NCBI GenBank assembly: GCA_002118135.1
Contig: BDIU01000078.1
Coordinates: forward strand, 6,638 to 70,637
Length of the DNA stretch: 64,000 nucleotides
Reading direction: 5' to 3'
Source: Trebouxia sp. TZW2008
Lineage: Eukaryota > Chlorophyta > Trebouxiophyceae > Trebouxiales > Trebouxiaceae
Positions 1 through 64,000 of the stretch are shown piece by piece. The notes beneath the pieces were generated by a model. That model worked only from the letters and a program-made list of their open reading frames with translations. It was not told the origin of the DNA and ran no database searches. Made by a program: the position numbers and the translations under genes. The number at the start of each line of letters is the position of its first letter. The first letter of the stretch is position 1.

Positions 1-729
1 TGAAGCCCTAGGGTTTTAGTAGGGTTAAGGGCTTTCGCCAATCGGCAGAATGGGGCTTCTTGTCGGCAGGGCGAAAGCTTTCGGCAGCGAAAGGGGCCGA
101 AAGCTTTCGGCTATCTGCCCGCTCACTGGGCATAGAGCTGCTGAGGCTCAGCAGGCAACGACGAGATGCACGTGTAACAACGCTGCGCTTCATGTTTGCG
201 AACCTCCTCCTCTTTCTCCTCGGGCTTGCTAGATGTGGAAGGCTTGCTGAGCAGCGACTGCTTTTGTAATTCAAGAACACACATCGAGGACTTGCGCAGA
301 TCGTCAAACCTTTCGAACAAAGCTTGGCGAGCATTTGCGATGCGCACTGCACAAATGACGTTTGCCTCGATGCAATACGTCGTGGGGAAAGACTCCACGC
401 AGTGATCTGATCAGTCAAGGCGCCAAAAGTTGAGGTGAGGCTGGACGCGGCTGCACCCGAGTGCGCAGCGACCTGTGCTTCTTCCAAGCAGAAAGTGCCT
501 CTGCGAACATCTTGCGCAAGGCTTGCACAATACCCTGCTCTGCAACTCTCACTTATCTGTCAGTCAACACCTTTACATGTGTGCCACAGTGCCACTAGTG
601 CAGCAGTGCTCCTGCAGACATCTCTTACGACAAGGAGGCTTTCTTGCAGGGCGACACAGCGCCGCAGAGTCATTGCTGCTCCTGAAACACAAGCATTGAC
701 AGTCACAGCTGCAGAGCAAAAGGTGGTGA
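1..729. other. Left-edge region, no confident gene
   Basis: No gene is firmly supported. A 16-bp perfect palindrome built on GAAAGCTTTC lies at 96-111, with a near copy at 71-85. On the minus strand an open frame at about 398-123 encodes a charged stretch (a KPEEKEEEVRKHE segment) that could be an exon of a gene running off the left edge. It has no ATG and no clear splice sites, so I leave it uncalled. Confidence 0.3.
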
Positions 730-1928
730 ATGGCAGCTGAAGCTAATTCAGATGAATTGTGGAGCGGCTTTCCTGTTGAGCCTTGGAGCAAGGTCTTGGT
801 CCCGCTATATCAGGGGTTCACAAGCAGCGACAGCAATGGCTATCTGAATCAGGCTACAGCACAGATGTACCTACCGGCTTCAGCTTGCATATATGCAAAG
901 GAGTTCACTCGGCCTTCAAACAACAACATCGGCTGAAACGCGATGTGGTCATACGAGCCAACAAGCGCAGTCTTGACAACATCATTTCTTGGGCTGAGCA
1001 GCATCATGAAGCCATACAGAATGTGGTGGCTCTACCATCGATTGGAAACCCCTTCCTGGACCAAAGCTGGTTGATAAGCAACCCTTTCACAGAAATGATT
1101 CTGGCCGCTTTGCATGGGAAGCGGGCTTGCTTGCTCAGCGTTCACATCGATGCTCCTGCTGATCTGACTGTGCACATGCTTGCTAAGTTCCACTGTCTGA
1201 GGCTGTGTCACTTCAGAGGCTCAGAAAAGGCATCAGCCGGTGGAGGCTTGTCTTTGCATGCCTTGCAGGCTCTTCCACACTTGAGTAAGCTTGTTTTGAA
1301 ATTGGGATCTTTCATGCATGTTGATGCAGCTCAGCATTGGACCTGTCTAAGGTTGTGGAGAGCACATTGCTCATGTACTGCTCCATGTGCCTTTGCTGCT
1401 TCCCTCACCAATCTTGAAATTCAGTACAGCCAGCTCCAAAACTTTCACAAGGAGGGTTTAGCTACACTCTCAGGCTTACAACACCTGGTCCTGACTGATG
1501 CATCAATCAGTGCACCTGCGACAGATGATGATGAGAAGCAGTTGGAATGTGATGTCTTCTTTGCAATGTCAGCCTTGACAAAGCTGACTGTTCTGCGCTT
1601 AGCGGGGCCTGATATTGGGTGCGAGGTGCAGTGTCATTGGCTGGCTCAGCTCAAAGACCTGCACGTCCTGTCAATCCATTACAGGGCACTTGTACTGCAT
1701 CTTCTAGAGACTGTCAGTGCGTTGAGCAACCTGAGCGTCCTGACTTCAGAAGGCAATGCAGGTCAGGTGGTCTGCAACTTTGAGCGGGGTTTGCTGCAGG
1801 GTTTGGAACAGGTGTTTTTGCTTGGCAACATTGTGTTTGCTAGGGGCCTAGATGCTCTAGCATCACTGAAGTCACTGCAGAAGGTCTATTTTCTTCTTGC
1901 CAAGGATTGTGATCCTGTAGCGCAGTAG
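730..1928 (+). CDS. Leucine-rich F-box-like protein, probably frameshifted
   Basis: An intronless open frame ends at the TAG at 1926-1928 and encodes about 380 residues with irregular leucine-rich repeats (segments such as LTNLEIQYSQLQN, LSGLQHLVLTD, LTKLTVLRLAG). In that frame there is no ATG for the first ~100 codons, and stops close it at 777. The natural start, ATG 730, lies in another frame (MAAEANSDELWSGFPVEPWS), which reads like the start of an F-box/LRR protein and stays open to about 936. The two frames overlap at 783-936, so a one- or two-base indel there best explains the structure; a 21-bp intron would be too short. Either this is a recent pseudogene or the assembly has an indel error. 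The fold is inferred from leucine spacing only and the function is unknown. Confidence 0.55.
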
Positions 1929-3109
1929 AACGTTAGTGTATTCCTCATAGGTGGCGTCGAATAGACACCTCAGTTTGATAGCAGTCTTTATCCTCAGCAA
2001 TGACGACAGTTGAATGATGATTTCAAAGTCCTTAATTAGTCAATACAGTCCGTTGAAGTTAAATAGATTGATTGGTTTACATTGTAATAAGCCTACGGCG
2101 TTACAGATCCTGTGCAACAGAAGCAAGCACATGAACTCCAACACAAACTCAACGTTCAGAGACCTGATGTACACGACTGATTTTTAAAAGCCGGCATGCA
2201 GTACATCAAGGTCTAAGCCGCTATGGAAAAACTGCACTGGTGTTCAAGACATGCCAGGCACTGCAAATGTATGTGTTTCTTCTTACTGTGCCATTCACGT
2301 ATGTACTGGTCCGTGCAATAGGACTGGTGCTTGATGGGCTGCTGATGGCAAGGGTCAAGCCAATCTGCTGTTTGTTACTTTTCTTTGCGACAGGAATTTG
2401 TGCTACGTGTTGGTCACGTTTTGATAGCATAGTCTCACGTTGTCCAGTCTGCATTGCACAGGCGCACAGTGTAGATATTGTCTCAGGCACGCATGTGTGC
2501 ATATGCATTCAACGCCTGTGCCATAGCGTTGATGCATTTTTGCGATGCAGCAGACATGACAGAGTTGTGATATAACACCCTACGGAAAGAGTCAATCTGC
2601 CCGTGCTAAACAACAAGTCCCTTGATCAGCGTGCTGATCAAAAATGAGCACAGAAGGCTTCACAAACAGTCTGTCATAGTAATACCATAACACAAATCTG
2701 CATGCTGATGTACACAGTGAATTGACTGGCAACGGATTGACCTGGAAATGGCTTAGTGCTAGTGATTCTCATGAGGCAAACCCAAATGGGCGAAACCCCA
2801 CAATCCCCACAACAATTTGCTGTAAAGAGCTGAGCACCCGCAGACCGCCGGCCCTGTGCGCGCCCGCGCGCCCTTGAAGTGCATCGAAGGCGGCATAGTG
2901 TGCACTTTTGCAGCCGCAGCTTGCATCGCATAGGCTCAAGTCGTCAGAGTCAGAAACAAAGCCAGAACCGGTTCACTTCAGCAGACTGCGCGCTGTCAAC
3001 AGAACCCATACGCGTTTTATCACAGCTGACTCACGCGTGTCCAACGTCACAGTTGAATCGTTATCACCGTGGCACATCGTGTCCTTACCGCGCTGTGCCA
3101 AGGCTACGA
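1929..3109. other. Intergenic region before the CLASP gene
   Basis: This holds the presumed 3' UTR of the LRR gene and the upstream region of CLASP. Short open frames exist on both strands (for example 2240-2575 +) but none has family similarity or convincing coding character. A GC-rich patch at about 2840-2880 lies roughly 230 nt before the CLASP ATG and may mark promoter or 5' UTR. Confidence 0.35.
2093..2097 (+). terminator. TGTAA poly(A) signal of the LRR gene
   Basis: TGTAA, the usual chlorophyte polyadenylation signal, lies about 165 nt after the stop codon of the leucine-rich gene. Confidence 0.4.
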
Positions 3110-6100
3110 ATGCAGACACCAGATGACCCTCTGCTGCAGTTGCTACACTCTTTAGATATACAAGACGCGGCTGGCCGGACACAGCAGCTACAGAACTTGC
3201 AGGTACGCTCAATGCAAACCTTTGCAGTCTGTTGCCAGGCCGTTTCAACCCTCAAGCCTATACCTGAGCTTGATCACAGAGTGATCACAGCTCTCTATGC
3301 AGTGTTGTTGTGAAGCAAGGCTCATTGCTACTGCCACCTCTCAGCTTGAGTCTGAGCTCGAGTCCTGCATGCTTCACTGGTGTTCTTGCTCCACAGGTGT
3401 CCACTCAGAATGCTGGCGTGCAAACAAGTCAGCTTCAACCTGTAGTTGACAGTCTGGTTCAGCTGATCAAAGATAGCAACCACAAGGTATGCACAGCAGC
3501 AATTTGAATGTTTTGGCTGCTAAGTCGCCATGTCAATGCTGAGTATGGACAAGAAGTGCTGATGCAGGTGTCCCAGCAAGCCATCAGCGCTTTGCAGGCT
3601 GTTATCAATGCTAAGGGACAGGACCTGATTGGCTATAGCAGCTGCTTTCTGCCTACCCTGGTAAGGTTTGCCTACCAGCTGCATCTTGTTGTCAACAAAG
3701 GATAACAATATCTGAATGTGAGGCCTGCATACCTTGTCATACTGCATAAGTCACCAGGTTGTGACATTGGCTTCTTGTGCACTGTTTGAAGCAGGAGCAA
3801 TGGTTGTAACTCAAGCGCGCAGATGCCTCATATGCTGCAAGTTATGCCTATGTTTCCTGCCGTACCACAGGATCCATCATGTAGCATGCGTCTCCACATG
3901 TAGTTCAACATGCATCTATTAAGCTATAAAACTCCAGTTGAAAAGAACGGCAACATGCCCATGCTCAAAAAGTTTCAGCATGGTTTGTCTACAAACAGCG
4001 CGCTTAGGCCTATTGTACTTCTGGTCAATTGCCTATTGGTCCCAATGACCTTTGACCAAGTGAATGAGTAAATGAATGAATGCTGATGTTGACTGTTTCT
4101 ATGGCAGCTTGACCGCCTTGGGGACGCAAAACAGCCAGTCAGAGATACATCAATAGCAACCTTGCATGCCACGCTGCAATCTTACCAAGCTGTAGCCAAT
4201 CCACTAAAGCTTGCCCATAGGATTCATCACCTTGTGTTTGTGAGCAGCACAATTTGGCCTGCTGCGCTACTTACTTTGAATCTGTCTGTGGCAGCTTGAT
4301 CGGCTTGGGGACGCTAAGCAGCCAGTCAGAGATGCAGCAACAGCAGCACTGCACTCCATTCTGCAATCTTGGGGAGCTGCTGCCACTCTACCAAAGCTAG
4401 CTCTTAGTTGGTACCATCGCAATGCGCGGGTCAGGCAAGGCATGCTGCAAGCCGTCACAGAGACCATAGCCGCAGCGCCAGTGTCGTTGAGCCTTCCAGA
4501 TAGCTGGGCAGTGTTGGTCTTGAAGCCAGCTGCTGAGTTGTTGGAAGATCCCAACAGGTGTCCTGTGCTGTGCTGTGCTATCCTGTCCTGTCCTGTCCTG
4601 TCCAGTCCTGTCCTGTCCTGTCCTGTCCTATCCAGTCCTGTCCTGTCCTGTCCGTGCAATGGATGTATATGTTTGATGCATGAACTGTAGAACTGTATGA
4701 GAGTCATTGCAATGTGCTCATATGCTGGACACATGAACCAAAGGCTGGACCTCAAAAGCTCAATCCACAGGCTCATGTATATATGAACCTTGGTGCACCT
4801 GAAAGCTCGACACATGCAATGCCTTTGATCATTTGTTGCTGAGGTTGGCAAGCACAACAGTGTTGCCAGTTGATGACCATGCACTACATCAAGGCACAGG
4901 TCTGTGTGGGCCCCTTTCTCTACACTCCTGTGCGTGAGGCTGCCATGATGTGCAATTTGGGTTGTTCTGCATTACTGTCTCTGCGATCCTGTGGTTGAGG
5001 CTACCCTTCACTATCAAATCTTTGGTACTTTCGGGCTATGGGTTGTACAGTGCTGTTCATGAGAATCAATAAACCATACCAACCATTATGTAACTTCCTC
5101 TGCCCTGCAGTGCTGTGCGCGAGGTTACCAGACTTCTGGTGCTGTTGGGCTGTTGCCTTTGCCGTGCTGCTCATGAGACTGCCACACAGTATCCAGACTC
5201 TGCTCTCTGTGCGTTACTGCCTCTGCCGTTCTGCTCATGAGGTTAGCATATCATACCAGTCTTGACTCTTGCACAATTTTTGCCTCTGCAGTGCTGTGCG
5301 CGAGGCTGCCATTGACTGCATTGAGGAGCTGCACCAGCAATTGGGGGACACAGTCATGGACCATCTGCAAGTTTTGCCTATACAGCCCGCACAGTTGAAG
5401 GGCCTGCAAGCCAGGTTCAGTCAGCTGTCCAGCAACAGCCAGATTGTACAAGACTATCCCTTGTTCCAGGCAGTCACTACTGAGCCTGAAGCACAGCAGC
5501 TAGACAGCATGACAAGCAGATCAGACTGTTCAAGTCAGGTGAGAAGTAGCGGCAACAAAAGCTCATGCTGTCAGGCATAATAGCAAGAGCCTATGTAGGC
5601 AGTCGTTGCTGGACCTGAAGCACAGCAGCTTGACAGCATGATAAGCAGATAAAAGTATTCAAGACAGGTAAGCCCTGCCTATACAGTCTGCACAGCTCAA
5701 GGGACTGCAAGCCAGGTTCAGCCAACTGTCCAGCAATGGCCAGGTGGTATAGGATTGTCCCATATTCCAGGCTGTCACTGCGGAACCTGAAGCACAGCAA
5801 CTGGACAGCATGACGAGCAAATCAGACTGGTCAAGTCAGGTAAGAAAGGACAAGCCGGCCTGGCAAGACAAAGACGTGTGCCACACACACCTAGCCACAC
5901 ACGTTGCTAGAGTGTGTCATCTGTTCAGAAAGAACAGAGGGCCAATCTTGTGCTGCCAGGCTTTGTTATCAGGCTCTCAGCTGCCAGAAGCAGCCTGAGA
6001 ACAGCTCAGATACATTGATGCCTGAGTTGACGTCCAGTGCTTGGATGCGCCAGAGATTGCTGTTCACACAAGAGTGTGCAACTTATGAGATGGCCAGCAT

Positions 6101-9100
6101 GAACATGCTGTAGTCTGGTCATTTGCAGGCATGCATTGCAACATGCATGTATGGAACGCAGCGCGTGGCAGACACTCGCAAGCTATGCGCACATCAGCAG
6201 ACATTTCCCAGAAGCGCGAGACTGCATCAGATGATGGTGATGGCTGCACAAATGCATGCTGAACCCATTCAGTCATGATTGTGTGCATAGTCATTCTGAT
6301 TGCTACTACACTCCAGCACAAACAAGTGTCTGTTTTGGATGCAGAACGCAGATGCAGCTAGTGTCACTACAACCTCCTACTCCCCAAACAAACATGGCTT
6401 TTCCCGGACCAGCACACCACCGCCGCTGCAGGAACGCTCACGCACCAACAGTCACGACCTGGCAAAGGGCAGTGCTGCCTTGCCCAAGACTGTTGTGCGT
6501 CGTGGAGGCTTCATGGTGAGTCAGACACTATACTGGCCGCTGCACATGCAAGTTAAGGTGGCGTCTTGATGTGGTGAACTTGCTGACCTGCAAATGCTGC
6601 AATTGTTTGTTCTGCACATGGCAAAGGCTGCAGGAGCAATGCTGATAGCCGTGCAGCATGCCAATCAGATCTTGCGTGCATCTCACCTGATTGGGTAAAT
6701 TCTGGTTAGCTTTCATGAACGCCCATACAGTTAGACACATGACTGGAAAAAAATGCTGCACAGCAGCTTAAGCGAGTTGAAAGTGTTTGCAGCAGAAATA
6801 GGTAGAAATGGCTTTGATATGGCACAATTGGCTGAAGGCATGCCATTGCTGCTAAAGTTGCCCTGCAAAATCATCACCACCATCACTATCACCATCACCA
6901 TCACTATTTACATGCTGTGGCATACAGGATTCTGGGGGCCTGACAGCAGCAGGAGAGCTGCCAGAAGCTGCGCCAATCTGGGTTGAGTCAATACGTGACC
7001 TCAAGCCTGAGCTTGAGAGACTGGTTATTGCGTTAGATGAGAAGCAGGAATGGACTAAACGCATAGAGGTATGCAGCTATCATTCTCTGAGACTTCTTAT
7101 TGATACAAACGCCTGATGTTGATGGGCAAAATGGGTTGCTTTTGACGCCAAGATGCTTCAGCGATATGGTAGCAGCAGCGCTCCATGGCACATCATCAAG
7201 TGCTGGGTGGCATATTGCATTGCCAAAGCTTGACTCTTCTAGGCTCACAGCTGCAACCATGTATTTAGTTGCATGCACCACAGAATGGCATTTGCCCCCT
7301 GCCCTGTCCCCAACTGATGAATGAAGTCTCCCAAATCCTGCTGCAGGCCATGCTGCGTTTGGAGGGGCTGGTGCGGGGCGGCGCTGCAGGACTGGAGGGC
7401 TTTTTGGACACGCTGAAGCCCTTGCGCCAGCCGCTTACCATTCAGCTTAATGACAGGTTTATATTTGCTGCATGACTGCTGCTGTCTGCTTTGCCATCTG
7501 TTGCTCTCCGAAATTGGGGGAGCTGTGTTGAGCAGAAATGCTGCAGTGCATGCTGTATCAAGGCTTCATTACAATCAATCTGATTTGGAACCCATTGCAT
7601 CATTCAGCACCAGTACCACACTGAACAAGCCCTGTACAGCAAGCACAGCAATGTGAGTGTCCAAGAATCAGTTTGACAGGTGTCAGAACAGGTGTTATAA
7701 TTATGCTGTGTTTTGCAGGCGGTCTGCAGTGTCTAAGCAAGCTTGCCGCATCTTGGGGCTGCTAGCAGCAGCCCTGGGCCCTTCCTTTGACTTGTGGGCT
7801 GTATACTTCCTGCCTATCCTGTTCAAGATTACTGTGATCACAGTTCAGGCAAGCACCTGACTGACTGATGTTGCTCTGCTGCTTGCATATTTGTGTGCCT
7901 GCTTTGCTGCATGGTTCCCCATTGGCGACTTGATGCAAGTGACATTCACGCTGGTGATGCTGTCATGCCTACAGTTGCATTGCTGCAACATGTGTAATCT
8001 GCATGGAGATGCAGTAAGTATCAGATGCACATGTTTCAATTCTGTGTTGCTGCAAATGTCATGTCATTTGGATGACTTTACATGAATGGCTTGCCCAAAT
8101 TTCAAGCATTCAGGACTTCATGGTCTTGCTAGCAGCCCACGTGCAGTAGAGTGCTCATTCTTCAAAGAGCTGTGCAGTGAGTGAAATCGTCACAACATTT
8201 GAAGCACTACTTCTGGAACCAGCTTGTGATAGAGCGCATTGGGTCCGGATATCATGCAGTGAAATAGGTTGCCATGTGCAGGTGATGGCAGTCACTGCAG
8301 ACCTACGCTGCCATGCCTTTTCAACCATCAAAACCATTGTACTCATGCTAGCAGCACACATGCAAAGACGTGCTCATGTTTTGGGACATTCCTGCACCAG
8401 ATTGCCAGACAAAGGTGTTGGCAGGTGTTGTTGATTGATTGATATACAGGTGATGGCAGATGCGGCAGATCTGTGCTGCCACACCCTGGTGCATCACTGT
8501 CCTTCTGCCCGCCTGCTCAAGCCCGTTGCAGACGCCCTTTGTACAGACAAGAATGCAAAGCTGCGGCAGTGCTGTGCCAAGTATATGCTCCAGGCAAGAT
8601 TACTTGTTTCTCAGTTGGAAGCAAGCAGTACATGCCATTGTACTCACTGCAGTGCCAGTAAGCCCATCAAGAATTCTGGTCTCTTGATCACAAGTTCTGC
8701 ATCCGTCAGCATGCACTGATGTGCCAAGTGCATGCTCCAGGCAAAGCCTGCCTCATCATGACTACACGCAATTCATATAGTAGCATATAGTGAAGTTTAA
8801 TGCAGCTCACATCCCTTCTTGCCAGGCAGTCACTGCCAGTATTGATCAGTTTTTGCGTCGTGCAAGTAGTGAAACCATGACTGGTGTCATCCCAGACATC
8901 ACATGCAAGGCGGCACAAAGCAAGACAGCTTTGACATGCTCATGAAGCACAGAAGACGTTGCATACAAGTCACAACTTGTGCGCAATCACAACTAAAATG
9001 TGCCTGCGTAGCGGCATGTGCAGGCGCCAAGGATCAGCAACATAAGACGTGCCAGCTGATGACCAACTGCTGCAGTGGGTTACAGATGTTCGCAATCCCA

Positions 9101-12100
9101 AAAGCTGTATTTGCTGCAGATTCTGGAGGATTGGGAGGCAGACACCTGCATCAAGGGCTTAGACTTGGTGGAGGTGTCCATAAGGAGCGCTGCCCAAGAT
9201 TCCTCCTCTGATACACGAGCCATCGGGCGCAGTATGTATGCTGCCTATGCCAGGACATTGCCAGCACGTGCAGAAGCCTTTCTGAGGCGCATGGACACTG
9301 CCCTACAGGAGAAGCTCAGTCAAGCAACGCTTACCTACATTCCAGGTCAAATATGCTTGTCTTTGTTTTGTTTGCTGCGTATGCCAGAGCCATGCCGCCA
9401 CGTGCAGAAGCCTTTCTGAGGCGCATGGACACTGCCCTACAGGAGAAGCTCAGTCAAGCAACGCTTACCTACATTCCAGGTCAAGTATGCTTGTCTTTGT
9501 TTTGTTTGCTGCGTATGCCAGAGCCATGCCGCCACGTGCAGAAGCCTTTCTGAGGCGCATGGACACTGCCCTACAGGAGAAGCTCAGTCAAGCCACCCTC
9601 ACATACATTCCAGGTCTGACGTTCTATCATGTATATTGATACTGTACAACATCCGCATGTACGCTGCCTATGCCAGAGCCATGTCCACATGTGCAGAAAG
9701 CGTTCTGCGGCGCATGGACACTGCCCTGCAGGAGAAGCTCAGTCAAGCAACTCTGACCTACATTCCAGGTCCAATTTGCATGGCTATCATTAAGTCTGCA
9801 TACCCTTGCTTGATAACACTAGTGCATACGCTGGCTACTGAGAGCCATGCTGCCACATGCAGAAGCCTTTCTGAGGCGTACACTGACCTACAGGAGAAGC
9901 TCAGTCAAGCGGGTTTCACATGCACTCCTGATCAACTGTGCTGGCGTACACTTGCATCTCTAGGCCATGCACGGGTGCATTCTTTGAGGCTTGGGGAGAT
10001 TGGAATGTAGCCAACTGGTCATGCTGCAGTGTTGAGGTCTGGAACTGCAGACATGTAACTTGCCCTTGTCGTGTGCGAGACAGTATCAGCCGCTGGTGAC
10101 AAGCCAGGTGCAAGTTCTTGAGAAGCCATTGTTGTGTGCAGGACAGTATCAGCCGCTGTTGACAAGCCAGGTGCAAGTTCTTGGGAAGCCATTGTCGTGT
10201 GCAGGACAGTACCAGCCGCTGTTGACAAGCCAGGTGCAAGTTCTTGAGAAGCCATTGTTGTGTGCAGGACAGTACCAGCCGCTGTTGACAAGCCAGGTGC
10301 AAGTTCTTGAGAAGCCATTGTTGTGTGCAGGACAGTATCAGCCGCTGTTGACAAGCCAGGTGCAAGTTCTTGAGAAGCCATTATTGTGTGCAGGACAGTA
10401 TCAGCCGCCATTGACAGGCCAGCCAAAACTACAGCAGAGCAAGTCTGCACTGCCAGCAGCCTGCAGCTTACCCTTGCCCAACTCCCCCACCCTTCCCTCT
10501 AGACCCCCTTCAGGTGAGTCGTAGTGATGCCGCAGCAAGCTTGGCATCTCTATGCAAATATCACACTGTAAGTTGGATCAGACAGTTGCAATGTGCTTTG
10601 TATTTCTGAAGGCTGCATGCCTCAACGTATTTGTTGCACAGACTTCAAGATGCGATGTGAGACTGCAGAAGGCGAGCTTTCACTTCAGCAGTGCTTCACT
10701 GGACGTCAGACACTTGCTCAGAATGCCGATTTCAGATGCTGTTGTTGGCAACATAGAACTTTGCTGGCATTCTTTTTTCCTTCATCGTGCATTGATAGCT
10801 AGCCTTTCAGAAATGCACCTGTTTCTGCTGTTTAGGTATCATGTCGCTGCAGCAGTCTGCCAGATTGCTTGTACTGCAGCTAGATATTCCGGACATCAGC
10901 CATGTTGCACCGTTCAGCAGCCTTTTGTGGCTGGAAAATCGTTCTCAAGCAAAGTTGTGCTTAATGCCGGCAAACAAAGGCCCATTGTTGCTGTGACTGC
11001 TTGCAGGCAAGTCAGGTCAGGCTCGCAGCATGACAGCATCTGCTGCAGCCAGCTTCTCCAGTGAGGCAAGTCGACCAGGATCCCAAAAGGGCAGATTACG
11101 CAGATCAGTCGGTGGCGCTGCGCTGCGCATTCTCAGCTCATCTACACAGGTGCAGCACGCCAGCAATGTCATGGTCCACATTCTGATTCTGACCCCAACA
11201 CTTGCTACGATGAGCAGTCCTGGCATACGCATAATCATGACATTTCACCCAGTAGAACATGTTTTCCTGCTTGATGACGTGATTTCAGTAGTTTAAGCAC
11301 TGTGCTGGTCCATTATGTCTGAGTTCCAAAGGCTTGGATTGTGTGTACAAGTCACACCATTGGTTTCGGGTGCAGAGTGATGATCTCGAGCTACAAAACC
11401 AGCAATCAGATCTGCACTGTGAGCGCGTAGAGTTTCCTCCATGCCACCACCAGCACCAGTCAGCCACAGCAAAGCCCAACACACTGTTTCAAAGTCAGTT
11501 AAATTTTTGGATGCAGGGTGAAAATGATGAGCCAGGAACAATTGCAAAAAGAGCTGCCAGTCCTCTGACTAAATCTCTTCTTGCATGCAGAATGAAGATT
11601 TTGAGCCAGCAACAAGCACAAAACCAGCTGCAAGATCTGCACTGTCAGCTCGTAGAGTTTCCTGCATGCCACCGCCTGCACCAGTAAGCCATAGCAGGGC
11701 TGCCACCCGCAACCCCTCTGCAGTCCCCCCTACCCCCTCTGCTGCTGCTGGAGCCAAGAGAGTGGTCCATGCTGCACTGCCTAGCTGGGAAGACCCTCAG
11801 CGCTTGCAGGTGGTTTTGGTCGCCAGCTGTTGCATGTACACAGCTGTGTGAGCGATGCATCATGTCTCTGCTTGCATTGCAATGCAAGGTCTTGGCCATC
11901 TCTGTCTTCTGACAGCTTGTCATGTTCAGACACACGTTATATCACTGCCTGATCAGCAAGTGGCAGCTGTCGCAAGCATGGTCTTATCTGCTCTCTGCTC
12001 CCTGAAACCCTTGGTAGAGGTCAATGATGACTTATGATGGATGGGTTTGCACATGCATGTGCTGACATTCTGCAGCTCGAAGGCTCGTAGCTCCTGTGCA

Positions 12101-15100
12101 AATCGGTTGCAAATGGCCCTTCATGCTGCCTACATCAAAACAAGCCGTCAATGCAATGATGTCGTCTCTTCCCGCCTTTCTGGCTGTCCACCTAAGGTGC
12201 TTTTCAAAATCAGCTTCTGCCTGCAGAGTGACCGCACTACACCGCACCAACAACAGCCTTGCTCACAGCTACCACGCAGCGAGCCTTCAGAGCATTTTGA
12301 GGCTGCTGCAACTGACCATGCACAACTGTCGGCAAGGTCAGATGCATGGATAGATGCTGTGTCAGCGCCCTCTGCAAGCCGAGTACTGACAATGGCTGCA
12401 GCTGCTGGTACTGACTGGAAGGCCAGGGCGGAGGTATTCATAGCTATGCACCAGCTATTCCAGCCTGATGCACAAACACCATTGGACCTGGCAAGCTGCA
12501 GTGAGAAGCTGGTTCAGCTTTTGCTGGAGCATATAGGTGAGACTGCTCCCATGCACGTAATGGCTGACTGCATGTTCACAATCTGCATGTCCAAATTGTC
12601 AGACTGTCCCATTGCAGCCTTGATGCACAGCCATCACTGGAGCTAGCAAGCTGCAGTGAGAAGCTGGTTCAGCTTTTGCTGGAGCATATAGGTGAGACAG
12701 GCTCCGATTCGCTAAATGCATGCAGGGTCTTGACTGAATTTGTACACTACGCGCGTCCAAATCTGCAAGAGTGTTCAACTGCAACAGCGATGCAATGGTG
12801 TTGGGCTTCCGGATATTAGGACGCTTGGTTTGTTGCCTTAGCGTACCTTCACAGCCATTCTTTTGTATACTGACCTGCCTGTTTGGCCAAAGACAGCAAT
12901 CTCGGCTGGTCAATTAGTTCGCTGACACAGTTGGTCAATTGGTTCTGATGGTGTAGGTGATGCTCACTTCAAGGTGGCCAGTGCTGCACTAGAAGCTGCC
13001 CAAGCCGCCTTGCAGCATCATCCTCATTTGGTAGAGCCAAGCTTAGACCGGCTGATGCCGCTGCTGGCACAGCGCATCACAGATCCTAAAGAGGCAGTCA
13101 GGACAAGTGCCACAGGGTAGGCAATACTCCTGTATCGATTTAGAACATGTCTGCATGTTGAGTTTGCGGCACCATTTTTATGTCTTGTGCAAGTTGTATT
13201 GCAGCATTGCCCTGCCTTAGCACAGGGAAGCTTGGACCGGCTGATGCTGCTACTGGCACAGTGCATCACAGACCCCAAAGAGGCCTTCAGGTTGAGCGCT
13301 ACAGGGAAAGCATTGCTCCAACGCTGATCTTACCAGAGTATGTCAATATGTTGAGTATGCAGCCCAACTTGCATGTCTAGCAAGCGAAGTTGCAGCATCA
13401 CCCTGCCTTGGCACAGTCAACCTTGGACCGGCTGATGCCACTGCTGGCACAGCGTATCACAGACCCCAAGGAGGGAGTCAGGGCAAGTGCTACAGGGCGA
13501 GCATCGTTTCAATGCTAGTCTTGCCAGAATTTGCCCAACTTCCCGGCAATTTGCAGTATAGCTTGCATGCATTGCGCAGGTTGTGCCGCATGCCGGCTTA
13601 ATGACCTCAACAGGACAAAATTGCACTGCTGACCCATATTGTAAACATGTCGAGGCAATTGGACACATGTTCAGATCAACAGCTATGTTTGCATGGCTCT
13701 TGATGCAGACAAGCATGCATGAAGCCACAGACATTTGAGCATGAACATTGCATACAGAAGTTGGCATTTGAACAAGCTCGGAGAAACTCAAATGCATGTC
13801 ATGATGACTGCACTTGCTTGCAAAAGCTTTGCAGGCCATATGCATGATAAGCCTAAATGCAACCTGTCATGATGATAAGTGCAGGTGTCTGCAAAGTGCC
13901 CTGCGGCACTATGCTGTAGAGGTCAGCTTGCCCCAGCTGACTAGATGCCTAGATGTGCTGAAGATGGCCAAGACCAGATGTGCGCTCTTGGACGTCTTCA
14001 CTGCTCATTGCGGCCACAGTGTGACCACTGCTGCTGCCTTGCCTGCCCTCAGGTGAGACACGTTGCTTGCCTGTCTCATAGACAAGAAGTATAGTGTACT
14101 CTCGGCTTTGCACCATATATGTTGTGCAACAATCCCCTGGCTGCACTGTGCCATATGATAAGGTGTGCAATCCATGACTGCCTTTGGACTGGATCTTTGT
14201 TGGACATCTTCACTTCTCATAGTGGTCACAGTGTGACCACAACTGCTGCTTTGCCTGCTCTCAGGTGAGACACATTACTTGCCATCTGCGCAGATGCGCT
14301 CTCCTAGATGTCTTTGCTGCTCATGGCGGTCACAGTGCTGCTCTACCTGCTCTCAGGAGAAACAGCACGCTTGCCATGTCATGCTTCCAACATGCCATTG
14401 CATCAATGGGCATTCCAGTCGACTCCTGGCTTTGCTCTTTAGAGATGAGATGTGCACCAAAATCTGGCTGTAGAGACAGACCTGACTGGTCATTAATCCT
14501 GATTACTCCAGCTGGCTTGACTTTTCTGACATTTGCTGCACAAGGCATTCCCACTCCCAACAATGTCAAGCGCTGTGCAGGTGCCAGGCTCTATTCTTCC
14601 TGTTAAAAAAGCTGTGAGCACCAGCATGCTGCAAGATGGAAATTTTTAATGGGCTATGTGGTGCCTTCAATTTGTGTATTGCAGCAGAGCATGGGTGGGG
14701 CGGGTCTCAGCACAAACATGAGCTGTGTGTGGCCCAAGTCCTGGGCTATGAGTGAAGAGTGGTGATTTTTGTTCTACATGCTGATATAAGAACTAGCTGT
14801 GTGTGGCCCAAGTCCTGGGCTGAGGGTTGTATCAATGTTTGTGTCTTGCTGTAGCGTCTGGGCAGGGCAGGTCACGGGGCTGGACGGTGATCACAAGGCT
14901 GAGGTGCAGCGCGCTGCCTGCCAGGCTCTGCACCTGGTGTGCACATGCATGGGCGGATTCACCCTGCTTGCCCACATGTTTGGTGGGCTATGATTGATGT
15001 AGGGTTTGTGTCTGGCTGCAGGGTATGGGTGGGGCGAGTGGCGGGGTTGGTGGGTGACCGCAAGGCAGAGGTGCGGCGGGCTGCCTGCCAGGCCCTGCAT

Positions 15101-18100
15101 CTGGTGTACACACGCATGGACGGACCCACCCTCCTGACCCACATTGCCCATGCTAGTCCCCCAGATCAGGTCAGCCTCTCATGTTCTGGCCCATCAAAGG
15201 ACACTTTTGCAGCTGATTGACTGCTGTTGTTGACATTGATCCGAGATCATGTCTTGACATGCCTGTCACACTGCCCTTCAAGTGACCGTGCTCAACAGCT
15301 GAGGCGTACAGCAACTTGCGTTCACACTCCATGACACCATCAGACACTACTGCTCTCTCCAGAGTGGAAAAGTCTGCAAGCCTGCATATCTGCAGGCAGA
15401 TCAGGTCATGACACATCTGATGCATCAACAGTCCGCCCAAATGTGTGCTGTGCCTTGTGCCTCTGGTTGCTGCACAAGGGTTCAAAAACCTTCTGAGTTC
15501 TGCTTGTTTCTTGTAGCGGTGCAATGTCACTTCACTGCACATTGAGTTGCACATTCCAAACTACATGTGGCCTGCGCATTTATCCAGATTGCATCATGGT
15601 CAACACACACATTTCTAGTATGTGCTGGCTACACAAGCTTCTGCATCAAACCCTCAAATGCACTGCAAGTGTCTGCAGATGACGCTCAGGAGAGCCCTGA
15701 TTCCCATGTTGCCCAACCTGGAAGCCCAGCTCATCCCCTACTCAAACAACAGGGCGGCACATCGTTCTGCCCCTTCACAAGGGCCCTCTGCACCAAACAG
15801 CCCCCCTGAAGCTCAGCAACCAGCGCAAAGCGCTTTCACTGATCTGCCTTATGATGTTGACAATGGTGGCAGTCAAGTGCAGCATGCACCGTCGCCACTG
15901 ATGTCAGAGTTCAGCCTGAGCAGCATACGTCAGGAGGCATCATCAGTTCACCTGTTTGAGCAGCAGCAAAGCCAAGATGGGTCTCAAGAGCACAGGCAGC
16001 AAGCAAGGATGGACCTGCTGTCATGCGAACAGTCTGCTGCAACGTTGCTTGGTGATGTGTCTCATCAGCACAGACAGCAAGCAGGGATGCCTTTGCAGTC
16101 AAATTCAGAGTCTGCATCAAGGGTGCATGGTGCTGTGTCTCAACAGCACAGTCAGCAAGCAACAGTTGGTCTGCAGTTACACCAACAGAGTGCACCACTT
16201 CTGCCATTTGACCAGCAGTCCTCTCAGCAGCACAGACAGCAAACAAGGGTGCAATTGCATTCACATCAACTGCCTGCACCTAAAGCAGAGAGTGCGGCGC
16301 CAAGCGGTCTGCACACAAGGGTGACTGTGAACACCACGGGTGCTATCAGAAAGACTGTCTTCACAGTCGCGCAGCATCAGCCGACAGAGCAGCAAGAGAT
16401 GCCCAGTCCTGTAGCTCAGACCCCAGACACTGTTGCACAAGGCTTGCTGCTCCCACCGACTTCAGCTGCATCGCTGCAAGCACCAACTGATCAGTATCTT
16501 GTTGTGAGGCCACAGTCTCATGCGAGCCATGCTCTCACACATAGGGGCTTAAACATACAGTCCGCAGCTCAGCAAGGGCAAGAACGGGGCATGGCTGGCA
16601 GTCGCCTGAATCTTGACCCTGTTTTGTGTGTTCCTCAGCAGTTGCCAGGTCTCAGTGCTGCTTCTCTTGACAGAGGAGTGCTACAAAACAGTGCATACAT
16701 CAATGCACCACATGATAGGGCTGCTCCCAACAGTCCTGGCAAGGCTGCGCCCAATAGTCCTGGAAGGCATAGCAGGGATGCACCAAACAGCCCTGGCAGG
16801 CTTGGCGGGGCTGCACTCGACACCCCTACAGCAGAAGGTTTAGGCATCAGGCAGTCAGGGAACGCAGTACAGCTTGCGCAGTCAGATCCCTTTGGTGCTC
16901 AGCCACATGCACATGTGACAGACATGGGTCACAATTCTGTGGCTGCAAGCGGGGATGACAGCTTGGGCGCAAGAACGTTTGCAAGCCGAGATTCTTTGCT
17001 ACTTGGTGCTGTTGAAGCAGTGTGCTGTGCTGATGAGGCCACGCAGCTACAGGCGCTGCAAGATTTGCAGCATCAGATTGGGTTGTCAGAGGGCCCTGTG
17101 CTCAAAGCATGCCTCCCTCAGGTTGGCCTGCCTGCTTGCTTAGCTTCTGGATGCACTACAGATGCAGTAATCACTGTCTGTCACTGCATCAGGCGCAGCA
17201 AAGGGCAGGTTTTGTCGTCACTTTCTGCAACAGCCCATTGCTAACATGTCTGTCTGCTGTGTTGTGCTTCAGCCGCCTTGGTGCTGCGGCATCATTGCCA
17301 CCATTGCTGAACATATCTGACCACACATTTCTTGTAAGTGTCAGCACCTTTGGTACTCAGGCTTTCTGCCTTACAACTAAAAATAGATGCACTGTCGTGT
17401 GAACATTGTGTATTGTGATTCATAGCAGTGACGTTACATCTAAATGGGCTCAATCATGACAGTATGCCTGTCATGCTTATGTCAAGGCTCTGTCATTCCC
17501 CTCTAAGAAAGAGCTGGTACCAAGCAACTGTCAACATGTCATGCGTCAATCTTTCACCTGAGGTGATGCACATTGTTCGTCCACTCTGCTGCCATTGTCA
17601 CAGAGCAGCAGCTGGCAGACATTCTCTCTGCTACAAGGTGCTGCTGACAGTCTTCCACTGCATAAGCCCCCAGTAGCTTTCTTGATGTGCAGGTCATGTC
17701 TGCCGTTCTGCCGTTGTTACACAGCAGCAGCTGGCAGAATCAGCGCACAGCAATCACAACTGTGAAGGGCCTTGCGGGGCAAGGCCCTGCCCTGCAGCCC
17801 TGGCTACCAGCCCTGGTTGCTGCCCTGTTGCAGGCTGTGTGCCATTCACGCCCTGAGGTGAATTTTGCTCAATCAATCAGATACCCAATGCTTGTTGATC
17901 TGGCAAGCAATCAAAAATGCTTATCAATCACTCAATCAAAGAATCAATGAGTCAGCCGAGCAAGGCCCTGCCCTGCAGCCCTGGCTACCAGCCCTTATGC
18001 CTGCCCTGCTGGAGGCTGTCTGCCGGTTGCGCTCTGAACATTCCGCCAATCACGTAAATATGCCTGCCTGGCAGGACAGAACTTGTGCCGCACACACATA

Positions 18101-19408
18101 GTACCTTTGCTAAAACATGTAATCTGTTACTACTATTGCTGAAGAAGCCACTGAACCCAATTGTATCTGTGTTGCAGGTGTGTATGGCAGCAGATGAAGT
18201 GCTGGGGGCAGTACTGCCGCAACAGCCCTCAGCAGCTGCCCTGGCTTTGCTGAAGGTCAATCTGCCAACCCCTGGCACCGTCAGCACCCCTGCCTGCCCC
18301 CCTACCCCCCTTGTACAGGTCAGATATTCCTGCTCCTCTCCTCATGTTTGTAAAGAAGCCTTGGGCATTACATAGCTTCTCTGATTGAAGTCAAAAGGCA
18401 TAGACTTCTGCAGATATGTTGCCTCATTAGCTGCATTCATGTCAGCAATGGGCATTGACAGGATAATGGTCATGCTGTCTTGTTCAAGGTCAAGTTGCCA
18501 ATACCTGGCACTGTCAGGACCTGGTGCCTTTTATTTTGTGTGAGGCATGCAGGCTAGCCTCAAGAAGAACAGTGATTTGTGCAGCACGTGCCTGGTGCTG
18601 ACTTGCTGTCAAATGATATCTGCAATTGAGTTCATGAAAGTTGATGGACGTTGTAAAGGATATTACGTGAGGCATGCAGGCTAGTGTCAGAAACATTGGG
18701 CAAGATGTGCATTGCATGCCCAGTGCCTAGATGCCAACAGTCTGCTGCAGTCACGAAAGGATGACTACTCCCTTTTGATACGATATGTGGACCGCAGGCT
18801 AGTGTGAAGAACATTGGGCGAGTTGTGCAGCGCATGCCTAGTGCTGACTTGCTGCCGGAATTGCAAAGCCCAGATCTATTGCCAGGCCTGTTTGAGGCGT
18901 TTGACCACCACAGCGCAGACGTGCGCAAGGCAGTCACCATGTGCCTCATGTACATGTGGCAGGTGAGTGCTGCACTGTAGCTGGTTGCGTTGAAACTGCA
19001 GTGGTCATGGGAAGTACCTTTTGAACTCACTGCCTGCTAGGTTTGGAACTCTCTGGGCCATTGCTGCAATGTGTTATTGTCAGCAGCAAGCATATCCTTG
19101 CACAATCCTATGTAACAATACGACACTTGAATTGTGGTGGCCTGCTGCATGTCATACCTGTGACAGTCTTCAGTGTCAACAAATTATATTCTGCTCCTAT
19201 TTACTCAGTGCATGTGGCTGCTGAAGCTCTTGTGTATACAGTGTTTAGTGAGTCTGACTGTAGAGTATGTTTGGTGCAGGTAATGGATGATGAGCTCAAG
19301 CCATTTTTGACAGGTCTGCGTGTGTCAAAGATCAAATTGGTCACTGCCTACGTAGATCAAGCTCAGGCCCAAAGACGGCGCTTTGCAGCTCAGTCAAGTC
19401 AGGCATGA
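3110..19408 (+). CDS. CLASP: CLASP-family microtubule-associated protein (23 exons)
   Basis: Microtubule plus-end and lattice stabiliser that binds tubulin through TOG (HEAT-repeat) domains. Exons: 3110-3202, 3397-3486, 3568-3660, 4295-4557, 5292-5538, 6345-6515, 6928-7068, 7347-7456, 7719-7848, 8450-8593, 9120-9345, 10394-10513, 11007-11149, 11591-11809, 12227-12536, 12957-13116, 13885-14052, 15022-15169, 15679-17121, 17694-17858, 18178-18318, 18798-18962, 19280-19408. Phases agree at every junction and give about 1672 residues (Arabidopsis CLASP has about 1440). TOG1 is at about 1-245, TOG2 about 330-560 (WTKRIE, then AMLRLEGLVRGGAAG as in plant CLASP), TOG3 about 785-1005, a Gln/His/Ser-rich linker with three APNSPG repeats about 1010-1440, and the C-terminal region to the end (HSADVRKAVTMCLMYMW). 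Two introns use GC donors (7849, 8594). A small exon between 17122 and 17693 may be missing from my model. Confidence 0.9.
4108..4213 (+). repeat. Copy of CLASP exon 4 in the preceding intron
   Basis: A diverged copy of the first ~105 nt of exon 4, including the acceptor (GGCAG) and the HEAT motif LDRLGDAKQPVRD. The frame is still open, but the copy has no donor matching the real exon. Confidence 0.75.
4558..4655 (+). repeat. (CCTGT)n pentanucleotide microsatellite at a splice donor
   Basis: CCTGT and GCTGT repeats start within a few bases of the exon-4 donor and run for nearly 100 bp. Confidence 0.85.
4930..5250 (+). repeat. Fragments of the exon-5 start in the preceding intron
   Basis: At least four short degenerate echoes of the exon-5 acceptor region (a CTGTGCGYGAGG-like core) occur near 4935, 5005, 5108 and 5165, before the real exon at 5292. 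Confidence 0.5.
5595..5838 (+). repeat. Two decayed copies of CLASP exon 5
   Basis: A short copy (about 5598-5667) and a longer one (about 5673-5838) repeat the second half of exon 5, each ending in a CAG/GTAAG donor. Both contain in-frame stops. Confidence 0.75.
5851..5926 (+). repeat. Interspersed repeat family A, copy 1
   Basis: Shares the pattern CCTGGCAAGACA, TGTGCCACACACACCTAG, then a GTGTGTCATCTGTT-like tail with copies at 18061 and 27014. Inverted copies lie at 14727, 14790, 34073 and 50695. Confidence 0.6.
6872..6910 (+). repeat. (ATCACC)n-like microsatellite before CLASP exon 7
   Basis: An imperfect CATCAC/TATCAC tract 18 nt before the exon-7 acceptor. A similar tract lies inside a coding exon at about 39905-39940. 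Confidence 0.6.
8282..8345 (+). repeat. Decayed copy of CLASP exon 10
   Basis: Repeats the acceptor and the first ~60 nt of exon 10 (GTGATGGCAG start, then the Cys-His part) with many changes. A further echo of the exon-10 end plus its GC donor lies at about 8722-8750. Confidence 0.6.
9359..9930 (+). repeat. Tandem array of four copies of the CLASP exon-11 3' end
   Basis: Copies end at 9479, 9613, 9768 and about 9930; the first three end in TTCCAG/GT. Copies 1 and 2 have a period near 134 bp and are nearly identical to each other and to exon 11. From the internal acceptor GTGCAG to the donor, the first three are each exactly 72 nt (9408-9479, 9542-9613, 9697-9768), open and phase-symmetric. 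The fourth is degenerate. Confidence 0.85.
10067..10425 (+). repeat. 63-bp minisatellite, six units, overlapping CLASP exon 12
   Basis: Six nearly identical 63-bp units, each with a GTGTGCAG/G acceptor and an AGCCAG/GTGCAAG donor-like site. The length is a multiple of three, so the array stays open in one plus frame (21-aa unit, QYQPLLTSQVQVLEKPLL...) and two minus frames. The acceptor at the start of the last unit fits the phase needed for exon 12 (10394). Confidence 0.9.
11374..11560 (+). repeat. Two decayed copies of CLASP exon 14
   Basis: The copies at about 11374-11480 and 11517-11560 each follow a TGCAG acceptor and match the start of exon 14. Stops and indels make them non-coding. Confidence 0.65.
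12610..12692 (+). repeat. Very recent copy of the CLASP exon-15 end
   Basis: The last ~55 bp of exon 15 plus the GTGAGAC donor are repeated without visible change 156 bp downstream, so two equivalent donors exist (12537 and 12693). Confidence 0.85.
13199..13498 (+). repeat. Two decayed copies of CLASP exon 16
   Basis: About 110-bp copies at 13199-13307 and 13389-13498 repeat the LDRLMPLLAQRITDPKE segment and the ACAGGG end of exon 16. Confidence 0.8.
14193..14356 (+). repeat. Two decayed copies of the CLASP exon-17 end
   Basis: The copies at 14193-14264 (ending CTCAG/GTGAGAC) and 14291-14356 repeat the part of exon 17 that encodes CALLDVF-AH-GHS--AALPAL. Confidence 0.8.
14727..14820 (-). 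repeat. Interspersed repeat family A, two inverted copies
   Basis: GAGCTGTGTGTGGCCCAAGT and TAGCTGTGTGTGGCCCAAGT, each followed by CCTGGGCT, are inverted relative to the copies at 5851, 18061 and 27014. Confidence 0.55.
14855..14982 (+). repeat. In-frame copy of CLASP exon 18
   Basis: A copy with an acceptor (CTGTAG) and an open frame in the phase left by exon 17. It encodes a HEAT helix pair (HKAEVQRAACQALHLV) matching exon 18 (RKAEVRRAACQALHLV). Its only nearby donor (TTTG/GTGGG) leaves the wrong phase for exon 18. Confidence 0.7.
17568..18045 (+). repeat. Copies flanking CLASP exon 20 on both sides
   Basis: About 17568-17640 repeats the first third of exon 20 (ACAGCAGCAGCTGGCAGA core). 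About 17945-18045 repeats its second half (CCCTGCAGCCCTGGCTACCA). Both are broken. Confidence 0.7.
18061..18130 (+). repeat. Interspersed repeat family A, copy
   Basis: Contains GCCTGCCTGGCAGGACAGAA, TGTGCCGCACACACATAG and the tail CTAAAACATGTAATCTGTTA, close to the copy at 27014. Confidence 0.65.
18487..18728 (+). repeat. Decayed copies of CLASP exons 21 and 22
   Basis: 18487-18530 echoes the end of exon 21. 18541-18610 and 18668-18728 echo the start of exon 22 (GCAGGCTAGTGT, then GCATGCC-AGTGC). Confidence 0.7.
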
Positions 19409-20319
19409 TGCCAGATGGTGCTGCTTTCCTGCTGTGTCTGATTTCTTATTGGTCTCAACCCATTTGATCAAAGCTTAGCAGCTTGCCATTGCAACGCACA
19501 AAGTGCTGCACCAGCAGCAGCAGCAGCAATGCTATGAGCATCAAATCACTACGCATGTTGTCTTTGTCAGCTGTATATGCAATATGCAACTGGCATCAAC
19601 AGCTGATGGATCACAGTGCTGCACCAGCTTTACTGTTTCTTAGCTCAACATGACATATTGTTGCTTGTGTGTACTCCAAAGCTGCTGTTTAGACAAGTGC
19701 CAGTCTTGCCATGAGGACATGACAGGTAGCAAATGTACATCACAAACTGTGCTCAGCAACTGCCAAAGTAAACAATTCTTGGCAAAGCATCGTTTATTCA
19801 AATTATGACACTGATAGCTGCTTAAGCAAGCTTGCTGTGTGAAATAATTTATCGGTAGCTGTTCTGAAAGTCAAAGTCGAGGGGAAATGTCATGGCTCAT
19901 CAAGTTTTGGTACATCATGCAGCAAAAGTTGATGCTTCATCGCTGAAGCTTGCAGCAAATTCGTGCAGCATGCCTGATGAAGCTCAATGCAAGTCTGAGG
20001 AGCTTTAGCTTCGCATGGTCAGCGGTGACTCCATTGCCATCCATCGTCATAGTGTTGTTGGAAGGTGCACAATCGTACGGCCGTTTGCGCGAACGTGCCC
20101 ACGCCAGCCTTGCCCGTGTGCCCGTATCATCCAAGTCGTCCACACGCGCTTTCAGCTGCGACTACACACCGTGCTGGGTCCGCAGATGGCATGCAACCGG
20201 ACTGCAGAGCGTCTGATGCCCGCGTATGTTTGTCGAACGCGGTTCATGCGTCTCAGAAGTCATCGTCAGACTGCTGAGCTTGCTTGAGCCAACGCACGCC
20301 GTCGCTGAAGCAGTCCGAG
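19409..20319. other. Intergenic region between CLASP and the monooxygenase gene
   Basis: CLASP 3' flank and monooxygenase upstream region. A short CAG run lies at about 19512-19528. The last ~250 nt (20080-20300) are GC-richer and free of obvious splice sites, which fits a 5' UTR. No gene seen. Confidence 0.4.
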
Positions 20320-23300
20320 ATGCTCGATGTGGCTATCATTGGAGCAGGCCCGGTGGGCTTGGCCACCGCTGCGGCTGTGCTCAAAGCTCAAAGTCCACCT
20401 TTCAGAGTCCAGGTACTAAGCCAGGGGTTGCAGAGCATGCTCTACATGAGCCCGGTCGAACAGCAACCTGCACGGTCGTGGTGATGGTTGAACCTGATCA
20501 GGTATCAGTGTGACCGGGGGTCGTCTCTTCTGCAGGTCTTTGAGCGAGCAAGCGACTTGAGACCGTGTGGCGCAGGCTTCTTCATACTATCGAATGGCTT
20601 CCGGGCTCTCAATGCAATCGATCCCAAGCTTTATGCACAGGTCCTGGATATGACTGTCCCAATGGATGCGTTCAATCAGTATGCACCAGATGGTAAATTC
20701 TCATGCATGCCAGTGTCCAAACGCAGTTTGCAGTTAAGCAGGAACCCAGTCACTCTGTATCCCTCTAGAAAACAAGCCTATTGAGTGCTGAGTGGTATGC
20801 ACATATGCTCTAAATTTGCCGCACAGATGCGCCATTAGCCAAATGCAATCCAATGCTTCAACATCAAATTCTCAATATCTATGCATGTCCGATGTGCATC
20901 ATGTCAATGTTACATTGAAGCTGGGACTCTTGTTGCAAACACAAGCTTGCTGCTACTACATCATAGTCTGTTGCACTCACATGCAACTCTTACCAATCTG
21001 CTGTGCCTGATGCAGGCAACTATGCAATCAATGCAGATGTGCACCTGCAACTCAGCTATCAAATGACAACTTGACAGCACATTTCACAGCTGTGCACATG
21101 CAATGACAATCTTGCACACAACACATTCTGAAGTCAGTGAGCATGACGTCAGGTACAGTGACTAGGACAGCTGTGGAGGCACTCAACTCTGAGGAGAAGT
21201 ATGGGTTCCCATCTATGATGGCTACAGGTTGGTCAGATCTACGGCAAACCCTAGTAGACTGGCTACCCATAGATACAGTGCAGCTGGGAAAACAATTCAC
21301 CTCCTTGGAACAACACGATGACCATGCTGTGGTTCACTTTGCTGACGGCAGTCACGCCAAGGCTCAGATTGTCATTGGAGCTGATGGAGTGTTCAGTAAA
21401 GTGCGCCAACAAAATCTTGCTGATGGGCCACCAGACTTCACGGTAAAGCACCTCTGGCTGTTTGCCTGCACCCACATACAAGCAGTATGGCTGTGTTACT
21501 GTGGTGACTTGACCGGTGCAAATGGTGCCATTTGACTCAGCAGATTGGCAGTCTGCAAGTACGCAAAGCAGAGCATGATACTGTCTGAGCAAAAAAGAAT
21601 TGTATACAGGCAGTTGGTTGCTTCACATTGCCAGTCTGTGAGAAGTCCAGTCTGCAAGGGCGCAATGCAATAGTTTCATGAGACACTGACTGTGTTGAGC
21701 TGCTGCAAGGCATGCATCTGCAAATGTATGGCATGACTGACACTGGCCATGATTGATGCATGGCATGACTGATGCAGGGCATGAGCAATGCATGGCATGA
21801 CTCGTGGAGGGCATGACTCATGCATGGCATGACTGAGGCATGCCATGACTAATGGAGGGCATGGCTGATGCAGGGCATGACCACAGTGCGAGCAGTCCTG
21901 CCCCTACAAGAGGGTTTTCCCAAATCAGAAGTGCACATGTTCAGAATGGGAACATTCATTGGCAACTACTACCCAATCAGCAAGGGAAATTGTGTTTGGA
22001 GCTTCATAACGCCGACAAGTAGCGATGTCAACAATGACAGCATCACTGCAAAAGACTCAAGAGCCTCAGATGCAACAAAATCGTCCTCAACCACAACAGC
22101 TGAAGCACCTCTCAGTGCGCATCAGGTGATTGTTTTGTAGGGCTTGATTGCAGTGACAAAACATATGCAAGCCTGCATGCCTTTGTATGCATGTCAACCT
22201 TGGACGATGTGTTGATCTGACATGTGGTGTGACAAACTTGAAATAAAAGGTAGTTGCCCCAATGTGGCAGGGTGAGCGTGGTGTAATTTTAGGCCCATTG
22301 ATTGTAATGGATGTCAAGTCACAGACACTACATTACATGTGCATGCTGGGAGTGACTGGCATGACTAAAACCAAAGTGCCAAAGATAGGGCTCTTACAAA
22401 GCAGCTGGTTGCTCTTGTGTGCAAGCTGACTTTCAAGTCACGCCTTGGTATCCAGCACAACAATCTAGCAAGCTGCTCTGCATCAGACAAAGCTAATGCG
22501 TCAGTTTTGAAGCAGCGCAGACCAAATTGAGAGCAACTTGAGAGGTTCCATTACTCACCCCCTTCCATGCTACTTGTTGTACCTGTTCACACATGGCAAC
22601 ACCCTAGAACAAGCCAGCCTGTGGAGAGAGACTCAATGATTATAACTCACATTAAGCACTTCTCCTGAACAGTGTCACGATTGCTGTGAATATGGCTCAT
22701 CCTGGGCTGCTTCTTCTCACAAGGCTCCTTGCATCGGCGTCTAACAGCATGGGCTCTTCTTATATACTTTCGCTCTTCTTTCTTACTTCCATGTCGCTGT
22801 CATTATCACATTACGCCTACAAGCCTCAACCCTCAAGTTCGCCACGCAGCGTAGTCAAGCGTTGTGGGCTGATGGGCCATCACTAATGGTGGCAGCCATG
22901 GCAGCAACTGCACCAGATACCGTTTTGGAGCACAAGCTGAACATACGGCACCCCAGCACCCTGGACAGGGGTCACTGGGGAGTTGGGGGGGTAACTCTTG
23001 TAGGTGATGCCGCTCACGCCATGAGAGCAATCTCAGGTGACAGCAAACACTGCTTTTCTTTGACCATGTAGCATGCCAGCATCCCGTACAGGGGTTGGTG
23101 AGAAGCAGCGGTGGGGGTAGGGAGGGAACGGGGGAGGATCTTTGTGGGTGATGCTGCTGAGGCCATGAGAGCAATGCTAGGTGACGATGAAATGTGGTCT
23201 TTGTGGAGCTTTATATGTGCAAGGGACCTCAGCTTTGTATGTTGACATTCAACACCTCAGCACCATAGAAAGGGACCAGTGCAGGGGGATAAAGGTTAGG

Positions 23301-24455
23301 GCACAACAAGTGTGGGGGTGTGGGGAGGGTTACTTCTGTGTGATGCTGCCCACGCCATTGTTGCAATTTCAGGTGATAGTGAGCAGTCATCCCATTGATC
23401 CACATATATGATCATGCCATGTAATGAGTTCAGGTGGTATTGAGCTCTGCTTTTTGATGTTTTGCATGCAGGCGCATGGCGTGAGAGCAACTTCAGGTGA
23501 CAGTCATAGCTTTTGCTTGTCAATCGGCAATCTACATGTGTACCAGGCATCAGGACTCAGCAATGACAATCAGTTGCATGCCCGTGATCATGCTTTGAAC
23601 AGTTGTGCTTTGCTCAAGAGATATGTCATGTCAATTCTGAATACACGGTAAGTGCGTCAGGCTTTGCGACGCAGGGCAAGGGCTAAACCAGGGACTTGAA
23701 GATGCGGCTGCCCTAGGGCATCATCTACAAACAGGAGGGCTTTGCCCTGAAACGCTCAGGGCGTTTGAGGCCTCCCGCATTCTCAGAGTACAGGAAATCA
23801 TGGCAGCTGAAATGGTAAGCTGCTGCCAGTGTTAAAGCACTAGCTGCAAAGGCTGTTGTCAGCGCCTTGTCACCAAGTTGTCTGGGCAGCAGGAAGTCAT
23901 TTACTTAAAAATTCACTCCAAGATGTGATTCAGTAAAATTCAACATATCTGATGAGGCTGCAGCTTCTCTGCAGCTCTATTTTAAGAAGTTGATGCTGGA
24001 AGAGAAAACAAAACCTCAGAAAAGTGCTGCATGAGCCTATCCTTATTGCGTGACGAAGTTTTGCACTCTTTAGACATGACTTTGCAAATGCCATGATGCT
24101 GGATTTTTGGACCAACAGATTCTTTGTGGCAGGACTTGCTGATGTGTTGCTGTAAAAACTTGCTATAAGATGTGTGAAATTTGCCAAATTTGGCCGTTCG
24201 TTGCAATTCTGTGACCAAGTTCCAGATTGATCTGAGCAAACTGTTTGACCTGTACTCAAACAGTTTGCTCAGATCAATCTTATCTCATCTTGGCTGCTGG
24301 TTGCTGATGTGCAGGCAGGTGCTTTGGCAGCTAGATCTAAGATTCCTGCGCCAGTTCCTAAGGAATTGTCAAAGTACAAGTATGCCACCCAGATCCTGAC
24401 CACAAGCTCGAAAGAAGAATACCAAGACTGGCTGCTACAGGGCCCTTTGCAATAG
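20320..24455 (+). CDS. FAD-dependent monooxygenase (7 exons)
   Basis: Flavoprotein of the salicylate hydroxylase/zeaxanthin epoxidase-like class, which uses FAD, NAD(P)H and oxygen to hydroxylate or epoxidise a small substrate. Exons: 20320-20412, 20536-20692, 21153-21442, 21874-22125, 22850-23036 (start could be 22838), 23675-23814, 24315-24455; phases agree, about 419 residues. Visible motifs: the N-terminal Rossmann GxGxxG (AIIGAGPVGLATA, about residues 5-17), the FERASDLRPCGAGF segment, the DG motif (IGADGVFSKVRQ), the FAD-ribityl motif (VTLVGDAAHAM) and GQGLNQGLEDAAALGHHL. No transit peptide or membrane helix is evident from the ATG used, but an upstream start was not excluded. The substrate cannot be told from sequence. 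The donor of exon 5 has three decayed copies downstream. Confidence 0.88.
21727..21873 (+). repeat. GGCATGACT minisatellite ending at a splice acceptor
   Basis: About nine degenerate 15-17 bp units (GGCATGACTGATGCAT type) run directly into the acceptor of monooxygenase exon 4, so the exon start GGCATGACC is itself one unit. Confidence 0.8.
23085..23498 (+). repeat. Three decayed copies of the GDAAHAM exon end
   Basis: The copies at about 23085-23186, 23247-23375 and 23467-23498 repeat the GTGATGCYGCY-ACGCCATG core and the CAG/GTGA donor of monooxygenase exon 5. Frames are broken and the flavin motif is altered in each. Confidence 0.8.
24224..24280. repeat. Perfect 25-bp inverted repeat (hairpin) in an intron
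   Basis: The left arm 24224-24248 and right arm 24256-24280 are exact reverse complements around a 7-nt loop (CCTGTAC). The hairpin lies 34 nt before the exon-7 acceptor of the monooxygenase gene. Confidence 0.95.
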
Positions 24456-24479
24456 CTAGCTGTGCAAATAACAAATATA

Positions 24480-24484
24480 TGTAA
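24480..24484 (+). terminator. TGTAA poly(A) signal of the monooxygenase gene
   Basis: TGTAA 25 nt after the TAG stop. Confidence 0.5.
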
Positions 24485-25374
24485 CGCTGCAGCAGTGCTT
24501 AGTCATAATCCGTCTATTCACCACAACTGACTACAAAGAAAGAAAGAAGCAAAGCAGACAAGACAGTCACTAACAGTATGCACATGTAGTCTGTATTACG
24601 CAGTGAAGATAGCTTGTCACAGCGCAACAATCACAGCAATGCCTGGGTGTCAGAGGGCAATCAACACTCAGTGCAGTTATTGTTCCAGCGCGCATATCGG
24701 AAAGAAGGTGTACTGGCAAGATGGCAAGGTACTACCATTGTTTCAAACCTGGTATTTTGAGAAAGCTGTGCTAGTCAGGTGGAGGGTTTTGACTCCTTAC
24801 CTTGCGATGTAGGTCTGTACACTCTGTAGCGGATGCAATATGTGTGAACTCATACAGTCTCTTTTCCTAATAGGCTTTTCCCTACAAGCACAGGAATCCC
24901 AGCAGAATGTCATACAGACAATGTCAAGAACTGTTCGACTTCATATGACAGCCAAGCCTGCGGTGCCCATGTCCTGAAGCAGTGTGGGATGCCAATGCGG
25001 TGGTTTGCGCAAAACCAATATTCATGTGCAAACAGCATTTGCTGACATATCTTCCAAACAGGCTGTGCTCCCTAGTGTGCAAAAGAGATGCTGCAGACAT
25101 CTGCATGCTCAAACAACGACACGTGACTCGACGTTTCGTCTTACGACACGTGGCTAAACACATGCTTGATCAGCTTCTGCGTTTAGCTAACCGGTCATGC
25201 TGTGCTGTGCTGCACCATCTTTAGACGTAGCCTAGTCCTCGACTGCGTCTCGACGCCTGCAGTGTCAGCAGACTCAGTATAAGGGTGTGTTGCATAGAGT
25301 CTCAGACGTGCCCAGGTTGAAGCTCAGATCGCTTGCGCAGCTACAGAGCGTTTCGCCTTCCGAATTTGCGCACG
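24485..25374. other. Intergenic region before the exonuclease gene
   Basis: No gene recognised. 25115-25330 is GC-richer with several CGT motifs and probably holds the exonuclease promoter or 5' UTR. Short open frames (24982-25224 +, 24924-25163 -) have no recognisable similarity. Confidence 0.35.
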
Positions 25375-28300
25375 ATGCCTTCAGATCAGCTGAAGCCGGA
25401 TTACCAGCGCCCCGCAACTGCAGCAGAGTGCGGGCACAAATGTAAAGACAAGGGAAGCTGCGGCCACGCCTGCTGCAAACGACATCTTGCGCCAGAGCTG
25501 CAGCTTAAGGCAGCGCAGCAACCCAGCCATCAGTTCTCGCTCGGGCTGCCTGAGTGCGGACACAAATGCAGAGACAAGATAGCGTGCGGTCACCGATGTT
25601 GCAAGCGACACCTCTCGCACCAGGAGCTTGCTCGGGGGCGTCAGGAAGGCTCCTCGGTCATCCTGCAAGTCGTACCACAGGCTGCGCGCAAGAGCCAGCA
25701 CGACACATGCAACAGCAACTTGCAGCAAGTCAGGCGAGCTTCCTCCGGGCCGCAGCTGGGTGTGCAGGGCAAAGCAATTGCACAAGCCAAGTCAGACCCT
25801 GAAGCCAGATCTTCAGATGCAACCCCCAGCTTCCATTTCTTTATCTATGATATTGAAAGCACTGGTAAGATGTCTGCCCACTGTGAAACAGCGTATTTGG
25901 TTGAGATGAGTTCCATGCGCAAGTTTCACAATGATCATATGCAGCGTGGTTGTACAACACAGCTGAAACCTATTTTAATGCAATTGGTGCCCAGACTTTT
26001 CTCAAAAGCATACACTGAATGTGCTCATGCTTGAGACACAACATAAAGCAGTGCATGTGCGCTTATTGCACTTGCAGCAGTGCACCCCTTTTTGAATGCA
26101 GCATCAAAGCAGCAACCAAGGGCTCAGTGCATGCATGTATGGATTACCCTATATGCAACACTCACACGATGCAAGTGCTTGCGTAGTAGGCCTCCTCTCT
26201 GCACGCAGAAAACTGCATTGCGGAACATTTTAGAACATGCAATCAAGCAGAACAGGTTCAAAGGTGTCCTTTGTGCACAAACGTGGTGTTTACAATGTTC
26301 AACAATCAAACAAATGAAATGATGCCGCAGGTCTTTCACCTGCAGGAGCTCGCATTGTTGAGATTGCAATGAAGGACAGCTCAAGCTTGCTGGAATATGC
26401 AACTCTGGTGTCCTGTGCACCTGCAATTGTCCACAGAGGCGCTTACCCAACCCACGGGATTTCCACTAAGCAGTCACATGAGCATGGCCTACCTTTCAAG
26501 TACGTCCTCTGTTGGCTAGTCTCACAGGTCTTGTGTGTACTGTTTATCCCTTAATGACGTCATACTGACTCATGCATGCACCCTTGCGTGCACCTGCAAG
26601 CGTCCACAGAGGCGCTTACCAAACACATGGGACTCCCACAAAGCAGTCACATGAGCATAACCTACCTTTCAAGTATGTCCTCTGTTGGCTAGTCTCACAG
26701 GTCTTGTGTGTACTGTTTATCCCTGAAGTACGTCATACTGACTCATGCATGCACCCTTGCATGCGCCAGCAACCGTCCACAGAGGCGCTAGCAAAACCGT
26801 GGCATCTTCAAAGCAGTCACGTGAATACGACCTTCCTTCAAAAGTATGTCCCCTGGCTACAGCGGTCTGTGCATAGCAAGTGCGCCTTGATTTTGTCACA
26901 ATGCCTCTTCAATGTCCATCAGGCCCTTTTCCCTCTTCAAGCCGTAAGTGCTTACCTTGTTATGGCCTTTGCTCATCAACAGTTGAACATCAGGCGTCCA
27001 TATCGCGACGCTCAAGACAAGCCTGCCTGGCGAGATAGGACTTGTGCCACACATACCTAGCAGTATATGCTGAAACATGTAATTTTTATTCTAATTATTA
27101 TGATTATTACTGTTATAATTATTATCAGTTTATTGCTCATCATGTGTATGGAAGTGCAAGGTCCGTATGAAGCTCATTTGCTTGCTGGTATTTGCATTGG
27201 AGGCTTGAGCCAGCCCTAGAAGCTCAGCGCATTTGGATATCTCCTTAGAAAAGGAAGCATTTCCGGTCTACCAGACTTTGAGAGTATCAACATCTTTGGT
27301 TATTTGTGCATAGAATTCAATGAATTCCTGGCTTTTGTTGCGGCTCTTGTCACAATGCACATCATAATTTTGATCAATGTTCAGTCATGCTGCTGAGCGT
27401 CAATCATTTCACTAAAGGCAACTATAACTGCTGGCATGATGCTATGCAATCTTTTGCTGGCAAGTAGCACTGCAGCTCCAGCACTCTGTCAAGGAGTGCT
27501 GCAAAACACAAGAAGTGCCCAAGTTAAGAGCTCATGTTGATATATTCAGATTGGTACTACAGAGTTACAAATTCTTTACGCAACACTAGTATAAGGCTGG
27601 GTATTACAGTCCAAGCAATCTGCGTATGCATTGGGTGCACACATATAGGAAGGTACTGCCGTCACTTTGAGCAACAACCCCATTGCACACAGTGTCAGCC
27701 ACCTGTGATCAAGTCTGGGCGCTGTCTTCCGTTTTTTAACGCTTGACACCAAAATCTCAGCTGACGTGATGCTGTGCAATCACTTGCAGGCAGGTAGCAC
27801 TGCAGCTCCAGCAGTTTGTCAAGAAGTGCTGCAAAGCGCATGAGGTGCCAGTGCTGGTGGCGCATAACGGAAACCGGTTTGACAACCGGATGCTAACAGC
27901 AGAATTCAAGCGCTGCGACAGTAGCATTCCAGTCAGTTGGCAATGGTTGGACACTTTGCCACTTGCCAGGAGTTTGCTGAAAGACCTCAAAACGTAAGAT
28001 GCAGTTTCAAGTGATTTACAGTCTGGTTATCACCGCTTTGACACAGGGTGGCTTGTTTGTGGTCAAGAATCAGTTGACTGACAACCTGTGCACCAATTAT
28101 CAGTGCCTTATCTGACACACAGAACAGAGGCAAGAAGGACTAGCTCAGGGCTGGTAGCACACCCTTCAGAATGGAAAAGCCCCCATGAGTCACTAGGCAG
28201 AAAGTATAGTGAATGGCATTTGATCAGCCATGTTGGCCGGCTAAAGCACATAGAACATGTATTATGCTCTCCATACATTTTTGACAATACTTCTGCAAAC

Positions 28301-30403
28301 AACTCTTGTTTCTTCATGCAGGCACAGCCAAGCAGACGTGAGGGCACATTTTGGTCTAGATCAGCCCTATTGGCTGGCTGAAGCACATTAAACATCTCTT
28401 CTTTCTTGAAAAACATTTTCATGATTTCTTGAAGGCAGTCATTGTTTTGTAATGCAGGCACAGCCAAGCAGACCTGAGGGAACACTTTGGGTTAGATGCG
28501 CCAGCTGTGTCTCACAGAGCAGCTGCTGATGTAGCAGTCCTAGACGAAATTGTCAAGGGTTTGGCCAAATCAGCTGGGGTTGCAAGCCTGCAGGGTCTTA
28601 TGGCGCTAGATGGGGCTCACAAGGGCTCATTTTCAAATTTTGCAGGTGAGCAATTGCATTGTCATCAACATGGTGCATTGTTTATACAGTTCTCTCGTCA
28701 GTATTGACACCGCTTTGGTTTCCAAGAGGCAGTTCCTTGTATGAATTTGTCCTTTCAGGAGAAAGTACTGTAGATTATGTAGACTGAGGAATCATGTGTG
28801 CAGCTTGCTGCAAATTTGCAGCATCACCTGATGTCATTGCCTGCCTGGTATGCATTTGCTTTAATGGCAATACATCATGCAAGGCTTGCTTTGAAGCTCT
28901 GTTGACAAAAGCGGTCTGGTCGTTTTCGCATGTGCTTCCCTTGTGTGTACAATCTGACAATCTTGCTTCGTGCTGAGAGGTGTCTAAGTGCCTGATAGGC
29001 CTTGAAAACGCATGGCACCTTTTTGCAGGCGTGATACCAAAAGAAAATCAGTTGGCTAAAGTGTTATCATGACATGAGGAGTCTGCAGCCAACAATTCTG
29101 TTGCTGTTGTCGTTCGTCAAAGTCATCAAGGCTGGCGTCCTGTGACTGACCATGAGAAGCAATCATGTGGATCCGGTCAGCTGTTGACCTGTGTACCACG
29201 AGTGTCACTGATGGTGCTGTGTCATGCTGTTGATCATCTGAAAGCGCTTTGTTTCGGGAAAGCTGCTATGTGAGAATGTCTGCTGTTTTGTACACAAATG
29301 ACAGCTTTTTGAGCCAGCGCCGTGTTTGCACATGAATTGCATTCCTGCAGCGATCTTTGTCGCTCAACATGTATACCAGCGTCTTGTGAATTTGAAGATG
29401 GTCCAACAATTCGATCGTAATTTAATGCATGAGACAGCGCAGCACGTCAACTGTATCTCACAATGTGTCAGACTAGCATAAGTCAATGCTGGCATGGCAG
29501 TTCAGAGCAGAAGTGATCTGAACAGCCTCCGTGGCCAGATGTGCTGCTTGTATAGCCGACGGCCATGCAGGCGCTGATCATACCCTATCTTGCAAGAGCC
29601 TAAAGGCAGTTCATTACGTAATATCTCAACCGTTTTGCCCTGACCAGGCCAGACAGTGCACAGTAGCTGTTTTGCAGTGAATAACAGTGTAGCACAGCAG
29701 TCAAGATAGCACACATGTTACTTGACTGAAAACTTCAGCAAAGCATAGACAAGCTAAGGACCAGGACAAGGCTTCATTTGTATGTGCGCAGAACGCGCTC
29801 TTCATATCATAAACAGCTGCAAAACTCTTGGACGAAACATGGCCCAACAAACATCCTACAGAAGGGTCCATGAACTGTCTCATTGGCTTGCACTGCGTCG
29901 CAAAAATTGCATCTGGGAAGCAGCAGTATTCAGGACTCAGTCGTAGGGTCACTTTTTAGGGCTTGTCGTACAGAGAATGGATGTGTTTTAGGAAGGCACT
30001 CTTCAATGTGCTCAGCATGCCAATCTGACAGCTCAGCACTGACATGAGCATGACTCAAATCATGAGCCATGACTCATGTCATGAGCATAACTCAGATCAT
30101 GCAGCTGGCTCGCTGGTCTCTGAGATCCGAGGGGATTTGCCTGGGAACCCACTCTCACTACCATTATCATCATTGAAGCTCTCAAAGCCATCAACCAAGC
30201 TTGATGGCTGGCGTGACAGGTCCTCTGACTCAGCACCTGCGCAACACAGGTCAGATGATGACACACTCTATTGCAACAGCATTGAGCTGCAACAAAACTT
30301 GAACAAGCGGGACATTTGCCATGCTTGGACCAGAAGCAATGCAATTCAAACCGCGCCACCAAATAAAGTTAGGAGCATCCAAGTGCTCAGATGCTGTGAC
30401 TAG
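25375..30403 (+). CDS. DEDDh 3'-5' exonuclease with two zinc knuckles
   Basis: Exons 25375-25864, 26346-26499, 27790-27993 and 28458-28645 are clear. A last exon 30105-30403 fits in phase and ends in TAG but is less certain. All three exonuclease motifs are present: YDIESTG (D159, E161), AHNGNRFD (D246) and SHRAAADVAVLD (H302, D307), so the catalytic DEDDh set is complete and it resembles TREX/DNA polymerase III epsilon-type nucleases. The N-terminus has two repeats of CGHKC-x5-C-GH-x-CCKRHL (residues 19-38 and 61-80), a Cys/His pattern like the C-terminal zinc finger of MER3/HFM1 helicases, and probably binds DNA or a partner. Substrate (DNA or RNA) is unknown. Introns hold copies of exons 2, 3 and 4. 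Confidence 0.82.
26573..26850 (+). repeat. Two tandem copies of exonuclease exon 2 and its flank
   Basis: A unit of about 175-180 bp (GTCCACAGAGGCGCTTACC through CTACCTTTCAAGTAYGTCC and TCTGTTGGCTAGTCTCACAG) is present three times; the first is the real exon end. The second copy is highly similar, the third diverged. Confidence 0.85.
27014..27130 (+). repeat. Interspersed repeat family A, copy with A/T tail
   Basis: CAAGACAAGCCTGCCTGGCG, TTGTGCCACACATACCTAG and CTGAAACATGTAATTTTTAT, followed by about 45 bp of ATTATT-type sequence resembling a SINE tail. Confidence 0.65.
27456..27526 (+). repeat. Decayed copy of exonuclease exon 3
   Basis: Matches the acceptor and the first ~60 nt of exon 3 (GTAGCACTGCAGCTCCAGCA). 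Confidence 0.7.
28313..28400 (+). repeat. Decayed copy of exonuclease exon 4 start
   Basis: Repeats the acceptor and first ~45 nt of exon 4 (GGCACAGCCAAGCAGACGTG) about 135 bp upstream of the real exon. A block of GGCYGGCTRAAGCACAT also repeats at about 28232 and 28370. Confidence 0.7.
28646..30104. other. Long intron or intergenic stretch, no gene recognised
   Basis: No exon with family similarity was found here. Open frames on the minus strand at 29502-29952 have weakly coding-like character but no recognisable domain. 30040-30104 is a degenerate CATGACT/CATGAGC tandem repeat that ends at the proposed last acceptor of the exonuclease gene. Confidence 0.35.
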
Positions 30404-31403
30404 AAAGGCTGCATCTGGAGGTGATACAGGAGCGCAACAACATATCTACGCTGAAAGCAGCGCGCCTAGTCTGCGGCGGGCAGCAACAGCGATCTCAAGG
30501 TTTCAACTACTGCAAAGATCTTTTGCTATTATCAATGACTTCTGAAGCACTGTGAGAGGCACGACAGCGAGGTGTGCTTGGTATTGGGCCATGAGCATGC
30601 AAGAATAAAAACGTCATCCACAAAGCAAGCTAATGCTGCCGGAGAAGCATTTTTCCCTCTGAACATCTTTGCCGAATCACATCGCTGGCCCTGTGACGAA
30701 TGAGCCACAACTGATTGTCACTCAACAGATACTTGATGGTGCATGTGGCATTTTGCATGCAAAACATGCACAGACCGCAAAATGGCTTGATGGCTCCTCT
30801 CATAAATTTTGTTCAGCAGCAATTGCCCAAAACAGCAGTTTACTAAGATGCGGATCATTAATGACCATTCCAGACCAAAGGTTGAGTGCACTTTGTAACA
30901 GCAGTGAGGACATTGTGGAAGCAATGGGGAAGCGATGAGTGCATACTGTCATGTGTGCCACTGCTTGAACAATCACCTCACTGCTACTGCACAATGCAAA
31001 GCAGCCCTGGTTAGGCATTGATGCTGAGTGATGTCGACATAACGCAGTTTTGGCTGAGGCAACATTTGCTAGAGGTACAGATACGCAGCAAATGATGCAC
31101 ACATGATAAGGTGGGTTGCAGGCCTATGGCAAAACAACAGAGGTGCACAAGTTTAGCCACTTGTTGACGTCCTCAGCGTTCCACTCACCAATGCACACAG
31201 CACGACTGAACTAGTCACAGCCTTTGCTGGCAAACCAACAGAAGCAGTGAAATGGAAGCATTTGATATCATGCTGTGGTTGAGGCGAGTGCTTGTTGACA
31301 GCAAAGCTGTAACCCACACAACAGCAGGTTTGAGAGATAAACTTGTGAACAGCCTTAGGTGGCGTTAATAGAGAACCATATCTGCCAGGAGGCCCTGTCC
31401 ACA
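30404..31403. other. Convergent intergenic region with a large inverted repeat
   Basis: A frame from 30321 stays open to 30545 and could be an alternative exonuclease C-terminus. About 30815-30930 and 30950-31090 form a diverged inverted repeat, visible as similar translations on opposite strands (for example SALCNSSEDIVEAM versus FALCSSSEVIVQAV). The region lies between the converging exonuclease and PP2C genes. Confidence 0.4.
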
Positions 31404-34400
31404 TCACAAGATCTGGTGACACCTGACATGAGGCCTTGTCAACTGCGCAGGAGGTACCAAAAGCATACCTGACATGAGGTCCACAACCACGACTGTAACA
31501 TTGTCCCTGCTGCCCCGGTCCACGGCTGCCCTGGTGAGCACGGTCGCAGCGATACGAGCGGCGGATTGACGGGTGGCTCCGCGCTGGCGGGCGCGGCGCA
31601 GGCAGCGCTTGGCGAGGCTGCACGCCTCCTGGTTGGTCAGCACGTCCCACAGCCCGTCGCTGGCCAGCAGTAGCAGCTCGTCATCAGGCTTGCGGGCCAG
31701 GATGGTGATCTGAAAGCAACACAAGTATGAGCCCTGCTGTTGCAGTAATGGCAAACACCAGTTCTCACAGGGGCCAGGGCAAGGTGTACAGCCTATTGCT
31801 AACCAGCAGCAGCAGCAGCAGCAGCTTGTCAACAGCACCGCTGGTCAGCGTTGGATCCTGCTAGCAGAATGCTCATCAGACCCACAGAATACAAGGTCGT
31901 GTGGGGTTGGTGCTGACGACTCTTCATTTGAGGGACAAGCACAGGTGTCTCAACCTGCTGATGGTCACTGCTCGTGGCCATTTGTGGGTTGTGAAATCTG
32001 TGCTGGTCTCTTGAATAGACTGGTCGCCAGCAGCAGCTGATGCAGCTCTTGACCAGACTTGCAGGACAGCACAACTTGCAGACAGTTTAGGCTGTCTGTC
32101 CTCAAGAAATTTCTATATGATGCCACACGGCTTACACCACTCCATTGTCTGCCACCAAGAGACAGCATTGCTGTGCCAGGCATGATGTTGTCACAGACAG
32201 CTAACACCTTAAGCATGATCCTGATGAATTCAACAGGCTGCAGGACCCACTTCCTGGTCAGCACATGCTGCAAACTGCCACCTGTGCTAGCAATAGCAGC
32301 TCACCAACAGCTTAACAAGGCAAACATGGTGACCTGCGGCCACTGTGGTGCAAATCATGGTTTCAACACGTACTGATAACTGCAACTGTTGCAATGCCAC
32401 AGCCCAAAATGCTAAGAATGTCTTCTGGCCAGATGCAACAGCTCAGCATTAATGTTGACAGCAGGAGCAGCAGTTGCAAAAGTGCTGTGATCATAACAGC
32501 TGCTTTACATGCACTTGCCCGGCAAACAAGTGGTGGAGGGTACAACGTGAAAACAGTGTGAAGTGCCTGTGACATGTGCATGTTGTAGCCCACAGAATGC
32601 TCACATATTGATGGGCCCACGAGTCAAGACATACATCACGCTATGACGCTATGCACAGATTTGCAAGAAGCAATGTATAGGCAAGCACGAGTTGCAAAGT
32701 GTACAAGCAGTCTCGACGGCTATAAACATGTGAGGCCCATCCTGACAGACCCACCTTGCAGTACAAGTACAATTGGTATTGTGAATGTACGTATGTACAT
32801 TGTATAACCCATTTGCCAAAGCTGAGGGTGTAACTCATGCGTCATCATCAGCTTGCATGGGGTTGTTGCATGAGTTACACCCCCGTGCAACACGCGGGTG
32901 GCATAGATATTGCTGTGTACACATTGACCGGGCTATAGAACTTGTGCTTATCAAAGGCAGCTGCACTGACTGCATATTGGATCAAAGCCAGAAGCAATGC
33001 TTTGGCGTGAACAGACTGCTATGCAAGGGAAGTCCAGTCTGTGCAGGTGGGTGCAATCATATGCACGAGGACTTTGTGAGCTGTTATAAAACAGCGCTGG
33101 CCAGATATGCCAGACGCTGCGTAACAAACCTATCACCTAGCAATGCCCTAAGGTCTCTGCTGATGCCTGAGTAATGAGTGAAAAGAGCCACCACACACAA
33201 CACAATTGCAATAGACTTGCCGGCACTGCAGAACAGGCAGGAAGTATTGTACAATCTCAGCTTGGGCAATGAAGGCGTTAAACCAGAGACACTTGGCAGA
33301 CAACTGTGCAAAAAGACCTTCCCACCATCTATGTTCGAGATAAATGGGTTGGGTGAGCACAGGACTGATTGCACAGTCAATTGGTCCAGTGTTTGCTGAG
33401 CCTGTCTAGCATGTGTTGTGAAAGGAATGCATGGATGCAATGAAGGCTAAACAGCAGTACCTCAGGTTGTGCAATGACAAAGGGTCTGAGGCAATGGTCG
33501 CCAATGGCACGGGACACAGCGAGCACGCCCATCACCCGCACTCCATTCCAGAACAGGATCTGTCCTCCTGCTGCCTCCACACGAGCCTGCAAATAATCAC
33601 ACAATCACGTCAGCTGGAGGCGAACGCCAGGCACACATCCAACGTTATTGAGCTTGTGGCAGTCGGCCACCTAGACTGACCAGGATCTGTCCTCCTGCTG
33701 CCTGCACATGGGCCTGCAGAAAGTGACACTATCATGTAAGCCAGAAGCAATTGCAAGGCACATGTTTGTGTGAGCTGCTTACAATCGCAATGCCATCACT
33801 GGCCAGGATCTGCCCTCCAGGTGCCTCCACATGGGCCTGCACGCCCACTCACACAATCACATAAGTTGGAAGCATTGCAAGCCACACATTGCGCAAACTG
33901 GTCACAAACTGGCAAACTAGTCACAAGCAAACGATTAACAGTTGCTATACAAGGCCTGACCAGGATCTGTCCTGCTGCTGCCTCCACACAGGCCAGCACA
34001 CACACTCGCAGACTTTCAACAGCTACGCAATACTACATCAGCAAGAATATGATATCAGGAGGCAAAGCAGCTAGCTGAGTGTGGCCCAAGCCCTGTTTTG
34101 TACTATACCATGCACAACAAAAAGACACATTTTATCAAGCTAATGGAAACTGCAACATCAAAACTATATGTTGCGTCACGAACCCACATGTTGAGGTAAG
34201 CTAGTACCACATGCCTTTGCCATGACGACATTTCATGCACAAAATGACATGCTTGGGTAAGCTGGTTGCCATGACTACACCTTGCATGCTGCCCTAGCTG
34301 GCTGTGTAGTCTTAATTGACTGCCAAGACTATGCCATGCATACTGGGCTAACTGAGGGGTCAAAGTTGCAATACCATATCATGACCACACCTTGCGTACT

Positions 34401-36999
34401 GATCTAGCTGGACGCAAGCAGAAGCAAGAGATCAAGCATGTACAGGTTAGTTGGGTGTATTTAGCAAGATGCAGCACACACAAGCAACAAGTGCAGTGAT
34501 ATGGTGGCACAAATGCCACATGTAAATGAGTGCACTGCTTGTGCATCTTTGCTGCATGCAGCAATGCAGCAATCTCTGATGTGGTGTTTGTGCTTCAATA
34601 CCACTGCTGTCAGCACAAATCCACAGTAAAATTGATGTCAAACTTTGACTTTGCAGTCTTGACTGCGACTACACATTTTCGGATGGACATCTGGTCTCAG
34701 TTTTCCAATCTGAGTTTTTCAATCAAAGCAAGGCATTGTGATCTGCAGTCACTCTTGCGGTCATTGATAAAGGCACACTAAGGCATCAGTGACACCAGAG
34801 CCAAATGCACTGCATGCAGTGCCTTATGCAGCTGCTCTCACAGTGACAGCACAAATGCAAATGTAAGGTCTATCAAAAAAGCATGCAGAGCAAAAGGCCA
34901 AGGCAACTTACAGTCTCATCTTCCCTTGCTGCCTTGTGATCATCAGACAAACATCACAGCACAAATGCAAACTGAAGGCCTTTGATATGCATGCAGAAGA
35001 GAGAGCCAAGGCAACTTACAGTCTCATCTTCCCTGGCTGCCTTGTGATCATCAGTCAGAGGAATGGCGACATCTCCACGGCTCAGGACAGCACGTGAGTC
35101 ACCTGCAAAGTTGCAGAAAGGACCTTTGTACTCATGTATAGCAAACAGGCTACAAAAGCAAGGAGCGTGGTGCAGATGCGTGTGAACTCAGAATGCAGCA
35201 GCAGCTCCTAACGTCCCGTTGTACAATGATCATGTGCAGCTGAACAGCTGTGATCTTACACCAAACAATAAACAGAGCCACACTCATGTTGAGCACGCAA
35301 CAGCAAGGGTTTCACTGCTACAAAATGGCCTGCATTGAACAGGTGCACAACTGAGCGCAAACCAGAAACCAAAGGATGATCGTCCATGAAACTCCAAAAT
35401 AGGCTGTACATCTGGCAAGCAACACGTCAGGCAGTTTTCAATCACAGCACATGCAGCAGGGCAGATACAGTTTTGACAAGTCTTAGATGCAACATACCAC
35501 AATTTGCTACATACAGCTGTCTGCTGCCCACAAGGGCCACCACAGCTGTGGTCCCAACCAAGGCAGCATTGTCTGCCTTGCCAAACTCCTCATCTGCTTT
35601 AGTAAACGCATTTGTCAGCGCTGACTGAAACTTGGAGGCACTGCAAGGAGCATCGCTGTCCTCTTGCCCACCCTCTGTCTGTGCGTCTGTGGGTGCAGCC
35701 ACCTTGTCGGGCTGCTGCTGGGGTGCTGGGGGTTTGTCAGAGGGGTCACGACTTGCCCTGCGCTCCTCCTGTAAAACTTCATTCACAGCACTCTCTTCTG
35801 ATTCATTGTCTGAGTCTGCCTTTGGCTCTGCCAAAGCTTGAAGCTTAGCATCACTGAAGGATCCTTTCAAGCCTGGCTGGACTTCGCGCACTTGCTGCTG
35901 TGAGACTGCAGAGGTGCCTAGCTTGGAGGCAGCCTCTCTTTGGCTCTTTGCAAAGGACTCACGGATCTTGTCCTGCGCTGCTGGAGAGCTGACAGCTGAC
36001 AGCGCCTCAGCAATCCTCTGGTGCAGAGTTTGAGCACAGTGTAGAGCTGCTTCAGCACCACCATGACCATCGAACACGCCAAAGAAATGGAGGGTCTCCA
36101 TGTACTGGGAGTGGTTGTGAGCTGTAGCAGAGGGGGAGGATGACTGTGGGACTGTTGCTGAGTCATGGCCTGTGTGATGCTCCTCTGTGCCTTCGTGATC
36201 TGTAGCGTTTGACGCTGTTCTGACATGGGTAGCTATCCTAGGTGGAATGAGTTCACTGACACAGAGCTGATCTGCTGGCACAGGAACTTCCAGAAGGAAA
36301 GGGATGGCAGTGTATGCATCCTCCATCTTTGGCCTGCGACCGCAGATGGCTTTGGCGCCGTGAGGCGGACAGGCCTGAAGGACATCCAGTGCATATCCTG
36401 CAGACTGATGGTGCTCAGAGTGCTGACGTGCTGGCTCCTCTGGTGCGCTGGGCTCAGCGTTGATTGCCAAGTTCTGAGTGTTGCGGGTGACAGATCCAAG
36501 AGACTGACCACTTTGCAAGTCAGAGGCTGGCTGAGCTGCATCTGATGAGCTGTGTCCTCCATCTGAGGCCTGGGGTCTGTTGCTTAAAGCACTTGCTCCG
36601 ACAATTCCCAATCCGCCTGTGCACTCTGCCACAGCTGCTGTCGCAGCAGCTCGCAGAGAGCTCACTTCTGCAGAGCGCGAAGACGTATCAGACAGCGCTG
36701 TCAGGTGCATATGCTGTGCTCCCGGTGCTTCGTGCGTACCTGACAAAGAACGGTCCATTCCCATCGTAGGGCCGGTAGCACCGGCCATGCCAGCCTGAGT
36801 TGCAGTCTTATCGTTGGGGCTTGCTGCCAGGTTTGTTTTCGTCGCAACGAACCGCCGGCTATCAAAGTCCCTCGCTGAGCATCCGGGCAAGGCAGGAGTC
36901 CCTTGCCATACACAAGATTTCTGATGCTTGCTGCCAAGTAGTTCTGCTTCTTGCGAGCAGCGATTTCTTTTCGACCCCAGCAAGGTAGCGTCTCTGCAA
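31404..36999 (-). CDS. PP2C-type Ser/Thr protein phosphatase (PPM family)
   Basis: Mn/Mg-dependent protein phosphatase. Minus-strand exons: 36999-35498, 35102-35020, 33586-33461, 31709-31404 (stop at 31404-31406), in phase, about 670 residues. Motifs: [29 protein letters not shown] (metal-binding D of DGHGG), [53 protein letters not shown] and [13 protein letters not shown], so the metal-coordinating aspartates are present. Unusual features are a Ser/Ala/Gln-rich N-terminal extension of about 200 residues and an acidic insert of about 110 residues between the DGHGG helix and the [11 protein letters not shown] segment. The first exon has no early ATG; a splice acceptor (TTTGCAG) precedes 36999, so a 5' exon exists, perhaps around 37140-37210 or at 37555. 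The 3' end past DLMSG is uncertain. Confidence 0.87.
31801..31826. repeat. (CAG)n trinucleotide repeat in a PP2C intron
   Basis: About eight CAG units near the acceptor side of the last PP2C intron (CTG on the transcribed strand). Confidence 0.8.
32826..32882. repeat. 15-bp inverted repeat in a PP2C intron
   Basis: GGGTGTAACTCATGC at 32826-32840 is exactly reverse-complemented at 32868-32882, with a 27-nt spacer. Confidence 0.9.
33681..33998 (-). repeat. Three decayed copies of the PP2C exon-3 start
   Basis: The copies at about 33681-33716, 33801-33840 and 33957-33998 repeat the acceptor side of exon 3 ([10 protein letters not shown] segment; CCAGGATCTGTCCTCCTGCT on the plus strand) at 120-155 bp spacing. 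Confidence 0.85.
34073..34105 (-). repeat. Interspersed repeat family A, inverted fragment
   Basis: TAGCTGAGTGTGGCCCAAGC, similar to the fragments at 14727, 14790 and 50712. Confidence 0.45.
34900..34965 (-). repeat. Decayed copy of PP2C exon 2 with its donor
   Basis: The plus-strand block GCAACTTACAGTCTCATCTT, continuing through GCCTTGTGATCATCAG, repeats the real exon-2 end and donor 104 bp away; the rest of the exon is lost. Confidence 0.85.
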
Positions 37000-38120
37000 A
37001 CAGCAGGATAGACTTAAGTTACACTTCCTCTGCCAAACGAGTGTTCTAACTGGTCACCAACAAGAGCAGCTTGCTTTGCTTTAGCTTCGATACTGTCAGG
37101 AGGGTCAACTGCGGCAGACTGCAAATATCAACAAGAACATACCGGACTTGTTGAGGAGCTTGAGAATCAAATAGTTGAGTCTGCAGATGTGTCTCTAAGC
37201 AAGCTGCCATAAGCTTGCAAACCTCCAAGGAAGGAAGAACCTACTACTTGCGAAGGTCCATGTTGACTTTGCATATCCTCGAAAGAGATGTCACGATTGT
37301 GTAAAGCTATCAAAGCCCTCCCAAGGTCTAGCTTCTAGACCATAGCACACAACGGAAGGAGCCAGCATATTTTTTATATTTTATCTTCCTTTTTTTTCCT
37401 TTCCAGCTGGACGACGTTTTGCCGAATAGGACGTCCAAGTCCCCATGCCCCTTGCCCTTCCCGCGCTTTGAAGGCAGATGACTTATCCTGGCGCTGCTAA
37501 CGACTTCTGATGAGGATCGTCTCCTCCGCTGGCTGCACAGCTGTGTGTTCACCATGCTCAGGAGATGTGCGCTGAAAGTTTAGGAGACACCAGGCCTGAA
37601 ATTACACCTGAGTCGTGGATGGTGCACAGGATTTGTAGCGGAAACATGCAAAGTGCAGCAGAAGATCTCGCTGTGGCTGGCTGAAACCTGTTTGTGACGG
37701 CCAAACTTGTACTCAAGTGTATTGCAACTACACAAATCTTAAGCTTGTAGGCCATTCAACTTGAGTCATGCAGGACTTGATGTGACTGAGGCTATTTACA
37801 AAACAGGTGGAGAAGTGATATCTATAAACCCGGATGATTCCCTGTTGCATGCATGCCATGCAGCATAACTTTCGAAAGTTTTGCAGTGGCCAATGTAAGA
37901 GCTGCAGCTGCGCACGCAACTGCATGGCGCCTGCAGCCGTTACAAGGTGTGCATATGTGCGTCTGTAGCTATATGCCCATCTGGGCATGCATATCATGCG
38001 CATGAGCCTTGCGCTAATTGCAACGCTGCAGCAAAGTTGATTTGCAGACAGCAATGCACATATAGATCGTTCACTGCACAGCAGTAGCGTGATGCCTGAA
38101 CAGCATTGACTTCTGATAAG
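37000..38120. other. Divergent upstream region between PP2C and SNF2 genes
   Basis: Likely promoters and 5' exons of both genes. A minus-strand frame with ATG at 37555 encodes 75 very basic residues (a PSKRGKGKGHGDLDVLFGKT segment) and could be a PP2C 5' exon or a separate small ORF. A minus frame at 37210-37142 (MAACLETHLQTQLFDSQAPQ) ends at a GTATG donor and is another 5'-exon candidate. A pyrimidine-rich tract lies at 37385-37404. Confidence 0.35.
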
Positions 38121-41100
38121 ATGGCTGATCATCCGCAGTCTCACGAACAGTGCATTGGGTGCATTGCGCTGAGACTGCCGCCCCAAGCCGGGAAATGTGT
38201 CGATCTGCATGTGCATGTCGTGCCGGGCAAAAGCAGTTCCAAGCTGCAACAATTGGACGGGTACAGAAGGACGTTATGCTGAACAGTGGCACCTGTGCGC
38301 TACGCTTGTGTGTGACATCCAATTTGCTATCAAGCTTTTGCGCTCACAAAGACTGATGGAATGCAGTGGTGTTGCGTACGAAGCCCCAACCAGCCAACAC
38401 TCAGGCAACTTGCCGATATTGCATGCTCTTGCCCGTTTGGTAGGTGACAAGCTTGTCGCACTGTGAGCACGCGAGACATGCAACTCACGCCAGTCGCTGC
38501 GAGGAGTGCAATGTCATATCCTCCGGCATTTGCAGAACAAGTTGCGGTTCTGACAGGTGTCTCGAGACAACGCTAGAGTTTTGGGCAGGATCGACACTGC
38601 GCTCGGTGGGCCCGTAGTGCGACTAGATCTATACATACCCCTCAGGTAACCGTACAGACCATTCTGCAGGAACTTTTGATAGCTGATAATGTGAGTCTGG
38701 CTGCAGCAGTTGCAATGAGCTCACGGCTGAGATGAAAAGATCACCAAGCAGGCGCATCTTGCATGCCCTCACGTCATCAGCTGCACAAAGCGTCTGCAGA
38801 TGCTGTGACAGTGTTCTTGGATATGATGACTGCAGCTATGCCCATGCAAGCTGTCCTTACATCAGTTTGAAGAAGTCCTTCTTCAAAAGTACGTCTGCAG
38901 TGAGAAAGCAGTCACTGGTTCCCTGTTGCATTGTTCACACAGCGAGAATGTCCTTGTTGTATTCATCCTTGCGTTAAGAGATCGCTGTACTTACACCAAA
39001 CCTGTGCAAATTTACCAGGCTCTGGCAGGGCCTTACAGCCTGGAAGCGCAGTGCAGCTGCAGCATTGGTGTTTTCTGAACTTCAGTCTATAGGCGCAGCA
39101 CTGCCAGATCCGCCTGCACATGCAGTCAATAACAGTGGTGGAGACTTCAGGTTGGGACTGCTTCCACTTTGTTGAGCGTCATGCACTTGTAAGAGCACAC
39201 CCAGAGGCATTCTTCTCTCATTGTGGTGATGGCAAGTTGTCTGATCACACTCATGGACAAAGCTCTGTCGGACACTGCAATCCTGTTTGAAGTCCATGCG
39301 AGCATGCGTGCACGAGGACGCTGTGTGCAGCCTTCATGCATGTGAAATGTGCCTGCCGTCGCTTAGTCACCATCATCAACAGCTTACACTAAATTTTTGC
39401 AAAGGTACCTGAAGTCCATATGAGCACGCATGCATGCGTGCATGAACACGTTGTAAGCAGCCTTCCTGTGTGTCCAGTGTTGGTGACTGTACTGATCATC
39501 AGACAATGCTGTGCAGCCTCTCAAGCTGTTCCTTGGAGCTGCCGTCCAGGTCAGCAAGCCTGCCACAAATTGATTGAAGCCCATGCAAACAAGCATGCAG
39601 TGAATTGCATGCGGCCTTCCTGTGTATCAAGTCTTGGTGACCATGCTGATTGAGGCTCTGCTGTGCAGTCTCTCAAGCTGTTTCCTGGAGCTGCCTTGCT
39701 ATGCCAGGGAGCCGGCCAATGCTCCATCGCCGCCATCATCACCTTACACCACAATTATGTGAATTTGCTGTAAGCCCATATGAGCACAAGTGCATGCATC
39801 AGGACACCGTATGCAGCTCAGTCCTTGTACTGATTGAAACAATGCTGCGCAGCCTGTCAAGCTGTTTCCTGGAGCTGCCTTCCTATGCCAGAGAGCCGGC
39901 CAATGCTCCATCACCATCATCACCACTATCACCATCAGCTCAAGCACCAGCCAAAAGCAGGTCAGTCGGTAACGCTCAGCGACGAGGCAGAAGTTACTGC
40001 ATTGCTGACAAGGACAATTTCTGTTTCATCCCACATTCCTCTTCTTGCCTGCCTTTGGGTCGTCAGCAAACCTGCTGCTGACTCATCACCGGCACCACCA
40101 GTTTGCACAGGTCTCAAAAGCAGGTGGTTGAGTGCGTTAGGATTTTGATGTAGAAGCACGCACCGCAAGGACATCCTACTTGGAAGCGCATTTCACTGCC
40201 TTCCAACTGCAATAGCACCCCCAAGTAAGGACAGTGTGAAGTAAGGACAATTTTCTTGGTAATCACCACAATTGTTGTGAAGATAACCCACTGTACTAGG
40301 CACTGGACGCACTCAGATTTGCATCGCTGAGATGATTGGACCTAGTCTCTCTTTTTCTTGCCAAGTTGAGCTTGCTGCAGAGCTGTTGCACTACTTGGAC
40401 TTATGCTATTCGCCGCTCTTACACTCTGGCAACTCTGGAAACTGCCAATGACTCATTGCTCAGATTTGCTCAGACCACTCCTTGTCTGCTTCATTGATGC
40501 AGTGTCTGTTCCTCTTCTTCCAAGGTCAAGCTGAGAACACCACCTCATGCCTGGGGCTGGTGTCTGTGTGATCACATGACGATGTTGCTCGCAGGCTGGA
40601 AGACCTGTCTGACTACATTGTGAGCAACATCCTGTCACAGCTGAGCCATCGTGCCTTAGCAGCTGTCAGCTCAAGCCCAGCTTGTCTGTTTGAGTTCCTG
40701 TGCAGCAACCCAGTGTAACTGCTTGCAGGCTGTAAGACCTGCCGGACTACATTCTGAGCAACATCCTGTCACAGCTGAGCCATTGTGACTTAGCAGCTGT
40801 CAACTCAAGCCCAGCTTGTCTGTTTGTGTACCTGTGACGTGACCCAGTGTAACTGCTTGCAGGATGGAAGACCTGCCTGACTACATTCTGAGCAATATCT
40901 TATCACAGTTGAGTCACCGTGACCTGGCGGCGGCCAGTAGCACCTGCACAGCACTCAGAGCACAGGCTCTGCAAGCAGTACCAGGCCTCGAACTGCATCT
41001 TTATCCTCATCAGGTCAGAGCCATCAGGCCCTCAGTTGATTTTGTGTCAGTGGGATTTTGAGTACAGTCTGCTGTTTAAATGGATGATGTTTGTTGCAAG

Positions 41101-44100
41101 CTGCCAGCAGCAATGCACAGCACTTGGGACCCGAGCTCTGCAAACTATGCCAGGCCTCAAACTGCATTTTTACCCCATCAGGCAAGTCTCTTGATGCATC
41201 TGTGCCATCACAACATATGACTAGGCAACATGCTGTCACAGCTGACCCACTGTGACTTGGCGGCTGCCAGCAGCACTTGCACAGCTCTCAGAACACAGGC
41301 TCTGCAAGCAGTAGCCGACCTGAGACTGCATCTATACCCTCATCAGGTCAGCGTTTACAGCCAGTCAACTGCTGCTGTGTCACTAGACAGCGGCTGCTGC
41401 ATGCTGTGTCAGACCGTGCACAGCACTCAAGGCGCAGGCTCTGCAAGCCGTGCCAGGTCTCAAACTGCACCTGTATCCCCATCAGGTCAGCGTTTCAAGC
41501 CAGTCAATTGCTGCTGTGTCACTAGACAGCGGCTGCTGTATGCTGTGTCAGGCCTAAGACTGCCGTGCACAGCACTCAAGACGCTGGCTCTACAAGCTGT
41601 GTCTGGCCACAGACTGCATCTAGACAGACCCTCATCAGGTCAGTATATCCAGACACCTGTTGATCATTATAGTCACAGCCTTCAGCAGTCAAAGCAGCGC
41701 AAAGTTGATGCATGCCACCGCGACTTGGTGGCTGCCAGTAGCACCTGCACATCACTCAGGGCACGGGCTCTGCAAGCAGTACCAGGCTTGAAACTGCACC
41801 TGTATCCCCATCAGGGCAGTTTATCCAGACAATCTGTTCATTATTGTAACGAAAGTCTGCACAAGTCAAAGCAGCGCAAAGTTGATGCATGCCACTGTGA
41901 CTTGGCAGCTGCCAGCAGTACTTGCACATCACTCAGGGCGCAGGCTCTGCAAGCAGTACCAGGCCTCAAAATTCACCTGTATCCCCACCAGGTGGGGCAT
42001 CTAGACAATCACTTTCTGCTGAGTATGGCAGCTTTCGCTGCGTGTTGAGCATGGCTTAAAGTGGCACCTATCACCTCCATCACGCCTGTATATCTAGGCA
42101 CCCCGTCATCTTTTTGATGGGAGCCTGCATGAGAGTAGCGCAAAGTCAATGTATGTCAAAGAGAGCAGCAGGCATGCCCAGAGTGCTGTGTTGCTGGCAA
42201 GCATTTGCTTGCAGCTCTTCACAGCTTGTGCTATTTCTGTGAATTACCAACATCACAACAGGCTGCTGTCTTTTTCAGGTATACCAACCTTCGGCACTAA
42301 TCATTGCCTGTGCATACTCACTCGTGACCGACAGCAGCAGCTCAGCTGACGGCGCAGCGCAGTTAAGAACATGCTCAACTGCAGACAGCTGCAGATCTAC
42401 TCAATTCCACTCGGCACATTTGCTGAGGCGTAGGTGGTTCGCAATTTACATCGCAAGACATCAACAAACCACAACAGTTATGCAAGTCTCCCCTTTTTCT
42501 GTACCCAAACTTCAGTGAGCAGACTTACAAAAGCAGGGCGCACTTGTAAGCTTTTCACATGTTGCTGTTCAGAGGCGGGCCTTACAATGGATGCTGAAGA
42601 GGGAATCTGCATGTGAAGAAGTAGAAGACCCCTGCTGGAGGGGTCTGGTCAGCTCAGGGGGTCTGCCCTGCTGGGTATGCACAGCCACTGGACAGATTGC
42701 GCTTGACCCACCCCCTACCCCCCAGGACTGCAGGGGCGGTCTCTTTTGTGATGAGCCAGTAAGCGTATTTGACACAAATAGAAAGCAAGAACGAGAAAAG
42801 GCATACAAGTATAAGTGTGAATGTGCATTGTCCCGTACTAATGCTATCACTCTCTGATGTGTATTGACAAAATGTCCAGTGCATCATTCATTAGTTTGTG
42901 GCATGTTGCCTATTTAGCAAGCCAGCTGCTAATTCTACAGTGATCTCTCTTTGTAATGTCTGTAATGGCTGCTTTGGTTCCAAGAAATTTGTCCTTGCAA
43001 CTGATTGAGAGGTACCAATGCAGTCAGACTGCAGTGATTGGTCCCCAATGAAATCGTCTCTATGTTGAGAATGTCCTTACATTGAGTGTCCTTACAAAGA
43101 GAAGTTATTGTAGCATGATTTGCAGCATCTGGGCTTGTGCCTTGCTGACAGACTAGGGTCATCGCAGCTTCTGCCCTGTAGGGTTTGGGCAAAACCATCA
43201 CTGGCCTGGCACTGATCTCCAAAACCAGGGGGACCCTACCCCAACCCCCCTTGGGGCCTGGAGGGGACCCACTCAAATGCACCTGGGTCAAAGACACAGC
43301 AGGCCGGCCTGCAGCCTTTTACACAGGTAAGAGTAAGTAACGCTTGAGATACGTTACAGACGCTTTACACACATTTACATAGGTAAGAGTGAGCGTGCTA
43401 CTTTGTTGCAGTTGCTGGTGTGCATGTCACAAATGCCAAAATCAACATGCTTGCGCAGGAAGCTTGTCTTGCGACTGACTCACAGCTAATCACCAAAAAG
43501 GTTTCTTGTTGCTTCTGTTTTGCCAACATGCCAGTTGGACTTGCGTGAATCAGAGTGATCTTTACAGTTGGCACATGCTGTGTGGTCAGACATGTACTGA
43601 CTACATGAGTGTCACCATTGGCAACATGCCTGTCTAAAACGGATCATCATGGCCTTAGCTCTCCAAAGGCTCCAGCTGACAAGGTTTGCAAGAGATCATT
43701 TGCAGCAACTCACTTTGTGAATTGTCTGCCAAGCTTGAGGCTTTTTCTTTCCACTGGTTAGTTCATTGATCATGCACTTGCTGAGTGTGTCTGTGTGCGC
43801 AGTCCCATTTGGTGAGTCACCAACCCCTGCGAAGCACCTGGGCGCAACCAAGATCCAGCCATTTCTCTTCTTCTCTGTCAAAGTCACCGACAGTCTTCGT
43901 CTTTCAATAAGGCTCTTGTAAATGTGTGTGCAGTCCCGCCTGGTGAGTCATCTACCCCTGCAAAGCCCCAGGGCGCAACCAACAGGGCCACCCGCCGCTC
44001 CTCCTCGTCTGCTGCCCACTTGACATCCTTGTCAAGCCAACTTACACCAAAGTCACCAAAAACAGCATCTGCATCAAAGGAGAAGTCTTTGACCCAGTCA

Positions 44101-47100
44101 AAGGCGTTAGATGCAAAGCTAGATGGTTTCAATGGTATATCGCTCAACCAGCGCTTGCTGTCAAGCCTCAGTTCTACGTGTGCGTCATGTTTGGCAAAGA
44201 GTTTGCTGGTACAACGAAGTGAGTCTGCTTTCACAATTTGCCACAGTCACCAAACACAGCATCTGCATCAAAGGAGAAATCTTTGATGCAACAGGCGAGG
44301 GCCTCTGCTGCAAAGCTAGATGGTGTTAACGGTAAATAGCTCCAGCATTGCTTGCTGTTCATTGTCTAGCTGTCCCTTTGTGTGTTCAAAGTATCTTTGC
44401 GCAAGAGCTTGCTGGAACTATGAAGCAGATCTGCCTTCAACCGGTTTTGCAAACATGGAAGCTGACAACATTGTTTGCTGTCAACCAGCTGCATGTACTA
44501 CTTACAACACATACACACCTGTACTTTGTCCGTATCGCTTGCTGTTGACATCATGCTCAGATCACATGTGGTACACACATGACATCACCACAACAGTTGC
44601 CTGTTTCTGTGAAAAGTAAGGGCGGGATGATTCATGCTTTGTCAGGCGGGAAAGGGCTGGCAGAAGCTGACTATACCTGGGTGCAGTGCGACTTGTGCAA
44701 CAAATGGCGGGAACTTCCAAAAGGGCATCAGGTGAGCAATTTTGACTGCAACCCTGTCTGTGGGGACAGGACTTAGGCCTCACACACCCAGCACATGTGC
44801 TGGAATGTGTGATGATCAACATTATGATCATCTGGCTGCAACAGCTGTCATGTGCAGTTTTATTGCACGATTCTTGAATGCTGCCTTCGTCTGCTCTGCT
44901 TGCGCATATCATATGTAAAGACCACGAGCACGAATTGCTACAAAGTGGGGGTGCTACAGGATGTGCTGTGGCTCAGTGTTTGCTGGTCCCTGTGCGTGAC
45001 ATGCATACATACACACATACATACATTTGCATACTAGTTGGGCTCAGAGGCCATGTTAAGTACATATAGTCACCAAGCGACCGTCTGTGAGCAATCTAGT
45101 CTCTTCTCATGCTGGACCACCTCAGATGTAGTGATCAAAAGTGTGTGACATGAACATGCAACGTGCATACCTGCTGTTTGAAGCATGCCATTGAGGTACC
45201 CACTTCTCAGGGTCATGACTTAGAGACCTTACAGTGTGCAGCGTGTACATGTGATGGCGCAGATGCAAGCATGTCATGCACATTCTTGCTGTGTCAAGTT
45301 TAATACAGCTTGACATTTGCATTCTCCAAGTTTGTGTTGTGGAGAAGCCAGACACAGTATTACTTACAGCCCCGGCCAGGTCACATTGTGTAGACTGCCT
45401 CTTCTCCTACCTGCAGCCATGCATGCACAATCACAACAGCACAGTGTTGTAGCTGCAAGCATGCAATCTGTAATGTCAATTAGTCATGCATGCGTGCAGG
45501 TGGCAGAAGAAGCAGACTGGGTATGCAGCATGCATCCCTTCTCAAGCATGCGCTCCTGTGCTGTGCCTGAAGACACCACCGTTGTCAAAGCCTTTGCAAG
45601 TATGTTCCCTCAGTTTGTCACTGCTGTCGATAGAGATATCGCGTTGTCAAAGCCTTTGCAAGAGGGTTGTCAGCTTAGTCACTGGTCTGCCTGAAGACAA
45701 CGCCTTTGTCGGATCCTTTGCAAGCATATTGCTGCAATGTGTAGCTGCTCTTTACTGGTCTGTGCAGTCTGTAGCTGTGATGCGTTCTGAAGACCATTGT
45801 CAAAGCTTTTGCTAGTAAATTCTGACCCTTTGTCACTTTGTCACTGCTGCGCTTAGGGACCACACCGCTGTCAAAGCCTGTGCCAGTTCCTCACCCGCCG
45901 TCCCTGTTTTGCCGGATGACGCCATCATAGTCAGAGCTTTGCAAGTGCAGTTGTGCTCATTGTCACTGTTGTGCCTGAAGACGCCCTGGTTTTCTGATGT
46001 CCATGGTTTGTCATCAAGACTATGAATGCTTTGCAGATTCTCCTGGCTATATACAGCAAGGCGAGGAGGCCAACACTGACAATACAATTGCCAATGACCA
46101 CAACATTCTTTGCACAACATGTTCTTGATGGTGTGCATGCTGCCAATGGGCTCATGACTGTTGTGCAGACTCTCCTGGCTATATACAGCAAGGCAAGAAG
46201 GCCAACACTGACAAGAAAATTGCCCACTTCCCGCAAATTCTGCAGCTTTTTGCTTTCATGAGCGCAGACAGCAAGTTTGTTGCTTGGTGGCTAGTCCAGC
46301 AGTCCAAACAAGCTGTCAATTGAGTTGATCATTGTTCTGCAGATTCTCCTGGCTATATACAACAAGGCGAGGCAGCCAACACAGACAAGAATATTGCTCA
46401 TTTCAGGCAAATTCTGCAGAAGTATGCTGCAATGAGCGCAGACAGAACATCTGTTGCTTGGTGGCTAGTCAAACAGTCTCAGCAGGTGAGCTTTTGATGC
46501 AGTCTATGCACCCCAACTGCGATTGCCTGCAATGCTTTTTACCACACTTGCAAAGAAGAGTTGTATGCAAGACACAAACTCAAGTCAATGAGAACCACCA
46601 GTCTTGTGCTTTGGAAAGTCCGTGTACATCATGGTCAATCAAATAGCTTGAAATCTGTGATGCTGCATGCATCTCATAACAGCTGCAAATTGCGTAAATG
46701 GTGCCAAGGCGTTGCTGATTGTGCTTATTTAGGGCATGAAAGCAACACTGGCAAACATGAGAGCAGAACAGGGCGTAGATTGTGCAGAAGATGCCCAAGC
46801 CCATGCAAAAAAAGGAGCACCGGAATTAGGAACTTGATTTGCAACAGTACCTACATTGCTACGCAACTTTGTTTGGCAATCAATGATGACTGCTGTTCGT
46901 CGTCTTTGCATCTCATGTTGCCCATCTCGCCTGTTCAAAGAGCATATGCAGGGTCCGCCTGTGGCATTTATATTGCCTGTTGCCTGTTCAGGCAACCCAT
47001 GACGGTCAGAGCATGCCGTCTGTGCATGCTCAAGTGAGATGTTGGCTGTTCAGGCGATCCATGACGGTCTGTCTGTGCCGTCTGTCCATCGCAAGGTGCC

Positions 47101-50100
47101 TGATTGGGAGGGTTTCCTGAGAGAGGTAGGGCTGTTGCTAGTTGAGCCTCTCAAGCAGAAGAAGAGGGACTCCAAATCCACAGGTGCGGTGCTGTGCTGT
47201 GCTGTGCTGTGCTGTGCTGTGCTGTGCTGTGCTGTGCTGTGTCAATTCCAAATTGACGAAACCTTTTGTTGCATTCAAAAACTTTTCTCTGCAGGCGCCG
47301 AGGCAACACATGCTGGCATCAAGAGGAAGAGGAGTGCCAGCAGGGCAAAGGGCTGTTGGGGGCAGCCCTGGCAAATCAGCAGCCTGTTGATGGACACTGA
47401 AGCACTGCTGACTGCTCTTCATGAAGGTTTGAATTCCATGCTGAGCATGCTACGAGTAGGCAAACGTCACTGTACAAGCCTGAGACATGTGATACAACAA
47501 CACCTAGGAGGCTGTGGATCTAAATGTCATGAAAATGGTGACACTCTTGATCAGTGCATTTGTACTCATCCAGCATGTAAACAGACTCAGTTGCTCAAAG
47601 CTAGCTGCTTGGTGACGTTATGTATCTAGCAAGGCCTTTGAGCCCAACCAACATGTGTTCATGTATGTATGTTGTGTACGCAGACATCATGCCATGCAAT
47701 GTGTCTGGCTTCACATTCACACAAGACAAGCGCTAGCAGTGCTTGCAGTAGACAATCCATCTGGAGAGCAGCAGCTGCTAAATTGAGAGGTCGCTGTATA
47801 TATGCACTACATTGCTACATTGCATTCAGCCATTCTGCGGCAGATGTGCTCAGCTTTGCAGCATCTAGCAAAATTTCAACTTGGACCCGAACATTGGATA
47901 CATCTGTATTGAGGGTCAAGCACACAAGACAGCATGTTTTGTCTGCCCTGCCTGCTTGCAGGGCTGACATGACTCAAATCAAATCTCAGACTTTTGCTAG
48001 CCTGTTTTTGTACATTACAGCCAGAACTGCATCTACTGGCAGTTTCATGTCCCAACCTAGGCTTTGTTAGATGTTATGTTGGGATTACAGGGCCTGCTGA
48101 AGATGAAAGGAAGGTGTATGTGTCGCCAGCAACCCTGCTGGTGCTGCCGCCAACCCTAATTCCCCACTGGCTGCACCAAATTAGGGTTCACATGAAGCCA
48201 AATACCCTAAGAGTGGCAGTCTTGGCAGGGGACAGAGGCCCTGCTGATGATGACTCATCAGGTGTCATCTTCGACCAAACACCCTGAAAATGAACTAAGT
48301 CTACAGTGGTGCTTGTCAATCAACTTTATGGATGGACTATGTGATTGGCATATGGTGTTTCTCCTTGCAGTAGGATGACTGACAGGGTTGCACCGTGAAA
48401 GCATAAGCAAGCGTGCTTTGTCAGCAGATAATTGACAAATCACTTCCTAGGCACATTGGCATCCCCTTGAATCGCATGACAGTCAATCAAGGATGGTTGC
48501 TCATGGTGTTGCTCTGCCATGACGCAACCATCATGTCATGTGGTTGCTGAGTCAGTCAGTCACATGACAGTCAGCGACTGGTGGGCAAGCTGTATCCTGG
48601 CAAATGTTGACTACAACCAAAGCTGTGTCTCAGCTCATTCAATTCATATCATTTGAAATGTATGCTAGACAGGCTCAAGAGGCCCAGCTAAGTACATACT
48701 GGAGCTATCAACTGTCTTGAACCACTTTGGTCTTGTGCTAACCTGAATCACTCAATCCCTGAATATCAAGGGATTTAAGACATTGTTATACCCAGTTATC
48801 TACCAAGTCACTCTAAGTTTACCCTTGGCCTTTGTGCATGAGGTACGCAATGTTCCTCTGTAGCAATGCTGCCAAAGGTTGCTTGTCACACTGTTGCTGG
48901 TTGTGCTTGACAGCATTTGTGGTCTTAGCTGCGCTACACTTCCAAGTGTAGCTGAGATTGCAAATGCTGTCAAGCGTCACACACAACAGCACAGCAAACA
49001 GATGCTCAATGACACAACCTTGCTGGGATGCGTGTGCACGACTTACATTGAGGATTTGCCATTGATACTGAAGAAACAAGCCATTGGACACTGCTTGAGC
49101 TCTGGGAATTGCTTTGCAAAGCCTCAAGAGAAAACGGCCCATCCTGATACAGAAACTTCTCTTTGTAAGGATGCCCAATGTAAGGACATTCACAGTGTAA
49201 GGACAATGCATTTGGTAAGCAATGGCTGCATTCTGACTGCAGTTGCAATCCTGAGTAAGGACAATTTGGTATACGGACAGTTTTCTTGGGAACCAAAGCA
49301 GACGTTACAGAAAGAAATCACTGTATTGGGTGCATGAGCGAAACAAAAGTTGAGCAGGATACAGCTTTGCAGACATGTATGCCTGGATGCATGCAGGGGT
49401 GAAGTATTGGGTGGGTGGGCGGGGAGGTGCCCTGCATGAGCTGGCCTGGGGGTATGACTTAGTCATCACCACCTTCACTCGCCTCAGCGCTGACTGGACG
49501 CACCACCAGGGCACCAGCCCCCTCACTCAGGTCCTGCTCTTCTTCTCTTTTCACCCCATGTTGCTGTCACATACACTTCTTCTTCTTCTGCTTGATGTCA
49601 CCTGCGCTTCTTCTTCTTCTTGCCGTTGAGTATGACATTTTCCAACAGATGTCACCTCTCCTTCTGCCTCAACGCTGACTGGCCGCACCACCAGGGCACC
49701 AGCCCCCTCACTCAGGTCCTGCCACTCTTCGTCTTTCAGTTCATTTTACTGTTAGTTGCACTTCTTTTCATTGTTGTTGTCACCCACACGTCTTCTTCTT
49801 ACCGTCCAGTAAGACCATTCTGTATTGATCTCACCTCTTCTTCTGCCTCAGCGCTGACTGGATGCACCACCAGCCCCCTCACTCAGGTCCTGCTCCTCTG
49901 CTTCTTTCAGCTCAACTTGCCGCCAAGTACACTTCTTCTTCTTCTTCTTGCTGTTGAGTTTGAGGTCTTTCCATTGATTTCACCTTTTCTTCTGCCTCAG
50001 CGCTGACTGGATGCATCAACAGGGCACCAGCTCCCTCACACAGGTCCTGCACCTCTTCTTCTGCTTGCTGCATGGCCGCGTGTTCTTCAGCTGCTTTTCT

Positions 50101-53100
50101 TGCTTTCGCCTACACTGTTGCTTCCATCGTTTCTTCTTATTGTCACTCAAACTCCTGCTTGCTGTCGCCACCTCTTCTTCTGCTTCACCACTGACTGGAT
50201 GCATTGTCACGGCACCAGCACCTCCTCTTCTTCTGCTTCTTGCTGTGTGACCACCTCTTCTTCTTCCAGCTCTTCTTACTGTCATCTAAAAACTTCTCCT
50301 TGATTCCACCTATTCTGTCACTGCTTCAGCGCTATTCATGGTGCTGTCGCACTGTGCCAAGACAGCTTCTCTTGAGTGCTTCAATCCCATGAATGTTTCT
50401 GATTGTCATGTCTAATTCCGCCTAAACACATCATCATTAGCAGAACCCGGATAAAAAAGCAAAGCCCTTGCCTGACTCGTACATCAGCAGTGCTGACTCA
50501 GCAGCACTGTCTGCAGGTGCATTGGCTGCGGGTGATTCTGGATGAGGGTCACATGCTGGGTGCCAGCCTGACCATTACTAACAAGCTGCAGATGGCCTGC
50601 GCACTCAGGGCTGACAGGTGAGCTGAAGCTGTCACACTTAAGATATGGACTTTAAACCTTCTCTGGTGTCAATGTTAATGATGGACAACAATATCGCGTC
50701 CCAGCACATGTGCTAGCTGTGTGTGGCCCAAGTCTTATCTTGTCAGGCTGGTGTCTACGCGAGTTCATGATAGCGCTTGCACAGCATTTGGGCGGCCATC
50801 AACCGTCACGCTGCTGTGTGCGACTTTGCTTTCTTCTCAATGCTGCACCTTGCTGTAACAACTTGGAAGTGCCGTATACACATGTTATATGCAGGCAGCG
50901 GGGGACTTGAGGAACCCTTGCACCCTCCACTCCCACCTCCAATGTGGCCCAACAGCAACATAATTGATACTGGACAACTCAGAAATGCAATTCTCATGTT
51001 ACGTGTAGGCAGTGAGTGATGTCTGATAAGCCCCAGCGCCTGTGGCCCCCCCTCAAGTGTGGCCCGTAAGGGTCATCACTGACATGTCATGCATATGGGT
51101 CATCATGCTGACAGTACTGATGTGACATGCTGACCTTTGGTTGGGTCATCAAGGCAATGAGACATATATATATACACACACATATATTAAAGTTCACTGA
51201 CTGAATGATCATCGTGTGTTGGGTCCAGGCGGTGGGTGATGTCAGGGACCCCCACCCCCTCCAACCCCACCTCTCATGTGGCCCACCTGCAGCCTGCCTG
51301 CTATCCTACAGCAGCAGCCCTACAGCACCCCAAAGTGCGTCGTCAGAGACCTGACTGATCTGTGATTTTCCATGGCTGAGGGGCGCATGGTGTACAGGCA
51401 GTTGATGATGTCAAGGAACCCCATTTCTTCTACCTCGCAATTCACCTGGGACATGTCTGACGTGCAACACAATGTGACTGATGCACGTGCACATGCAGGC
51501 GGTGGGTGATGACAGGGACCCCCACCCCCTCAACCCCAACCTCCCATGTGGCCCACCTGCAGCCACTGCTTGCGTTTCTTCAGCAGCAACCCTATGGCAC
51601 CCACAGAAGAACCTGGGAGGTAGGGCTGTTACCTTCTGACCTCAAGCCCCTGCCCTGCCTGACTTTGCTCTGCCCTGCCCTGCCCTGCCTGGCTTTACAC
51701 TGCCCTGCCCTGCCCTGCCCTGCCCTGCCTTGCCCTGTGCTTTGCTGTGCTGTGCCGAGTCATGCCATAGCAAGCTGTGTTGCCTTGCCCTGCCCTGCCC
51801 TGACTGCCCTGCCTCTGCTGCACTGCGCTGTGCCATGCCGTGCTGTGCTGTGCTTTGCTGTGCTATGCTGTGCCGTGCCAAGCTGTGCTGTCCTGCCTCG
51901 CAATGTGCTGAGCTGCGCTGTGCTGTCCTCCCTTGCAATATGCCGTGCTGCCTAGCTTTCCCCTGCCCTTATGTGCCCTGTCTTGCCCTCCCTTGCCCTG
52001 CCCTGCTCTGCCGTTCTTGTGCTGGCACCCACTGACTGCCTTTGTGGATGCTTAGGACGCTGTACAAAACCCTTTGAGGCAAGGCAAAGGACAGGGCGGC
52101 AGCGGCTAATGGCCCTTCTGAGTCGCATGATGATCAGAGCAGCCAAGTCAGATCTCGTTGCCATCCCTCCCTATGATCACAAGATGCACACTTCACCTTG
52201 GACTGTTTCTGAGTGCACTTTTGGGTGGTGCAGGACGCTGTGCAGAAGCCCTTTGAGGCAAGGCAAAGGGCAGGGCGGGAGCGGCTAATGGCCCTTCTGA
52301 GTCGCATCATGATCCGGGCAGCCAAGTCAGATCTGGTCACCATCCCTCCCTGCCATCACAAGGTGCATACTGCTGCATCATCGTGATCATAATCGCTTGA
52401 ATTATACGCCTGCCATTGCAATTCTGTGACCCTGCTAGCGCCTGAATCACACCTTCAACATCAGTCAGGGCTCCATTATCCTGTGTCTTGGCATGGCAAT
52501 TGTCAAAGTACGCTGGCATCTGCTTTTTGTAAGATGTAGGGGCCAACTGCTGATACACAGCACACCGAAGAGTACATGAACTGGTTAGCTGCTTTACATC
52601 TGCATTTGACAAGCTCACTTGGATCTTGTCAAGCTTTTGGACTGTGTTGCCCATGACACCAATTAACTCAGCAACCTCTCCACACCAACATCTGCAACAA
52701 TGGCAACATGTCAAAATCAACATCAGCGACAACACCAATGTACACTGACATCAATACAATCAATCTAGGGGTGCCTGCAAACTAGCCTAGGATCTCTGAC
52801 AGCTGTGGTGCAGGTGACTAAGCTAGACTTTGCGCCTGAGCATGCATGCTGCTACAACGAGCTGATTGAAGTCATCAAGCTGAATTTGCTGCTGGCTGGC
52901 TGGAATGATGAACGCAGGGTTCCAGAAGCACAGATCAACTTGGGCTTGCATACGCAACAGCATCAAGATTCAGAGCCTGAGGATTAGTCATAGCTGTGGT
53001 GCAGGTGACTAAGCTGGATTTTGCGCCTGAGCATGCATGCAGCTACAACGAGCTGATTGAAGTCATCAAGCTGAATCTGCTGCTGGCTGACTGGAATGAC

Positions 53101-56100
53101 GAGGACCACAACGAGAGCCTGCTGAGCGTGCGGAACAGCAAGTGGGGCAAAGAGATGCTGCGCAATGTCAGGTCAGTACAGAAGTCCATTCTTGCATTGC
53201 TGTCACTAAATTTGTCATGAATTGTGTGATGGAAACAAAGCTGAGTTTGCCCTGGCTGACCAGAATGATGAGGACCACAATAAGAGTTTGTTGAGTGTGC
53301 GTAACAGCCAGTGGGGCAAAGAGATGCTGCTCAACGGGTCAGTGCAATGTTTGCTTTACAGTTTCTGCAGATGGATTGATACTGCGCAACTGTCCTGTCA
53401 GTGCAGAACTTGACTGGTGTTGAACCTTTTTTCCTTGTGGCATGTTTTGTGTCTTGCAAGAGAGAGCTTCATGTCTGGCATCATCGTGTTAGTAGACCCT
53501 GAGCGTGCGGAACAGCAAGTGGGGCAAAGAGATGCTGCGTAACGTCAGGTCAGTGCATGATTTAGCTGTTGGTGTTCAGTTTTACAATGGGAGTTGTCTT
53601 CACTAGGAAAGGCCATGTCTGGTTTCATCAGCTGTGTGAATGAGAGGAGTGAACTCTATCTTTTGGATGAGTTCAATTCTCTGCGTTTCAGGCAGCTGCT
53701 TTGCAGATGGCAAACCAGCCAAATTCTGCAATTTTGCTTGGTTGGTTTTTGTTAGACTTTTCTCCACAGAAGTTTGTTTGGCCTGCAGGCTGTCATGCTG
53801 CGTGGCGGGGAATTGTGACTTAGCTGTGAAGGAGACAGATGTGAAAGAGACCCTGGAGCTGCTTGGGGAGCGGTTGGGGTTTCCCCAACCCCAGGCTGAC
53901 TGGGCCCCCTGGGTACCCCCAACCCACCCCCTGGCCTATGTTGAAACTGCCCTCAGGTGAGATCGTATCTGCTCAAATCCCATTTTTGCTTCATGTGGTG
54001 AAGTCTGACAACCTCCACCTGTGCTGACTGGGCCCCCCTGGGTACTCCAACCCACCCCTTGACCTAGGTTGAAACCGCTCGTAGGTGAGAATTCGGCATG
54101 ACAGTGGCTCCTTGCACCCACCTACTCTGCCTCAACTGCAACTCCACTGACAGGCTGACCTGTTCTATCTGCTGCAAATGTTGTTCTTAAAGTGCTGCTC
54201 TTCTTCCTTGACTGGTGCTTCTTTCCAGGCAGGGCGGGCTATGGTCAGCCGTGTGGAGCTTTGGCGCGACTGTGTACTGTGGCTCCTTACACGCACCTCT
54301 GCTTCGTCATGCCGTTCCTCCTCTTCTTCAGCTGCTGCTCTTCTTCTTCAAACGCTGTGCTTCTTCAGGCATGGGGGGCAGTGTCAGCAATGTGGAGCTA
54401 TGGCACGGCGGCCGTCTGTGGCTCCTTGCACGCACCTCTTCTGCCTCAATTGCAATTTTGCAGATAGGCTGGCTTGCCCAAATTGCCAGAAGCGTTCTCC
54501 TTGTTCAAGCCCTGCAAGCTTCTTGAACTGCTGCTCTTCTGCAACCACAGCTGTCCTTCTTCAGGCACTGAGGGCAGTGTCAGCAATGTGGGCCTGTGGT
54601 GCAGCTGTTGACAGTGGCGCCATGCGCGGACTTTTTCTTCTTCGACTGATGCTTTTCCTTTTTCTTCAGTTGCTGATCTTCTTCTTTAATCGTCGTTCCT
54701 GTTCAGGCGTGGAGGGCAAGGTCAGCAATGGGGAGCTGTTGCGCAGCTGCTGACAGTAGCTCCTTGCGCGCACCTCTTCATCCCTGCTGCCCTTCCTCTG
54801 CTGCTCCTCTTCTTTCAATGCTGCTCTTCTTGGATTATTGCTCTTCTTCAGGCAAGGATGGCAGTGTCAGCGGTGTCGGGCTGTGGCACAGCTGGTGACA
54901 GTGGCTCCTTGCGTGCACCTCTTCTGCCTTGACTACATATGCACTGATAGGCTGGCATGCCCAATTTGTCAGAAGCAAACTTCTTCTCCAAGCACTGCTC
55001 TTTTTCTTTAACTGCTGCTCTTCTTCAGGCATGCAGGGGAATGTCAGCAGTGTGGAGCTTTGGCGCAGCTGTTGACGGTGAAATCACTCGCACCTCCTCT
55101 CCTTCTTCTGGCTGTCCCTCTTCTGCACTTTGCTGCTCCCATTCTACATCTCAGACTGATACTCTTCTTCTGCTTGATCATTGACTGTTACTCTCCTTCA
55201 GGCATGGAGGCGAGTGTCAAAATTGTGGAGCTTTGGCACGGCTGCTGACAGTGGCTCCTTGCGCGCACCTCTTCTGCCTCGATTGCATATCCACAGACAG
55301 GCTAGCCTGCCCAAGTTGCCGCAAACCCTACCAGATGCAGTCAGTGTCAGACCCTGCCCGCCTGGAGAACAACCCTAACCCTAAGTGGGATGTACCCATG
55401 GATGTAATTGAGTGGCAGTGCTCCTATACACAAAAGGTGAGCAAATTCTTGCATCAATTAGATGCGGAAAGATGTAGCATGCATGTGTTTTGGATCTGTA
55501 GCGCAATTGCTGCTCTGTTATGGATACTCAGCAGACACAAGACAAGACGTATGCCTTGACTGTGGCATTGAGAGACTGACTGGCAAGAGATATCGTCAAC
55601 TTGCATATCACAAAGTCAATGCCCCAGTGAGTAACAAGCTGCTACTTGGAGTTGTAGATCTTGCAGGCAATGTCATTTACACAAATGCAGGCTTTCAGTT
55701 AATCTTGCTGCTGCTGATGCTGTCTCATGTCAAGTGTTGTTTCACGAGCTCGGAGAGCTAGCGCAAGCAGCAACGCAGTCCCAAGAGGAAACAGCTAGCC
55801 TTGCAAACAAGCAACTCAGCAGAAGCACCAATTTCAAGCCCTATGAAAGCAACACGTACACCAACAGGCACCACTGAAGCTACTGTCAAGTCCTATGATC
55901 TCAGCTCAGCTGACAAATGAGCAGAGAGCTTTCAGTCCTGCCCAACTCATCCATTGCCCATCACAGATCAGCATCACAGCTACTGTGCTAACATCACACA
56001 TCAGTCATGCATGCTTAAGCATGCCGTGTGCCCCTGTTAGTTGCACTGTACAACCCAATCAGCACTGTCCCTGTCACACTTTGACGGTGAATGTCATCGG

Positions 56101-59100
56101 GGGTTTTGCAGGGAGCTTTGGGTTTGAGCGGGGGTGCCTGGAGTGCAAACTGGCAGATCACAAAGTCCACCAAGTGCGTGCATCTTCTTCGCCGCCTCAT
56201 TGACATTGGGGCTGCCCCAAGCTGCCCTTCTCCTCAGGTCAGCCGCCTCATGCAACAACTGTTGTGTTTCTGCTGCATGTCATCATAAAATACCACAGCT
56301 GATACTGTATGATGACAGGTACAGCTGATTTGGCCCGTTTTCATTCAGAGGATGTTGAGCTTGCTTGCATCCAGCTCCTCGTGTCAGATTGCAATGTCAG
56401 GTTGAGTCCTTTATACAAAGTGTGTCATCACCGGCAAGTTCCCATTTCTGAGCATCTTCTCCGCTGTCTGCATTGATCTCGGGGATGTACCAAGCTGCCC
56501 TTCGCCGCAGGCGAAGTACCCCAACCCACTGACATCACAGCTTTCCTGGATGCTGTGAAATGCCATTTGCAATTTGCTGCAATTACTGTGAGCCAGAATT
56601 TTGCACAGACGATGCTGAGCTAGCCTGATGCTGGGCCAGCACTGTGTTATTTTCACTTGCAATGACTGAAGGCAGTCACGCATGCAGAGGCCAGGGCAAG
56701 CAGTCAGAGCCATGACCAAAGCCATAGTGTTCAGCCAATTCTGGATGCACATTCAGCTGATAGCCGCTCACTTGCGAGCTCACAGTGTTCCTGTGGCGGT
56801 GCTGAAGCAAGACATGAGCCCTAAAGACAAGGCTGCAGCTGTGGCCACCTTCCAGGTGTGGCAACATAATCTTCCCTAGTCAACTTGGTTTTATGCTCGC
56901 ACCTTGTCATTAGGTAAACATCCAGCTGAGAGCAGCCCGCTTGCAAGCTCACAGCGTTTCAGTGGAGGTGTTGAAGCAGAATATGAGCCCCAAGGACAAG
57001 GCTGCAGCTGTGGCCACCTTCCAGGTGTGGCAAGACGACTGACCACTGTCAACTTTGTTTCATGCTTTGAGCCTTTTCTTTGGACGCACATTCAGCTGAT
57101 AGCTGCTCACATGCAAGCTCACAGTGTGCCTGGGGCGGAGCAGAGCATGAACCCCAAAGACAAGGCCACAGCTGTGGCCACCTTCCAGGTGTGGCAAGCA
57201 CGGTGCACATTGTAGGCATAGACCCCAGTGTGTCAGCATGAATATCTTTCGTTCAAAACATATGCCAGACAGGCTAGTGGCCCAGCTAGGTACGTGTGTC
57301 AATGTGAAACTCATTATTCAAAACACATGCTAGACAGGCGCAATCAGGTACATGCTGAAGCAATACAGCATTTCCAACCAGTTGGAGCATGGGGGCAATC
57401 GGAGAATTGAACTCCAGACCTCCCGCACCCTAAGCGGGAATCATACCACTAGACCAATTGCCCGTGGGAGGTTTCAATTTTGCCTTGTGGGTTATTGCCA
57501 ATTTACACAACCAAACATACACACTTCATGCCTTGATGCTGCTCAGTCTTGCATCAGCAAGCTGTACATCGAACGCAGATGTACAACTGCACTAATTTCA
57601 AGGAGTTTGTCCTTGCATCAAAGTGTTTGTGCTTGGAAGTCACAACTGCAGCCAGACTGCAGTGACCGGTGCTGAAGTGCATTGTCTTCACCAAGAGACT
57701 GCCCTTATGTTTAGTGTCCTTTTCTCATAATGTCCTGCTCATGCAATTTCTGGCATTAATTCCATTGCTGCTTGTACAACAGCTGTGACATTGCAATGAC
57801 TGTAGCGCTGTGACTGCAGCATGAGGCAGGGGTGGGTGTACTGCTGATGGATGAGACGGGATCAGTGGGGCTAGACCTCAGCTTTGTGGGATGGGTCTTC
57901 CTCATGGAACCTCTTGCGGATGCTAGCCTAAGGCAGCAAGTCACGGCACGAGCTCACCGCATGGGAGCCAGCCAAGCTGTACATGTTGAGACCCTGGTCA
58001 TGAAGGTACTGTTCTAGCTTTGGTCACAGGGCAAAATGGCGAAGACATTTCATTTTTCAGTGCTGTTGGATGTTTGTGATGGGGTCGCATGCGGATGCGA
58101 GACGCAGAGCGCAAGTCACGGCACGAGTTCACCGCATGGGCGCCAGCCAAGCTGTACATGTTGAGACCCTGTTCATGAAGGTACTGTTCTAGCTTTGGTC
58201 ACAGGGCAAAATGGCGAAGACATTTCATTTTTCAGTGCTGTTGGATTTTTGTGATGGAGCCGCATGCGGATGCCAGATGCAGGGTACAAGTCACGGCAAG
58301 GGCTCACTGCATTGGCGCCAGCCAAGCCATGCATGTGGAGACCCTGGTCATGAAGGTACTGGTCTAGCTTTGGTCACAGGAGATCATGGCAAAGACATTT
58401 CATATTTCAGTGCTGTTGGATGTTTGTGATGGGGTCGCATGCGGATGCGAGACGCAGAGCGCAAGTCACGGCACGAGTTCACCGCATGGGCGCCAGCCAA
58501 GCTGTACATGTTGAGACCCTGGTCATGAAGGTACTGTTCTAGCTTTGGTCACAGGAGATCATGGCAAAGACATTTCATATTTCAGTGCTGTTGGATGTTT
58601 GTGATGGGGTCGCATGCGGATGCCAGACGCAGAGCGCAAGTCACGGCACAAGCTCACCGCATGGGCGCCAGCCAAGCTGTACATGTTGAGACCCTGGTCA
58701 TGAAGGCATTGTTCTAGCGTTGAATACAGAACGCAGCAAAAGGACGTGTTCAGCGCTATTGGGTCTGTTTGATGTAACATCTTGCGGATGCTAGCCTAAG
58801 GCAACAAATTGCGGCACGAGCTCACAGCATGGGAGCTAGCCGTGCGGTACATGATGAGACCCTGGTCATGACGGTATTGTTCAAGCATTGAACACACAGC
58901 GATGAAAATGACAGCAAAAGGACACACCCAGTGCTATCAGGTGTTTGGGATGGAACCTGTTGCAGATGCTAGCCATGACTCTGGTCATGAAGGTCACAAT
59001 TTCAGGCATTTTGGTTGAGATGATGTCCATGACAGAAATTCGGCAAGTCTTGCTGACGCCATAGCATGCATACCTGTCAGAGGATCGGTGCAAGTGCACA

Positions 59101-60519
59101 ACAGTCTGCAAAAGCAAGCAGAATTGTACAGGAGAGAAAATGCTGAGGGGTTTTGTTGACCTAAAGCTTTCTGCTGCTGCTCGAACGCTGCTTATTTTGC
59201 ATTGTGATGGTAAATTTGATTTGTTGGTGGTGCTGCAGGGAACAGCAGAGGAGCATATTCTGGATGTCAACTGTGTTTCTGCGATCTTACAAATGCATGA
59301 CTAAGGACTGCTGAGAATCCGGAGAAGCAACAAGTGTATCAGCACATCAAATGCTCAGGCTGCTCTCAGTGACTTGGAACACTCTGCTTCTTGAAAGACC
59401 CATATTTAGCAGTATGATGGCAAGTTTGGTGTAATGGTGCTGGTGCAGGGAACAGCAGAGGAGCATATGCTGGATGTCAACTATGCTGATCAGACTGTTT
59501 CTGCTTCTCAGAGTAGCAAACCCTCAGCTGCGGCACCACATGCATCAGCTGCACAAGCAATGCAAGGGTCACAGCAAGCAATGGTCCAGGCATCATCACA
59601 CGTTGATCAAACCCAAGCCCCAATGGCGATGCAGTCACAGACTGCAACATCGGAAGTGACAGCAGCAGCAGCAGCAGCAGCACAGGATGTTGCAGCTCAG
59701 ATTCAGTCTGATGCTTCACAGCTTGAAGCTCAGCGTGCTGATGCCATTGCACACCATGATGGTTCAAATTTGGACAGCACAGAGGCAGCACAGCATCTTG
59801 CAAGTTCAAACCAGTCAGGGGCTTCAAAGCTTGAAGCTCAGCATGCTGAGGCAAATGCACAGCATGATGGTTCAAACTGGTGTAGCGCAGAGGCAGCACA
59901 GCCTCTTGCAAGTCTGAATCAGCCAGATGCTTTACAGCTTGAAGCTCAGCATGCTGAGACCCCTGCACAGCATGCTGACTCAAGACAGCTGGCCAGCACA
60001 TGGGCAGCACAGCACGTTGCAACTTCGGATCAGCTGGCTGCTTCGCAACTTGAAGCCCAGCGTGCTGATACAATTACTCAGCATGATGGTGCTCAAACAA
60101 ACAGCATAGTGGCAGCACAGCAAAGCAGCAGGGTCAGCAGTGCTGCTCAGCATGCTGAGCCATTCGCACAGCATCGTGAGTCACAGCTGCCCAGCACAGG
60201 GGCAGCACAGCCAGGCAGCAGTGCTGCTCAGCATTCTGGGACAGTTGCACAGCATTATAAATCACAACTGGGCAGTGCAGAAACAGCACAGCATGCTGAT
60301 ACAGTTGCACAGCATGATGGCTCTCACTTGAATGGCATAGAGCCAGCGCAGCAAGGCAGCAGGGTAAGCAGTGCTGCTCAGGGGAGAGAAAGGAGTGAGG
60401 CTGCAAGACGTGGTGCACGCAACAGCCTGCTGCTGTCGCTGCATAGAGTGGCAGTTACAGAGCTAGCAGAGTACCAGGACTTGCCTCTTGCTGCAAGTAA
60501 GCGCCTTATGCATTTCTGA
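38121..60519 (+). CDS. F-box, CW zinc finger, SNF2 helicase and RING protein
   Basis: Homologue of Arabidopsis At3g54460, a predicted chromatin remodeller/ubiquitin ligase. Supported exons: 39019-39150, 39817-39960, 40863-41013 (F-box), 42573-42758, 43182-43326 (motif I GLGKT), 43934-44134, about 44597-44731 (CW: WVQCDLCNKW), 45500-45599 (second CW cysteines), 46343-46485, 47054-47183, 47295-47426, 48091-48261, 49397-49530 (GYDLVITTFTRLSADW), 50517-50617 (DEGH), 51499-51619 (TGTPTP), 52234-52362, 53005-53171, 53789-53956, 55202-55436 (RING), 56112-56237, 56688-56855 (IVFSQFW), 57820-58005 (GLDLSF, RAHRMGA), 59449-60519. Phases match except around the CW exon. The N-terminus (ATG 38121, MADHPQSHEQC) and the exons up to 39018 are uncertain. 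At least 1450 residues. The Ala/Gln/His-rich C-terminal tail is unusual. Nearly every intron carries copies of the neighbouring exon. Confidence 0.88.
39310..39780 (+). repeat. Tandem copies of the SNF2-gene exon at 39817
   Basis: Copies at about 39460-39547 and 39615-39760, with a further faint one at about 39310-39400, repeat the exon that encodes SLSSCFLELP and its Ser/Pro tail, at roughly 165-bp spacing. Confidence 0.75.
40210..40300 (+). repeat. Interspersed repeat family B, fragment
   Basis: Contains AGTAAGGACAGTGTGAAGTA and AAGGACAATTTTCTTGG, shared with longer copies at 42940-43100 (inverted) and 49140-49325. Confidence 0.5.
40595..40835 (+). repeat. Two decayed copies of the F-box exon, upstream
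   Basis: 40595-40690 and 40729-40835 each follow a TTGCAG-type acceptor and repeat the LEDLSDYIVSNILSQLSH part of the F-box. The copies then diverge and the second has a stop in the second codon. Confidence 0.85.
41100..41995 (+). repeat. Six or seven copies of the F-box exon 3' half
   Basis: Copies at about 41100-41190, 41216-41346, 41405-41485, 41540-41637, 41715-41814 and 41885-41991 repeat the segment for DLAAASSTCTALRAQALQAV and PGLKLHLYPHQ. Several end in CATCAG/GTCAG like the real exon end at 41013. A single frame through much of the array stays open from 41230 to 42048. Confidence 0.85.
42940..43100 (-). repeat. Interspersed repeat family B, inverted copy
   Basis: The minus strand reads TTTGTAAGGACACTCAATGT and so on, closely matching the plus-strand copy at 49140-49325 and the inverted copy at 57585-57735. 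Confidence 0.7.
43795..43865 (+). repeat. Decayed copy of the SNF2-gene exon at 43934
   Basis: GTGTGCGCAGTCCCATTTGG through GGGCGCAACCAA repeats the acceptor and start of the Ser-rich linker exon. Another echo of the exon end, with its donor, lies at 44240-44333. Confidence 0.75.
44761..44815 (+). repeat. Interspersed repeat family A, copy
   Basis: GGGGACAGGACTTAGGCCTC, ACACACCCAGCACATGTGCT and GGAATGTGTGATG. Confidence 0.5.
45630..46000 (+). repeat. About six decayed copies of the CW-exon 3' end
   Basis: Short copies of the PEDTTVVKAFAS segment (GTTGTCAAAGCCTTTGCAAG) recur at about 45640, 45690, 45785, 45855, 45910 and 45970, at 55-95 bp spacing. Confidence 0.7.
46030..46310 (+). repeat. 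Two copies of the SNF2-gene exon at 46343
   Basis: Copies at about 46036-46135 and 46160-46312 begin after a GCAG acceptor with ATTCTCCTGGCTATATACAG or a close variant. The second covers nearly the whole exon. Confidence 0.85.
46930..47036 (+). repeat. Decayed copy of the SNF2-gene exon at 47054
   Basis: TTCAGGCAACCCATGACGGT echoes the true acceptor and exon start, 60 bp upstream of it. Confidence 0.65.
47184..47241 (+). repeat. (GCTGT)n pentanucleotide microsatellite at a splice donor
   Basis: Ten near-perfect GCTGT units start five bases after the GT donor of the exon ending at 47183. Confidence 0.95.
48650..48715 (+). repeat. Interspersed repeat family C, copy
   Basis: ATGCTAGACAGGCTCAAGAG and GCCCAGCTAAGTAC. 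Related copies at 57250-57300 and 57310-57355; an inverted fragment at about 33392-33425. Confidence 0.55.
48888..48992. repeat. Imperfect inverted repeat with a palindromic core
   Basis: Arms of about 50 bp meet at the perfect core GCTACACTTCCAAGTGTAGC. Both arms contain GCTTGACAGCATTTG when read outside-in. Confidence 0.85.
49140..49325 (+). repeat. Interspersed repeat family B, long copy
   Basis: Contains three GTAAGGACA blocks, CTGCATTCTGACTGCAGTTG and AGGACAATTTGG...CTTGGGAACCAAAGCAG. It is the same element as 42940-43100 in the opposite orientation. Confidence 0.7.
49655..50060 (+). repeat. Tandem copies of the RLSADW exon end with TTC tracts
   Basis: Copies at about 49665-49716, 49845-49889 and 49995-50046, plus a decayed one at 50180-50225, repeat the CTCAGCGCTGACTGGATGCA through CCCCTCACTCAGGTCCTG segment. 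Each is followed or preceded by (TTC)n-rich tracts. Confidence 0.85.
50695..50755 (-). repeat. Interspersed repeat family A, inverted copy
   Basis: The minus strand reads CAGCCTGACAAGATAAGACT, TGGGCCACACACAGCTAG and CACATGTGCTGGG, in line with the plus-oriented copies. Confidence 0.6.
50890..51445 (+). repeat. Four decayed copies of the TGTPTP (motif III) exon
   Basis: Copies at about 50892-50960, 51004-51065, 51230-51340 and 51395-51450. The third is nearly full length (GCGGTGGGTGATGTCAGGGA) but has indels. Confidence 0.85.
51640..51965 (+). repeat. CTGCC/CTGTG pentamer-rich intron
   Basis: Some 320 bp of imperfect CCTGC and GCTGT repeats following the donor of the TGTPTP exon, the third case of this pentamer class after a donor in the window. 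Confidence 0.9.
52053..52184 (+). repeat. Frameshifted copy of the exon at 52234
   Basis: About 90 percent alike over its whole length. One base is missing early (GTACAAAACCC versus GTGCAGAAGCCC) and the donor has become AAG/AT, so the copy cannot replace the real exon. Confidence 0.85.
52337..52738 (-). other. Antisense coding-like remnant in an SNF2-gene intron
   Basis: A minus-strand frame of about 130 codons (segments GVMGNTVQKLDKIQVSLS and TSYKKQMPAYFDNCHAK) reads like protein, overlapping the exon only at its end. A minus-strand frame in the monooxygenase intron at 23982-24239 has a faintly similar layout (TSYSKFLQQHISKSCHK), and both share GCAATTCTGTGACC. They may be remnants of a mobile element; I recognise no transposase. 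Confidence 0.3.
52812..52985 (+). repeat. Copy of the exon at 53005, ending in a stop
   Basis: The first ~105 nt match the real exon closely (VTKLDFAPEHACCYNELIEV), then the sequence departs and stops at 52985. If retained it would truncate the helicase after motif III. Confidence 0.85.
53240..53550 (+). repeat. Two further copies of the 53005 exon end
   Basis: Copies at about 53243-53337 and 53498-53548 contain SLLSVRNSKWGKEML-type sequence and a GTCAG donor. Confidence 0.85.
54000..54085 (+). repeat. Decayed copy of the exon ending at 53956
   Basis: Repeats GCTGACTGGGCCCCCTGGGTAC and the CTCRTAG/GTGAGA end with small indels. Confidence 0.85.
54095..55090 (+). repeat. Array of about seven RING-exon copies
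   Basis: Copies start near 54095, 54228, 54365, 54565, 54705, 54850 and 55028, typically with a (TTC)n-rich pyrimidine tract and CAG acceptor. The copy at 54365-54500 keeps every RING ligand (CQQC, PCTHLFCLNC, CPNC) and the acceptor phase of the real exon. The 54850 copy has one Cys changed to Tyr. The others are truncated. Confidence 0.88.
56440..56515 (+). repeat. Decayed copy of the exon at 56112
   Basis: GCATCTTCTCCGCTGTCTGCATTGAT and CCAAGCTGCCCTTC-CCGCAG echo the LLRRLIDIGAAPSCPSPQ exon. Confidence 0.75.
56915..57190 (+). repeat. Two copies of the helicase exon at 56688
   Basis: The copies at 56918-57028 and 57086-57189 each end in GTGGCCACCTTCCAG/GTGTGG like the real exon and differ by small deletions. 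Confidence 0.9.
57250..57355 (+). repeat. Interspersed repeat family C, two tandem copies
   Basis: TTCAAAACATATGCCAGACA and TTCAAAACACATGCTAGACA, about 60 bp apart; the same family as 48650-48715. Confidence 0.55.
57392..57463 (-). tRNA. tRNA-Pro (anticodon AGG)
   Basis: The 72-nt minus-strand sequence folds as a tRNA. The acceptor stem GGGCAAT pairs with ATTGCCC over 7 bp. The A-box region is TGGTCTAGTGGTATGATT. The anticodon stem CCCGC/GCGGG holds the loop TTAGGGT, giving anticodon AGG (proline, codon CCU). The T arm is TGGAG TTCAATT CTCCG. There is no intron and no encoded CCA. The gene lies antisense inside an intron of the SNF2-type gene, between the helicase exons at 56688-56855 and 57820-58005. 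Confidence 0.95.
57585..57735 (-). repeat. Interspersed repeat family B, inverted copy
   Basis: TTTGTCCTTGCATCAAAGTG, CTGCAGCCAGACTGCAGTGA and TTAGTGTCCTTTTCTCATAA match the layout of 42940-43100. Confidence 0.6.
58080..58995 (+). repeat. Five tandem copies of the helicase motif VI exon end
   Basis: Units of about 175-180 bp start near 58086, 58263, 58444, 58617 and 58785, with a short sixth at 58960. Each repeats the CAAGTCACGGCACGAGTTCA through GGTCATGAAG/GTACTG segment (TARAHRMGASQAVHVETLVMK). The true exon ends at 58005. Confidence 0.92.
59230..59300 (+). repeat. Copy of the start of the last SNF2-gene exon
   Basis: GCTGCAGGGAACAGCAGAGG through GATGTCAACTGTG duplicates the acceptor and first ~35 nt of the exon at 59449 (GTAEEH-LDVN). 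Confidence 0.8.
59690..60360 (+). repeat. Coding tandem repeats in the C-terminal tail
   Basis: Degenerate units of about 120 nt encode roughly 40 residues of the form SQLEAQRADAIAHHDGSN followed by STEAAQHLASSNQ. There are about five good units, then shorter AQHAEPFAQH-type units. The plus frame is open throughout. Confidence 0.85.
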
Positions 60520-61418
60520 TTTTACCTTGACTGTATTGTGCCTTATACAGTGTGCCATTCACCCTACTGACCAATCTGCTTTTGGCCAGGGTGCATTGCA
60601 TAATGAGGCATGCTTGTAGAATCTTGTCCAAAGCTATAACTATCTGTCATGCAGCATCATGTTGACATTCTCACCTACCTATATATAGGGCCAGTTCGGT
60701 CCAGTAGAAGAGTCTGCCTGCCTAGAAACAGTGTGTGCGATCAAGTATTGCATTGCCTGCCATTTTGATCGCCGGCTTGATGCACATGTCGTGTGCTTCT
60801 GCATGTAATGCTGTCTGATACAAGCTCAAACGATGCAGGCATTGAGGAGGAAGTGCATGGTGCAGTACCCAGCTTGGTCAACGAAGTGGATATGATGAGT
60901 TGAGCCATGAATCATCGATCACTGTTGCATCAAATGTACCAACAGCAGTTTCAGCCGATTAGTGCACAGTCAATCATGTGTCTTCTGTGTCTTTGTAGGT
61001 CTGTCTGCTCGATCGTTTGTTCTGACACAAACCCTTCTTCATTGTTTGATTTAGTTATAATGCTGTACAATTTGCCCTATACAGTGATTGTAGTAGTGCC
61101 ATAGATCACCACGTTTCAACTGCTTGCTGATGTCTTTTAGACAGGGACATACCTCTCACATTGCAGGCGATCCATGCAAGACAGGGTTGTTGACGTGACG
61201 TGTCATGTTGTGACAGTAGATGCTGGCCGTTCACGTGAACAGCAACCATGAGCTTCGATCACGAATTACAGAATCAGTCCGTATCAGTCCGCAAGCACAT
61301 CCTGCGCAATATCTGTGCAGCATCTGCTGTTTGAGCACAGGCTTGACCCAGTGTACAGAAGAAACACCAATCACACCCACAAAACAACCATTGTTGATAC
61401 AGTGCCACTTTGCTGAAC
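60520..61418. other. Convergent intergenic region
   Basis: 3' flanks of the SNF2-type gene (+) and the peroxidase (-). TGTAA on the plus strand at 60804-60808 and on the minus strand at 61266-61270 (about 150 nt past the peroxidase stop) are plausible poly(A) signals. No gene seen. Confidence 0.45.
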
Positions 61419-64000
61419 CTAGGCAGGTGCATGTTGACCAGGGTTGTTGACAGGCACTCCCAAATGCAGCAGCTTCTGGTAAGCAGCTGCAAAGTCCTCA
61501 AAGTACTTGTCCTGGTCCTCGGCGTACACCTCGACATACTTCCTGAAGCTCTTGTCTTGAATCAAAGACTGCAGCAAACAGTCAGCCCTGGGCCATTTGA
61601 CAGTCGACTGTGACAGTCAATTGTAACACAAGCCTCACAGAACAGAGCCTTGACATTGGGATCAGGGACATGGTCCAGAATGGGTCAAAGCAAGCACATG
61701 AATGGCTGCACATGCAGCAACTGAAAGCACTAAATTGTGAGCAAGCTTAGACCAGCAGTAGCTTTAGAACACGAGCAGATGCATATCGACCCATGAGCAA
61801 GCTGGACCAGCCTTAGCTTCTGACTATGTAGGACGCATATGCAACTCATAGCCGCCTCAAGGCTTGCAGCACAACTGCCCAGCAAGAACAAATAGATGCA
61901 GGAGCAGCCAAGACTTTGCAATTGATGTTGTGCATTTGCTCACCATGTCAGTAGGAAGCATCATGAGATTTCCTGAGGGGTCCTCAAACTGAGGAGGGCC
62001 ATTCCACTTCTTCTTCCTCCTGCAGAATCTTAGGCGTTCAAGCACAAAACTGCTGGTGGCAGCATACCATAGAGACAATCCACAGACAATGAGCAGGCTG
62101 CAGCTGGCAAATAACTCAACACAAAGATTCAGCATTGCAGTGCTGTGATTGCATGCAGACAGCTTGATTAATCACATTGAACGCATGCAGCTAGAAAGTC
62201 TTTGTTGCAGGACGCCCTTGCCTATGGCTGGCAAAGTAGACAGGGCAGGCAGGGCTGGAAAGGGAAAAGGGACTGACCACTTGGTGTTGAGCAGCTCCTG
62301 GAAGTAGAGGTTGGAGAAGGTGGTGGGGGCATTGGTCCAGGGGTTCACAAACCCACTGCGATCTGCGTGGCAACGTCCCAGAGAGTGAGCGCCTGCGTTG
62401 CAACAAAACCACTGTCAGCACAGCCTGTATCAAACCTTACAAATAGCATGACATGCTGTAAGATACCAGTGAGCAATTCTTGCGTCGCTTGTGCCTGCAT
62501 GCTCAGCGCAATGAGAAATAAGCAGCACCAGAGGTCAGCAAGGGTCAAGCTGCAAATTGCTTCATCACATCTTGCTCACTGAAGCGAGCACAGCAAAACC
62601 ATGAAGGGCAGCTTGAGCTTGTCTTGACTGCATAGAGTTCTCTGCGACGCCAGAGCAGCACATGCTACTCCAAACACATTACAGATATGCGCAAAGTACA
62701 GCATGTACAGTGCTTACCTGACCAGGCAGCCATCAACAGATTGTTGAATCTACTGTGTGCAAGTGTTGCAGAGGTGTGCGGAAGGGCAAAGCACATGAAG
62801 AGCCCACCTGACAAGGCAACAATCTCCTGGTCATTGAAGCCCATTCTGTAGAAGATATCCCGTATGTGGGGAGCGCCCTTGGCACCATCAGGCAGGCGGC
62901 CATCTTCAGGACAGGCAGCATGGTCAATCTTGTCACTCCTGCCGGGCTTCCAGTTGATCTCAGGACCTACAGGAAAAGAGCCAGCGCTGAGGGAAGATGT
63001 TGTGACCAAAAGTTGCTGAAACAGCAAGATGCTGCAAGATGCTGGATTGATGCTGCTCAGAACTTTGCCTATATTTGCATGCAAGCCAGACGGAGTTGCC
63101 AGCTGTAGAGGCAAAGCATGCTTGCAAGCTCAAACAGTCAAGAGTGTCAGCTGACGTGCATGTGCGCCCACAGCAACATGCTAGTGACGCTGAAAACTGC
63201 AGATCTGTCAAGTCATGCAAAAGGTTGCATATCAATCTTGACTGCAACAAGACATGGGGCGAATTGGGTCCTGCACCCCACAATGCAGCAGGTCAGAGAG
63301 ATTCCTCATGGTTGCCAATTCCAGTTTCAAGCCCATTCCAGCCAATTTCAGCAGCGTTTCTATTGCCATACTTGATGCAACATACCTCCAAGCTCTTCAA
63401 CTGCAACACAGCCAGCCAGTGTCCACAGGTCAGAGTAGCTGATCCAGGGATAGTCTCTCTTGATGGGCTCCAGCAGTTCACGTGCAATGTGCAGACCAGC
63501 ATTTGCTGAATGCTCTGCCTCTGGCCTAAACCTGCACAACAAGCATCTTGTGTGACCATTGAACTGTGCTGGAATATGTGATCTGCTAGCTGACACTTGC
63601 GGTGCTTTGCAAGAGCCTGCAAGATGGACATCTCTACGCGCCAAATTGCTATTGATGTGCAACATGGACAGACAGGTTGCATCCTGCAGCTACTAAGAGA
63701 GATTTTGTGCTTTTGACCGCAAGTGAGCTGCATTGGCAAACACCAAAGCCTCTCAAACAGCAATGCAAGAAGCGAACAGATGCCAGCAGACATGACAGGT
63801 GCAGTCAGACCTCATGGTTGCTCCGTTTGAGCCACCTGTACCATCTTCCTTGCTGTATGTTCCAGATGAGTGCCACGCCAGGCGCACAAGAAGAGGACCA
63901 TACGAGCCTGTTGCACCAACAGTACCCTGAGCATTTGTCAGGATTGTTGCTCTCTCAAAAGCACTGGTCACAGCAGTGCTACCTACCATCATCATAGTCC
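61419..64000 (-). CDS. Cytochrome c/ascorbate peroxidase-class haem peroxidase (5' partial)
   Basis: Class I haem peroxidase that reduces hydrogen peroxide. Minus-strand exons: 64000-63987 (partial), 63907-63811, 63531-63386, 62966-62808, 62392-62281, 62019-61944, 61568-61419 (stop at 61419-61421). All phases agree. Visible residues: distal pocket RLAWH (Arg, Trp, His) in [46 protein letters not shown], proximal His in [12 protein letters not shown], the KKWNGP tryptophan and LPTDM with the His-partner Asp, then [20 protein letters not shown] near the C-terminus. The sequence resembles fungal/algal cytochrome c peroxidases more than plant ascorbate peroxidases, by the [11 protein letters not shown] segment. 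The N-terminus (targeting peptide) lies beyond the right edge. Confidence 0.9.

Follow-up and report, generated by a model that had tools for sequence, protein, structure and literature searches.

How do the introns of several neighbouring genes in the green alga Trebouxia sp. TZW2008 come to contain sequence that resembles the adjacent exons, and what becomes of such copies? The question is raised by a stretch of 64,000 nucleotides of contig BDIU01000078.1, which was analyzed as a whole and is referred to as the window.

Genes and exon models of the window

The exons were set by spliced alignment of the Trebouxia proteins P0140, P0141, P0121 and P0001, plus P0122. For the comparison of exons with introns, 50 hand-listed exons were used, which belong to three of the five genes, namely CLASP, the monooxygenase and the SNF2-type gene (Table 1). 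P0122 originates from a contig of 3,669 bases and its alignment spans several listed exons consecutively; it may represent a transcript. Four of the five gene names given in the initial annotation hold by homology (CLASP, FAD monooxygenase, PP2C and F-box/SNF2/RING), while the draft of the fifth, the putative exonuclease, matched no Pfam family. The family of the PP2C gene was assigned by a Pfam match of the draft protein, and in the CLASP-like gene one exon gave a weak match to CLASP_N (Pfam). The nearest relatives of three gene drafts are mostly Trebouxia proteins.

Zero-length rows as well as short or weak rows of the spliced alignments were left out of the exon list, among them 39536-39549, 40706-40712, 43934-44188 (28 of 80 identical), 44426-44479, 10142-10170, 57338-57347 and 59239-59265. 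Rows in two long open stretches were fused into the exons 15679-17121 and 59449-60516. The exon ends 7843, 8595, 19407 and 60516 were set by hand, 46343 was taken from the ab initio model, and the weak exons 24315-24440, 12227-12536, 21874-22125 and 20536-20692 were retained. The listed boundaries 8595 and 10399 are wrong by a few bases; the exon listed as 10399-10513 probably starts at 10394. P0141 lacks part of exon 4295-4557, and the aligner placed ten residues on the copy at 4108-4137; here P0140 was followed. As judged by eye beside the spliced alignments, the CLASP introns at 7843 and 8595 seemingly begin with GC, not GT.

A peroxidase gene is located on the minus strand (60671-63989), with a Pfam match (PF00141) on its draft and an ascorbate-peroxidase-like appearance by eye. 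Unlike the neighbouring genes, it has no entry among the local direct repeats of the self-comparison.

Table 1. Positions of genes and exon copies in the window.
Feature	Position	Strand	Details	Basis
CLASP-like gene	3110-19407	+	23 exons listed, copies for 13	Spliced alignment to P0140/P0141
Acceptor-side copy of exon 4295-4557	4089-4220	+	77% identity	Exon-versus-intron comparison
Donor-side copies of exon 5292-5538	5597-5846	+	Two copies	Exon-versus-intron comparison
Copies of exon 9120-9345	9393-9910	+	Four copies, the first with 98% identity over 127 bp
Tandem array, unit 63 bp	10062-10422	+	5.7 units, each holding the start of the exon listed as 10399-10513
Donor-side copy of exon 12227-12536	12611-12708	+	53-bp identical run
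Donor-side copies of exon 12957-13116	13199-13497	+	Two copies
Copies of the 3' part of exon 13885-14052	14200-14337	+	Two copies
Acceptor-side copy of exon 15022-15169	14837-14977	+
FAD-dependent monooxygenase gene	20320-24440	+	7 exons listed, the last one weak; copies for 1	Homology, spliced alignment
Donor-side copies of monooxygenase exon 5 (22850-23036)	23130-23503	+	Three copies
Array, unit 173 bp	26415-26855	+	Gene region of putative identity (putative exonuclease)	Self-match
Repeats	27430-27849		Putative exonuclease region	Self-comparison
Repeats	33548-34010	-	PP2C gene region	Self-match; PP2C by Pfam
F-box/SNF2/RING gene	39853-60516	+	20 exons listed, copies for 13	Homology, spliced alignment
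Copies of F-box-part exon 40863-41013	40586-41993	+	Two acceptor-side upstream, six donor-side downstream
Acceptor-side copies of exon 46343-46485	46032-46302	+	Two copies
Copies of the 3' end of exon 49397-49530	49666-50222	+	Four copies
Copy of exon 52234-52362	52032-52192	+	Both junctions, the sole such copy among 74
Copies of exon 53005-53171	52784-53557	+	One acceptor-side upstream, two donor-side downstream
Copies of RING exon 55202-55436	54099-55080	+	Seven copies, six of them acceptor-side
Donor-side copies of exon 56688-56855	56918-57197	+	Two copies
Array, 3' part of exon 57820-58005	58090-58994	+	Unit 175 bp; five long copies and two short matches

Number, orientation and distribution of the copies

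Comparison of the window with itself yielded 122 same-strand self-matches, 116 of them with an offset below 1 kb, and 10 inverted matches, none of which has an offset between 1 and 2,000 bp. No match was obtained when the same comparison was applied to a Markov-shuffled window. At least one direct copy lies in a neighbouring intron for 27 of the 50 exons, adding up to 74 copies with a maximum of eight per exon, while inverted copies in neighbouring introns were found for none of the 50 and a match was obtained in 1 of 250 control draws. Chance as the origin of the copies is ruled out by the shuffled window, the control draws and the lack of inverted copies.

These results confirm the initial annotation in that the exon copies are real and, with identities of 74-98% (75-90% in 60 of the 74), of very different ages. 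Other parts of that description have to be revised. Donor-side copies, which had been called the usual type, are about as frequent as acceptor-side ones (31 versus 29). The spacing had been given as 55-180 bp; between nearest neighbours within the window it ranges from 62 to 334 bp, with 41 of 57 values at 109-200 bp. The statement that almost every exon is concerned is an overstatement.

Three DNA queries were run against the 68.5-Mb genome (527 contigs), and among the best candidates scored all reported matches (2 of 2, 7 of 7 and 6 of 6) fall on the locus from which the query was taken. A dispersed element was rejected, as the queries matched their own locus alone among these candidates.

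The copies are not confined to one contig; such confinement had been named in the initial annotation as an outcome that would refute the phenomenon. Of 18 stretches taken from other contigs (165.9 kb in total), 17 carry such local repeats, with 183 direct versus 24 inverted pairs and 16.5% of the bases covered. For 56 of 176 ab initio exons on these contigs a direct copy lies within 900 bp, compared to 4 inverted matches. The density claimed in the initial annotation holds for the sampled part of the genome, with about half of the exons concerned instead of nearly all. Assembly errors, i.e., collapsed or expanded repeats, are an unlikely source, because the copies diverge well beyond sequencing error and the same pattern recurs in the 17 stretches.

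Whether exons are preferred as targets was approached by random placement and by simulation. In the random-placement test 35 of 48 pairs (73%) touch an exon where 26 are expected (p = 0.004). Simulated exon contact amounts to 0.34-0.35 at younger ages and to 0.56-0.74 at older ones, and the hint at targeting, given by random placement and by the younger ages, is not claimed because the older ages raise the expectation that far. Targeting of exons may occur, but the models do not need it: when old duplications are simulated at random places and their exon-derived copies decay half as fast, 65% of the detected pairs touch an exon.

Geometry of the duplications

All 29 copies holding only the acceptor are located upstream of their own exon and all 31 holding only the donor downstream of it, a polarity which is partly forced by geometry because the offsets are short. 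These half-exon copies with one junction make up 60 of the 74, whereas 13 have no junction and one has both. Such polarity is the expected trace of a tandem duplication over one splice junction, if the outer intact junction stays in use. Being direct, local and polarised, the copies support the tandem duplication of splice-junction segments that had been proposed for the window. On other contigs, where cruder ab initio exons were used, the same tendency is seen with more noise (acceptor-only copies 41 to 7, donor-only copies 33 to 12); 42 copies there are without a junction and 9 have both.

After correction for detection, units of 100-200 bp are the most frequent (14.7 and 11.1 per 10 bp), with densities of 4.0-5.8 per 10 bp at 50-100 bp, 4.0 at 200-250 bp and at most 1.0 above; units below 50 bp are invisible to this analysis. 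Nucleosomes and Okazaki fragments are of this order of size, and either could fit the units. The 170 unit lengths are spread evenly over the remainders of 3 (57, 56 and 57), so that none of the frames is preferred. There is no correlation between the length of an exon and that of its unit (rho = -0.21, p = 0.25, n = 32).

The following course of events, taken as a whole, is considered probable. A mutational process acting across the genome would create direct head-to-tail duplications of about 100-200 bp. Where a unit extends over one splice junction, splicing would stay with the outer intact junction, i.e., the first donor or the last acceptor, and the gene would survive the duplication because this junction is still used. 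The surplus half-exon would turn into intron, and repeated or unequal events would build arrays of up to eight copies. Subsequently, the exon-derived part of a copy would change at roughly half the neutral rate, a value derived from simulation, and old copies would therefore remain recognisable by this part, with the intronic rest of the unit fading.

Splicing presumably ignores the copies. In each of the three genes, the copied exon parts match one place well in the proteins of relatives and any second place weakly. The top second-place scores were obtained for CLASP exon 5 in P0140 (73, best 257) and for CLASP exon 4 (53, best 106); for CLASP exon 12, with a short copied part of 8 residues, the scores of 21 and 19 are too close to separate. 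CLASP has internal repeats.

In most two-copy pairs the match spans about half of the offset, which is also true for pairs of high identity. When the spacers were tested for homology over their whole length, the mean z was 0.5 over 64 pairs, with z > 2 in 9 of them. A first expectation (z about 9) was too simple; proper simulation gave a mean z of 0.6-1.8 at identities of 75-90, the cases above 90 being too few (2 and 5). In a local test, homology between a flank and part of the spacer was detected for 27 of the 64 pairs at p ≤ 0.05, where about 3 are expected. The assumption that all copies were spaced from birth was dropped after the proper simulation and the local homology in these 27 pairs.

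As a general explanation, duplications which were spaced from the start, either as 'alternative duplications' by 3'-flap Okazaki processing or as templated insertions at breaks, seem unlikely. They would account for the 37 of 64 spacers without significant homology in the local test and for the coverage of about half of the offset at high identity, but not for the spacers matching a flank, for the several arrays that are contiguous, or for matches ending near the splice site, which is unexpected for a random copy. The results are read as probable contiguous duplication with a fast-fading intron part, while the pairs without spacer homology may have a spaced origin.

Decay of the copies and growth of the introns

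The proposed slow decay rests on the comparison with simulated contiguous duplications. Among non-array pairs with an identity of at least 85 and a length of at least 60, 22 of 25 have a spacer. In the neutral simulation this applies to 17 of 206 young high-identity pairs; older pairs do have spacers, but only 5 of 254 and 0 of 86 are of high identity. Simple neutral decay was rejected on the contrast between 22 of 25 and 17 of 206, together with the neutral comparisons of codon positions, AG retention and copy families given below and the better fit of a half-rate model. In that simulation, the exon-derived parts evolve at roughly half the neutral rate and exons are not targeted; the mean identity is 79.3 (observed 80.3) and exon contact 0.65 (observed 0.73), and of 46 high-identity pairs 33 have a spacer (observed 22 of 30). 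It deviates in the share of high-identity pairs (0.115 versus 0.176 observed) and of spacers (0.72 versus 0.61 observed).

The changes within the copies hint at constraint on supposedly dead sequence. Differences at third codon positions exceed the mean of first and second positions by a factor of 2.28 (bootstrap 2.00-2.63; one copy per exon, 25 exons), compared to 1.44-1.51 in neutral simulation, where sets of 25 range over 1.14-1.98 at most; without CpG-prone sites the excess decreases from 2.12 to about 1.95. Stops occur at 5.7-6.4 per 1000 codons versus 7.8-15.1 in the neutral simulation, and frame-breaking gaps are rarer than in that simulation, whose gap rate is assumed. The AG is retained in 29 of 30 acceptor copies compared to 181 of 257 simulated ones of like identity, several of the copies sharing arrays. 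Five of the 30 belong to an array for which the exon start was set 5 bp too far in, and 24 of 25 remain without them. Between copies, the exon-derived part is less diverged than the intron-derived part in 13 of 13 families (means 0.26 and 0.45), which is partly expected because the exon lineage is constrained between duplications and intron parts align badly. The synonymous share of polarised changes is 0.35 versus 0.26 expected (p = 0.003).

These values would fit functional copies, with half-exons entering some transcripts as alternative or cassette exons and being kept by selection on the protein and the splice sites. Several results argue against it. The frame-blind periodicity of nearest-neighbour pairs, a test in which pairs without an exon dilute the signal, is no more than neutral (about 1.4 over 36 pairs in the window and about 1.55 over 61 pairs on other contigs), and the polarised changes do not differ significantly by codon position (74/65/94; p = 0.06). 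An in-frame stop or frame-breaking gap is present in 27 of the 74 copies, 73 lack at least one of the two junctions, the donor GT is retained in only 28 of 35, and the proteins of relatives contain the copied exon parts once. Moreover, the AG count includes the five copies at the mis-set array start, and detection by similarity favours slow copies. Function of the copies is thus quite unlikely, and it is equally doubtful that many half-exon copies are under purifying selection on splice site and reading frame, as a stock of partial exons which is recognised and at times used. If true, introns would be a store of working exon variants supplied by size-limited duplication.

Gene conversion from the exon, which would keep the copies alike, is very unlikely. 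It would fit the long identical runs in otherwise diverged pairs, e.g., 53 bp at 12457-12708, and the run test, which gave p < 0.05 in 13 of 92 pairs with about 5 expected. However, conversion should erase synonymous differences as well, yet third positions differ most. It also has no reason to end at the splice site, whereas donor-side identity there declines steeply, from 0.90 to 0.65 over five bases, with values of about 0.5 and below further on and ~0.35 by 50 bases. For the exon-derived parts of duplicated units, the slow rate may stem from past or present use, from conversion or from residual bias.

The introns of the three genes are lengthened by the copies. Copies constitute 6,191 of 30,973 intron bases (20%), and 28 of the 47 introns contain at least one. 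The median length is 658 bp for introns with and 423 bp for introns without copies (p = 2e-4), and an intron gains about 107 bp per copy. No sign of newly made introns was found: similarity of the intron start to the start of the next exon, or of the intron end to the end of the previous exon, exceeded the 99% null score in 0 and 1 of the 47 introns, respectively. Hence an origin of new introns from duplicated exon segments that contain AGGT, a known mechanism (PMC3443670, a review of intron gain; PMC4974935) to which the copies had been linked in the initial annotation, is highly improbable here.

Several known systems can be compared. Tandem-duplication intron gain (Rogers 1989 model; ATP2A1, Hellsten 2011; potato RdRp; PMC4974935) is likewise local and head-to-tail and carries splice signals. 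In potato RdRp the duplicated unit spans an intron-exon boundary (PMC4974935). There a new intron is the outcome, whereas the copies described here lie in existing introns and none was detected as new. Internal gene or exon duplication (Gao and Lynch, 2009, cited in PMC3443670 and PMC4974935) likewise places duplicated exon sequence within genes, but the present copies are mostly one-junction half-exons and intronic. From mutually exclusive or alternative exons they differ by having both splice sites in just one case. Small tandem duplications from break repair with fill-in are likewise short and direct, with insertions below 100 bp (PMC8355091) in contrast to the longer units found here; small duplications in Drosophila are the subject of PMC6380325. 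Alternative duplications by 3'-flap Okazaki fragment maturation, reported for yeast and human cells, likewise have internal sequence between the units (PMC12633238, preprint). Introners are also repeat-made intron sequence with green algae among the hosts (PMC9860276), whereas the copies studied here stem from the exon next to them, and the best candidates of the three DNA queries included no dispersed one.

Overall, the exon-end copies probably represent a variant of already known effects of tandem duplication. Searches of the open-licence literature listed no genome with exon-end copies at such density, and led to one single-gene boundary case (PMC4974935). Trebouxia genomes are given as 63-74 Mb with about 50% GC (PMC11523091). 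The main text of that article contains neither 'tandem' nor 'intron', that of PMC12712428 (Trebouxia genome) neither 'tandem duplic' nor 'tandem repeat', with 'intron' once in the reference list, and that of PMC11126685 (Trebouxia genome) no 'tandem', with 'intron' once as a mapping option.

The exon-end copies demonstrate one way in which introns grow. Intron growth and the source of intron sequence are often obscure because the source is erased; here it can still be read in one fifth of the bases that make up the introns of three genes, and many stages of decay are present together. This provides a natural experiment in two respects, namely the choice of the spliceosome between duplicated junctions and a duplication process whose preferred size is 100-200 bp. 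Such copies will also mislead gene finders; the ab initio model used here called several of them exons.

The introns contain further features. Motifs around TGTGTGGCCCAAGTC and GACAGGCT..GGCCCAGCTA recur, by eye, in introns which are far apart (14725-14823, 50714-50736, 48665-48700 and 57265-57296) and are perhaps remnants of a dispersed element. Five-base repeats of the TGTCC, GTGCT and CCCTG types are located directly after a donor or elsewhere in introns (4559-4653, 47184-47241 and 51648-52012). Finally, a tRNA-Pro gene (anticodon agg) lies at 57391-57463 on the minus strand, within an intron of the SNF2-type gene and on the opposite strand to it.
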